A stretch of DNA of 40,707 bases from Promethearchaeota archaeon (GTDB lineage: Archaea > Asgardarchaeota > Lokiarchaeia > Sigyniarchaeales > SOKP01), in the NCBI GenBank assembly GCA_019894715.1, contig JAGXOA010000214.1, positions 1 through 40,707 on the forward strand, in the 5' to 3' direction. A program made the position numbers and the translations under genes. This document shows, in pieces, positions 1 to 40,707 of this stretch. The notes beneath the pieces are model-generated. The model was given only the letters and a program-made list of their open reading frames with translations, ran no database searches and had not been told where the DNA came from. Within the stretch, counting starts at the first letter, position 1, and each line of letters begins with the position of its first letter.

Positions 1-185
1 GATTCCTCGTTCACTGAGGATTCATGCGATAAGAAATTGAATTTTTAACTGTAATCAATTTCCTTACTAAAATAGTAGTATAGAATTACTTAAGAAAGGT
101 GAGAGTCTAATGAGTTATTGATTTTTTTTCAAACTCAATTCAACACCTCCCTAAAGGGAGGTATTTTCTTGAGCAATCATGATAA
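1..185 (-). mobile_element. Decayed IS200/IS605-type (TnpB) element, left-end side; continues off the window
   Basis: On the minus strand this is the 5' side of a TnpB-type element, much decayed and cut by the window edge. A hairpin at 134-173 pairs CTCAA with TTGAG on the outside and ACCTCCC with GGGAGGT on the inside, around a TAAA loop. The same hairpin and the same outer end (GAGC followed by an ATGATAAA-like stretch) occur at 5529-5582 and 31830-31882. The first 24 bases match the copy at about 5378-5399 and in minus translation give SSVNEE, part of that copy's TnpB-like C-terminus. Where the other copies have the tnpB ATG, this one has AGG. The orientation and family follow from the better preserved copies. 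Confidence 0.7.
134..173. repeat. Hairpin of TnpB-element copy 1
   Basis: An imperfect inverted repeat whose inner arms are ACCTCCC and GGGAGGT around TAAA. Compared with the copies at 5529 and 31830 (CCCCTCCC with GGGAGGGG), one stem pair has changed from C-G to A-T on both sides. This compensatory change suggests that the fold, not only the sequence, was once maintained. Confidence 0.75.
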
Positions 186-260
186 ATAAAAAAATTTTAT
201 AAAAAACCGATAAAAGATTAAAAATTATATTTTCAGCTAAAATTTAAAAGATTGAAAATT

Positions 261-284
261 ATTAGTTATTAGTTATTAGTTATT
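261..284. repeat. Short tandem repeat, 7-bp unit
   Basis: Three perfect copies of ATTAGTT followed by a partial fourth. It lies between the TnpB remnant and the TrmB-like gene. The rest of 186-370 is plain AT-rich DNA in which I see no other gene. Confidence 0.8.
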
Positions 285-370
285 TAATAATAAATAAAAA
301 AGTGATTTGATTTCTGATAAGTAATAGTAAATCTGAAAAAGAATTTAGTGAAAAAGAGATTGGAGGTGCT

Positions 371-1168
371 TTGCAAGAACTAGGATTTACTAAAAATGAT
401 TCTAAAGTTTTTCTTACTCTTGCTAAATATAAAGTATTATCCCCCGCAGATATAGCCCGTCATAGTAATGTAGATAGAGCAAGAGTGTATGATTCTCTTA
501 ATCGTCTAATAGAAAAAGGATATATTAAAAAAGAACCTATTAAGAGAGGGGCAAATTATCAAGTTATTGCAATTGAAAAAATTTTTAAATCAATTCGCGA
601 AGGTTATAAAAAGAAAATTGCTGACACTATAATATTAGAAAAAGCGATTAGTAAATTACAAGTTGAAGAAGAAGAGCCTGAACCAAGAGTATGGGCTATC
701 AATTCAAAAAAAAAAATAAGAAAGAAAATAAAGCAACTTATTGATTCCGCTGATAAGAGACTCTTTTTAATAATAACTCCAGATCTACTAATGGAAGAAC
801 TAGGTGGGCGTGATTGGATTCTTAAAGAAATATGGAATAAGAAATTTTCTTCAAATAATATGAAAGTTGTTGTTGCTCTCAAATATTTTGAATCGCTTAA
901 AGAAGAAATTAAAAAATTATTAAAAATACAAATACAAGTCCATTCAATAGAAGGTGGTAATGTGATTCCATTTGGATTATTGATTGCTGATAATGATTTT
1001 CTTTTAACTACACTAGATCAAGTAAAAGAAGCACCAGAATACACTTCAGGAATATGGTTAGAGGATGGAAATAATAAACAAATTCTTGGGTATGAACATT
1101 TATTTCGACATTTTATTAGTTCTGAATGTAAAGAAATTAAGCTTACAAATAAATCAAATGTTGTTTGA
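371..1168 (+). CDS. TrmB-family transcriptional regulator
   Basis: The N-terminal 70 residues form a winged helix of the TrmB type (LGFTKNDSKVFLTLAKYK, then SPADIARHSNVDRARVYDSL and a basic wing). A short helical linker (about 70-100) and a C-terminal domain of about 150 residues follow, as in TrmB proteins that sense sugars or other ligands. TrmB proteins repress or activate metabolic genes in archaea; the ligand here cannot be read from sequence. The start is uncertain. TTG at 371 has GGAGGTG only 2 nt before it, which is too close. The frame stays open upstream to a TGA at 308, so CTG at 314 or ATT at 359 are alternatives that would add a few residues. It is followed in the same direction by the GTPase gene after about 70 nt. 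Confidence 0.8.
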   Translation: MQELGFTKNDSKVFLTLAKYKVLSPADIARHSNVDRARVYDSLNRLIEKGYIKKEPIKRGANYQVIAIEKIFKSIREGYKKKIADTIILEKAISKLQVEEEEPEPRVWAINSKKKIRKKIKQLIDSADKRLFLIITPDLLMEELGGRDWILKEIWNKKFSSNNMKVVVALKYFESLKEEIKKLLKIQIQVHSIEGGNVIPFGLLIADNDFLLTTLDQVKEAPEYTSGIWLEDGNNKQILGYEHLFRHFISSECKEIKLTNKSNVV

Positions 1169-1237
1169 TATAAAGAAAAAAAAAAGTTTTATTTATGAGA
1201 AATGATAACAATAAATAAAGATAAAAGGGAATTATAA

Positions 1238-1801
1238 ATGAGTTTTCGTGGAAAAGTAGTTTTACTAGGAGATCCTGCAGTGGGTAAAACATCTCTTTTA
1301 AATAGATATATAGATGATAAATTTCCAGATGAATATCTTCCTACAGTTGGAGCCAATTTTTTAGTAACAGAGGTTGATCTGACAAGTATTATTGATAAAT
1401 TAGAAAAACTAGATAATGAACTTAAAGAAAAAGTAAAAAATAAAGGATTGAAAATATATTTTTGGGATATTGGTGGACAGCCAGATAAACTTTTTGCAAA
1501 TGAATATTATTTTTTAGATGCTGTTGGTGCAATTGTTGTTTTTAATCTTGTAGATGAAGAATCATTAAAAAATTTAGAATTTTGGATTTCTAAGCTAAGA
1601 GAATTAAGTGGGGAAGTTCCTTTTATTATTGTAGGAAATAAAATCGATTTATCTGAAGGAAGAAAAATTAGTGAAACTTTAATAAGGAAAAAGGTTGAGG
1701 AATATGGCGTTGAATATCATGAAACTTCAGCAAAAACAAATGAAAATGTAAAAAAAGCTTTTGAATCTTTATCCATTAAAATATTGAATAATATGGCTTA
1801 A
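1238..1801 (+). CDS. Ras-like small GTPase
   Basis: All five G motifs are present: G1 GDPAVGKTS (11-19), a G2 threonine at 36, G3 WDIGGQ (76-81), G4 NKID (134-137) and G5 ETSAK (162-166). The protein binds and hydrolyses GTP as a molecular switch; many Ras-superfamily paralogues are a hallmark of Asgard genomes. A charged helical insertion of about 20 residues lies between the switch I strand and G3 (residues 49-70), longer than in Rab or Ras. There is no C-terminal cysteine, so prenyl anchoring of the eukaryotic kind is not expected. The ribosome binding site AGG lies 9 nt before the ATG, the spacing seen for several genes here. The effector is unknown, although roadblock proteins encoded at 38852-40195 are of a type that can partner such GTPases. 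Confidence 0.93.
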   Translation: MSFRGKVVLLGDPAVGKTSLLNRYIDDKFPDEYLPTVGANFLVTEVDLTSIIDKLEKLDNELKEKVKNKGLKIYFWDIGGQPDKLFANEYYFLDAVGAIVVFNLVDEESLKNLEFWISKLRELSGEVPFIIVGNKIDLSEGRKISETLIRKKVEEYGVEYHETSAKTNENVKKAFESLSIKILNNMA

Positions 1802-1853
1802 TTAATTGATAGAAACATTCAATTTATGAAAAATGATAATTTAATCTTAAACT

Positions 1854-2582
1854 ATGAGCACTTTATTACTTCCAATTGCTCCTTTACACCGCTCAAAATC
1901 TCGTCTTAGAGATCATTTTACAAAGATGCAACTAAAAGATTTTACAATATCTATGTTTTTAGATTTAGGAAAAAAATTATCTGAAACACATTGTTTTGAA
2001 AACATCCTCATCTACAGTAGTGATAATGAAATACTTGATTTAGCATTAAATTTTGGTCTAACAGGTATAAAAGAGGAATTTAAATCAGAATCTAAGAATT
2101 TTGATGATACTTTACAGGAAATAAATGATATTGCAATCAATAATTTTAGTGCTAAAAAAACAATTATCATGTTCCTGGATCTCATATTAATATCTAAAAA
2201 AAATCTTGTTGAAATTGATTCCTTATTGAATAATAATCAATTAGTTGTTTGCCCTGCAATTAATTCCGCTGGAATTTCTATTTTAGGAAGGAATCCTCCA
2301 AATATTATCCCTACACACTTTTCAGATCCCAATATTCCCTCTTTATTAGCACTTTTTGATGAAATTAAGAAATTTAAATTGAAAAAAACTATTGTCTATG
2401 ATTCTTTTCAAGCAGGATTTGATATTGATATAAAAAAAGATTTAGTATTAGCTTATGAGTACTTAAAAATTTTAAATCTCGAAAAAACTGATACATTCAA
2501 TTATCTTAAAAAAAATTTAAAATTAACAATATTGAAAGGAGATAATCATAATAATAGAAATTTAAAATTTATGGAGAAATAA
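1854..2582 (+). CDS. cofC: 2-phospho-L-lactate guanylyltransferase (CofC/FbiD family)
   Basis: The N-terminus LLLPIAPLHRSKSRLRDHF matches the nucleotide-binding start of CofC, and the middle has an acidic metal-site-like strand (IMFLDLILIS). The stretch CPAINSAGISILGRNPP corresponds to the family's substrate-facing loop. CofC activates 2-phospho-L-lactate (or phosphoenolpyruvate) with GTP to begin side-chain assembly of coenzyme F420. At 242 residues it is somewhat longer than usual, with about 30 extra Lys/Asn-rich residues at the C-terminus. It follows the GTPase gene by 52 nt on the same strand, but I see no functional link. No other F420 gene is in the window. Confidence 0.75.
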   Translation: MSTLLLPIAPLHRSKSRLRDHFTKMQLKDFTISMFLDLGKKLSETHCFENILIYSSDNEILDLALNFGLTGIKEEFKSESKNFDDTLQEINDIAINNFSAKKTIIMFLDLILISKKNLVEIDSLLNNNQLVVCPAINSAGISILGRNPPNIIPTHFSDPNIPSLLALFDEIKKFKLKKTIVYDSFQAGFDIDIKKDLVLAYEYLKILNLEKTDTFNYLKKNLKLTILKGDNHNNRNLKFMEK

Positions 2583-2592
2583 TACTTATAAA

Positions 2593-3822
2593 TTAAAAAG
2601 AAATTGTTATGTTTAGCTTAAAATCTTCCTCAATAATATTTTCAATTAGGTTCTGAAAATCTTCTCTTTCTTTCTTAAGTGATGCTAAGTAACGAAGATA
2701 ATCTTGATTTCTTTTTGTAATGTCATTTTCAAGATGTTCTAACCTCTGGGTATAGATTGCTATATCATTTTTAATTGTATCCAGTTTTCCATCTAATCCC
2801 ATTTTTTCAACATCATTCTTAATACTTTCAATTTTTTCTCTTATTCCATTTAATTCCTTAAGATCTTCATAAATTTTCTTGTTATTAAAAATATTATTAA
2901 TCTGCTCAATCGTTTTTTCTTTTTTATCTGTTTTAAGGTTTAATTTATTTTCTTCTAATACATATCTTAATTGAACTAATAGACTTTTAAATTTATTTAA
3001 CTCTTTACCTTCTTTACTTAGAATATATATTGGATCCTTAATAAAATCTCTAATATAAGTCTCATCTAAATTTTGAATATGTAAATTATTACGCTCAATT
3101 TCAACTTTGAGCTTTTTTAAAGCTTTCTTAAAACCTAATTCATTATTAATATTGATTTTTATTCTGAATAGTTTATCTCTATATATTTTAAGATCTTTGT
3201 ATAAAGAATCTTTCTCTATTTCAATTAAATTAGTATTTAATTGTTCTAATTTTTCTTGAGTTTCTTCTTTCTCCTTTTCAAATTCTTCTATATCAATTTT
3301 AGTGTTTTCAATATTTTCTCTTAATGTAAAAAATTTTGGGAGTTTATTGAGCAAATCTTCAGCATTTTTAATATCTGAATATTTGTTACGTATAAAATTA
3401 TCTAAACTAAGTTGTTTTTTATTTAATTTTCGAGTTATATAGTTTAATTCTTTTAATTCTGCTTGAACTTCTTTTTGAAACTTTGGCAATGATTTTTTTG
3501 CTATGTCATTTATGTTGTTAAATAATTTTTTTACAGAATTAAATAAAGCCATTAGATTATCATGAGTGATCTCATCATCAGAAATATCAATTTCATCAAT
3601 TTCTTTTTTAATTCTTTCAGAGAAAAATTTTAATGATTTTAAAGCTTTTTGATCAAGAGATTCTTTAGCTTCTAAGAAGTGATCCATACAAACTTTGATG
3701 CCTATTAGATTTTCCTTAATTTCACTAATTAATTTTGCTGCAAATTTCTTTTCCTTGTAGTAACTATTATTTAATCTTTTTTTATAGAATTCCTCAAAAT
3801 CTTCTAAAGCAATTTCGACCAT
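2593..3822 (-). CDS. Long coiled-coil protein of unknown function
   Basis: A 409-residue, highly charged and almost wholly helical protein. The N-terminal 120 residues (starting MVEIALEDFEEFYKKRLNN) look like a compact helical bundle. Several coiled-coil stretches rich in Lys and Glu follow to the end. There is no signal peptide, membrane segment or ATPase motif, so it is not an SMC or Rad50 protein. It is convergent with cofC, only 10 nt apart, and is transcribed alone. A structural or scaffold role is a guess; I do not recognise the family. Confidence 0.75.
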   Translation of the reverse strand: MVEIALEDFEEFYKKRLNNSYYKEKKFAAKLISEIKENLIGIKVCMDHFLEAKESLDQKALKSLKFFSERIKKEIDEIDISDDEITHDNLMALFNSVKKLFNNINDIAKKSLPKFQKEVQAELKELNYITRKLNKKQLSLDNFIRNKYSDIKNAEDLLNKLPKFFTLRENIENTKIDIEEFEKEKEETQEKLEQLNTNLIEIEKDSLYKDLKIYRDKLFRIKININNELGFKKALKKLKVEIERNNLHIQNLDETYIRDFIKDPIYILSKEGKELNKFKSLLVQLRYVLEENKLNLKTDKKEKTIEQINNIFNNKKIYEDLKELNGIREKIESIKNDVEKMGLDGKLDTIKNDIAIYTQRLEHLENDITKRNQDYLRYLASLKKEREDFQNLIENIIEEDFKLNITISF

Positions 3823-4107
3823 TTTTTAAAATCAGTACTTTTTTTTATTTATTCACTATAAATTTCAATGATATTCAAAATATGAAAGCGTTTCAAATTA
3901 ATTTACTTTTTATTAATAAGATTTAATTAATTTATCTTTCAGAATTTATTTTTCAAAAATAAATATTCTTTTGTTTATATTTTTCGTAAAGGTTAAATCT
4001 AACAGAATTTTTTTTTTGATTTTTTTATATAATCCAATGCTAAGATCAAAAAATTAATATTTTATTTTATATTTATTTCATTAAATTAAATATTAAAAGG
4101 TTAAAAA

Positions 4108-4608
4108 ATGAGTCTTTCACCAATACGACCTCCAAATTTTAAAGAACAGATATTTTTTAGAAAATTACGAGCTAGAGTAGACGGTAATGCAAAAGTAGAA
4201 TATGCTTTATCACAAATTAAGGGGATTGGACGAAGATTTGCTCAAATTGTAGTAAAGAAAGCATCTATTAATCCATTAGCTAGGCTTGGGGCATTATCAG
4301 AAAAAGAAATACTTTTAATTGAAGAAATTGTTTCTGACCCTCTAAAATATGGAATTCCTTCATATCTTCTAAATAGACAAAAAGATATCGTGCATGGTAA
4401 TGATCGACATGTCATAGGAAATCATTTGGAAATTACTGTGAAACGGGATATTGATAGAATGAAACGTATGAAAAGCTATAGAGGTATAAGACATCATTTT
4501 GGCCTAAAAGTTAGAGGACAAAGAACAAAAAGTACTGGACGACATGGTCTGGTAATTGGTTTTCAGAAGAAAGCTTTTCTTAAAAAACTAAAAGGGAAAA
4601 GTAAATAG
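4108..4608 (+). CDS. rps13: Ribosomal protein uS13
   Basis: Archaeal/eukaryotic-type S13, a head protein of the small subunit that contacts the large subunit and tRNA. The helix-two-turn-helix with IKGIGRRFAQIV (about 38-49) and the basic C-terminal tail with KSYRGIRHHFGLKVRGQRTK are diagnostic. At 166 residues it is normal for archaea. The start ATG has AGG 7 nt upstream. The stop codon directly precedes the ribosome binding site of uS4, so the two are co-transcribed. Confidence 0.97.
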   Translation: MSLSPIRPPNFKEQIFFRKLRARVDGNAKVEYALSQIKGIGRRFAQIVVKKASINPLARLGALSEKEILLIEEIVSDPLKYGIPSYLLNRQKDIVHGNDRHVIGNHLEITVKRDIDRMKRMKSYRGIRHHFGLKVRGQRTKSTGRHGLVIGFQKKAFLKKLKGKSK

Positions 4609-4617
4609 GTGAAAATT

Positions 4618-5112
4618 ATGGGTGATCCTAGAAGACAAAAAAAAAAATTCAAGAAACCAAAACATCCCTTCCAAAGAGAAAGAATGAGGGAAGAACTCGA
4701 AATTCTTGGGAAGTATGGTTTAAGAAATAAAAGAGAATATTGGAAATCGCGAACAAAACTCGGAAGATGGAGAGAAATTGCTAGACATTCGAGAACGTTA
4801 CCAAAAAATAGAGCAATAGAAGTTCAACAAACCTTACTTGCTAAATTAAATCGCTTAGGTATATTAGGTCCTGAATCAACTTTTGAAGATATTCTACACC
4901 TAAATATTGAAGATGTATTGAAAAGAAGATTACAGACTCTTGTGTATGAAAAAGGTTTAGCGAATACTATTTATCAAGCACGTCAATTAATTGTTCATAA
5001 ACATATTCAAGTAGGGGCTAAGAGAATTGATTCTCCCTCTTATATTGTAAAAAACGAAGAACAAGATTTTATTCAATTTGCTCCAAATAGTTCTTTTACA
5101 TCTAAAAAATAA
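4618..5112 (+). CDS. rps4: Ribosomal protein uS4
   Basis: Small-subunit assembly protein that binds 16S rRNA early. The N-terminus MGDPRRQKKKFKKPKHPF is the usual archaeal uS4 start, and the S4 RNA-binding domain with ARQLIVHKHIQVGAKRID lies at about 120-140. I place the start at ATG 4618. The GTG at 4609 in the same frame lies inside the Shine-Dalgarno sequence AGGTGA, which ends about 5 nt before this ATG. In most archaea uS11 follows directly; here a mobile-element remnant and a reverse gene intervene. Confidence 0.96.
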   Translation: MGDPRRQKKKFKKPKHPFQRERMREELEILGKYGLRNKREYWKSRTKLGRWREIARHSRTLPKNRAIEVQQTLLAKLNRLGILGPESTFEDILHLNIEDVLKRRLQTLVYEKGLANTIYQARQLIVHKHIQVGAKRIDSPSYIVKNEEQDFIQFAPNSSFTSKK

Positions 5113-5280
5113 TTATCTCAATTGAGATATTATTATAATTATATTTTATTTAAAATCTTATTTATGTCTTATTTATGAAAAAATTTTAATTCTCTAACTT
5201 CCTCTTAAAATAGCAATTTATTGGTGTTTTGATAGAATTTTAATAATAATAATATTGCAATTATATTAAAGTGAACTACA

Positions 5281-5298
5281 CACGGCCTAAAGGCCGTG
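5281..5298. repeat. Right-end hairpin of the TnpB element
   Basis: A perfect inverted repeat, CACGGCC and GGCCGTG around TAAA, just beyond the end of the remnant TnpB frame on the minus strand. It is strikingly GC-rich against its surroundings. Confidence 0.85.
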
Positions 5299-5303
5299 GC
5301 TTC

Positions 5304-5459
5304 CTACGAGTGCACAATCGCTTCTAGTACGGATTGGTTTGTATATCTTAGAAAACCATCCCAATGTGATAGGAATGATTCCTCGTTCACAGAGGATTGA
5401 CTTCCACAGTCATATTGTTCCTTCGAAGGATTTATCCTGATCTTTTGCGTGAGCTTCAT
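5304..5459 (-). pseudogene. TnpB remnant: N-terminus fused to C-terminus by deletion
   Basis: The 51-residue frame starts MKLTQKIRINPSKEQYD, a typical TnpB N-terminus that is also preserved at 31760. It then jumps to CGSQSSVNEESFL and ends ALRYTNQ-like (LRYTNQSVLEAIVHS), resembling TnpB C-terminal tails. About 350 residues, including the RuvC nuclease and zinc finger, are missing. The frame happens to stay open across the junction. It cannot be an active nuclease. Confidence 0.8.
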
Positions 5460-5528
5460 TACTATAATAAGAGAATATGAATAGAGAAAAAGGGGGAGGG
5501 TGTGGTGGTTTACCTGTTTTTTTACCAT

Positions 5529-5570
5529 GCTCAAGAAGACCCCTCCCTAAAGGGAGGGGTCTTCTTGAGC
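5529..5570. repeat. Perfect 19-bp-arm inverted repeat (left-end hairpin)
   Basis: The left arm begins GCTCAAGAAGACCCC and its exact complement ends CTTCTTGAGC, with a TAAA loop. In the copies at 134 and 31830 the outer and inner arms still pair but a stretch between them does not. This copy is therefore the best preserved, or has been homogenised. It is the likely recognition hairpin for a TnpA-type transposase. Confidence 0.9.
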
Positions 5571-5630
5571 GATTATGATAAAAACTTAGATATATAACAA
5601 AAAAATAAAGAATATTTAAATTCCTCGATA

Positions 5631-5843
5631 CTATACTCCTATCCAGAGTAAAAACCAGCCTAGAAAAACCATTATCATGCCGAATATTCCCCAAAACTCC
5701 GAATTTGATAGATCTCCTAAGGTTACGACGGGCCATAAATCAGGTAATGGGGGCCAAATTGTCCAATATAATAATAAAAGACCAAAAATTAAAATTAGAA
5801 AAGATATTATTACTGTAATTTTCTTCGGTGGACTATAAGTCAT
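5631..5843 (-). CDS. Small two-helix membrane protein
   Basis: A 70-residue protein with two hydrophobic segments, at about 9-29 and 51-69, joined by a loop rich in Pro and Trp (WTIWPPLPDLW). Lys-7 and Lys-8 suggest a cytoplasmic N-terminus. Small proteins of this shape are common in archaea, with no known function. The gene is on the opposite strand between uS4 and uS11, which it helps to separate, next to the mobile-element remnant. Confidence 0.65.
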   Translation of the reverse strand: MTYSPPKKITVIISFLILIFGLLLLYWTIWPPLPDLWPVVTLGDLSNSEFWGIFGMIMVFLGWFLLWIGV

Positions 5844-6046
5844 TTTATTTTCAACTTAAAAATATATCTTTTAATGAGCTTTAATTATTATCCCTTAATT
5901 CAAATATTTCTAATTAAAAACTATAAGCACTGAAGAAATTTCCATATCAGTTGAATTGGAAAAAAAACCGAAATACTAATATTTTAAGATACATTAAAGA
6001 AAATAAGTTTTAATTAACTAAAAAATAGAAAATTTGTGGTCTATAA

Positions 6047-6442
6047 GTGTCTAAAGATAATACTCGATTTGCCATTGTACATATATTCAGTTCTTTTAAT
6101 AATACTATTGTAACTGCTACAGATTTAAGTGGTGCTGAAACTTTTACTAAATGTAGTGGTGGAATGGTTGTTAAAGCAGATAGAGATGAGAGTAATCCTT
6201 ATGCTGGTATGCAATGTGGTTTTAAAGTTGCCAGTGCATTGAAAGATATAGGAATAAGGTCTGTACATATTAAAGTACGAGCTCCTGGGGGAAATAAAAC
6301 TCAAACACCTGGTCCTGGTGCCCAAGCTTGCATTCGTGCTTTAGCTCGCTCTGGGCTAAGGGTTGAAAGAATTGAAGAAACCACTCCAAAGTCTCACGAT
6401 CATTGTAGAAGAAAGGGGGGACATAGAGGTAGACGGGTTTAG
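6047..6442 (+). CDS. rps11: Ribosomal protein uS11
   Basis: Platform protein of the small subunit near the mRNA exit channel. The motifs [28 protein letters not shown] and the basic C-terminus [14 protein letters not shown] are fully conserved, and 131 residues is the usual length. The start is GTG at 6047. The first residues [12 protein letters not shown] fit the family, and a weak GTGGT lies about 6 nt upstream. In archaea the gene normally follows uS4 and precedes the RNA polymerase subunit gene rpoD/rpo3. Here it is separated from uS4 by about 930 bp and no polymerase gene follows. Confidence 0.96.
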
Positions 6443-6679
6443 TCGATTAAAGCCTTTATTTAATATTTTTAATTTATTCAAATTTATATATAAATATACA
6501 TTATTTTTTTGTTAATTTCCTTTATTTCGATAATAACATAATGTTAAATAATTTGATTAGAAAAATTGATAATCTATTTTATTTTCCTATATATGCATCA
6601 CACAAAAATAAATTAGTGGATAGATTATTTTATAATAAAGAGTAGGATAAATAAGAGTATATATGGAGATAGATTTTTT

Positions 6680-8236
6680 ATGAGTGAAAATAAAAAAAAT
6701 GATTTATTAGTTGAGGAAATAAAAGACCTATTTCACTTTTTAACAGAAAAAGAACCGACACCTGATGATGAAATTGAAGGTCAAAAATCATTTATCAATA
6801 AATTCAAATTGTTAAAAAATATGAATGCGTTTCCAGAACAACAAGACCGGATTGATAATATAATTTCTAAATTAGAAGAATGGGATACACTAGATCAATG
6901 GTTTATTGAAACATCAATTCCGGAAGTTATTAATACCCTTTTAAAAATAAAAGACACTAAAATTGAAAGAGTATCTATACCAGAAGAGATTGAGGCAAAA
7001 TCTACTAATCAACCTTCAGATGAAACGGTTTCAGATCCTTCTAAGGGAGATTCAACAAATATAGTCATTACTGAAATTGTATCTCAAGTTTCAGCACAAT
7101 TTAAAGGAGAAATTGATAATCTTAAGGAAACTATAAATAATCTCAAAGGTGAACTAGGCAAAAAGGAAGAATCAATAAAAAAAATGGAAAAGAAAAAAAA
7201 GGAAAATAAAATATCTCCAAAGAAAAGTTCAAAGCTCCCTCCATTGACAATAAAATTACCTATTGTTAAAAAACCTTCTACTCAAGAATCAAAACATCGA
7301 AATAAATCTGAGGATCTAAAAAAAAATGAAAATCTAAAGATATCTTCTCTAACACCAATTCCTAAAGATATTCCAAAACAAGAAAAAGCAGATAATAAAG
7401 AACTCATGATTTTTGAAGAAGAACAGATAAAAACACCAGATAAAAAATTGACACCAATTCCTCAAAAAAATTCTGATTTTGATGCACAAGAACTTGATAT
7501 AATACCCGAACTCACTACACAACCAGAACGTCCAACAATACAAGAATCGCCAAAAATTAACAAACCAGAGCCTTTGAATACAATAGAAAATGGTGATTCT
7601 TCAGAAGATGGACTAGTTATTTTTGATGATGAAACGCCTAAACAAAAAAATACTCCCCCTCATATAAAGAAACGATCTCTAATAACAACAATGGCAATGG
7701 AAGAACCACTAGCTAAAGATAAACCAAAGAAAGATATAGAAAAACAACCTGAGAAGACAAGTCATATTACCCACGTTGAAATTGAAGAAACCGATATTGA
7801 AAGAAAAAAAACTACAGGGACTGATTTATTTGGAGTCTTTTCTCCATATAGAGATCAAAAATCAAAAAAAAAGAAAAATAAAAAGAAAAAGAGTTCTGAA
7901 GATATACATGTTTTAATCCCAAGTGAAAAACAAGAAACTAAACAAGAACACCAATTTCAAAATCAAACATATTCTGATAAATCTGTTAGTACAAGCGTAA
8001 AACAAGCAAATATTGAAGATTTACCCAAAGATAAAGATTCTTTATATCAAGAATTAATAGCTCTTGAAGGTAAACGTTATTCATTAGAAAAAGATTTTAA
8101 AGAATATGAGATAAGATATGAAAATGGTAATATTAATGAAAATAAATTTAAAGACCAGACTCTCCAACTTAAAATGAAATTAGATGAAATTACATCAAGA
8201 ATAACGAGTATTAGAAGAATAATATCAAGTTTATAA
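6680..8236 (+). CDS. Low-complexity scaffold-like protein with helical ends
   Basis: A 518-residue protein in four parts. Residues 1-110 are a helical domain (DLFHFLTEKEPTPDDEIEG). Residues 125-170 are a short coiled coil. A long Lys/Pro/Glu-rich linker (about 170-440) is probably disordered and twice carries a VIFDDE/MIFEEE-like acidic patch. The last 70 residues form a charged helical hairpin (SLYQELIALEGKRYSLEKDF, then YENGNINENKFKDQ). A helical pair with a Gly-x-Ile turn recalls short archaeal oligomerisation domains and, loosely, the steadiness box of Vps23; that comparison is weak. A ribosome binding site GGAGAT lies 10 nt before the ATG. It is probably cytoplasmic. Confidence 0.7.
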   Translation: MSENKKNDLLVEEIKDLFHFLTEKEPTPDDEIEGQKSFINKFKLLKNMNAFPEQQDRIDNIISKLEEWDTLDQWFIETSIPEVINTLLKIKDTKIERVSIPEEIEAKSTNQPSDETVSDPSKGDSTNIVITEIVSQVSAQFKGEIDNLKETINNLKGELGKKEESIKKMEKKKKENKISPKKSSKLPPLTIKLPIVKKPSTQESKHRNKSEDLKKNENLKISSLTPIPKDIPKQEKADNKELMIFEEEQIKTPDKKLTPIPQKNSDFDAQELDIIPELTTQPERPTIQESPKINKPEPLNTIENGDSSEDGLVIFDDETPKQKNTPPHIKKRSLITTMAMEEPLAKDKPKKDIEKQPEKTSHITHVEIEETDIERKKTTGTDLFGVFSPYRDQKSKKKKNKKKKSSEDIHVLIPSEKQETKQEHQFQNQTYSDKSVSTSVKQANIEDLPKDKDSLYQELIALEGKRYSLEKDFKEYEIRYENGNINENKFKDQTLQLKMKLDEITSRITSIRRIISSL

Positions 8237-8301
8237 TAATTTTGAATTAATTTTTATATATTAAGGAATTTTCATCTAGGTTATTAAAAATAGTAAAAAT
8301 G

Positions 8302-8554
8302 TTAAATAATATAAACATTTTTTACTGTACTTTGTTCATACGATGTTTGGATCTTGTCCCTTATTCGTACAGGCCAAAACCAGTTGCCTCTATTAAATAA
8401 ATACCAAAAAGAATCGTCTCCGACTCCTTTACCATTCATGAGGTCGTCTTAGTCTAACTATGATATATGGGGGCTCATGATCATTTTTCTCGAAATGAGA
8501 ATATTATTCCACAAATGAGGGAAATCCTCTTACTATAATATCAAAATTCCAATG
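8302..8554 (-). pseudogene. Frameshifted remnant of an unrecognised gene
   Basis: Two overlapping minus-strand frames read like real protein. The upstream piece (8554-8430) gives HWNFDIIVRGFPSFVE, a stop, then YSHFEKNDHEPPYIIVRL and RRPHEW. One frame over, 8439-8302 gives [20 protein letters not shown] and continues to a stop as a 45-residue frame. The aromatic-rich, non-repetitive composition and the frame change at RRPHEW suggest one decayed gene. I cannot name it; a transposase fragment is possible. The rest of 8237-8782 is AT-rich and shows nothing else. Confidence 0.45.
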
Positions 8555-8782
8555 CTAGTCTTTATTGATCTCTTTAATATTCTCTTTTTAATATACCTTG
8601 AATATGATGTTTTATTAGATAGATAGAAAAGAGAGAAAGACCTTATATAAAGAGATGGTGTGCTAAGAATTATTAATAATTTAATTCTTGGTCTATTTAT
8701 TACGAAGAATGAAATTTAACAAAAAAATATAACAAATATTGATATTTTTATTATTTTTTTTGATAATATTAATTTATTTATT

Positions 8783-9541
8783 CTAAATTATCTTACATAT
8801 TGGTGGCATTTTACTTTTATGTTCTGCGGATTTCATCATTTTAATAATTTTTTCTACATTTTTTGCATTTAAATCATGAAGATCTAAATAATGATCTATT
8901 CGATATACAATTTCATCTAATTCATTATAAGAAATACCAATCTCTTTTTCATCTGTTTGACCTTGCCATAATCCTGCAGTAGGTGGTTTATTTATTATTT
9001 TCTCAGGAACTCCAAGTAATTTAGCTAAAGATTTTACTTCACATTTATATAATCCTCCAATAGATTCAAAATCTACACCACCATCTCCATATTTCGTATA
9101 ATAACCAATTGCTAATTCAGTCCTGTTTCCTGTTCCTGCTACAAGATAGATTCCTTTACATTGAGCAAAATAATAAAGCCCTGTCATTCTTAGTCTAGAT
9201 TTAATATTCGCGGAGGCTATCTGATTATCTTTTACTAATAATTTTACCTGATTTAAGAATTCTCTATAAACAGTAGTAAGATCTAGAGTATATAATTCCT
9301 TCCCAATCGCATTAGTTATTATTTTTGCATCTTCATAGTCTTCTGGGTTTGATTCACAAGGTATATTTATACAGATAATACTATCTTTTTCCAAAGCTTC
9401 TGAACATAAAAAAGCGGTTAATGCACTATCAATACCACCACTAATACCAATTATTACACCATCTGCATTTGCGGATTTTAAATACTTTTTAATCCATTTC
9501 TGAATTTCTTTACTTGTATTTTTTATATCAATTTCTCTCAT
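8783..9541 (-). CDS. nadE: NH3-dependent NAD+ synthetase
   Basis: Catalyses the last step of NAD synthesis, amidating nicotinate adenine dinucleotide with ATP and ammonia. The ATP-pyrophosphatase loop GISGGIDSA is at 32-40. The conserved LVAGTGNRTELAIGYYTKYG and GGLYKCEVKSLAKLLG substrate-binding stretches follow, then KPPTAGLWQGQTDE. At 252 residues it is the short form, without the glutaminase domain. It is transcribed alone, divergent from the gene at 9665. Confidence 0.96.
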   Translation of the reverse strand: MREIDIKNTSKEIQKWIKKYLKSANADGVIIGISGGIDSALTAFLCSEALEKDSIICINIPCESNPEDYEDAKIITNAIGKELYTLDLTTVYREFLNQVKLLVKDNQIASANIKSRLRMTGLYYFAQCKGIYLVAGTGNRTELAIGYYTKYGDGGVDFESIGGLYKCEVKSLAKLLGVPEKIINKPPTAGLWQGQTDEKEIGISYNELDEIVYRIDHYLDLHDLNAKNVEKIIKMMKSAEHKSKMPPICKII

Positions 9542-9664
9542 TATTTTTTTCCAAATGATTTAATTATAAGTAATAGATAAATATGATAAAATTAATTATT
9601 TTTGAAACCTTTATAAACCAATATCATTATATATTATTAGAAAAATCAAGAAAGAGGAATTATT

Positions 9665-10081
9665 ATGAGTGATGAATTTAAAAATTATATAGATCAATCA
9701 TATGAAAAAGGAACTAGCCCAATATGGTTATACACAAAGGATTATATTTATGGTATGTTCCCCGTTAACAATGATTCTAATCGCTGGATGGAAATAACTT
9801 ATGATTTTGATTCAGATGATCCAATTATAAAAAAAGAAAGAGATGCTGATTTATCTTATCAATTCTTATTTGAAGAACTTGAAAAAGGAATCCCCTATTA
9901 TATTGAAGATTTTAATGTGAATAACCTAAAACAGTTTGCAACTACAGTTGAGTCAAAGTCTGGATCTGAAAAATTAAAAACCATTATTTCAGAACTTATA
10001 AATAATACAGATAAATATTCTAAAAATTTACCAATTATAAAAAGTAAGGAAGATGCTCATTTATTAAAGGAAAAAGTTTAA
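9665..10081 (+). CDS. Hypothetical protein
   Basis: A 138-residue acidic soluble protein that I do not recognise. The first 70 residues look mixed alpha/beta (TSPIWLYTKDYIYGMFPV), and the C-terminal half is helical and Lys/Glu-rich. There is no signal peptide or membrane segment. A good ribosome binding site (AGG 7 nt before the ATG) supports translation. It converges with the next gene with only 14 nt between stops. Confidence 0.6.
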   Translation: MSDEFKNYIDQSYEKGTSPIWLYTKDYIYGMFPVNNDSNRWMEITYDFDSDDPIIKKERDADLSYQFLFEELEKGIPYYIEDFNVNNLKQFATTVESKSGSEKLKTIISELINNTDKYSKNLPIIKSKEDAHLLKEKV

Positions 10082-10095
10082 CTCTCTAAGCTTTT

Positions 10096-10596
10096 TTATA
10101 TATATAAATTTTTTCGCTGTGGAAAATTTTTAGTAAATGCATCATCAATCTTTCTTGCCATTTTATATCCAACATTGGAATCTATTTCTTTAATAATTTG
10201 TTTAAAATGATCTCCTTTTTTTTGCGAAAAATTTTCAATTCCAGTAGTGATAATATTCTTATCTTTTTTAATTGGAACTACCATTCCAAAAACCTTTAAC
10301 ATATCTTCTTTGGACATTTGTTTACCATAAATATTTTCATCTATTTCCTTATCGATATTTTTAACAACAGTACCCATAGATATTGCAGAAAAAGGATTTA
10401 ATTGCTTAGATTTTATCCAATATGTATAAGGTTTTTTATTTATAAAAGTATCTGTGTTGTAGTCTTTATCATTTGAACTGGTTACTTTCCAATCTTTTGG
10501 ATTTTTATCATAATGCTTTTTCATCTGTTTTACTATATTTGAGATTGGAGCGATACTATGATAATCTTCTTTTGGTTTTTCTTTATTCTGTTTCAT
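10096..10596 (-). CDS. Hypothetical protein
   Basis: A 166-residue basic, Lys-rich soluble protein of unknown family. A conserved-looking core is NPFSAISMGTVVKNIDKEID (about 69-88), followed by a helical C-terminus. No catalytic motif is evident. It lies between an unknown gene and the methyltransferase gene, with which it is divergent. A link to the methyltransferase is possible but not visible in sequence; I see no nuclease motif. Confidence 0.55.
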   Translation of the reverse strand: MKQNKEKPKEDYHSIAPISNIVKQMKKHYDKNPKDWKVTSSNDKDYNTDTFINKKPYTYWIKSKQLNPFSAISMGTVVKNIDKEIDENIYGKQMSKEDMLKVFGMVVPIKKDKNIITTGIENFSQKKGDHFKQIIKEIDSNVGYKMARKIDDAFTKNFPQRKNLYI

Positions 10597-10733
10597 ATAT
10601 CTAATGTATTTAATGATAAAAACTATAAAAACTTAAAGAATATAAAAAATAATAGAATTTGTACAATTGAAAAATAAATTATTTTTATGTATTATTCACA
10701 ACAAATTACTCCATTTTAAAAATCATTATAATT

Positions 10734-12638
10734 ATGCAAAAATCAAAAAAACATCAAAATCACAATATTGCTGTACAATTCAATAGAAATTTCTCTAAAT
10801 TAGAAGAATTAATTAAAACTAATCAAAAAAAAGAAATTCAAAATGAATTATCTAATTTAGACATCATTGATATTGAAAGGACTTTTCTAGATTCATACTT
10901 AAAACGAAGAAATGAGGGAGTTTATTTCACAAGTGATAAAATAGCTAGATTTATTGTAGAAAAGTCACTGTTGTCATTAATAAACAATGAAATGGGATTT
11001 GATTTAAAAACTCTTTCTCAAATAAATGATCTTGAAACAAATGCAAAAAAAAAAATTGTAAATATTCTAAAAGAAATATCCATTTGTGATCCTGCCTGTG
11101 GTTCAGGTGTTTTTCTCTATAATGCAATGATTATACTCTATGATATTCTAAAGAAATTAGTTCCTAATCATTCTGTTTTAGATCTAAAAACTTCAATAAT
11201 AATAAATACGTTTGGTCTTGATATTAATTCACTATCTCTAAATTTATGCAAATTAAAGATATATAAATGGGTCCTAAATGAGAATTCCATAGATAACATT
11301 AATTTATTTAATAATATAAATCACAATTTTAGAGAAATAAATAGTTTAACAGTTGTTAATTGGCCAAAAACTATATTTAATAAAAATCATTTTAATTTAA
11401 TTATTGGAAATCCTCCCTATGGTAATATTTTAAATAATAATGAAAAAAGAATTCTAAAAAATGAAAAGATTTTCTCTAAAGATATTTATTGTACATATTT
11501 ATTAAAATCATTACAATGGTCAAGCGGTATAATCGGTTTTCTGGTACCAAAAAGCTTTCTTTTAAGGCAATCATTTATAGATTTGAGAAATGAATTATTT
11601 TCCAAGGCGGATATTTTAGAGATACATGATATTGGACCTAATTTATTTAAAAAAGCTACAAATGAAGTTCAAATTATAATATATAAAAATAAAAATGACC
11701 AAAATAAGGAACTTAAGATATTTAATTATCCTAACATAAAAATTAATCAGTATTCTGATCAGTCTTTTGATTTTCTTAGAATTTGTATAAATATTAAATG
11801 CCAAATGAATGTAAAATCGAAAAAGTTTTTTATTTATACATTTAAAGAACAATGTCCCTATTGTAATCTAAAAACTCAAAAACTAAATAGAATTAGGATA
11901 AAATGTGATAAAGAAACCCTTAAAATTATAGATAAAATAGAATCACTTGGAGATATTAATTATCTAAATATAAAACAATTTCCAAATTTTATAAGAGGAG
12001 AAGAGGCAAAAGGATTAAAAGAAATTAGAAAATTATTAGAGAAAAATAACGAAGGTACATGTTTTTTTGTTAATGCTAAGCAAGATTTTTCTCAATATCA
12101 TTTTAAAAAGAAGAAAATGTTCTATTTGGAAAAAATAAATCCAGCAATCCTAAAGGGAAGAAAATATGAGTTTTACCAAAAACCAAAATTATTAATTAAA
12201 CATAATAACATATATCCAGAAGCTATTTTTACAAAATATCCAACTTGCTTTACATCTTCAATATATTCATTGCTTTATTTTGATGAAATTGAGTTAAAAC
12301 ATCTATGTGCTATGCTAAATTCGATTATTATTCAATTTTATTGTATATATGGTATAAATAACCAAAAGGGTACAACAATTAATTTAAATCAGTATATGAT
12401 TCGACATTTACCAATTGTTAAAATACAAGATAAAGAAAAAAAGATACTCTCAGAAAAAGTTGATTTTATTACAAATCAACTAGAGTTTAATAATGGGGAA
12501 TTAAATAAATCAATTAAACAAAGTATTGTTGATATTAATGACATAATTTTTGAATATTTCTCTATTGAAGATAGAGAACGTGAATTAATGATAAATAAAG
12601 TTAAGGAATTTAATAAATATTATAATCTAATCTATTAG
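10734..12638 (+). CDS. Adenine-N6 DNA methyltransferase (TaqI/Eco57I-like)
   Basis: A 634-residue gamma-class methyltransferase. Motif X is RNEGVYFTSDKIARFIVEK (59-77), motif I CDPACGSG (118-125), motif II GLDIN (161-165) and motif IV NPPY (226-229), followed by GIIGFLVPKSFLL. It transfers a methyl group from S-adenosylmethionine to adenine N6. The C-terminal 300 residues are the presumed target-recognition region, with a CPYC knuckle near 372-375. No PD-(D/E)xK nuclease is visible at the N-terminus or in the adjacent genes. It thus looks like a solitary methyltransferase or one whose partner lies elsewhere. The recognition site cannot be read from sequence. Confidence 0.9.
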   Translation: MQKSKKHQNHNIAVQFNRNFSKLEELIKTNQKKEIQNELSNLDIIDIERTFLDSYLKRRNEGVYFTSDKIARFIVEKSLLSLINNEMGFDLKTLSQINDLETNAKKKIVNILKEISICDPACGSGVFLYNAMIILYDILKKLVPNHSVLDLKTSIIINTFGLDINSLSLNLCKLKIYKWVLNENSIDNINLFNNINHNFREINSLTVVNWPKTIFNKNHFNLIIGNPPYGNILNNNEKRILKNEKIFSKDIYCTYLLKSLQWSSGIIGFLVPKSFLLRQSFIDLRNELFSKADILEIHDIGPNLFKKATNEVQIIIYKNKNDQNKELKIFNYPNIKINQYSDQSFDFLRICINIKCQMNVKSKKFFIYTFKEQCPYCNLKTQKLNRIRIKCDKETLKIIDKIESLGDINYLNIKQFPNFIRGEEAKGLKEIRKLLEKNNEGTCFFVNAKQDFSQYHFKKKKMFYLEKINPAILKGRKYEFYQKPKLLIKHNNIYPEAIFTKYPTCFTSSIYSLLYFDEIELKHLCAMLNSIIIQFYCIYGINNQKGTTINLNQYMIRHLPIVKIQDKEKKILSEKVDFITNQLEFNNGELNKSIKQSIVDINDIIFEYFSIEDRERELMINKVKEFNKYYNLIY

Positions 12639-12683
12639 ATAGAATTATACAAATTAAAATAGAAAAAAAGGAAAAGAAAAAAA

Positions 12684-12839
12684 TTAATCTTTTTTTAAGA
12701 GGGAATTTAGTTCTGTTTTTAATAAATCTCGTACAGCGACTCTAATTACTTCTGAGCGATTAGGATAATAATTGGCTGTTACTAATTCTTCGATTCCCTT
12801 TAAATATTGCTCTGGGATATGACATGTAATGAGCTTAAT
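12684..12839 (-). CDS. Ribbon-helix-helix (CopG/NikR N-terminal type) DNA-binding protein
   Basis: A 51-residue protein typical of archaeal ribbon-helix-helix repressors. The strand is KLITCHIPEQYLKGIEELV and the helix region YYPNRSEVIRVAVRDLLK. It would act as a dimer on a palindromic operator. The apparent start is ATT at 12839, where family members usually have the Met of an MKLIT-like start, with AGG exactly 9 nt upstream. TTG at 12863 in frame would add 8 residues but has no ribosome binding site. It converges with the methyltransferase gene. It could be an autoregulator or an antitoxin; I see no adjacent toxin. Confidence 0.75.
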   Translation of the reverse strand: MKLITCHIPEQYLKGIEELVTANYYPNRSEVIRVAVRDLLKTELNSLLKKD

Positions 12840-12863
12840 TGTTAAACACCTATTTATTAACAA

Positions 12864-13351
12864 ATTTTTTTTAATTAATATATGAAACCGAAATCTAAGT
12901 AATATATGTATATAATATTAGAATAATATATTATTGAAAACCGCTTTTATATTAAATTTATAAAAATCACTTCAATTTTACTAAAATAGTAATAATTAGG
13001 TATGTACAAATGACAGTGGTGAGGTTTAATTTACTCCAAGATCTATTATTGATACATATTTTCCAAGTTTTAATATTTGTTATCTATATTGTTAAAAAAG
13101 CTAATAATTTTTAAAATCTTTATATTTTCTAATTTATAAATTAATTTTTAAAATTAAAAATTAGTTAATAGAAAATATATCCAAGTTATTGTTTAAACAA
13201 TCTGTTGATCTTTTTTATGTACAGTAATTAGGTTAAAAGGCAACTCTTTAAAAGAATAAAAATATAATTTTATTATCAAAATCATTCCTTCTTATACAAA
13301 TAATAATTTATAATATATTTTAAAACCCTCTTAGAGAATAGGTGATCTTCA
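12864..13351. other. AT-rich intergenic region with one possible tiny gene
   Basis: About 490 bp of very AT-rich DNA between the RHH and TPR genes. Apart from the 34-codon frame at 13010 and the ribosome binding site of the TPR gene at 13340, I see no tRNA, CRISPR repeat or long inverted repeat. Confidence 0.5.
13010..13114 (+). CDS. Possible 34-residue single-helix membrane peptide
   Basis: The frame starts MTVVRFNLLQDLLLIHIFQV, continues hydrophobic and ends in YIVKKANNF. That is one membrane helix followed by a basic tail. AGG lies exactly 9 nt before the ATG, the spacing used by other genes here, which is the main reason to list it. Hydrophobic short frames are common by chance in AT-rich DNA, so this is tentative. 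Confidence 0.35.
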   Translation: MTVVRFNLLQDLLLIHIFQVLIFVIYIVKKANNF

Positions 13352-14266
13352 ATTTCAAATGATAATGAGAAAATAATGTTATTAAACAAAAAAGGACTTC
13401 TTGCAATTAACAATAATGATTATATTACAGCCCTTAAACATTTTGATGATGCTCTGGAATTAGATCCAAACCATGTCCAATTATGGAATAATAAAGGACT
13501 CACATATCTAAATTTAAATCAATATGAGAAAGCGATTGTTTGTTTTGATATCGTATTAGACTTGGATCATAGATATACTAAATCATGGAATAATAAAGGA
13601 ATGGTTTTAGAAAAATTAAATTTCTTTAATGATGCAATTAACTGTTATAATAAGGCTTTAAAATATGATCCTAAGGACGAAATAGCGATTTTATATAAAA
13701 AAAATATATCTAATAGACTTAAATATTATAAATTAACACATGGTCATTTTAAAGAAGCTTTAGAAAGAAAACCTAATGATGCAAGTGTTTGGAATCATAA
13801 AGCTCTTATCTTGAGTGCAATAAAACAATATTATGAAGCTATTCAATGTTTTAATAAAGCTCTAGAACTAACAAAAAATGATGCTGATATTTGGAAAAAT
13901 AAAGCTCTCACACACATCGCTTTAGAACAATATCATGAAGCAATAGAATGCTTTGATAGAGCACTAGAACTACATCCTGATGATGTAAATGCTTTGAGTA
14001 ATAAAGGACTTACATATGCAACATTAGAACAATATGAAGACGCTCTTGTTTGTTTAAATAGAGTATTAGAAATAAATCCTTATTATACATTTGCTATATA
14101 TTGTATTGCTCGTGTCTATTCTCTTTTGAAATATTATACCAAATCAGTAGAACATTTAAAGAAAACATTTGAGCTTGATATTAAATATAAAAATTTAGCA
14201 AAATATGAAGCAAATTTTGAAAATATGAAAGAATTTTCTGATTTTCAGGATTTAATAAATGAATAA
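13352..14266 (+). CDS. Tetratricopeptide-repeat protein
   Basis: Made of seven or so TPR units of 34 residues. Repeats carry the consensus forms WNNKGLTYLNLNQYEKAIVC, then FDIVLDLDHRYTKSWNNKG, and ALELHPDDVNALSNKGLTYA. The protein is a soluble superhelical scaffold for protein-protein contacts; the partner is unknown. I place the start at ATT 13352, because AGG of an AGGTGAT ribosome binding site lies exactly 9 nt upstream. The ATG at 13376 in the same frame has no such site and would remove only eight residues. At 304 residues it is transcribed alone, with a gap of 220 nt before the convergent hsp20 gene. Confidence 0.88.
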   Translation: MSNDNEKIMLLNKKGLLAINNNDYITALKHFDDALELDPNHVQLWNNKGLTYLNLNQYEKAIVCFDIVLDLDHRYTKSWNNKGMVLEKLNFFNDAINCYNKALKYDPKDEIAILYKKNISNRLKYYKLTHGHFKEALERKPNDASVWNHKALILSAIKQYYEAIQCFNKALELTKNDADIWKNKALTHIALEQYHEAIECFDRALELHPDDVNALSNKGLTYATLEQYEDALVCLNRVLEINPYYTFAIYCIARVYSLLKYYTKSVEHLKKTFELDIKYKNLAKYEANFENMKEFSDFQDLINE

Positions 14267-14486
14267 TTCTTGAAATGAATTACAATATTAAGTGAACTTA
14301 TTTTTTCAGATTTACCTATATTAAAGCAGTTAAGAAAATCTATAAAAAAAATAGAATAAAATAAAATAAGAAAAAAAATATATATATAATTGGGAGCTTT
14401 AGAAATATTTGAATGGAATTTAAAAAATATGCCTATTTTTCTTCTATATTCTAAAGTTTTTCCCTCTAGACTTTTTTATTTAGACA

Positions 14487-15023
14487 TTAATTTAGATTAT
14501 CTCCTGTATTGATATTTATATTTTTTGGAGGTAATTTCTCTATTTTTATCTTTAGTAATCCATTATTCATTTTTGATATAATTTTTTCTCTATCTATATC
14601 TGAAGGTAAAGGAACATCCAAATTTACATCTTTATTCCATAGATAGTTTAATAGATCTTTAAAAATTACTCCTCCACAATTAATATCTTCTTTTTGGTCT
14701 TCTGGTTTTTTGTCTTTTATCTCTTCTGAAGGTTTTTTAGCACTGATATTCAAATTATTACTTATTAGAGATACTTTTACATCGTCTTTTGATAAACCAG
14801 GTAAAGGAATGGTAATAAGATAATTATTTTCATTCTCTTCGATATTATATGGAACCCATCCTTCAAAATTACTCATACAATGTTTTACGTGTCCCATAAT
14901 CTTCTTTGCCATATGACCCATATCCATATTTAAAAATGCCATAGGCCCATCTCCCATAAAGTTATGTAAATTATCTCCAGAACAACATACATGTGTTTTA
15001 TGCAATTTTTTTCTATACCTCAT
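14487..15023 (-). CDS. hsp20: Hsp20/alpha-crystallin small heat-shock protein
   Basis: ATP-independent holdase chaperone. The alpha-crystallin domain begins at about 55 (WVPYNIEENENNYLITIPLP) and ends with the strand NNGLLKIKIEKLPP (about 153-166). The His/Met/Cys-rich N-terminus (about 1-50, with CMSNFEGW) is unusual. A charged insert lies in the loop between strands (about 95-125). There is no C-terminal IxI motif in standard form. It lies 38 nt downstream of the padR gene on the same strand and is probably co-transcribed, so likely controlled by that regulator. Confidence 0.88.
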   Translation of the reverse strand: MRYRKKLHKTHVCCSGDNLHNFMGDGPMAFLNMDMGHMAKKIMGHVKHCMSNFEGWVPYNIEENENNYLITIPLPGLSKDDVKVSLISNNLNISAKKPSEEIKDKKPEDQKEDINCGGVIFKDLLNYLWNKDVNLDVPLPSDIDREKIISKMNNGLLKIKIEKLPPKNININTGDNLN

Positions 15024-15061
15024 TTTTTTTTGTTTTTTATTTTTTTTCAGGTTCTTTTATT

Positions 15062-15712
15062 TCAAAAATCTTCAAATTCTTTATCATCATCAACTATAGG
15101 TATTGGTTTAGCGTTATTTTCTCTAGTTTCAATTATAATTTTAAGAATATCTTCATATGATTTTATCTGATTTTTCATTTTATTAAGTCTATATTTCAAT
15201 TTTTTTTCTCTATGTTTCAGGCTTTTGATTGTTTTTTTGATATATTCAATATTCTCTCTTGAAAGATCATTTTTATTTATCTCTCGATCAATGCCACGAT
15301 CACAGAATGGAAAACAACTAAAGACTTGCTCCATATCATCATCAATCTTAATTCCTTCCATAATTGTTCTGATAAAAGTCCCAAGTGTTTTTAAACTTGG
15401 TTCAAAATGTCCTTCTAAAGCATCTTCCAGTTCTACTAATCCTCTTTGAGCTATTGTATATATCTTCTTTTTTCTATTGTTTTCATCAATAATCTCTTCA
15501 GCTTTAACAAAAACTTTACCTATTAATCGATCTAATAATGGATAAATCGTACCTGCTGAAGCATTCCAAATTGGTTTAAATTTATTATTGATCTCTCTGG
15601 TTATATCATACCCTGTTATCTCAGAATTATTTTTAATTAGTGATAATACTAAGATTTCTAATCCTGATAACGACGTTCCGTGATGTCCGCTAAATTTTTT
15701 ACCAAAGAAAAT
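15062..15712 (-). CDS. PadR-family transcriptional regulator (ATT start)
   Basis: The N-terminal half is a PadR winged helix: SLSGLEILVLSLIKNNSEIT, GYDITREINNKFKPIWNASA, then GTIYPLLDRLIGKVFVKAEE and KKKIYTIAQRG. The C-terminal half has a long helix (NIEYIKKTIKSLKHREKKLK), as in PadR dimerisation regions, and an acidic tail. The frame opens after a TGA just before ATT 15712. No ATG, GTG or TTG occurs in frame until 15361, in the middle of the protein. AGG lies 9 nt before the ATT, so translation should give MFFGKKFSGHHGTSLSG. It is upstream of hsp20, with a 44-bp dyad before it that is a likely operator. Confidence 0.88.
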   Translation of the reverse strand: MFFGKKFSGHHGTSLSGLEILVLSLIKNNSEITGYDITREINNKFKPIWNASAGTIYPLLDRLIGKVFVKAEEIIDENNRKKKIYTIAQRGLVELEDALEGHFEPSLKTLGTFIRTIMEGIKIDDDMEQVFSCFPFCDRGIDREINKNDLSRENIEYIKKTIKSLKHREKKLKYRLNKMKNQIKSYEDILKIIIETRENNAKPIPIVDDDKEFEDF

Positions 15713-15740
15713 ACTTTTTCACCTTTTTGAAATAAAAGTT

Positions 15741-15784
15741 TTATATTCGTTTATTGATATATATGTATCTTATTTCGAATATAA
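15741..15784. promoter_or_regulatory. Nested 44-bp dyad, presumed PadR operator over the padR-hsp20 promoter
   Basis: Outer arms TTATATTCG (15741-15749) and CGAATATAA (15776-15784) are exact complements. Between them, on the same centre, is the near-palindrome GATATATATGTATC (15756-15769), separated from each arm by 6 nt. On the minus strand the core supplies a TATA-like CATATATATC about 45 nt before the padR start. A dimeric repressor bound here would block the archaeal TATA box. That PadR is the binder is inference. Confidence 0.6.
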
Positions 15785-15963
15785 TAAATAATAATAAATG
15801 ATTTACACTTATAAATATATTGGTGATCGAATAACACAAAATTTCAATTAAAGTGGAATAAATATTCTTAAAATTAACCAATTATTGTAAATATTATAAG
15901 ATTCCTACTATCTCAAGATTTCAATAACTATAATCAATTAATTTTTATAAAAGAAAAAAAGTA

Positions 15964-15991
15964 AGGTAAAAAATGAAATCATTTTTTACCT
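15964..15991. repeat. Perfect 13-bp-arm inverted repeat
   Basis: AGGTAAAAAATGA and TCATTTTTTACCT separated by AA. It is isolated in the intergenic space about 250 bp upstream of padR. It may be a protein-binding site or a transcript hairpin; nothing decides between these. Confidence 0.6.
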
Positions 15992-16222
15992 ATAGAATGA
16001 AAATTAGGATTTCGCATGAAAAATTCAATGATATCGAATTTTTCTCCCTTTCACTCCCATACTAAATATGGTAGAATATAATAGAAAATACTTTCCATTA
16101 TATATATATAAGATTATATAACACCATATTTAAACCTTTTGAAATTTTAATAATCTTCTTTTAGAATCTAATAAGCACTTAATAAAAAGATATATATGTA
16201 GATATATTATTGTACATTTTAG

Positions 16223-16232
16223 AAAAAAAAAA
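16223..16232 (-). terminator. Oligo-T terminator candidate
   Basis: A run of ten A on the plus strand, thus ten T in the minus-strand transcript, about 50 nt after the stop of the small zinc protein gene. Archaeal transcription ends at such T runs without a hairpin. Confidence 0.45.
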
Positions 16233-16282
16233 GAGATTTATTATATTTCAGACTTTTTTCTCTATGTTTTTATTTTTATTCT

Positions 16283-16444
16283 TTAAAAAATAGTAAATTT
16301 ATCTTTAATTTCTCCTACGTTTGTGTTTAAAAAAGTGTGGCTTCTGTGAATTTTCTCAAATATATTTACTCTTTTTATACTGTTTGAATTATTTGGATGA
16401 ATTAATACATATTCTTTACACTTAAGACATGTACGGGCTCTCAA
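16283..16444 (-). CDS. Small Cys/His zinc-binding protein
   Basis: A 53-residue protein, MRARTCLKCKEYVLIHPNNS and onward, with C6-x2-C9 and a later H33-x2-H36 (KIHRSH), a plausible four-ligand zinc site. The patterned remainder (NTNVGEIKDKFTIF) looks like real coding sequence. I chose TTG 16444 because the frame upstream of it is low in conserved character and a TATATA stretch lies about 25 nt before it, suggesting a leaderless message. The frame extends to ATG 16537 (84 residues). Function unknown. Confidence 0.5.
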   Translation of the reverse strand: MRARTCLKCKEYVLIHPNNSNSIKRVNIFEKIHRSHTFLNTNVGEIKDKFTIF

Positions 16445-16458
16445 TTTATAAAAATATA

Positions 16459-16629
16459 ATGTATATATTAGACTGTGGTGAAATAACAATAAATGATCCT
16501 GAACGTGATTATCTATTTTATAAAACAAAGATAACATTTTTAGAAAATCCTTCAGAAGGTTGTGTATTCAATATAATTCTCTTGAAACATGGATATTTAA
16601 TAAAAAGGAGTATACTGCATAAACAATAA
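16459..16629 (+). CDS. Possible small protein, divergent from the zinc protein
   Basis: From ATG 16459 the frame gives 56 residues (MYILDCGEITINDPERDY and onward), mixed in character. It begins only 15 nt from the divergent start at 16444, so the promoters would overlap the other gene. At most one of the two may be fully real. An upstream ATG at 16429 would overlap the zinc protein. Confidence 0.25.
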   Translation: MYILDCGEITINDPERDYLFYKTKITFLENPSEGCVFNIILLKHGYLIKRSILHKQ

Positions 16630-16664
16630 AATTATGAAAATAGTAAAATAATGTATATCATTGA

Positions 16665-18914
16665 TTAGATATCCATTAAATTTGGAATTGTATTTTTATG
16701 TAGATTTTCTAGCTCAAAAACATCCATAGTAAAATCATTAATATTAAGACCCGATATATTTATCTTTGATTTAGAAATTACCATTCCAATTTGATTCACA
16801 GAAATATTAAAACTCTTAGCTAACTCAATAATTTCTTTTTTGTTTTTTGATTCGGTTTCAAGAATAAATCTACCTACACTTTCACTAAATAAGAATTCAT
16901 CAACTCTCATTTTACTGTTATAGGTTTCATTAAATTGTAGATTTGCTCCAAGTTTATTTTTAAAGCACATTTCTGCTATTGAAATCAGAATTCCACCTTT
17001 ATTAACGTCATGATTAGCTTTCACTAGATTTCTTTTATATAACTCTTGAATAAATTCCCATCGAGATTTTATATTATCTTCATCGACTTTTGGTGGGGTG
17101 CCTCCTTCTAGATTATAGATAACAGAATGATATTCAGATCCTCCTAATTCAGCAAAAGTGCCTCCAACTAATAAGATGTCATTACCTGACTGTTTAAAAG
17201 GTAAAGTTATTATATTTTCTTTTCCATCAATAAGACCAACAATCATTATTATTGGAGTTGCTTTAATTGCAGTTTTTGTTCCTTCATCTTCATTATAAAA
17301 GGAAACATTTCCTCCAATAACAGGAATTCGTAATTTTTTACAAATATCTGCCATACCCTCAACTGCTTTTGAAAAATACCAATATGATTCTGGTATTTCT
17401 GGATTACCAAAATTACAACAATTGACCATTGCCAATGGTTTTGCTCCAGTAGCTAATATATTCCCACATACTTCCACTAGATTTCCTTTAGCACCATTAT
17501 AAGGATCTAAATAACAATGCTTTGAATTTGCTCCCACGCTTGAAGCAATGAATTTATCTGTACCAATTAATCTTAGAACACCAGAATCTCCATCTCCACA
17601 TTTCACAATGGAACGTACTCCTACTTCATGATCATATTGCCTATATATCCATTCTTTACTACAAATATTTTCGCTGGCTATTAGTTCATAAAGAATTTCT
17701 TTCATAGACTTAATAGGTTCTGGTGTTTCTTGAGATAAGAGATGATCAAGATAGTCAGGTTTTTTTTTTTCTCGTTCGGCAATGGGTGATTCTGATAATG
17801 CTTTAGCTGGCAGTTTTACAATAAAATCATCCTTATTATAGACTTTTAACACTTTTGAGTCGTCAGTTCGACCTATGACTGCATGTGGGGTTTCAAATTT
17901 CCTAAATACATTTAATACTGTTTCTAAACCTTCTGGTTTAACGATAAAAGCCATTCTTTCTTGAGATTCTGATAGCATTATTTCAAATGAATTCATATTT
18001 GGTTCTCTTGTAAATATTTTATTTATATCTATATTTGCTCCGGTTCCCCCATCTCCCGTTAATTCACTAAGAGCACAAGATAATCCCCCACCACCTAAAT
18101 CTTTAAGCCCTCTAATATAACCTGTTTTAATCGCCTCGAGAGTTGCTTCAATTATTAATTTTTTTGTAAAAGGATCTCCTATTTGTACTGCTGGACGATC
18201 CTCTTCAGATTCATCAGTTAATGTTCTGGATGCAAATGTAACTCCATGAATTCCATCTTTTCCAGTTGATCCTCCCATTAAGATTACATAATCTCCTGGA
18301 TTATATGCTCTGCTTGGAGCATGTTTAAAATCTTCTATTGTACCTAAACCGATACAAGCAACATTTACTAAACAATTATTTTGAAAACTCTTATCAAATT
18401 CCACTTCTCCTCCAATTGTAGGAATTCCTGTACAATTCCCATAGTCAGCTATCCCTTTAACAACATATTTTAATAACCATTGAGAATGAGGATTATTCTT
18501 TAGAGATCCAAATCTTAGAGGGTCTAATAGAGCAATTGGTCTTGCTCCCATACATAAAATATCTCGAATTATTCCCCCAATTCCTGTAGCTGCACCATGA
18601 TATGGTTCTATCGCAGAAGGATGATTATGAGATTCAATTCTGAATGCAAGACAATATCCATCTCCAATATCAATAACACCTGCATCTTGTCCAGGACCTG
18701 CTAGAACATAATCATAATTTTTTTCAGCATCTTCAAACATTCTCAATTTTGGGCGGGATGACTTATAGGAACAATGTTCACTGTACATCACATCAAACAT
18801 TCCATATTCAGTAAAGGTTGGTTCGTGATCCAATTCTTTTCTAATAAAACCAATTTCATCTTGGGTTAAATCAACATGTAATTCCTTTCCTTCTTTATTA
18901 ATTATTTTTGGCAA
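16665..18914 (-). CDS. purL: Phosphoribosylformylglycinamidine synthase subunit PurL
   Basis: Synthetase subunit of the fourth step of purine synthesis, turning FGAR into FGAM with ATP and ammonia from PurQ. It is the 749-residue small form that works with PurS and PurQ. Motifs include the N-terminal YSEHCSYKSSRPKL, ESHNHPSAIEPYHGAATGIG (ATP and metal site), GGSTGKDGIHG and LKDLGGGGLSCALSE, followed by a second half of like fold. The start is TTG at 18914, with AGG exactly 9 nt upstream, 3 nt after the purQ stop. An ATT one base upstream is out of frame. Confidence 0.97.
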   Translation of the reverse strand: MPKIINKEGKELHVDLTQDEIGFIRKELDHEPTFTEYGMFDVMYSEHCSYKSSRPKLRMFEDAEKNYDYVLAGPGQDAGVIDIGDGYCLAFRIESHNHPSAIEPYHGAATGIGGIIRDILCMGARPIALLDPLRFGSLKNNPHSQWLLKYVVKGIADYGNCTGIPTIGGEVEFDKSFQNNCLVNVACIGLGTIEDFKHAPSRAYNPGDYVILMGGSTGKDGIHGVTFASRTLTDESEEDRPAVQIGDPFTKKLIIEATLEAIKTGYIRGLKDLGGGGLSCALSELTGDGGTGANIDINKIFTREPNMNSFEIMLSESQERMAFIVKPEGLETVLNVFRKFETPHAVIGRTDDSKVLKVYNKDDFIVKLPAKALSESPIAEREKKKPDYLDHLLSQETPEPIKSMKEILYELIASENICSKEWIYRQYDHEVGVRSIVKCGDGDSGVLRLIGTDKFIASSVGANSKHCYLDPYNGAKGNLVEVCGNILATGAKPLAMVNCCNFGNPEIPESYWYFSKAVEGMADICKKLRIPVIGGNVSFYNEDEGTKTAIKATPIIMIVGLIDGKENIITLPFKQSGNDILLVGGTFAELGGSEYHSVIYNLEGGTPPKVDEDNIKSRWEFIQELYKRNLVKANHDVNKGGILISIAEMCFKNKLGANLQFNETYNSKMRVDEFLFSESVGRFILETESKNKKEIIELAKSFNISVNQIGMVISKSKINISGLNINDFTMDVFELENLHKNTIPNLMDI

Positions 18915-18917
18915 TAT

Positions 18918-19625
18918 TTAGGACCTCTTCTCTATAAAATTTTTCATACTCTCAAAAAATAATCTTCCATGTGTTGTACTTTCTGGACTTAAAATAGATT
19001 CTGAAGCTCTTTCTGGATGTGGCATTAATCCTAAACATTTTTGTTCTAAATCACATACTCCAGCTATATTTTCCAAGGAACCATTTGGGTTTGAACTTTC
19101 TCCCATTTCTCCATTACTATCAACATATTTAAACACAATTTGATTATTATCTTCCAATTCCTTTAAATTATCTGTGAAATATCTTCCTTCTCCATGAGCT
19201 ATTGGAATATTTAGAATACTACCTGACTTCATTTGATTAGTAAATGCTGTTTGGTTGTTTTCTACTCTTATTTTAATCCATTTGCAAATAAATTTAAGTG
19301 AATCATTTTGTAATAGAGCACCTGGAAGAAGCTGTGCCTCTGTTAAAATTTGAAAACCATTACATATTCCTATTATAGGCTTATCCTCTTTTAACATTTG
19401 ACGGGCTTCATCTATAGCAGGACTATGCGCAGCAATTATACCTGATCTTAAATAATCTCCAAAAGAAAAACCACCAGGTAATATTGCTCCATCAAATTGT
19501 GATCCTTTAAAATCATTATGCCAGATTAACTTAGTTTCTATACTCATTACATTATTTAATACATGTAATGCATCTAAATCACAATTAGAACCAGGAAATT
19601 GAATAATTGCTATTTTAATATTCAT
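18918..19625 (-). CDS. purQ: Phosphoribosylformylglycinamidine synthase subunit PurQ
   Basis: Glutaminase subunit that feeds ammonia to PurL. It is a class I amidotransferase fold with the nucleophile in IGICNGFQIL (Cys at about 88), the oxyanion loop GGFSFGDYLRSG and the catalytic His/Glu in MPHPERASE near the C-terminus. At 235 residues it is of usual length. It starts at ATG 19625, 6 nt after the purS stop, within the purS-purQ-purL operon. Confidence 0.97.
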   Translation of the reverse strand: MNIKIAIIQFPGSNCDLDALHVLNNVMSIETKLIWHNDFKGSQFDGAILPGGFSFGDYLRSGIIAAHSPAIDEARQMLKEDKPIIGICNGFQILTEAQLLPGALLQNDSLKFICKWIKIRVENNQTAFTNQMKSGSILNIPIAHGEGRYFTDNLKELEDNNQIVFKYVDSNGEMGESSNPNGSLENIAGVCDLEQKCLGLMPHPERASESILSPESTTHGRLFFESMKNFIEKRS

Positions 19626-19631
19626 AATTCT

Positions 19632-19901
19632 CTACTGATTTGCTTCAGTTACATTTAAAATATTTAGCTTTTGAGTAACTGGATTATATATCCTTAAATC
19701 ATTACACATTTGGACAATAATATCCTTTGCTGAATCTTTATCTTCTGCTTGAAGAGAAATTTTTAAATATTGACCGCTTCTAACATGGGATACCATATCA
19801 TATCCTTTTTTAGCGATTAAATCTCTCTGAATTGTATCGGCAACGGGATCTCTAGCTGCTGACTTCAGAGTCATTACAATCTCAACAATGAAGCTATTCA
19901 T
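19632..19901 (-). CDS. purS: Phosphoribosylformylglycinamidine synthase subunit PurS
   Basis: Small subunit that bridges PurL and PurQ in the FGAM synthase complex. It is an 89-residue ferredoxin-like protein with the family signature DPVADTIQRDLIAKKGYDMV and the strand GQYLKISLQAED. Family members often begin near Val-8, so ATG codon 10 is an alternative start. It is the first gene of the tight purSQL operon. Confidence 0.93.
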   Translation of the reverse strand: MNSFIVEIVMTLKSAARDPVADTIQRDLIAKKGYDMVSHVRSGQYLKISLQAEDKDSAKDIIVQMCNDLRIYNPVTQKLNILNVTEANQ

Positions 19902-20021
19902 ATTAAATGTAATTAATAATGAAATATAAGATGAATTATTAGTAATAAAATAAAGAAAAGCATTAAAAAGAGAGCTTAAAACTTCTTAACTTTTCTTAAT
20001 TAATGAATTTTGTTATAAAAA

Positions 20022-20219
20022 TTAAAATAAACTTATCAGTATCAGCAATAAGAACGCCCCTGCTAAAAATTGGAAGCTTCTTTTTAAATAAAATGGCATA
20101 TCTTGTTTTTTTGCATTTCGATTTTCATTTTTATTTAATTTTTTTATATCTATAAATAAATAGAAAAATCCTATTATAGTACAAATAAAAACCAATATCA
20201 ATAATATAAAAACAATCAT
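20022..20219 (-). CDS. Small two-helix membrane protein
   Basis: A 65-residue protein with hydrophobic segments at about 2-24 and 48-65, joined by a Lys/Asn-rich loop that should be cytoplasmic. It lies between purC and purS on the same strand with gaps of more than 100 nt on each side, so it need not be part of that operon. Function unknown. Confidence 0.55.
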   Translation of the reverse strand: MIVFILLILVFICTIIGFFYLFIDIKKLNKNENRNAKKQDMPFYLKRSFQFLAGAFLLLILISLF

Positions 20220-20375
20220 AAAATTACAACTAATTTATAGAAATAAATAAAATCTTATAAAAATCACCAATTTCTAATTTAGCCATCAATCTTTTTTGAA
20301 TTACTTAATATTCAAAAAAAATTCAATTGATAAAATACTAGCAAAAATATTATAATAAACAATATTTTATCCGTT

Positions 20376-21353
20376 TTATAGTAAATTTACATTTCTGAGA
20401 TTTTCTTCAATTCTTTCTGTTACATTAGAAATTTTCAGTATAAACTCAGATCCTGTTATTTTTGCATAACTTTTCATATACCTTTTTACTAATTCAATTT
20501 TAATATCTTCTGAAATTGGCGGAATTTCTTGATCTGGTTTTATATTTGGAAAAATATCTGGATATGTATTCATTAACCATCCTCGAAAAATTTCTTTATC
20601 TAAGATTTCTGGCTCCTCATTATTATCAAATTTATCTTGATATGAATCAAGAATCCAAAATCTTGAAGAGTCTTGAGTATGAATTTCATCAATTACCATT
20701 AGTTCACCATCTTTAATTCCAAATTCATATTTTGTATCAACCAGTATAAGACCATTTTTTTTACAGTATTCTTGACCAAATTTAAATAATTTAATTGCTG
20801 CTTCTTCCATTTTTTCATAAACTTCTTTATCTACCATTTTTTCATTTACTATCTGTTCTCGAGCAATATATATGTCATGGCCAGATTCCGCTTTTGTAGA
20901 AGGAGTCACTAAAATATCATCTAAGATCTGATTTTTTCTCATTCCTTTTGGAGGCATTATTCCAGAAGTGGGTAATCCTTTTTCATAATTTCTCCATGAA
21001 GTTCCAGTTAGATACGCTCTTATTATTATTTCAATAGGGATAGATTCACATTGATGAACAATTGAAACATTAGGATCCAGATTTTTTATGATATGATTTT
21101 TAACAATATTTTTTGTTTTTTCAAACCAAAAGGATGAAACTTGATTGAGCATTTGTCCTTTGAAGGGGATTGTAGTTATAACTCTATCAAAAGCAGAGAG
21201 TCTATCTGTAGCAATAATAATTCTTTTATCATTTAATATGTAATTATCTCTTACTTTACCACGATATAATTTACCTAGAGATGAAAAATTAGTCTTTTCT
21301 AACGTATTTCTTAATTGTTGCTTTATAATACTATTGATATTATTTTGATCCAT
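20376..21353 (-). CDS. purC: SAICAR synthetase PurC
   Basis: Joins aspartate to CAIR with ATP in purine synthesis. Motifs are LYRGKVRDNYILNDKRIIIA, TDRLSAFDRVITTIPFKGQM, then RAYLTGTSWRNYEKG and LVDTKYEFGIKDGELMVIDE. At about 325 residues it belongs to the longer subgroup also found in yeast. I start it at ATG 21353 (MDQNNINSIIKQ). The frame reaches ATG 21425, but those 24 residues are hydrophobic and not family-like. It is near purSQL on the same strand, with a membrane protein gene between them. Confidence 0.95.
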   Translation of the reverse strand: MDQNNINSIIKQQLRNTLEKTNFSSLGKLYRGKVRDNYILNDKRIIIATDRLSAFDRVITTIPFKGQMLNQVSSFWFEKTKNIVKNHIIKNLDPNVSIVHQCESIPIEIIIRAYLTGTSWRNYEKGLPTSGIMPPKGMRKNQILDDILVTPSTKAESGHDIYIAREQIVNEKMVDKEVYEKMEEAAIKLFKFGQEYCKKNGLILVDTKYEFGIKDGELMVIDEIHTQDSSRFWILDSYQDKFDNNEEPEILDKEIFRGWLMNTYPDIFPNIKPDQEIPPISEDIKIELVKRYMKSYAKITGSEFILKISNVTERIEENLRNVNLL

Positions 21354-21583
21354 AATAAGAATAAAAGTAGAGAAAATTAAAGAATATTTTAATAACAAGT
21401 TAATATTTTGGAATAGATGATGCATTTATTATTCAGAATAGTAGATAGAATCCTCTAATAATAAAATATCTAACATTTCTAAACAAATTAAATTACAAAT
21501 CCTCTAATTTTTAATTCTGTTTTCTAAAATCGATCAGAAATATCGAAAAATAATATATAACCAAAGAGAATGGTGGGTTAATA

Positions 21584-21958
21584 TTATTTTTTATAGAAAT
21601 TTCCATCATTAAATTCTTCAATAGAATATTTAACTCTATTTTTTTTCATTTTCTCAATAAAAGCTGATGTTAAATCGATATCCAATGAATTTATAAAGCT
21701 AACAAGATAAATAAAAACATCTGCTATTTCTGTTTTTATGTTTTTTAATATTATTTCATCTTGATATATTTCATTTTTATCTATGTTTTTAAATAAGAAT
21801 AGTTCTGATAGTTCAGATAATTCAATATTCATAGCTTGTATAAGATTCTTTGGAGTATGATATTTAGACCATTTTCTAAGATCTATAAAGTTTTTTATTT
21901 CTTTTTTAAAATACGAAATGTCAGTATTGTTATCATTTCTATTGATATCAACATTCAT
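21584..21958 (-). CDS. MazG-like nucleotide pyrophosphohydrolase
   Basis: An all-helical 124-residue protein. The metal-binding pattern is ELSELSELF (about 47-55) followed by EIADVFIYL (about 75-83), the ExxE...ExxD arrangement of the MazG/dCTPase superfamily. HTPKNLIQAMNIELSE is the typical entry to the active site. It likely hydrolyses a non-canonical or deoxy-nucleoside triphosphate to the monophosphate and pyrophosphate, a house-cleaning role. It lies near the purine genes but is separated from purC by 230 nt. Confidence 0.82.
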   Translation of the reverse strand: MNVDINRNDNNTDISYFKKEIKNFIDLRKWSKYHTPKNLIQAMNIELSELSELFLFKNIDKNEIYQDEIILKNIKTEIADVFIYLVSFINSLDIDLTSAFIEKMKKNRVKYSIEEFNDGNFYKK

Positions 21959-22213
21959 AACTATCTAAAAAAAAAGAATAATATGTTTTTTAGTTTTCTA
22001 AAATTATACTTCTAAGACTCGAGAATATCATGTACTTTTTAAGATTAATTGTATAATATTAAGAGATATTAAATGAGTATATACCCTAATATCGTTATAG
22101 GGATATATTTATGACAATCAGTTATCCTTAGGGGAGGAAAACAATCCTGTATTATCGAATTTTGTAATATCACATTGGGAAATATGAATTTCCTGATTTT
22201 AAGTAATATTGGT

Positions 22214-23041
22214 TCATTTAAGATTTTTAATGAAATTACAGATAATTTTATTATATAACTCTTTTCTTTGGGTTGGTCCAAAATGACCTGCCATATCTAT
22301 AACTTCTAAAATAGAATTAGGTATTTTATTATGTAATTCTTCTGACATTTGTATAGGTGCATAATTATCAAGTCTTCCACCAATAATCAATGTAGGACAT
22401 TTAACAAATGAGGGATTATATTCTTTTATCTCATTTATCATATTAAAAATCTGATCCTCTATATTCATATATAATTCTTCTTTTGTCATCTTAATTTTAT
22501 ATAGATTATTGGTTAATGCTTGAACTATAAATGGAATGGTCTTGTCTAATATTCTATCAACAGAATTTACTACTGCATCTAAGAAATTCATTCTTACCAT
22601 ATATGGAAGCAAATTATAAAAAATATTTCTAATAACATTATCTGTATTGATATAACCTGAATTAAGCAATACCAAGAACTTAATATCTTCAGGATGATTT
22701 TTGCAAATTAGTTGGGCAATCATTCCTCCTACTAAAGAATGACCTATTATTCCAATTGGACCACTAATATTTAAGAATTTCAAAAGATCTTCTAAATCTT
22801 TTATAATCTCATGCCTTATATTTTCTTTTAAATTTAAATCAACAGGGTGATCACTTTTACCATGCCCCAACGCATCAAAACAGATAACCCTATAATTGTC
22901 TTTTAATACTTTTATTTGTTCTTTAAAAAATGATACGGAAGATGCAAAACCATGAATCAAAATAATAGTATAATTAGTGGATTGAGGATTAAATTCTTCA
23001 TAATAGAGTTTGAATCCTTCATTGTTTAGATAATATGGCAT
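22214..23041 (-). CDS. Alpha/beta hydrolase
   Basis: A 275-residue alpha/beta-hydrolase fold. The oxyanion motif is ILIHGFASS (about 28-36), the nucleophile elbow GHSLVGG (Ser at about 103), the acid in GGRLDNYAP (about 223) and the His in DMAGHFGPT (about 255). It is probably a soluble esterase or lipase-like enzyme; the substrate is not readable. It is transcribed alone, with AT-rich gaps of over 150 nt on both sides. Confidence 0.88.
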   Translation of the reverse strand: MPYYLNNEGFKLYYEEFNPQSTNYTIILIHGFASSVSFFKEQIKVLKDNYRVICFDALGHGKSDHPVDLNLKENIRHEIIKDLEDLLKFLNISGPIGIIGHSLVGGMIAQLICKNHPEDIKFLVLLNSGYINTDNVIRNIFYNLLPYMVRMNFLDAVVNSVDRILDKTIPFIVQALTNNLYKIKMTKEELYMNIEDQIFNMINEIKEYNPSFVKCPTLIIGGRLDNYAPIQMSEELHNKIPNSILEVIDMAGHFGPTQRKELYNKIICNFIKNLK

Positions 23042-23211
23042 ATAAATTCTACTTATAAGAATATCTAATATTTTTTAAAATTAAACAAACAAAAAATAGT
23101 TTTCTAAGACAGCCTATATAAATTCTTATATATTTCTAGACTATAAAAAAAAAATCTTAACTAATAATTATAGGAATTTATGTGAAAAGCTAAGACATTT
23201 TATATTCCTAA

Positions 23212-24684
23212 TTAATGTATTGTATCTCCACTAATCTTATTTACTTTATAATGTCTGAATTTGGTTGTTGCTCTATCAATATTCTTGTTAAAAAATCCAT
23301 TTTTTAAAATATCATCAGGAAATAAATATTTAGCCATATGGTAAATCATTTCCTTACTCTCAATACAATTAAATAACTTTAAACATTCACAAGAATAAAA
23401 AATTTCACTCACTAAATCATAGTTTGTGTCGGTACAAAAGTCAGTAATTTCTAAATTCCTATAAATCCTCGATACTACGCTTTCTAAAATATCATGATCC
23501 TTAAGTTTGTTAAGCTTATCATCCATATAAGCAGAAAACAACACATAATATGTAGCTTCAGAAGAAATAATACCATCTCTAAATTGATTAATTCCTTCTG
23601 GAGTTATTCGTCTGTCAATCTCTTCTTTTATTGCATTGATTTTTTGTGTATCTATTTTATTAATTAATCCCAGAACGTTATAGAGCTTTAATATAACAAC
23701 CAATTGTGAGGTTTCTAAATTCATTAAATAATGTTTTTCAAAAAAGGATGCATCTGCTTTTATTAAAGTCTCTAATTTGCTTTCTGATAGATTTAGATCA
23801 ATTAATTCTATTGATTTAAAAAAATAATAAATTTGATCAGTAGCTTCTATTATTGCAGCATCAAACTCATCAATAATTTCACTATAAGTTTCTAATAGAA
23901 AATTTTTTACTTTTTCCTCATCAAATTCTATATTAAGAGCTTTTGATAAATAAAGGCCACAAAAGTAAAGATCTGGGTTTCTTAGAGTAACTAATGGTAC
24001 TGATTGTAACCATTCATCAATATTTTCCTTAAGATATTCTTTTATTTTTAAAAATTCAAACATTCTTTCTAAATTAAAAAACCTAATAATTCTGTAGATC
24101 ATATAAATTAATTGAAGCTTATCTTGTGGATCTTGAATATTTTCCAAACTTTCAATTTCACATTTGTGCTGACTAAATTTGTGAATTATTTTATCTCTAA
24201 TATGAATATATTTTCTGAGATTAGCTATTTTTTCTGGATTTTTTTCTAATAGATTCTTTAATCTTTGGAGTTCCATAATAACTTCGAAGTGTAGGATTCC
24301 TTTTGATTTCAATTGTAAAATCAAAGGTGCTTCACTAGAATCAACAAGATAATCTACAATCTTCTCTAAGAAAATCTCATAAATAATTGGAGAAATTTTT
24401 ATATTATATAAATCAACTAAGGAATTAAATGATTTTTTCTCATCATCTCTTATATATATAGATGAATCCAAAAACTTATTCTCAATTTCTTCTTGGGAAA
24501 ATCCTAGTTCTAAAAGCTTATTCGTAAGACTTTTAATTACTTTATCCAATGAATTGTCTAAATCTTTTCTACTAAAATTTATATTATTAATCACTTTCTG
24601 AAAGAAATTATCTATGTTACTATAAAAAGCTTCACTTTCTTTAATGTGTAAATCAAGTATATTAAAAAGTCCTTGGTAAATCAT
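23212..24684 (-). CDS. Helical protein of unknown function, possibly an alpha/alpha toroid
   Basis: A 490-residue soluble protein. The first 200 residues are charged helices (SRKDLDNSLDKVIKSLTNKL). The C-terminal 270 residues have helical pairs such as FRDGIISSEATYYVLFSAYM that resemble repeats of prenyltransferase or terpene-cyclase-like alpha/alpha barrels. No catalytic DxDD or zinc site is evident, so the resemblance may be only structural. The gene is divergent from glmS. Family not recognised. Confidence 0.55.
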   Translation of the reverse strand: MIYQGLFNILDLHIKESEAFYSNIDNFFQKVINNINFSRKDLDNSLDKVIKSLTNKLLELGFSQEEIENKFLDSSIYIRDDEKKSFNSLVDLYNIKISPIIYEIFLEKIVDYLVDSSEAPLILQLKSKGILHFEVIMELQRLKNLLEKNPEKIANLRKYIHIRDKIIHKFSQHKCEIESLENIQDPQDKLQLIYMIYRIIRFFNLERMFEFLKIKEYLKENIDEWLQSVPLVTLRNPDLYFCGLYLSKALNIEFDEEKVKNFLLETYSEIIDEFDAAIIEATDQIYYFFKSIELIDLNLSESKLETLIKADASFFEKHYLMNLETSQLVVILKLYNVLGLINKIDTQKINAIKEEIDRRITPEGINQFRDGIISSEATYYVLFSAYMDDKLNKLKDHDILESVVSRIYRNLEITDFCTDTNYDLVSEIFYSCECLKLFNCIESKEMIYHMAKYLFPDDILKNGFFNKNIDRATTKFRHYKVNKISGDTIH

Positions 24685-24822
24685 TATTATATCAATTAAA
24701 TTATTTATTAAGAAAAAATACTATCTCTTAAATATGAATAAAAATTAAAAATTTTATATTTAACTATTATATTTTCTTTTTTAAGATCTGGTACTTAATT
24801 TCTTATGGACATTTCTTAAAAA

Positions 24823-24890
24823 GTAAGAAAATTCTCTATTCTCAAAAATTAATAAAGTAAGAAAATTCTCTATTCTCAAAAATTAATAAA
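24823..24890. repeat. Perfect tandem duplication, 34-bp unit
   Basis: Two exact copies (24823-24856 and 24857-24890) of a unit beginning GTAAGAAAATTCTCTATTCT. It lies about 100 bp upstream of glmS, between it and the divergent gene at 24684. Exact identity suggests a recent event, or a duplicated regulatory site. Confidence 0.95.
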
Positions 24891-24990
24891 GAATTAGTTT
24901 TTTAGATAAAAATTTTAAGCGTTTTTATATTTTTTAAAATTAATATTTCTTAAATTTTATATCTGAACTTTTTAAATGAGGTAATGCAGA

Positions 24991-26835
24991 TTGTGTGGAA
25001 TTTTTGGTATAATAACGTCTGAAAATACAGAAATTGGCAAAATAGCACTAGATGGAATTAAAAGATTAGAATATCGCGGCTATGATTCTTGTGGGATTGT
25101 CTCTCATAAAGATGGGCAATTATTTATAAAAAAAGACTCTGGAAAGATACAAGAAATTCAAGAAAAATTGACACTTGATGATTTAATGGGTAATATTGCT
25201 CTAGCACATACTCGTTGGGCAACTCATGGCGCTCCAATAAAAAAGAACAGTCACCCTCATTTGGATTGTAAGGGTGAAATTGCTGTAATACATAATGGTA
25301 TTATTGAAAATTTTATTTCTTTGAAAAAAGAATTATTATCCAAAGGACATATATTTCAATCTGATACTGATACGGAAATAATTCCTCATTTAATTGAAGA
25401 ATATATAAAAAAAGGTATTGATTTCCAAAATTCGGTGATAAAAACTCTCAAAAGATGCAAAGGGTATGGTATCGTAATTTGTTATTCTAAAGAACCTAAT
25501 TTTATAATTGTAGCACGAAAGGAATCACCTATCATAATTGGAATTGATAGAGGAAAAGTAAGTTATTGTGCTTCTGATATTCCTGCTCTTTTACCCTATA
25601 CTAGAAACATCTATATTCTTGGAGATAATGAATTAGCAATATTAAGACCAGGAGAAGTAAAAATATTTGATATTGAAAATGAAGTAAAAAAAATAGAAAG
25701 ACCTCTAAAACATGTAGATTGGAATATTGATGCAGCTGAAAAAGGGGAATATGAACATTTTATGCTTAAAGAAATCTTTGAGGAACCAGATGCTTTAAGA
25801 AAAACTTTAAAAATACCTGAAAACGACCTTAGACTATTTGCAAAAGAATTAATATCTGCTGAACATGTGTATATAACTGCTGCAGGAACATCATATCATG
25901 CATCATTGGCAGGAAAATATATCATTACTAAATTTCTTGGAAATTATATACAAGAAATTGAATGTAGTGAATTAGAAAATCAATTAAAAGATTCTCTAAG
26001 AGACAATTCTGTTATTATAGCAGTTTCTCAGTCTGGAGAAACTATAGATCTTATTGAGGCAATTCGATGGGCTAGAAATGCTAAAAAAAATGTAAAGATC
26101 TTATCGTTAACTAATGTTGTTGGATCTTCAATCACTCGATATTCAAACCATACGATAATTACACAAGCAGGTCCAGAAATTGGAGTTGCTGCAACTAAAA
26201 CTTATACAACACAAGTCTTTAGTCTTGCATTAATTGGATTAGAAATAGCTCGAGAGCGAAATATTTTACAAAAAAAAGAAATTGAATTATATTATAACGC
26301 TTTGAAATCAACACCAGATGTTATTGAGAATTTTCTAAAAAAAACTAATCATTCAATCGAAAAAATTGTTGATAATTTGGAAAGAAATGCTAATTATTTT
26401 TTCCTTGCTCGTGGAATATCAATAGCTACCGCTAAAGAAGGAGGCTTAAAATTAAAAGAGGTTGCTTGTAGATTCATCGAAGGATATTCAGCAGCAAACG
26501 CAAAACATGGTCCAATTGCCCTAGTGAGAGATGGATTCCCAATAATTTTTATAGCTCCTCCCGATGAGACTTATAAGAGATTAATTGGTAATGTTATGGA
26601 ATTTAAAGCTAGAGGGGGGCATATAATATCTATTGTAGTAGAATCTGATGAAATTATAAGTGATCTAAGTGATACGATAATAAAGATTCCTCAACCAGCG
26701 AATAAATACTACAATCTATTTAGTCCGATTACTTTTATTCCAGCACTTCAATTACTTGCATATCATGCGGCTTTAGCTCATGGATTAGATCCAGATAAAC
26801 CCTTAAACTTAGCTAAAACTGTAACCGTACATTAA
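24991..26835 (+). CDS. glmS: Glutamine-fructose-6-phosphate aminotransferase (isomerising)
   Basis: Makes glucosamine-6-phosphate from fructose-6-phosphate and glutamine, the entry to amino-sugar synthesis. The N-terminal Ntn glutaminase begins CGIFGI, with Cys-2 as nucleophile, and has RLEYRGYDSCGI and HTRWATHGAP. Two SIS domains follow (ITAAGTSYHASLAGKY; VSQSGETIDLIEAIR), and the C-terminus LAKTVTVH is conserved. It has 614 residues. The start must be TTG 24991, since it places Cys at position 2; AGG lies 9 nt upstream, which sets the spacing rule used here. Confidence 0.97.
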   Translation: MCGIFGIITSENTEIGKIALDGIKRLEYRGYDSCGIVSHKDGQLFIKKDSGKIQEIQEKLTLDDLMGNIALAHTRWATHGAPIKKNSHPHLDCKGEIAVIHNGIIENFISLKKELLSKGHIFQSDTDTEIIPHLIEEYIKKGIDFQNSVIKTLKRCKGYGIVICYSKEPNFIIVARKESPIIIGIDRGKVSYCASDIPALLPYTRNIYILGDNELAILRPGEVKIFDIENEVKKIERPLKHVDWNIDAAEKGEYEHFMLKEIFEEPDALRKTLKIPENDLRLFAKELISAEHVYITAAGTSYHASLAGKYIITKFLGNYIQEIECSELENQLKDSLRDNSVIIAVSQSGETIDLIEAIRWARNAKKNVKILSLTNVVGSSITRYSNHTIITQAGPEIGVAATKTYTTQVFSLALIGLEIARERNILQKKEIELYYNALKSTPDVIENFLKKTNHSIEKIVDNLERNANYFFLARGISIATAKEGGLKLKEVACRFIEGYSAANAKHGPIALVRDGFPIIFIAPPDETYKRLIGNVMEFKARGGHIISIVVESDEIISDLSDTIIKIPQPANKYYNLFSPITFIPALQLLAYHAALAHGLDPDKPLNLAKTVTVH

Positions 26836-27029
26836 CTCTACATACAATTCCATTTTTAAATTTTCTTCTTATGTTCTTTCTTCTTTTTTACCAGTTTAAA
26901 TCTACTTTTTCATTCTTATAATTTAAGTATTGTATAATTGATTACTACTAAACCTGACATGCATCTTCTCTTTAATAAGTCATTAAAAGATAAATTAGAA
27001 AAAAGTTATTATTAATTTTATAAAGAAAA

Positions 27030-28526
27030 TTATAGATTTCTCAATTCAAAGAGATTAGATTCCCATCCTAATAATTCTGCATAATACCCATAATTGTTTA
27101 GCTCTTCTCCATGAAGAAAGTTATTTTCTTTTGTATTCATATCTTCAAATAAAATTACTTTTTGATTAAACTGAAGAGATGGTATTTTAATATAGCCTTT
27201 TGATGGAGTATTGCTTAAATTTAAAATTATTAGAAAATGGTTGTAAAAATCCCACCAATGATATGCAATTATGTTATCTGATAAATTGTGATTATTACTA
27301 TCCTTAAAAACGATTATTTCACATAATTCCCAATTACCACTCTTTATTTTTCTTTTAGAAATTAGAGATAATAGATTTTTATAATAGTCAAAAAGATCTT
27401 TATTTATTTCTTCAATAGGTCTTCTTTTTAATTGCACTGGTACTCTTATATTGTAACCTTTCATTTGACCTTCATATAAAAATCCCATTCCTGGAAGAGT
27501 TAAGACCAATAAAGCTGCGATTTTAGAATAGTCCTCTCCTAATTTTTTAATACTTCTTTGTTCATCATGATTCTCAATAAATCTAACTAATTTTTTTTGA
27601 TAGGACATATCTGCCTTGAGATGATCCTTTATACCTTTAATATCTTTAGCTGCAATTCTATCATATAATCTCTTATCATAACAAAAGTCAAATCCTTGTT
27701 GAATTAAGTCCCATTCCATATCCCAATATACTTCAGCAATAAATTTAAAATCTGGATATTTTTCTTTAACTTTTAAGATAACTTCTATCCAAAACTCTTT
27801 TTCAAGTGGATTGCCTGTTTTATCTTTCCAAGTTCTTTTAAATATATCATTGGTTAATAACATAGCCATGTCACACCGAACAGCATCACATTGTTCTGCG
27901 ATTAAAAGAAGTGTATTGATAGTTTTATTTCTAGCATCTGGAGAAAAAGCATTAATTTGTACTGTATCCGTCCATGAAGGAAAATTAGGATCTCTCCCAT
28001 GGGCATAAATTACTCCATATTTCGAGAAATATTCATCAGGTTTCATCATTAAATCCTCTAACGTTCCTTGTATAAATACATTAGATTTTTCTAACATCCA
28101 AAGATGATCTATTGCCACATGATTTGGTACATAGTCTAGCATTAATTTAATATTTCTTTCAGCTAATTTTTCTCGAAATTCTACTAATGCCTTATTTCCA
28201 CCTAATCTAGTATCTATATGATAATAATGTATTGCATAAGGAGAACCTATAATATCATCTTCTCTAAAATCATCTAAAGCTTTATGAAATTCTTCTTGAA
28301 GTCCTAAATGTTCTGAAGCAATTCTTTTACTTGTTGGACTCCGCTCCCAAACACCCATCAACCATACAACATTAAAATTTTTTAGATATTTTTCAATGAT
28401 TTCATCAGGAATCGTATTAAGTTTAATATCTTCATGATATTCCTCAGAAAGCTCATTTAACCAAGGTATTGTGTTAATTTCTAAAATATTTGGATGAGAT
28501 ACCCAATTTTTATTTAATTGTGCCAA
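27030..28526 (-). CDS. GH13 alpha-amylase-family glycosidase
   Basis: A (beta/alpha)8 enzyme with all four GH13 regions: I DYVPNH (about 131-136), II AVRCDMAM (nucleophile Asp), III FIAEVYWD (acid/base Glu) and IV FIENHDEQR. A small C-terminal beta domain follows. There is no signal peptide, so it is likely cytoplasmic and acts on stored or imported alpha-glucans. Substrate specificity (amylase, glucanotransferase or other) cannot be told. At 498 residues it is of ordinary size. The start is TTG 28526, without a clear ribosome binding site. It converges with glmS. Confidence 0.88.
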   Translation of the reverse strand: MAQLNKNWVSHPNILEINTIPWLNELSEEYHEDIKLNTIPDEIIEKYLKNFNVVWLMGVWERSPTSKRIASEHLGLQEEFHKALDDFREDDIIGSPYAIHYYHIDTRLGGNKALVEFREKLAERNIKLMLDYVPNHVAIDHLWMLEKSNVFIQGTLEDLMMKPDEYFSKYGVIYAHGRDPNFPSWTDTVQINAFSPDARNKTINTLLLIAEQCDAVRCDMAMLLTNDIFKRTWKDKTGNPLEKEFWIEVILKVKEKYPDFKFIAEVYWDMEWDLIQQGFDFCYDKRLYDRIAAKDIKGIKDHLKADMSYQKKLVRFIENHDEQRSIKKLGEDYSKIAALLVLTLPGMGFLYEGQMKGYNIRVPVQLKRRPIEEINKDLFDYYKNLLSLISKRKIKSGNWELCEIIVFKDSNNHNLSDNIIAYHWWDFYNHFLIILNLSNTPSKGYIKIPSLQFNQKVILFEDMNTKENNFLHGEELNNYGYYAELLGWESNLFELRNL

Positions 28527-28680
28527 TTTTATTCAATCAATTTTAGTATTTTGGTCTTTGAAGATATTATAATGTAGTTTAGTATTTATTTTAATTGGAA
28601 GTAGTTTTTTATATAAAAATAGAATTCAAACAGAATATTGCAACATAAAAATTATATGTTAATTTATTATTCATATTATT

Positions 28681-29163
28681 ATGGTAAAATTCACGAATTC
28701 TATAATCATTAATAAGTCTCTTGAAACAGTATGGAAAGCATATATAGATCCTCAGAATATGCTATGTTGGACAAATAATCTTGAAAAAGTAGAAGTTATA
28801 AAAGGTAAATTCGGAGAAGTGGGTGCTATTGCACATTTACATTATATTGAGAAAGGACGCTTATATATTTTAGAAGATAAACTACTTGATTATGAATTTG
28901 AGAAAAAAATAAAATCTCAAGTTAAAGGACAAGGAATGAATATTGAAGTCCAATCAAACTTTAAATCACAATATAATGATACTGAAATATCAATAACTTG
29001 GGATGGTACAAGTGAAAAATTCATAGTGAAAATTATTCTCAATTTACTTCAAAGAAAAATTAAAAAACAAGCTCAAGCAGAATTAAGCTTATTTAAGAAA
29101 TTAGTTGAAACTTATGGAATAAATTTTCCTGAAAAAACTACAAAAAAACAGAATGAAGAATAA
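28681..29163 (+). CDS. SRPBCC (START-like) domain protein
   Basis: A 160-residue helix-grip protein. The start (KFTNSIIINKSLETVWKAYI, then DPQNMLCWTNNLEKVEVIKG) is typical of SRPBCC proteins related to polyketide cyclases and ligand carriers. It ends in the long C-terminal helix KKQAQAELSLFKKLVETYGI. It probably binds a small hydrophobic ligand. The message looks leaderless. It is followed by a small membrane protein gene after 124 nt. Confidence 0.78.
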   Translation: MVKFTNSIIINKSLETVWKAYIDPQNMLCWTNNLEKVEVIKGKFGEVGAIAHLHYIEKGRLYILEDKLLDYEFEKKIKSQVKGQGMNIEVQSNFKSQYNDTEISITWDGTSEKFIVKIILNLLQRKIKKQAQAELSLFKKLVETYGINFPEKTTKKQNEE

Positions 29164-29287
29164 TTGACATTCAGTAGGGTTAAAAATAATCGTTATAGAA
29201 AGTCTTTTTTTATCTCTATAGAAAAAGAGAAGAATTTATATAGGTTATCTTAGAAACCTATTTTTTGAATATTTAATTTATAAAAAT

Positions 29288-29521
29288 ATGTCTACCTCAT
29301 CTAAAAAAGTATTGATGATATCAGGAATATGCATAATTTTTGGAGGAATAATTCTATTCTTCACAACATTCTCTAGTTCTAAAGCGTTCTTTGAGGAAGG
29401 ATTTATAAGAGCGATTGGAGGTATAATAATAATTGTTTTAGGCATTGTCATATTATTTATAGGAGGAATTTCAATGCTATTATCTAAAAAGGATAATATT
29501 AGCTCTAAACCTTCAATATAA
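29288..29521 (+). CDS. Small two-helix membrane protein
   Basis: A 77-residue protein with two strong hydrophobic segments (about 8-27 and 40-65), joined by a short Ser/Lys/Glu-containing loop, and a polar tail. Function unknown. It lies downstream of the SRPBCC gene on the same strand, with no evident ribosome binding site. Confidence 0.6.
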   Translation: MSTSSKKVLMISGICIIFGGIILFFTTFSSSKAFFEEGFIRAIGGIIIIVLGIVILFIGGISMLLSKKDNISSKPSI

Positions 29522-29593
29522 CATCTTTTTAATTCTTTTTAATCTATTTTCAATAATTACATAATTTTATTATTTTATCATCTAGGTGATACT

Positions 29594-29680
29594 ATGAAAC
29601 ATATATATGGTCGTGAAAGTGGACTTTCACGAAGATTTCCATTAAATTGTATTTCTTTTCCATGTAATAATTTTTTTTAA
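29594..29680 (+). CDS. Possible 28-residue peptide with strong ribosome binding site
   Basis: The frame starts MKHIYGRESGLSRRF and ends with CISFPCNNFF. GGTGAT lies a few nt before the ATG (AGG at 7 nt), one of the best sites in the window. Within the frame, 29611-29632 is a perfect inverted repeat. It could be a small protein, a leader peptide with a regulatory hairpin, or a gene remnant. No gene follows on this strand until 31984, which argues against attenuation. Confidence 0.35.
   Translation: MKHIYGRESGLSRRFPLNCISFPCNNFF
29611..29632. repeat. Perfect 10-bp-arm inverted repeat
   Basis: TCGTGAAAGT and ACTTTCACGA separated by GG. It is more GC-rich than its surroundings and lies inside the 28-codon frame. 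It may be an operator or an RNA hairpin. Confidence 0.6.
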
Positions 29681-29778
29681 TTTTTTATGAAGAACTCAAA
29701 TGTGATCTTTAAATTTATGAAATATCTAACTTTTTTTGTAAAAGAAAAAAAATAATCAAATATTGTGAAGAAAATCCG

Positions 29779-30225
29779 TTAATCATTCCAAGGATTGTCC
29801 ATGAATTCAATTAGAAATTGACAACATTCCCCTCCTTTCACAATTGTTTGCTCTTCTTTGACATTGATTTCAATACCGAACACTTTTTCCAATCCGTATT
29901 TTTTACTCAATAGAGAACATCTACAAATAAGCGGTGTCGTAATAATTTTTTCCTGCACTAAATCACACCCGCATTTACTATAGAAAACATGATATGTCTT
30001 TGGAGAAAGAAGTTGGAAGGTTGTATCGGGCATATTTTTGGTAATTTCTTCCAAAAAGGTTTCTAAAGAAGTAGCATTCGCTCTAGCTTTACAATATACA
30101 GATACAGGGAACGAATCGGCACAATTCTTACCACATTCTTTTAGGATTATATCCTGATTCTCTGGCGTTAATTTATTTAATCCTCTTTCTAATCCTTTTA
30201 ACCAAGTTTCAAGTAGTTCGTTCAG
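29779..30225 (-). CDS. Small Cys-rich conserved protein (DUF6144-like, CTG start)
   Basis: The full frame gives 148 residues with ordered cysteines: KECGKNCA (about 31-38), a single Cys in VYCKARA, KCGCD, CRCS and GECCQF. The layout of a CG-x-C start, a C-x-C pair, a second C-x-C-S and a final Cys before the last strand resembles a widespread family of small Cys-rich proteins, which I believe is DUF6144; the name is from memory. It may bind a metal cluster. A TAA directly precedes CTG 30225, and AGGTG lies upstream (AGG at 11 nt). No ATG, GTG or TTG exists before TTG 30054, which would delete the first third. Confidence 0.65.
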   Translation of the reverse strand: MNELLETWLKGLERGLNKLTPENQDIILKECGKNCADSFPVSVYCKARANATSLETFLEEITKNMPDTTFQLLSPKTYHVFYSKCGCDLVQEKIITTPLICRCSLLSKKYGLEKVFGIEINVKEEQTIVKGGECCQFLIEFMDNPWND

Positions 30226-30383
30226 TTAACTTAGCACCTTTATTAACAATAATCGAGATATTCTACAAATTGTAAATTCTGCAACATTTATAAATATAAT
30301 CCGTTTATTGATTATAATTGACATTATTCAAATAAATAACCTATGTTTCTCAACTTGCTTTGGTAAAAGAAATCATATTTTTT

Positions 30384-30396
30384 AAAAAAAAAAAAA
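30384..30396 (-). terminator. Oligo-T terminator of the metalloprotease gene
   Basis: Thirteen consecutive T in the minus-strand transcript, about 20 nt after the stop codon at 30414. Confidence 0.6.
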
Positions 30397-30413
30397 GAGA
30401 TTTAAGGAATAAT

Positions 30414-31439
30414 CTAATTTGAATAGGTTGCTAACTTTGTTGCAATTGTACTCACATGTCCTCCATCAAAGATCTTTCCACTACCAAATCTGGCTAACCA
30501 ATAGTCCATTACAGAGGGTCTTTTATCAGTTGTATCTCCTGTGCTGTCGATCTCTCCCTCTAAATCAGTACCTCCTCTATCAGCATTACCTTCACCTGTA
30601 ATTCCATAGATATGACCTACTTCATGCATGATTACACTTAATATTCCATTTATACCTAAATTCCAAGTTAATTGTTGGTAGATGTATGCCAAATTTAGAA
30701 TTACAAAGTTAGAACCATAAGCCATACCTTGTACCCCAACATCTAATGATGGTTTATATGTGAAGAAGATAGCTATATGAAATTTTGAAGAAATATTATA
30801 ATTTATTCCCCAATTCTTCATATCTGTCATATCTTTTCCATTATAACCATTAGAATCATAATCACACCAATCTACTTCGTATTTTGTATTAAAGTTAATA
30901 TTAAAATATTGTCCAAATCCTTCATTAAGAGCTGTATAAACAGAAAATACTAAAATTTCTGGTGTACGGAAAGTCCATGTTAAATGAGACCATGCACTTA
31001 TATCATATATAATTTTCACATTTACATCATATTCTCCAACAGCAATATTATATGTAAATTCTCTTTTGGTAGTGTAGGTCCCACTAGATGAAGATGTAAC
31101 TGTTCTTATTTTGAATTGATAAACTCCTTCGGTATTCATTTGAATCCATATCTCTTTATATCCATGTCCATCAACTCGAGCAACATATTGATATTCTTTT
31201 CCATTTTTATAAATTTCAATATATGCCATATCATATGATCCAATAACATCAGGAGTAGTCCAGCTAAGCTTCACTTTTTCCCCAGGTTTCATCTTAGTTC
31301 TATCAAGAGTTGGATTAAGATTATATCCGGCACTTGAACTTTTGATAAATCCTATGTTGAAAATAAGAAATGTATTTAAAACTAAAAGTATGAGAAGAAA
31401 CTTAGATTTAAATTTTTTAAAATTCATTGATCTTTTCAT
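30414..31439 (-). CDS. Secreted metzincin-like zinc metalloprotease
   Basis: A 341-residue protein with a signal peptide (basic start, hydrophobic 13-31, then SSSAGYN). A beta-sandwich domain (about 40-135, LDRTKMKPGEKVKLSWTTPD) is followed by a protease domain. The zinc motif HEVGHIYG is at about 270, with MHE before it. SVMDYW at about 308 is a good Met-turn, pointing to the metzincin clan. The third ligand expected three residues after the motif's Gly (HExxHxxGxxH/D) is Gly here, so the third zinc ligand must lie elsewhere or the site is altered. It is extracellular or cell-surface. AGG lies 10 nt before the ATG. Confidence 0.82.
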   Translation of the reverse strand: MKRSMNFKKFKSKFLLILLVLNTFLIFNIGFIKSSSAGYNLNPTLDRTKMKPGEKVKLSWTTPDVIGSYDMAYIEIYKNGKEYQYVARVDGHGYKEIWIQMNTEGVYQFKIRTVTSSSSGTYTTKREFTYNIAVGEYDVNVKIIYDISAWSHLTWTFRTPEILVFSVYTALNEGFGQYFNINFNTKYEVDWCDYDSNGYNGKDMTDMKNWGINYNISSKFHIAIFFTYKPSLDVGVQGMAYGSNFVILNLAYIYQQLTWNLGINGILSVIMHEVGHIYGITGEGNADRGGTDLEGEIDSTGDTTDKRPSVMDYWLARFGSGKIFDGGHVSTIATKLATYSN

Positions 31440-31571
31440 TAAGATTTAACCTCTATTAATAATTTATTAAATTTCATTATGAACTACTAGTTTTTAAGAG
31501 ATATTTAAATCAGATCAGGACTAAACTTAGACAAATTCTAATCTTTATAGAGGGATCAGGACCAAAATTCG

Positions 31572-31760
31572 TCAAATTAGATAATAATAAAAAATTACAA
31601 ATTCTTCTTTAAAATAATATATTCTTTTGTTTTGATGCCAATTTTCTATTCGCTCAGCTAACGCAAAATTATACAAGAGACGACATTTCTCAGATAATAC
31701 CCAGAACAAGTGTTCTTATTCCTTCGAAGGATTTATCCTAATCTTTTGCGTGAGCTTCAT
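31572..31760 (-). pseudogene. tnpB 5' fragment with in-frame stop
   Basis: Starts MKLTQKIRINPSKE, has TAA at codon 15 where the related copy has CAA (Gln), then continues in frame with EHLFWVLSEKCRLLYNFALA and ERIENWHQNKR, the standard TnpB N-terminal domain. Recognisable similarity ends near 31610; the remaining frame is AT-rich filler. The RuvC domain is absent, so it is inactive. Confidence 0.88.
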
Positions 31761-31829
31761 TACTATAATTAGAGAGTATGAATAGAGAAAAAGTGGGAGG
31801 GTGTGATGGTTTACCAATTTTTTTACTAT

Positions 31830-31871
31830 GCTCAATTCATCCCCTCCCTAAAGGGAGGGGTCTTCTTGAGC
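31830..31871. repeat. Left-end hairpin of TnpB-element copy 3
   Basis: Outer arms GCTCAA and TTGAGC and inner arms CCCCTCCC and GGGAGGGG pair around TAAA, with a 5-by-5 internal mismatch. It is the same position and fold as at 134-173 and 5529-5570. Confidence 0.85.
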
Positions 31872-31983
31872 AATTATGATAAAGTCTTTTTCATCAAAAA
31901 GTATGATTCTAAATTTTTATATTACAATTATGTTATTATTAGTATAAAGGAAAAGGAATTTATCTTTAAAGAGGAATGATAGT

Positions 31984-33780
31984 ATTTCTGCAATTAATCT
32001 GAATAAAATAAAGGAAGATATAACATCTGGAAATTATGAAAAAGCTTTAGACAACTTAATTTCATTAATTAATGATGATAATTCTTTAATCTTAAAAGAT
32101 ATTTTAGAAGGAATTCAAGAAATTCAAAATAAGGGCAATTTTTTATCAAAAGAACACTTAGAAAAGATTAAACCATTAATCGATTCTTATGATGAAAATG
32201 TACAAGAATTATCAATCAAATTGTATATTAACGCAATAAATAACAATTTTAACCTTATTAATAAAGAGTTTAATTACATATTATCAAGATTAAGTCATTT
32301 TGAGCAAATAGTTAGGGAAAAATTTATTATTTTTCTTATTAATATCTTTGGTAAAAATCCTGATTTTGAAAAAAAAATAATCATTGGTCTGATAGGATGT
32401 TTAAAGGACGAATTTTGGAATATAAGAATTCGGATTATGGAATTTTTTAATAATATTATCGATAAAAGATCTAAATTTTTTAAAGATTTTGATAAGGAAC
32501 TTATAATTCTATTAGAAGAAGAGGATCTTGACGTCAAATGGGAGACTTTGGAATTTCTATTTAAATATATTATCGAAATGTATTCAATTAATGAAATTAA
32601 AGAATTAATAAACTCAATAAGAAATAACAATTGGGTAGTACAAGAAAATATTATATTTTTGATTAGTAGGATTGGGATAAAGGAGAAAAATTTAATTAAA
32701 CCTATAACTAAAGATATCATATTATTTCTTGATCATGATGACTTTCTTGTAAATAAAGCTATTTTTAATTCAATTAAAGAGATCATGGAATATCATGTAG
32801 ATCTATTTGATGAAGCTTTTTTTTTCTATTTAAATGATGATGAATTTGATAATTTAGAAGCAATCGAAAATCTTTTAAAATTTTCAATTAACAAACATGG
32901 TTTTTTAAGATTTTATTATTTATTTATGACAATTACGCTTATAAATATTCAAATTACAGTTACTTTCACAAATATTGTTAAAAAATTATATTTAGAAAAT
33001 CCTAAATTTGTTGAATCCCTATTTTCGCAGTTAGGTAAAATTGTTTTAAATAAAATTGATATGAATATTTACACAAAAATGAGAATGTTTTTAAAAGCAG
33101 TTCCAAAATATCATATTTATTTGGATATATATCATACAGTAAATGAATTAGAAAAATTTGAGGATTTTGAAGCAGATTCTTTGAGAAAAGAATTGTTAAC
33201 TTTTCTAAGTGAGATGATACCTGAATTAGATTATGTAAATCTAAGTGAATGGTTGTCATTAGAATTAAAAAAGAGAGAAATTCATATAGATGAGATATGT
33301 TCCAAATATAACATTCATAGATCTAAAATTATGGATATTTTGTTAATGCTGTTGAATAAGAAGATGATTGAAGCAAATATTTCTAATAATATTGTAATGT
33401 CAATCAAACATATAAAAAAACCAAAAGATGACTTATTATTCCAAAAACAATGGAAATACATTCATAAATCTAAGCATTTCCAATCTGTAATTACATTATT
33501 TATACAAATCAAAAATATATCCACAGATAAAATTATAAACTTAAATATAATTTTAGATTATCCCAAAGATTTATTTATAAAAGGAAGATCTGATTCTAAA
33601 ATGGATAATATCCCAAAAATATTAAACCCCGGTCAAAATGTTATACTTAATTGGAATTTTCTGAAACATTTTGATGAAAGTTCTGGAATCATCTCTAGAA
33701 GACTAATTATTATTGCTCTTTATAAAAAATTTAATAGAATTTTCACAATAAAAAAGGAATTAGAAATATTGTTAATATAA
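31984..33780 (+). CDS. HEAT-solenoid protein with wHTH and beta-sandwich C-terminus (ATT start)
   Basis: A 598-residue protein. Residues 1-360 are HEAT-like helical repeats (VREKFIIFLINIFG, IRIRIMEFFNNII, VKWETLEFLFKYI). A winged-helix-like segment follows at about 420-475 (SLELKKREIHIDEICSKYNI). The last 110 residues form a beta-sandwich (FQSVITLFIQIKNISTDKII, LNPGQNVILNWNF). This order loosely recalls vesicle-coat adaptins with an ear domain; that is inference. The first 79 codons, after a TAA at 31945, contain no ATG, GTG or TTG, yet read as continuous helical protein. AGG lies 9 nt before ATT 31984, the chosen start. TTG 32221 would cut off two repeats. Confidence 0.75.
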   Translation: MSAINLNKIKEDITSGNYEKALDNLISLINDDNSLILKDILEGIQEIQNKGNFLSKEHLEKIKPLIDSYDENVQELSIKLYINAINNNFNLINKEFNYILSRLSHFEQIVREKFIIFLINIFGKNPDFEKKIIIGLIGCLKDEFWNIRIRIMEFFNNIIDKRSKFFKDFDKELIILLEEEDLDVKWETLEFLFKYIIEMYSINEIKELINSIRNNNWVVQENIIFLISRIGIKEKNLIKPITKDIILFLDHDDFLVNKAIFNSIKEIMEYHVDLFDEAFFFYLNDDEFDNLEAIENLLKFSINKHGFLRFYYLFMTITLINIQITVTFTNIVKKLYLENPKFVESLFSQLGKIVLNKIDMNIYTKMRMFLKAVPKYHIYLDIYHTVNELEKFEDFEADSLRKELLTFLSEMIPELDYVNLSEWLSLELKKREIHIDEICSKYNIHRSKIMDILLMLLNKKMIEANISNNIVMSIKHIKKPKDDLLFQKQWKYIHKSKHFQSVITLFIQIKNISTDKIINLNIILDYPKDLFIKGRSDSKMDNIPKILNPGQNVILNWNFLKHFDESSGIISRRLIIIALYKKFNRIFTIKKELEILLI

Positions 33781-33794
33781 TTAGTATTATATAT

Positions 33795-35483
33795 CTAGAG
33801 ATTGACTCCATCCATTAGATCTATTCTTCCACTTTTATCATCTTCAGCTTTTGGATCCGGAAATGCAATATAAACCCATTTAATCATATCTTGAAGTGTA
33901 TAATGACCATCCCAAGGCATTCCTATTGATTGAATATTATGTTCTCCAATTCTAGGGAATCTATTTGCTCCTAATAATGATAATTCTTCAGATACATCTT
34001 TAACAAAATCATCTGAACCATAAATAGATACCGTTTGTAGATATTGTTGTAATTTTTCTTTTCTTATAGAATATATTAACTCCTGTATATTAGAAATTCT
34101 TGTTACTACAACAAAACGATCTTGGCACATGTCTACTTCCATCATGGAAGGTAAATCTCGTAAATAAATAACAGTCCAATCTAATTTTTCTTTAGTAGGA
34201 AAATAAAGAGTTGCTCTTTTTTTAAAAGCATATTTCGTAAGGAAATATTCTCGTTTTTTATTCGTTTGTAATCCATCTGCTTGAGTTAGATGACTACGGG
34301 GTAGTTTAATGTCTGCTTCTTTTAATCCTTCTGCTAGTAATTTAGCAAATCCTTTTGTTGATAAATCGGATATTTCGTTTTTAAGTAATTTCATAGAACG
34401 TTGCATCTGTGTAACAAGATTATTAGAATCTGAATTTTCAAAGATATCATTACCATTACTATGTAATAATTTTTCAATTTGAGAAAAATCATCTAATTCT
34501 CCGTTTAAATTTTGTAATGATTGTCCATTAATTTCCCTAATATCAATTTTTTGAGGTTTTTCTACGATATATATAATTCTTGGGCTTAAACATGCTTTTT
34601 GATTCCAATAGACTAAATCTAATGCAATTTTATTAGCAGCATCTATCATTTGATCTCTATTTTTGAATATATCATCTGAAATAACACTAAAAGAAAGCTT
34701 AGGGCCATGATCAATTATTTTTATCCCAAATCGATTTGCTCTTTTTCTTATATCTTCAATTGATTGTATCCCTCCCCAAGCTAAAACACAATCAACATAT
34801 CCTGAATTAAATAATTCATTATAAATATCTACTTGGCTTCCTTTCCAATAGATTGCAGCTATTTCCTTTGCTATTTTTTTATCAATATCAAGGATTGATT
34901 CACATAATCTAATTAGAAAATAAGGTTCTCCATGAGACAGTTTGATTAGATTTACATTTTTAGTTATAAGTCCAAAATATAAAGTTAATAAACCTAGATT
35001 AAAAGCATTACCGGCTAGATTATGAAAAACTAATCCCCTAGGTTGAGCATGGATTCTAGTATTACCTTTGGGAATCCAATCCTCTAAATACTTTTTACCT
35101 CCAATTTCTCCAAGTAATTGAGCTTCTGCAACTTTTTTATCACACAACATAAGGGTTGCCATAAGTTCAATTTCTATTAATTTTTTTGATTGACCTGTTA
35201 TCATTGGGAGGACGTCTAATGCTTCTTTTCGAAGATCATAAAAAGGATCACGCCAAAGAGAACCCAATTGATCAATAAAATCTAAAACATCATCAATATC
35301 TCTGTCATGAGCTCTTCTTTTTTTTAAAGCTATTGTTTGTGCTGTTTTTAAAACTTGACTTTTATTAAATACAGGAAATTCAATTTCTAAAACATCATCT
35401 TGACGTTTAATTTCTTCCTTTGTTGTATTTTCCGAGAAAATAGATTTAAAAATAAAACCTGGAAGATTAATTTTTTTTTTCAT
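33795..35483 (-). CDS. luxC: LuxC-like acyl-CoA (fatty-acyl) reductase
   Basis: An aldehyde-dehydrogenase-fold reductase of the LuxC family that reduces an activated acyl group to the aldehyde with NADPH. The central GLVFHNLAGNAFNLGLLTLY and KLSHGEPYFLIRLCES, and the catalytic cysteine in YWNQKACLSPR (about 300), are clear. At 562 residues it is longer than bacterial LuxC (about 480), with an extra N-terminal region of some 100 residues. It follows the LuxE-like gene by 85 nt on the same strand. In luminous bacteria LuxC, LuxD and LuxE make the luciferase aldehyde; no luciferase is seen here, so the aldehyde has another use. Confidence 0.88.
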   Translation of the reverse strand: MKKKINLPGFIFKSIFSENTTKEEIKRQDDVLEIEFPVFNKSQVLKTAQTIALKKRRAHDRDIDDVLDFIDQLGSLWRDPFYDLRKEALDVLPMITGQSKKLIEIELMATLMLCDKKVAEAQLLGEIGGKKYLEDWIPKGNTRIHAQPRGLVFHNLAGNAFNLGLLTLYFGLITKNVNLIKLSHGEPYFLIRLCESILDIDKKIAKEIAAIYWKGSQVDIYNELFNSGYVDCVLAWGGIQSIEDIRKRANRFGIKIIDHGPKLSFSVISDDIFKNRDQMIDAANKIALDLVYWNQKACLSPRIIYIVEKPQKIDIREINGQSLQNLNGELDDFSQIEKLLHSNGNDIFENSDSNNLVTQMQRSMKLLKNEISDLSTKGFAKLLAEGLKEADIKLPRSHLTQADGLQTNKKREYFLTKYAFKKRATLYFPTKEKLDWTVIYLRDLPSMMEVDMCQDRFVVVTRISNIQELIYSIRKEKLQQYLQTVSIYGSDDFVKDVSEELSLLGANRFPRIGEHNIQSIGMPWDGHYTLQDMIKWVYIAFPDPKAEDDKSGRIDLMDGVNL

Positions 35484-35568
35484 ATTATGTTAATAAAAAA
35501 AATAAGATATAATTATTTTTAGTAAGAAAAAAAAATTAATAATTTAAAAAAAAATTTAAAATATTTTA

Positions 35569-36756
35569 TTATTCTACGTCAGTCTCTTGTTCTAATTGAG
35601 CACCACATCCTCTAGCTTCTGCTCCTTCAGCTCTACCTAAAACTTCAATGACTTTTCCTTTCCTTCCACAAGGACAATCATCTTCCATAACAATCCTTAC
35701 AATATCATCTTGTAAAATTGAAACACCAGCATAACTATAAGCAATAGGATTAATTACATTGTTAAGTCCCTTTTCTCCAATTTCTACGGGTTCTAAAGTT
35801 TCAACATCTCTAACAACAATATCTTGCCATGGAAGAAGATGTTTATTATGATATTCACACTCAGCATGAACACAATCGGTTTCAGTAAAACTGTATACAT
35901 CTAAAATTTGTTGTTGAGGAATACCTAAAATCTTTGTCATATCTTCTCTAAATTGAACAGGTGATACAGCTTCTCCTGAAAAGGATTTCCATCCTCCTCC
36001 TGAAACAAATACAGTGTTTTCTCCTACATTAAATCCTTGTCCAGTTTTTTCAAAATATCCTTTTAATGTTCCATATATTAATGGAATGGCTCCGCCAATC
36101 CATCCAATTCCTTTTTCTGCAGGATTCGCCTTTAGGAAGCCAAAAGTAGTTTGTTCATCAAATTCAAATAATTTACCTTTTTTTCTTGATTCTTCATCAG
36201 CGAATTTTAAAGCATAATATCTCTTTTCCATAGGAAGTTTATTTGCAACATTAAAGATATAACCCATATGATTTTGAGGATGAGCTACTTTTTCATCTCT
36301 TGCTAAAACTTTTTGAGGTTTTGGTTGAAAGAATAAAGACCAATTATAATCTTTTAAACTACATATTTCCCCAAGAACAAATTCAAACATTTTAAAAAAT
36401 CTATCTAAATTTGTTTTATCTCTTCCAACGAGGGAAGGATCACCAGATGTACCACTTGACATTGTCCAAGCTAAAATTTCATTTTCTGGAACACATAATA
36501 AATCCTTAGGTCTACCAGATTTTCGCTTAAAATTCGCCGTTGTTAAATAGGGTATTTTATCGATATCTTCTAAAGATTTTATGTCTTCTTGAGGATTAAA
36601 ATTCTTCTGTCGGCAGAATTTACGATAAAAATTACATTTTTCAAATTGATGGCGTGCCGTTTCCAATATTGCATTAAATCTTTCTTTTTCTACCTTACTT
36701 TGATCATTATCATATAAAAGTTCCTTTCCTCTATTCAATAATTTATCAATTATCAT
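35569..36756 (-). CDS. luxE: LuxE-like acyl-protein synthetase
   Basis: An ATP-dependent acyl-activating enzyme of the LuxE/PaaK-like group. The phosphate loop TMSSGTSGDPSLVG is at about 95, with VFVSGGGWKSFSGEAVSPVQ and VYSFTETDCVHAECEY downstream. The C-terminus has a CPCGRKGKVIEVLGRAEG turn. It likely activates a fatty acid as acyl-AMP and hands it to the LuxC partner encoded next. At 395 residues it is of normal length. AGG lies 7 nt before the ATG. A gap of 186 nt separates it from the FIST gene, so it may have its own promoter. Confidence 0.87.
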   Translation of the reverse strand: MIIDKLLNRGKELLYDNDQSKVEKERFNAILETARHQFEKCNFYRKFCRQKNFNPQEDIKSLEDIDKIPYLTTANFKRKSGRPKDLLCVPENEILAWTMSSGTSGDPSLVGRDKTNLDRFFKMFEFVLGEICSLKDYNWSLFFQPKPQKVLARDEKVAHPQNHMGYIFNVANKLPMEKRYYALKFADEESRKKGKLFEFDEQTTFGFLKANPAEKGIGWIGGAIPLIYGTLKGYFEKTGQGFNVGENTVFVSGGGWKSFSGEAVSPVQFREDMTKILGIPQQQILDVYSFTETDCVHAECEYHNKHLLPWQDIVVRDVETLEPVEIGEKGLNNVINPIAYSYAGVSILQDDIVRIVMEDDCPCGRKGKVIEVLGRAEGAEARGCGAQLEQETDVE

Positions 36757-36942
36757 TTTGCTACCTTAAAGTATATTTTTATCCATTTGGTGATAATTAT
36801 TATTTTAATATTTTTCGAAAAAGATAAAATGAGTATTTAATAGAAATAAAATTGTTTAAAGTTATTTTTTTTAATTAAAGTTCCTCTAATCAAAGGAAAA
36901 AATAAAAAAAGATATAACAAATTTTTTTTATATTAAATTAAA

Positions 36943-38259
36943 TTAATCTCCACCAGCTAAAGTTACATATGTCACATTATTAAAATACCAATCAATATCT
37001 TTAGTTCCGTAAATTTCACCACCAGAACCAATTATCATTCGAGGAATATCTTTTCCGATAGTATCGTCAATAGTTTTTATTATTTTTGGAAAATTATCTC
37101 CATATGCAATAAATCTAATTGCACAATCTATCCCCAATAAAAATTTGGGATTTGAAATATTTTCTAAAGCTTGATTTATAGATTTTTCTGCTGTCTTATG
37201 GAGTATGTTCATATTACTCTGAAAAATATCTATTTTATTTGGAACACGATCGAATGGAAATCCAGTATTAATAAGACTTTCAAGTTCAGGATTAGTAATT
37301 GTAGCTGTTAAATGTATATATTCCTTACCTTTTATTAATTCTTTAGTTCCAAATATTAAATAATAGTTTAAATAATTAGAAGATTTTAATTCATATAAGG
37401 ATTCCTTTTGAATTCCAGCAGCCGAGCATAATCCTAATAAAGCTGGTTTTCCATCTACTCTTAAAATAAAATTTCCTATATTTTTTGTAGGTTTACAACT
37501 ATATCCTGTATATTCAGCACCCGCAGCAAATCCAATACCAAATTTTGTTGAATTTTGTCCTGATAATATTGCACCAAGAACTCTATCTGTTCCAACTTCA
37601 TCATTATAGAATTCTTCAGAATCATAATCTCTTATATTAGTTGCAACATTTCCAATCACAGGAATATCCCATCCTTTGGAGAAAAGAATTTCAAGTAATT
37701 CTTGTACTGTAGGCATTCCCAATCCATTTTCTTTAAATTCTTCTAGTTGTCTTTTAAAAAATCTATTAATTAATCCTGAAAACAATGACACTACACGACT
37801 ATTAAGAGAATTCTGCTTTGCTAATACCTCAGGAGGAAATTTCATTCCATCTTGGAACATTAACATTATACGATTATTATTAGGATCTAAGTTCTTTCCT
37901 TTTTCATATATTTTTTCTGCAATAGTCTCATATTCCATTCTTGAATTACCATAATTGTAAGATGAATCAATAGAAATATCACCACCTAACAACATCAGAC
38001 CAACACTTCTTAATGCAAATCGATCTTTTACTAATATCCCATTAACTGTACTGCCAATTAAAGTAATATCTGGACCTAATACTTCATATACGCCTCTAAT
38101 AACTTCTTTATTATTGAAATGTCTTCTAGTGAGAGAATCTATAGCTAAAATAGCTAATTTAGGTTTAAGTTTCATTCCTCCTAATGCTTCATTAGCTACT
38201 TTTTTTCCAGCCAAATAACTATCCCTTTCTGTTGTGATTGCTACATTTGCGTCTAACAT
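36943..38259 (-). CDS. FIST-domain sensor protein
   Basis: A 438-residue protein with FIST-N (about 20-230; LKPKLAILAIDSL, EVLGPDITLIGSTVNGIL, VGLMLLGGDISI) and FIST-C (about 250-438; FILRVDGKPALLGLCSAAG, and IIGSGGEIYGTKDIDWYFNN at the end). FIST domains are thought to bind small ligands and usually feed signalling modules. There is no attached kinase, cyclase or chemoreceptor domain, so output must go through another protein. The roadblock and gelsolin-like genes just upstream on the strand are candidates. AGG lies 10 nt before the ATG. Confidence 0.88.
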   Translation of the reverse strand: MLDANVAITTERDSYLAGKKVANEALGGMKLKPKLAILAIDSLTRRHFNNKEVIRGVYEVLGPDITLIGSTVNGILVKDRFALRSVGLMLLGGDISIDSSYNYGNSRMEYETIAEKIYEKGKNLDPNNNRIMLMFQDGMKFPPEVLAKQNSLNSRVVSLFSGLINRFFKRQLEEFKENGLGMPTVQELLEILFSKGWDIPVIGNVATNIRDYDSEEFYNDEVGTDRVLGAILSGQNSTKFGIGFAAGAEYTGYSCKPTKNIGNFILRVDGKPALLGLCSAAGIQKESLYELKSSNYLNYYLIFGTKELIKGKEYIHLTATITNPELESLINTGFPFDRVPNKIDIFQSNMNILHKTAEKSINQALENISNPKFLLGIDCAIRFIAYGDNFPKIIKTIDDTIGKDIPRMIIGSGGEIYGTKDIDWYFNNVTYVTLAGGD

Positions 38260-38330
38260 AAATATTAATCCTCAAGATTATAATTATTATATATTAAAAT
38301 ATTATTACATTTTACAAAATAACTCATTAT

Positions 38331-38840
38331 TTAAATCTGTGATAAGAATTTATTGATTTTTTCCCTCATTTTTCCAAGATCTAAAGATAATTCTTTTAAA
38401 ATTGAAGTTACTTTTTGTATAGAGATCATATTATCGGTTTCTTTTGGTATTTTTATTGGTTCTGAATGGACTTCTTCAATAATGATATCTTCTGCTTTTG
38501 ATATTTTTTCAATAATATCATCTGATAAATAATATTCTCCTTCTTCAATTGGTTTCATAATTCGATCCTTTGATATTTTTGGAAATTGTTTTGGTTCATT
38601 TCCACTATCAACAACTTCTATACTCGCACCATAAAGTTTTTCTTTAGATTTTATTCTCGTTGCTGATACTCCAGCAAAATATTTATCTAACATATTTGAA
38701 TCAGGACCACTCCAAATCCAGATTTTTGATCTTTTTCTTCGATGTTTTTCTATTATAATATAGATCTTATCACTTTCAAAGGGTGCTTCTTCAACGGGAA
38801 TTATTTCTTTATTTTCAACTTTATATAAAATTAAACTAAT
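38331..38840 (-). CDS. Gelsolin-like domain protein (ATT start)
   Basis: The first 95 residues form one gelsolin-homology domain: YIIIEKHRRKRSKIWIWSGP, then DKYFAGVSATRIKSKEKLYG and a closing EVVDSGNEPKQFPKI, matching the family pattern of VxIWxG, a long helix and a final GxEPxxF. Gelsolin proteins bind and sever actin; Asgard archaea have actins and gelsolin-like regulators. The last 70 residues are a charged linker and a helix (SILKELSLDLGKMREKINK). The GTG at 38849 lies inside the Shine-Dalgarno AGAGGTGA. ATT 38840, 8 nt after AGG, gives MSLILYKVENKEI, as for uS4 where the true ATG follows a GTG in the same way. Confidence 0.75.
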   Translation of the reverse strand: MSLILYKVENKEIIPVEEAPFESDKIYIIIEKHRRKRSKIWIWSGPDSNMLDKYFAGVSATRIKSKEKLYGASIEVVDSGNEPKQFPKISKDRIMKPIEEGEYYLSDDIIEKISKAEDIIIEEVHSEPIKIPKETDNMISIQKVTSILKELSLDLGKMREKINKFLSQI

Positions 38841-38851
38841 ATTCTTCACCT

Positions 38852-39787
38852 CTAAAATTTAATAATTCGATTGGCCCAATTGTCTATTTTTTCTTGATAA
38901 GTTTTAATATCTTTAATTTTTAATTTATCAGAATATTTACTAAGCTCAGTAGAATTTCTTGATAAATCAAAAAGAGCTAATGATGTTCCTATATTTTCTA
39001 AAATAGCATCTTTTAATAGATTAAGAATTTCGGAGATATCTTTACCATTAAGGTTCTCCAATTCTTTTTTTATTATATCAAATATATCCTTTATGATCCC
39101 ATTTTTCTCAACTTGATTACTTCCTTCTAAAGAATCTATCATTGATTTAATCATATTTTGAATCGATTTTAAGGGTTTTACGGCGGTATCAATAGGTTTT
39201 GTTTTTGAAGATTCAGTTTCTATTGGAAGTGGAATTGGTGTTTCAATTATATTTGGTATAGGTTTAGTGATTTTATCTGGAACTGAGATAGATTCAGAGG
39301 ACTCAGTAATAATTCCTTTTGATTTAGATAAAACAGGAACAATCTCTTTTTCAGGAATCTCTAATTTTTCACCCAAGATACCAAAATCCTTAGGAGGAAT
39401 TTTTAGAATATTATCTCCTAATTCTTTAATTCTTTCTCTAACTCGCTTTAGTATATCGATCATAGCTAATTTTAAATATGAGATATTTGTTTCATATGAG
39501 GTTATAGCGATCAATACTAAATGTGGAGGTATATTATAAAGAAAAATATACCCTTTATCACCTTCCAACATTAATTCTGAAAGGTTTCCATGATTAATTT
39601 CATCTGCAAATTGTTGAAAAGTCTCTTTTAAAACACATATTTCCCATAAAATGTCTTTTTGTACATTAAATGGAATAGTTGATTCGATTAAGGAATTATT
39701 TTCAACATTAATAAAATAACAACCATTAAAATCAGTTATATATTCAATTTCATTTAAAATTTGTAATAATTCTATCTTTTCATCCAA
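38852..39787 (-). CDS. Roadblock/LC7-domain protein with helical C-terminus
   Basis: Residues 1-125 form a roadblock-like alpha/beta domain (ILNEIEYITDFNGCYFINVE, GYIFLYNIPPHLVLIAITSY, then the helix LAMIDILKRVRERIKEL). A Pro/Thr/Ser-rich linker (about 150-210) and a C-terminal helical domain of about 100 residues follow. Roadblock proteins bind small GTPases or act as scaffolds, as in the Ragulator and MglA/MglB systems. It starts at TTG 39787, 3 nt after the previous stop, and ends 11 nt before the gelsolin-like start, so the three genes are one operon. Confidence 0.72.
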   Translation of the reverse strand: MDEKIELLQILNEIEYITDFNGCYFINVENNSLIESTIPFNVQKDILWEICVLKETFQQFADEINHGNLSELMLEGDKGYIFLYNIPPHLVLIAITSYETNISYLKLAMIDILKRVRERIKELGDNILKIPPKDFGILGEKLEIPEKEIVPVLSKSKGIITESSESISVPDKITKPIPNIIETPIPLPIETESSKTKPIDTAVKPLKSIQNMIKSMIDSLEGSNQVEKNGIIKDIFDIIKKELENLNGKDISEILNLLKDAILENIGTSLALFDLSRNSTELSKYSDKLKIKDIKTYQEKIDNWANRIIKF

Positions 39788-39790
39788 TTC

Positions 39791-40195
39791 TTAGACTTCA
39801 CCTGTAAAATTATAATTCTTTAATAAATCTTTTATTTTTAAACTAAGATTTGTAATCCCAAATGCAACTCTTAAGAGATCTGCTTCTCCTTCAATGATAG
39901 TAGTTAAGATTGCATTATCTCCCGCATTTTGAATTATCGCTCTTCCATACTCACTACTCATAGATAATCTTCTAAGGTTTCCTTTATTTAACCGAAGACA
40001 CAAATTTTGAAAGGTTAATTTCACAGCTGCAGATAATGCGCCTATTAAAATGGGATTTATTTTTCCTTTCCATGTATTTGCTATAGGAACTCCTATTGGA
40101 AAAGAAATAACAATTTGACCTTGAACATCATCTTGTGAATCCGTAAATTCCTTAATTAATTCACTTAATTTTGAGATAATCTTATTCTTAACCAA
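39791..40195 (-). CDS. Roadblock/LC7-domain protein
   Basis: A 134-residue single-domain protein. The pattern GQIVISFPIGVPIANTWKGK, a long helix (NPILIGALSAAVKLTFQNLC) and GDNAILTTIIEGEADLLRVA is typical of archaeal roadblock proteins that dimerise across a shared sheet. It likely pairs with the roadblock domain encoded next and with a small GTPase. The start is TTG 40195, because the frame is closed by TGA two codons earlier. No ribosome binding site is seen, as expected for a leaderless first gene. It is the first gene of the minus-strand run down to 33795. Confidence 0.82.
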   Translation of the reverse strand: MVKNKIISKLSELIKEFTDSQDDVQGQIVISFPIGVPIANTWKGKINPILIGALSAAVKLTFQNLCLRLNKGNLRRLSMSSEYGRAIIQNAGDNAILTTIIEGEADLLRVAFGITNLSLKIKDLLKNYNFTGEV

Positions 40196-40333
40196 TTTAG
40201 ATCATTTTTCTTTTTTCTTTACAATTTAGTTAGAAGTATTTATTTTTAAATATTTGCTATATAGTATTAGAAATCTAATTTGAGAGATAGAAAATCATAT
40301 CAAATATAGGGAATGAAGATTAGAAGTACTTTG

Positions 40334-40356
40334 AAAAAAAAAAATAAAAAAAAAAA
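40334..40356 (-). terminator. Oligo-T terminator of the DUF285 gene
   Basis: Two runs of eleven T in the minus-strand transcript, separated by one A, directly after the stop codon at 40363. Confidence 0.65.
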
Positions 40357-40362
40357 GAATTT

Positions 40363-40707
40363 TTATGGTAACAATCCACCATCTGTGATCGTCCAACCAA
40401 AATTACTTATAATGTCTGCTTTTGCAGTAGCAGAAGAATTACTATATTTTGAATTACCTCCGTCAAAATATGCTCCGCTCCACAAAGTTAATTTCTCCCA
40501 TCCTATTAATAAGTTATCATAATTCAGTGTTGATAAGGTAACCCCAGAAAACATCTGAGAAAAGAAGTGTACACCAGAAACATCCCAGTCACCGATATCT
40601 TGGTCAAATGAAGTAGCATTAGCAAACATACTATGCATATCTACAACATTAGAAATATCCCAGTTACCAATATCTTGATTGAAGGAAGAAGCATTCCTGA
40701 ACATATA
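40363..40707 (-). CDS. BspA-like (DUF285) repeat surface protein, C-terminal part
   Basis: The visible 114 residues carry DUF285 units of about 25 residues: [40 protein letters not shown] and a diverged [20 protein letters not shown]. The usual closing segment ([20 protein letters not shown], then TDGG) follows. Such proteins are secreted or cell-surface adhesion-type proteins with leucine-rich-like repeats. The frame continues past the window edge, so the start, signal peptide and most repeats are missing. It is upstream of the roadblock gene on the same strand, but a strong T-run separates them. Confidence 0.9.

Follow-up and report, generated by a model that had tools for sequence, protein, structure and literature searches.

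Some genes of the Lokiarchaeon-like archaeon considered here genuinely begin, as judged from aligned orthologues, with AUU, AUA or AUC, near-cognate codons referred to below as AUH, as distinct from the canonical set of ATG, GTG and TTG (NTG). Of greater importance is a finding made beyond the DNA that was originally analysed: initiation at AUU of the gene for aIF1, itself a factor in start-codon fidelity, is strongly supported by sequence comparison across the Lokiarchaeota. The window, i.e. the whole analysed stretch of 40,707 nucleotides, corresponds to contig C231; the genome to which it belongs (coded G000) measures 3.36 Mb, has a GC content of approximately 26 % and is 98 % complete. Its relatives are coded G001 onwards, with G001 the nearest. 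Start-codon usage beyond the window was counted in 1.7 Mb from three genomes, and aIF1 was surveyed in 40 named Lokiarchaeota loci, with 33 non-Asgard archaea for comparison, across family f1, its sister family f2 (Lokiarchaea) and other Asgard families. The products of window genes and of further genes with non-canonical starts were assigned to protein families with Pfam.

ATT start codons in the window

The genes of the window that bear on the question are as follows.

311..1168, (+) strand: TrmB-like regulator ORF, stop to stop (Pfam TrmB); candidate start CTG 314 or ATA 317
12684..12839, (-) strand: RHH (CopG-type) regulator (Pfam RHH_1); ATT 12837-12839, Shine-Dalgarno (SD) AGGTG, AGG 9 nt upstream
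13352..14266, (+) strand: TPR protein (Pfam TPR); ATT 13352-13354 behind AGGTGATC
15062..15712, (-) strand: PadR-like regulator (Pfam PadR); ATT 15710-15712, SD AAGGTGA
31984..33780, (+) strand: 598-aa protein, the 'HEAT' protein of a preliminary description; ATT 31984-31986, SD GAGG
38331..38840, (-) strand: gelsolin-like gene (Pfam Gelsolin, weak); ATT 38838-38840, SD GAGGTGA, AGG 8 nt upstream

The preliminary description of this DNA had placed ATT codons 9, 9, 9, 9 and 8 nt after an AGG in the RHH, TPR, PadR, 598-aa and gelsolin-like genes, respectively, and TTG at 9 nt in glmS and purL; a recount of the window sequence gave the same distances exactly. Its statement that the PadR and 'HEAT' genes offer no alternative start also holds, the PadR frame being free of NTG from the in-frame stop two codons upstream of ATT down to codon 117, and the 598-aa frame, for whose product a Pfam search returned zero matches, from the stop 12 codons upstream down to codon 79. 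Alignment of orthologues, a check proposed in the same description, revealed canonical codons at the exact ATT column, the mark of a non-canonical start, for PadR, the gelsolin-like gene, RHH and the 598-aa protein. Fourteen of 15 close PadR orthologues (window included) start just before the FFGK motif at one aligned codon, which is ATT in G000, G001, G008 and G015 (two genera), ATG in nine genomes and TTG in G002; the fifteenth, from G007, probably starts with ACG. At the corresponding codon of the 598-aa protein, ATT is found in G000, G013 and G017 (three genera) and ATG in G030, and the gelsolin-like start is ATT in G000 and ATG in G017, G013, G035 and G005. RHH is the most varied, with ATT in G000 and G001, ATA in G002, G009, G010, G011, G017 and G034, GTG in three genomes, TTG in G004 and ATG in the remainder. 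Since an isoleucine codon inside a gene is not expected to swap with ATG, TTG or GTG right at the N-terminus, these ATT codons are best read as starts, and for PadR, the 'HEAT' gene, the gelsolin-like gene and RHH the orthologous sequences confirm that reading. For TPR, the sole orthologue found carries ATC, so none is canonical at that column; ATT in G000 and ATC in G001 are each preceded by a conserved GGTGATC, and codons 2-9 are kept in protein sequence between the two.

Could the true starts be other, canonical codons, with ATT serving as an ordinary isoleucine codon or as part of the leader? Three genes provide openings, which also count against the mechanism proposed below: RHH has an in-frame TTG eight codons upstream of ATT, the gelsolin-like gene a GTG three codons upstream, within the SD, and TPR an ATG at 13376, eight codons downstream. 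Yet the RHH and gelsolin-like candidates would sit upstream of or inside the SD, the orthologues of both genes place ATG exactly at the ATT, and in G017 an in-frame stop of the RHH gene falls downstream of the position that matches the window's TTG. PadR, the 598-aa protein and, beyond the window, aIF1 and an aIF5A-like gene have no such codon, or have one only deep within the conserved part, and we consider this explanation very improbable. A sixth non-canonical start in the window, at CTG or ATA, is possible for the TrmB-like ORF; NTG is absent near its conserved N-terminus in both G000 and the G017 orthologue, and in both the similarity begins at CTG ATA.

Two gene neighbourhoods may be recorded in their own right. 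A gene weakly matching Roadblock/LC7 is followed immediately by the gelsolin-like gene, the two forming a eukaryote-like pair (window 38331-39787, (-) strand), and a gene for a LuxC-like acyl-CoA reductase adjoins one for a LuxE-like acyl-protein synthetase (33795-36756, (-) strand; Pfam).

The start codon and leader of the aIF1 gene

Among the 40 named Lokiarchaeota loci encoding SUI1/aIF1 (Pfam), 34 lack any NTG in the interval from the upstream stop to the conserved zinc knuckle; these carry ATT (33 loci) or ATC (one locus) six codons before the first cysteine of the knuckle. Within f1, an in-frame stop mostly lies a few codons before the knuckle and the constant codon is ATT, with ATC in G004 and L212; the genus comprising G006, G014 and G032 shows ATA at the corresponding codon, a GTG four codons upstream being the alternative. 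The start in f2 is ATA in G022, G026 and G030 (the last with a possible GTG) and TTG in G024, G028, G037 and G038, and no aIF1 gene with ATG was found in f1 or f2. Other Asgard families have ATA behind AGGAGG-N9 (G043, G058, G065 and G051), CTG (G047), perhaps ATA (G050), GTG (four genomes) or ATG (several others). ATG begins aIF1 in Sigynarchaeota and in 33 of 33 non-Asgard archaea. As a control, aIF1A starts with TTG in G001, the sole genome read. The gene has three of the attributes by which an autoregulated gene of the infC type is recognized, in that it encodes a presumed fidelity factor (the role being known from aIF1 of S. solfataricus and of P. abyssi; PMC6237735), has a near-cognate start outside ATG, GTG and TTG, and keeps that codon across species next to neighbours that nearly always have ATG.

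The constancy of this codon bears on the view that AUU and AUA initiation is real but without regulatory role, aIF1 included, and has arisen by neutral drift in very AT-rich genomes under weak start-codon selection. The free variation of RHH and PadR start codons among relatives, the involvement of metabolic genes and a GC content near 26 % all agree with drift, which is possible for AUH starts generally. It fits the near-constant aIF1 start poorly: ATG is never found there in f1 and f2, whereas of two neighbouring genes on these contig pieces one has ATG in 28 of 28 cases and the other in 28 of 32; aIF1 starts other than AUG appear again in further Asgard families; and ATT occupies the start in 33 of the 40 loci, as against 29 ATT, 7 ATC and 4 ATA for the isoleucine codon five positions further on. 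Drift as the whole explanation therefore seems to us unlikely, albeit the most serious competitor.

That errors of assembly or sequencing turned ATG into ATT might be suspected of metagenome-assembled genomes, such as these are, and had already been judged unlikely in the preliminary description. Identical ATT codons occur in independent genomes from separate projects, the 33 aIF1 loci with ATT at one place include L232 (CP070805.1, a record titled as a chromosome), and neighbouring genes on the aIF1 contigs keep their ATG. For aIF1 and PadR such error is refuted by the shared ATT, and overall its probability is negligible.

The leader of aIF1 contains a 10-nt block, AAGGTTGTGA, occupying positions -19 to -10 relative to the start and conserved at 91-100 % per base (34 loci; L205-L240), upstream of which the sequence drifts. 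In the window's genus the AAGG half of the block is missing and GTGA is kept, which weighs against the mechanism proposed below. The block resembles an SD to which further bases have been added, and may act as a translational operator. In-frame stops very near upstream, resembling some recoding sites, raise the thought that ribosomes enter these genes from an upstream frame by programmed frameshifting or stop readthrough. But conservation upstream is limited to the block beside the start, and no conserved upstream frame running into the gene was seen at the 34 loci; of the two other frames, one is blocked at the start itself in almost every locus and the other becomes open at a variable point 1-38 codons upstream, and the upstream stop can be TGA, TAA or TAG. 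Given the variable stop and the lack of a conserved upstream frame, frameshifting and readthrough were rejected as having hardly any likelihood.

Genome-scale frequency of AUH starts

Counts in the 1.7 Mb from three genomes, in which the chance expectation for in-frame occurrences is about half of the out-of-frame count, temper one proposal and strengthen another. The genome-wide test of AGG-N9-ATT envisaged in the preliminary description gave 8 in-frame occurrences as against 15 in the remaining two frames (p=0.38); by itself this exact spacing is not enriched and does not serve as a hallmark, a point that also tells against the mechanism discussed below. With stronger SDs the corresponding counts were 26/27 for ATT (p=0.013) and 31/28 for ATA (p=0.0016). 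A sharper test took ORFs no shorter than 100 aa in which the TGA of a GGTGA supplies the upstream stop, and read the codon at a fixed distance. Outside the window, 9 of 22 such ORFs had ATT, ATA or ATC there, versus a background of 157 of 1224 (13 %; p=0.001); once the window was added, the figure was 13 of 27 (p=1.3e-5). A count of in-frame versus out-of-frame codons was only weakly positive, and in an all-codon measure of enrichment after SDs, covering codons 1-60, SD-like sequences internal to genes drowned the signal. An EM-trained SD model, returning approximately 90 % ATG and 8 % TTG, is blind to AUH starts, which are absent from its candidate codons.

Of 226 orthologue pairs from the same 1.7 Mb, 105 have a common canonical start column and, as a rough figure, about 3 % show AUH-type starts. 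The new cases outside the window, being pairs without any NTG or with ATT or ATA facing ATG, are the following.

L291:15893-16321, (-) strand, and L309 (G017): aIF5A-like gene, ATT in G001 and G017 (two genera)
CdhD-like protein (Pfam): ATT versus ATG in the orthologue
Aconitase C-terminal-like protein (Pfam): ATA versus ATG in the orthologue
MFS transporter (Pfam): ATA and ATT in the orthologue pair
Response regulator (Pfam): ATT or GTA
M28 peptidase (Pfam): ATA

In the aIF5A-like gene, the TGA of GGTGA is in frame two codons upstream of ATT. Separately, ACG possibly faces ATG of orthologues in the genes for an RFC-like protein (PWVEKYRP motif) and one other (L341 of G001 and L075 of G000).

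On this sequence evidence, AUH starts are a real minority feature, amounting (the figure is rough) to a few per cent of genes and often accompanied by a strong SD. The earlier suggestion of a lineage habit is upheld by the exchange of ATT, ATA, ATC, TTG, GTG and ATG at one aligned position among relatives; the habit is not specific to ATT, since ATA and ATC starts occur too. Five ATT starts in 40 kb are likewise a real feature, but represent a local excess relative to roughly 3 % of pairs. The further idea of a relaxed initiation system finds no support in the sole initiator-tRNA-like sequence found, which has a normal CAT anticodon, and that aIF1 should itself begin at a codon other than AUG suggests regulated rather than merely relaxed initiation.

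Proposed feedback and comparison with known systems

We regard it as probable that these Lokiarchaea employ AUU, AUA and AUC besides AUG, UUG and GUG, with an aIF1 start that fits homeostatic feedback; the positions and codons are read from sequence, and the feedback is proposed by analogy. A pattern search found one archaeal initiator-tRNA-like sequence in the genome, anticodon CAT (ARAGORN found no Met tRNAs in the fetched tRNA loci), and with a single such tRNA AUU would most simply be read by third-base mispairing. Thus, the ordinary Met initiator tRNA presumably mispairs at the third base of AUU, AUA and AUC as a strong SD with a GGUGA/AGGUG core would hold the mRNA in place, most genes staying with AUG and a few per cent being near-cognate. 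The aIF1 gene has AUU at a fixed position, rarely AUC or AUA, and UUG or AUA in the sister family. When aIF1 is scarce, discrimination would weaken and its own AUU would be used more; when aIF1 is abundant, its synthesis would fall. The AUU and AUA genes of the window might be tuned by the level of aIF1 or just kept at low expression. Methionine as the first residue, the mispairing, the feedback and the co-regulation of other genes are thus what we infer. ATG at aIF1 in several Asgard families means that the loop would not be universal, and the diverse metabolic genes with AUH starts fit drift as well as regulation. The same ARAGORN search labelled L109 (G000:C169:5363-5464) as tRNA-Pyl; this tRNA contains an intron, and its predicted anticodon is CTA.

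A bolder version, which we put forward tentatively and rate as less probable than not being the case, is that the aIF1 start is deliberately non-AUG in Asgard archaea and that the level of aIF1 governs how strongly a translational regulon of AUU and AUA genes is expressed, including regulators, aIF5A and some cytoskeletal-type and metabolic genes. If true, the same feedback logic would operate in all three lineages, through IF3 in bacteria, aIF1 in Asgard archaea and eIF1 in eukaryotes.

AUU starts are very rare elsewhere; across 36 prokaryote groups, AUG became AUU in 1 of 61,358 ancestral AUG starts, counts that rest on annotation (PMC5622118). Here, a few per cent of genes, including aIF1 and aIF5A, appear to be AUH-started, and gene finders restricted to ATG, GTG and TTG will truncate or miss them. 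The reported scarcity of SD sequences in Lokiarchaea (PMC7531240, PMC12993045) may in part be due to wrongly annotated starts. A literature search that took in few subscription journals and little of bioRxiv found no published account of AUU starts in archaea, of Asgard start codons or of archaeal aIF1 autoregulation.

In S. solfataricus, complexes formed at codons other than AUG are destabilised by aIF1 (PMC6237735). The bacterial gene infC, encoding IF3, starts with AUU in E. coli and AUC in Streptomyces, and IF3 autoregulates, as related in PMC5472188 and references therein; eIF1 is described as limiting its own translation via an AUG in poor context (Ivanov et al. 2010, as cited in PMC6237735). 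Because IF3 and eIF1 each limit their own translation, aIF1 would by analogy damp its own synthesis, and its AUU start suggests a self-adjusting loop like that of IF3. The likeness to infC is that a fidelity-factor gene has a near-cognate AUH start which many species retain, and that aIF1, like IF3, is reported to disfavour near-cognate codons. Unlike IF3, aIF1 belongs to the SUI1 family, which is not homologous in sequence; the ribosome is archaeal and the leader of the SD-GTGA kind, many other genes of these genomes are AUH-started too, and the aIF1 feedback is a prediction. Eukaryotic eIF1 is homologous to aIF1 (SUI1 family), and the proposed feedback would follow the same logic, but the eukaryotic codon is AUG in poor context, whereas the Lokiarchaeal codon is non-AUG with an SD present. 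Lastly, Streptomyces sigR, whose GTC start is repressed by IF3 (PMC5472188), also codes for a regulator, has a non-canonical start linked to a fidelity factor, and was misannotated for that reason; sigR was established by experiment in one bacterium, whereas the present cases are several candidate genes known from sequence.

Follow-up and report, generated by a model that had tools for sequence, protein, structure and literature searches.

Among described systems, those closest to the locus considered here include the LuxC-LuxE fatty acid reductase of luminous bacteria, proteins containing a FIST domain and the roadblock pairs of small GTPase platforms. To our knowledge, no native ligand has been assigned to Cys326 of the FIST domain of human FBXO22, a residue now used for targeted protein degradation. 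The same cysteine reacts with alkyl aldehydes to yield a hemithioacetal (PMC11208438; PMC13316043). The FIST protein NosP, in turn, binds heme, senses NO and regulates a kinase (PMC12570481), and the ped cluster of Pseudomonas, which serves the oxidation of alcohols and aldehydes, contains a NosP-type gene together with that of its kinase (PMC12997753). In MK-D1, GTPase and roadblock genes seldom share an operon (PMC10933270).

The DNA analyzed here, termed the window, is a stretch of 40,707 nucleotides from a lokiarchaeal genome (assembly GCA_019894715.1, contig JAGXOA010000214.1). Six ORFs on its minus strand form a single co-directional run encoding, in order, two roadblock-type proteins (Rb1 and Rb2), a gelsolin-domain protein (Gel), a FIST protein, LuxE and LuxC, with gaps of 3, 2, 71, 186 and 85 nt separating successive genes. 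Both the coordinates and the spacing reported in a preliminary description of this DNA were recovered.

The distribution of these genes was considered in a set of 228 Asgard genomes. Orthologs of the FIST protein (E<1e-190) were found in only eight of these, each of which also encodes LuxC at E<1e-240, such that the genomes with the FIST ortholog are the very ones with the closest LuxC. Seven are Lokiarchaeota, the genome of the window being among them, and one is a member of the Helarchaeota; the FIST ortholog is restricted to genomes carrying the cluster. The preliminary description had proposed a search for conserved adjacency in Asgard genomes, and the same genes indeed recur together in seven other genomes, with the coincidence of FIST and the closest LuxC in all eight showing that relatives share the association. 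Chance adjacency is excluded by this phylum-wide pattern of co-occurrence, and the six genes form a truly conserved unit, not being merely adjacent.

The cluster is contiguous in seven of the eight genomes and is divided by an assembly gap in the eighth. In G013, it is found on two contigs, the ends of which adjoin FIST and LuxC, and in G005, the contig terminates within Rb2. Four copies contain the complete set of six genes. Gelsolin is missing from the G048 cluster, as well as from that of G054, where the gene order is FIST-LuxE-LuxC-Rb1-Rb2. FIST, LuxE and LuxC, adjacent and in this order in the clusters of Lokiarchaeota and Helarchaeota alike, comprise the invariant core of the cluster and its tightest section (gaps of 36 and 63 nt in G054), and Rb1 and Rb2 are present in every cluster where the sequence extends far enough. 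In G001, from the same genus as the window, the contig matches the window to ~28.6 kb, then diverges and ends; presence in one and absence from the other are clear, and no clean empty-site junction was seen in this contig. No relatives of FIST were found in viral contigs and plasmids. In a single scan of genome contigs bearing on the occurrence of FIST beside LuxE and LuxC, all of the records returned were from Asgard archaea. Ratios of dN/dS were low, values made unreliable by synonymous sites being near or at saturation. As a separate observation, G048 contains a second locus of the order LuxE-LuxC-HEAT, the LuxC and LuxE of which are 89-90% identical to those of G023, from another family; this could reflect transfer or contamination of the bin.

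The list of genes in the preliminary description proved to be one short. A gene encoding a HEAT-repeat protein of ~598 aa with a C-terminal beta-sandwich (31984-33780, plus strand) is convergent to LuxC, with 14 nt between the two stop codons; as the ORF finder places the start at 32221, the start codon of the ~598-aa frame is provisional. This gene is the convergent neighbor of LuxC at all seven lokiarchaeal loci where the sequence extends to it and, between genera, is the only flanking gene common at the same position, the other flanks being different. Among the 228 genomes, HEAT orthologs at E<1e-240 were found solely at these loci, with the next best match being at 2.5e-16. The HEAT gene is the seventh member of the block. 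Its AF2 model (pLDDT 85) corresponds to a generic HEAT solenoid. Assignment as a coat or adaptor protein was considered and rejected, since COPI and AP were matched no better than were Integrator, CAND1 and karyopherins (TM ~0.2-0.3), making the fold result a generic one.

The enzymes of the core were next compared with the solved LuxC-LuxE complex (PDB 7xc6). LuxC (33795-35483; 562 aa), an acyl-protein/acyl-CoA reductase by family, matches the Pfam LuxC family at E=9e-78, and its profile matches LuxC of the complex at 1e-42, with the cysteine of the QxAC motif aligned. This residue, Cys298 (WNQKACLSPR), is invariant in ten homologs. LuxE (35569-36756; 395 aa), assigned as an acyl-protein synthetase, matches Pfam LuxE at E=1e-46 and LuxE of the complex at 4e-40, with the C-terminal GC motif aligned; the SSGTSGDPS motif and Cys384 are kept in all copies of the cluster. 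These alignments indicate that both catalytic cysteines of the complex, corresponding to LuxC Cys298 and LuxE Cys384, are retained, in each case in all copies of the cluster, and together the pair is expected to convert an acid into an aldehyde. The NCBIfam equivalog cut-offs are far from being reached (148 of 750 bits for LuxC and 104 of 550 for LuxE), and LuxE also matches PaaK and FlxY, although more weakly. Given these weaker matches, the substrate of LuxE could be acids other than long-chain fatty acids.

The FIST protein (36943-38259; 438 aa) contains Pfam FIST_N (3e-11) and FIST_C (2e-6). When its AF2 model (pLDDT 92.9) was used in a fold search of the PDB, the four best matches were all human FBXO22 (E 5e-9 to 2e-8); global superposition of the model with FBXO22 is poor (TM 0.41-0.54, rmsd 9-12 Å). 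Cys379 is invariant in 18 Asgard FIST proteins and occupies position 92 of the FIST_C profile, the same position as FBXO22 Cys326, in a gapless alignment. A sequence search of the PDB with the FIST profiles returned nothing, the link to FBXO22 being that provided by the fold search and by Pfam position mapping, and a shuffle test of the C-terminal FIST profile against the FBXO22 fragment was marginal, with 371 of 20,000 shuffles scoring higher. On the basis of this mapping, Cys379 is the equivalent of FBXO22 Cys326. As the latter is reactive with aldehydes, the earlier suggestion that FIST senses an aldehyde, here that made by LuxE and LuxC, is a serious one, with the presence of the homologous cysteine speaking for it and aldehyde binding itself being what we infer. 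The equivalent cysteine is also kept in Asgard FIST proteins without adjoining LuxC or LuxE, so that Cys379 is not specific to a locus-made aldehyde and may instead be structural. In other proteins, FIST serves as an input domain, as in the control of a kinase by NosP and in an Asgard fusion of FIST with PAS, GAF and HATPase domains.

Rb1 (39791-40195; 134 aa, TTG start) and Rb2 (38852-39787) match Pfam Robl_LC7 weakly (E=0.05 and 9e-4, respectively), and their family profiles match one another (hhalign probability 94%, 115 columns). Rb1 is 37-60% identical to its orthologs in six other clusters and ~30% identical to a roadblock paralog present in all 58 genomes searched. Rb2, orthologs of which were likewise found in the other clusters, comprises a roadblock domain (residues ~1-130), a linker and a conserved helical C-terminal domain (~200-311) that recurs in unrelated Asgard proteins of 600-800 aa. 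The cluster itself contains no GTPase gene. The preliminary description had included a GTPase/actin-type module and had suggested the GTPase encoded at 1238-1801 as a possible roadblock partner; that partner was dropped, as no homolog flanks any other copy of the cluster. The more general link to a GTPase is supported by operons of other Asgard families (f15/f18; L179, L186), in which genes for KaiC, a roadblock-type protein, FIST and a Ras-like GTPase recur together. Considering the rarity of operons shared by GTPase and roadblock genes in MK-D1 (PMC10933270), both these operons and the present block are unusual.

Gel (38331-38849), composed of one gelsolin domain (residues ~15-92) and a conserved C-terminal helix, matches Pfam Gelsolin at E=8.5e-5, with the best PDB match being 2DGel3 (7c2h; 6e-11 over residues 41-96). 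Present in six clusters, gelsolin is an accessory component. Its absence from two of the eight (G048 and G054) argues against counting an actin output among the core features, and the case for actin coupling is weak.

Taken together, the conservation of the module, its intact catalytic residues, the FIST fold and the FBXO22-equivalent cysteine, all of them shown by sequence, are consistent with the locus being a module of some Lokiarchaeia and Helarchaeia that makes, reads and relays an aldehyde, by means of LuxE-LuxC, FIST and the roadblock proteins acting on a GTPase. We assign this reading a probability of about 40%. LuxE would activate a carboxylic acid in an ATP-dependent manner and hold it as a thioester, and LuxC would accept the acyl group on Cys298 and reduce it to the aldehyde. 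FIST would then reversibly bind the aldehyde (or the acyl group) at Cys379 and change state, with a roadblock heterodimer relaying the change to a Ras/Rag-like GTPase whose gene lies outside the cluster. The core of the module is FIST, LuxE, LuxC and the roadblock pair; the lokiarchaeal versions add gelsolin and HEAT proteins, which would serve as a scaffold or as effectors. The substrate, the direction of signaling, the coupling to a GTPase and any effect on actin are likewise presumed. The complete chain, from a self-made lipid-type aldehyde through covalent readout by the FIST cysteine to small GTPases and, in some Lokiarchaeota, to gelsolin and the cytoskeleton, is possible but rather unlikely.

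A real if tentative contender is a metabolic complex, in which FIST, as a third enzyme subunit, keeps or passes on the acyl or aldehyde intermediate at Cys379, taking the position of LuxD in the lux operon, with roadblock, gelsolin and HEAT proteins serving only to organize the complex and the product entering lipid or alcohol synthesis. The tight FIST-LuxE-LuxC section in both lineages favors such an arrangement, as does the lack of a LuxD-like gene in the cluster neighborhoods, judged from the families scanned. Against this, we know of no FIST enzyme, characterized FIST domains such as those of NosP and FBXO22 are sensors or ligand-binding adaptors, and two roadblock proteins accompany the core wherever the sequence extends to them. 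Reversal of the flow, with FIST sensing another signal (NO via heme, an amino acid or redox state) and controlling LuxE/LuxC output through the roadblock proteins, is unlikely: NosP provides a precedent for heme binding and NO sensing, yet its partners, a histidine kinase and a response regulator, are missing from the cluster, and the counterpart of the aldehyde-reactive cysteine is retained. More improbable still is aldehyde clearance, with LuxC, an aldehyde-dehydrogenase-like reductase, running in reverse, or the pair handling external aldehydes, and FIST acting as an alarm that controls the response. The NosP-type gene of the Pseudomonas ped cluster fits this idea, but the presence next to LuxC of a LuxE that uses ATP favors acid reduction over aldehyde oxidation.

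The caution voiced in the preliminary description as to separate transcription units was fair. On the coding strand, the FIST-LuxE gap contains T7 and T6 runs and the LuxE-LuxC gap T9, T9 and T8 runs, which would allow for separate transcripts, and the Gel-FIST gap contains no run of at least five T. That the genes are unrelated neighbors with no joint function, as these T-run-containing 186- and 85-nt gaps might suggest, has nonetheless a negligible chance of being correct, given clustering maintained across two Asgard classes despite changed flanks and the fact that FIST and the closest LuxC co-occur without exception.

Were the aldehyde-relay reading true, roadblock and gelsolin proteins, considered "eukaryotic signature" proteins of Asgard archaea, would gain a concrete metabolic input, and a testable class of natural ligands for FIST domains would be named. 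If the readout is, moreover, covalent, aldehyde reading would be an ancestral property of FIST, which would explain the reactivity of FBXO22 Cys326 with aldehydes. Even without the mechanism, a block of seven genes kept together across Lokiarchaeota and Helarchaeota indicates a joint function.

A description of acid-to-aldehyde enzymes joined to FIST and roadblock proteins was not found in the open-access literature, in agreement with the preliminary description, which had noted no described system with this gene set. As such, the cluster may represent an undescribed aldehyde-signaling system of a few Asgard archaea. Like the NosP-NosK/NahK systems of NO sensing, it encodes a free-standing FIST beside candidate output partners; membership in that group was rejected since the block lacks a kinase partner, with neither a histidine kinase (every copy of the seven-gene block lacks one) nor a response regulator being present and the partners instead being roadblock-type. 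The putative pair of related roadblock proteins would recall the heterodimeric platforms of MglA-MglB and Ragulator-Rag, whereas here the cluster is without a GTPase gene and the pair is joined to FIST and LuxE/LuxC. The Asgard f15/f18 operons (L179, L186) also encode FIST beside a roadblock-type protein, but include KaiC and a Ras-like GTPase and are without LuxE, LuxC, gelsolin and HEAT. Human FBXO22 shares the FIST fold and a cysteine at the position of Cys379, yet acts in an F-box/ubiquitin ligase context, in place of which is found an archaeal operon with predicted aldehyde-making enzymes. Finally, the locus shares with the fatty acid reductase of luminous bacteria adjoining LuxE and LuxC homologs and both acyl-carrying cysteines; in place of LuxA/B or LuxD, which are absent from the families named in the window and in the cluster neighborhoods, the pair is here adjoined by FIST, roadblock, gelsolin and HEAT genes.

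Examination of the minus strand of the window, contig C231 of an Asgard genome assembly of 3.36 Mb in 288 contigs, revealed six ORFs at the positions assigned in the preliminary description (33795-40195), separated, as described there, by 3, 2, 71, 186 and 85 nt. These encode a roadblock pair (Rb1 and Rb2), a gelsolin-like protein (Gel), FIST, LuxE and LuxC. Pfam confirmed the identities proposed for LuxC, LuxE, FIST and gelsolin, the top PDB matches of the last being Asgard 2DGel3 structures. For the two roadblock proteins, Pfam alone returned weak scores, yet comparison of the Rb1 and Rb2 family profiles gave a mutual match spanning 115 columns, at 94% probability. The C-terminal helical domain of Rb2 (38852-39190) also terminates unrelated Asgard proteins of 600-800 aa (loci L190:1840-3777 and L192:258-2654), with its carriers including a TrmB-type protein encoded in the same genome. 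Directly upstream of the cluster lies a DUF285 (BspA-like repeat) protein truncated at the contig end (40363-40707).

Each cluster protein was used as query in searches of 58 relatives, while FIST, LuxC and HEAT-repeat protein profiles were run against 228 Asgard genomes. Conserved adjacency of the six families, earlier proposed as a check, was borne out, with the same genes recurring together. FIST orthologs (E < 1e-190) were present in only eight of the 228 genomes, namely, the Lokiarchaeota bins Zod_Metabat.1389, EB_bin_12, LW60_5, YT6_002, BC1 and Bin_342, the Helarchaeota bin LW55_61 and the window's own genome, which belongs to the same family as five of the Lokiarchaeota bins; the next FISTs, from other clades, scored ~1e-40. 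LuxC at E < 1e-240 was found in the same eight, followed by genomes G038 (1e-138) and G115 (1e-123). The nearest outside relatives of the cluster enzymes are LuxE-LuxC pairs in these two genomes (L149:9964-12566 and L222:4688-6809, respectively), in the fetched neighbourhoods of which the FIST profile found no match.

The full order Rb1-Rb2-Gel-FIST-LuxE-LuxC is seen in the window and in genomes G035, G017 and G023. In G005, Rb2 through LuxC are present, with Rb2 cut by the contig end. In G013, Rb1-Rb2-Gel-FIST reach one contig end and LuxC and the HEAT gene end another, an assembly break in which LuxE would sit. Because gelsolin is missing from G048 and from the Helarchaeota copy (G054; order FIST-LuxE-LuxC-Rb1-Rb2), the invariant core comprises FIST, LuxE, LuxC and the roadblock pair. 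Cluster flanks vary from genus to genus, being common to G017 and G023, members of one genus, which argues for linkage kept by selection rather than merely inherited gene order. FIST, LuxE and LuxC were not found in G001, a 99% complete genome of the same genus as the window, the syntenic contig of which diverges from the window at ~28.6 kb; given this patchy presence, gain or loss affects the module as a block. Contig C684 of G048 (L144) carries a second LuxE-LuxC-HEAT locus, truncated by the contig end, whose LuxC and LuxE share 89-90% identity with those of G023, a member of another family, reflecting either recent transfer or bin contamination.

The HEAT-repeat gene (31984-33780), which adds a seventh member to the block, is convergent to LuxC, with 14 nt separating the stop codons; it extends beyond the ORF finder start at 32221, and its 5' boundary is provisional. 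Among the 228 genomes, orthologs at E < 1e-240 were confined to six cluster loci and the second G048 locus, the best match elsewhere being 2.5e-16. In the structural model, an alpha solenoid leads into a beta sandwich at the C-terminus, and the PDB matches were to generic HEAT proteins. The gene ahead of FIST in the Helarchaeota copy encodes a HEAT-type protein of another kind (Adaptin_N, E=5e-5). Immediately upstream of the window's own HEAT gene is a dispersed repeat of ~262 bp (31622-31884; partial copy at 5415-5582) with ~40 matches in the genome, the longest ~90% identical and many at contig ends, which probably breaks the assembly. Elsewhere in the window, where no Rfam families were found, an Eco57I/TaqI-type DNA methyltransferase weakly similar to BREX PglX (10734-12638) is apparently solitary.

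The caution that the larger gaps leave room for separate transcripts is reasonable. The FIST-LuxE and LuxE-LuxC gaps (36 and 63 nt in G054) contain T-runs of 6-9, which may or may not act as terminators in an AT-rich archaeon. The 71-nt gap before FIST contains no T-run of five or more and, with Rb1, Rb2 and Gel nearly contiguous, these three genes and FIST are probably co-transcribed.

LuxE and LuxC profiles matched the solved LuxC-LuxE complex 7xc6 (E=4e-40 and 1e-42, respectively). As LuxC Cys298 and LuxE Cys384 align on the matching cysteines of 7xc6 and are kept in all copies, conversion of an unspecified acid to aldehyde is expected. When the confident AF2 model of FIST (pLDDT 92.9, pTM 0.92) was compared with the PDB, the four best hits were all FBXO22 structures (E=5e-9 to 2e-8; probability 1.00), global TM-scores being 0.41-0.54 despite the strong E-values. 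In this human F-box protein, alkyl aldehydes adduct the FIST cysteine Cys326 (PMC11208438), with a hemithioacetal there being supported by cryo-EM (PMC13316043). A 47-residue FBXO22 fragment, identical letter for letter to the PDB sequence, the numbering of which gives C326, and the corresponding window fragment were scanned separately; FBXO22 Cys326 and window Cys379 both fell, gaplessly, on Pfam FIST_C profile position 92, as did Helarchaeota Cys375. Across 18 diverse Asgard FISTs, only seven columns never vary, Cys379 being one of them. Two caveats apply: our own FIST profile recognized the FBXO22 fragment only marginally (371 of 20,000 shuffles scored higher), and the cysteine is also kept in Asgard FISTs with no adjoining LuxE/LuxC.

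Sequences and their comparison show the module, catalytic residues that are preserved, the fold of FIST and its FBXO22-equivalent cysteine. In the proposed mechanism, LuxE and LuxC would generate an aldehyde, FIST would capture it at Cys379 and the roadblock pair would relay the signal to a GTPase in trans, with gelsolin and the HEAT protein possibly serving as scaffold or effectors in the Lokiarchaeota versions. We assign this whole chain a probability of roughly 40%. That FIST instead acts as an enzymatic carrier inside a reductase complex, the main rival, appears rather unlikely.

The individual parts belong to known families, although their combination is, to our knowledge, undescribed. 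Consistent with the earlier statement that no such system was known to its author, none was found in the open-access literature, nor was LuxC named together with Lokiarchaea, or Asgard with FIST and small GTPases. Asgard, roadblock, gelsolin and gene cluster occur together in a single paper of that literature, PMC11291895. The function of the combination is putative.

The sensory role proposed for FIST can be compared with other Asgard loci. In families f15 and f20, operons run from a KaiC-type ATPase through a roadblock-type protein and FIST to a Ras-like GTPase (L179:8208-11461; also L180-L183 and L188); in f18, the Ras-like GTPase comes first, ahead of KaiC, a small protein and FIST (L186:8640-11858; also L184 and L185), with the small protein matching the f15 roadblock-type protein at 98% probability. 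These operons represent a second conserved Asgard FIST system, one without LuxE/LuxC. Genome G195 has a FIST joined to PAS, GAF and HATPase domains within one protein; at L187:8356-12303, a 1315-aa FIST_N/FIST_C/PAS/GAF/HATPase protein, with a Ras-like GTPase gene nearby, is a predicted FIST-headed sensor kinase. Given the operons and the G195 fusion, FIST is a recurrent input module, often with roadblock-type neighbours. Whereas the f15, f18 and f20 operons encode a Ras-like GTPase, the cluster studied here offers a roadblock pair and no GTPase gene; with FBXO22, it shares a common FIST fold, in which Cys379 holds the place of Cys326.
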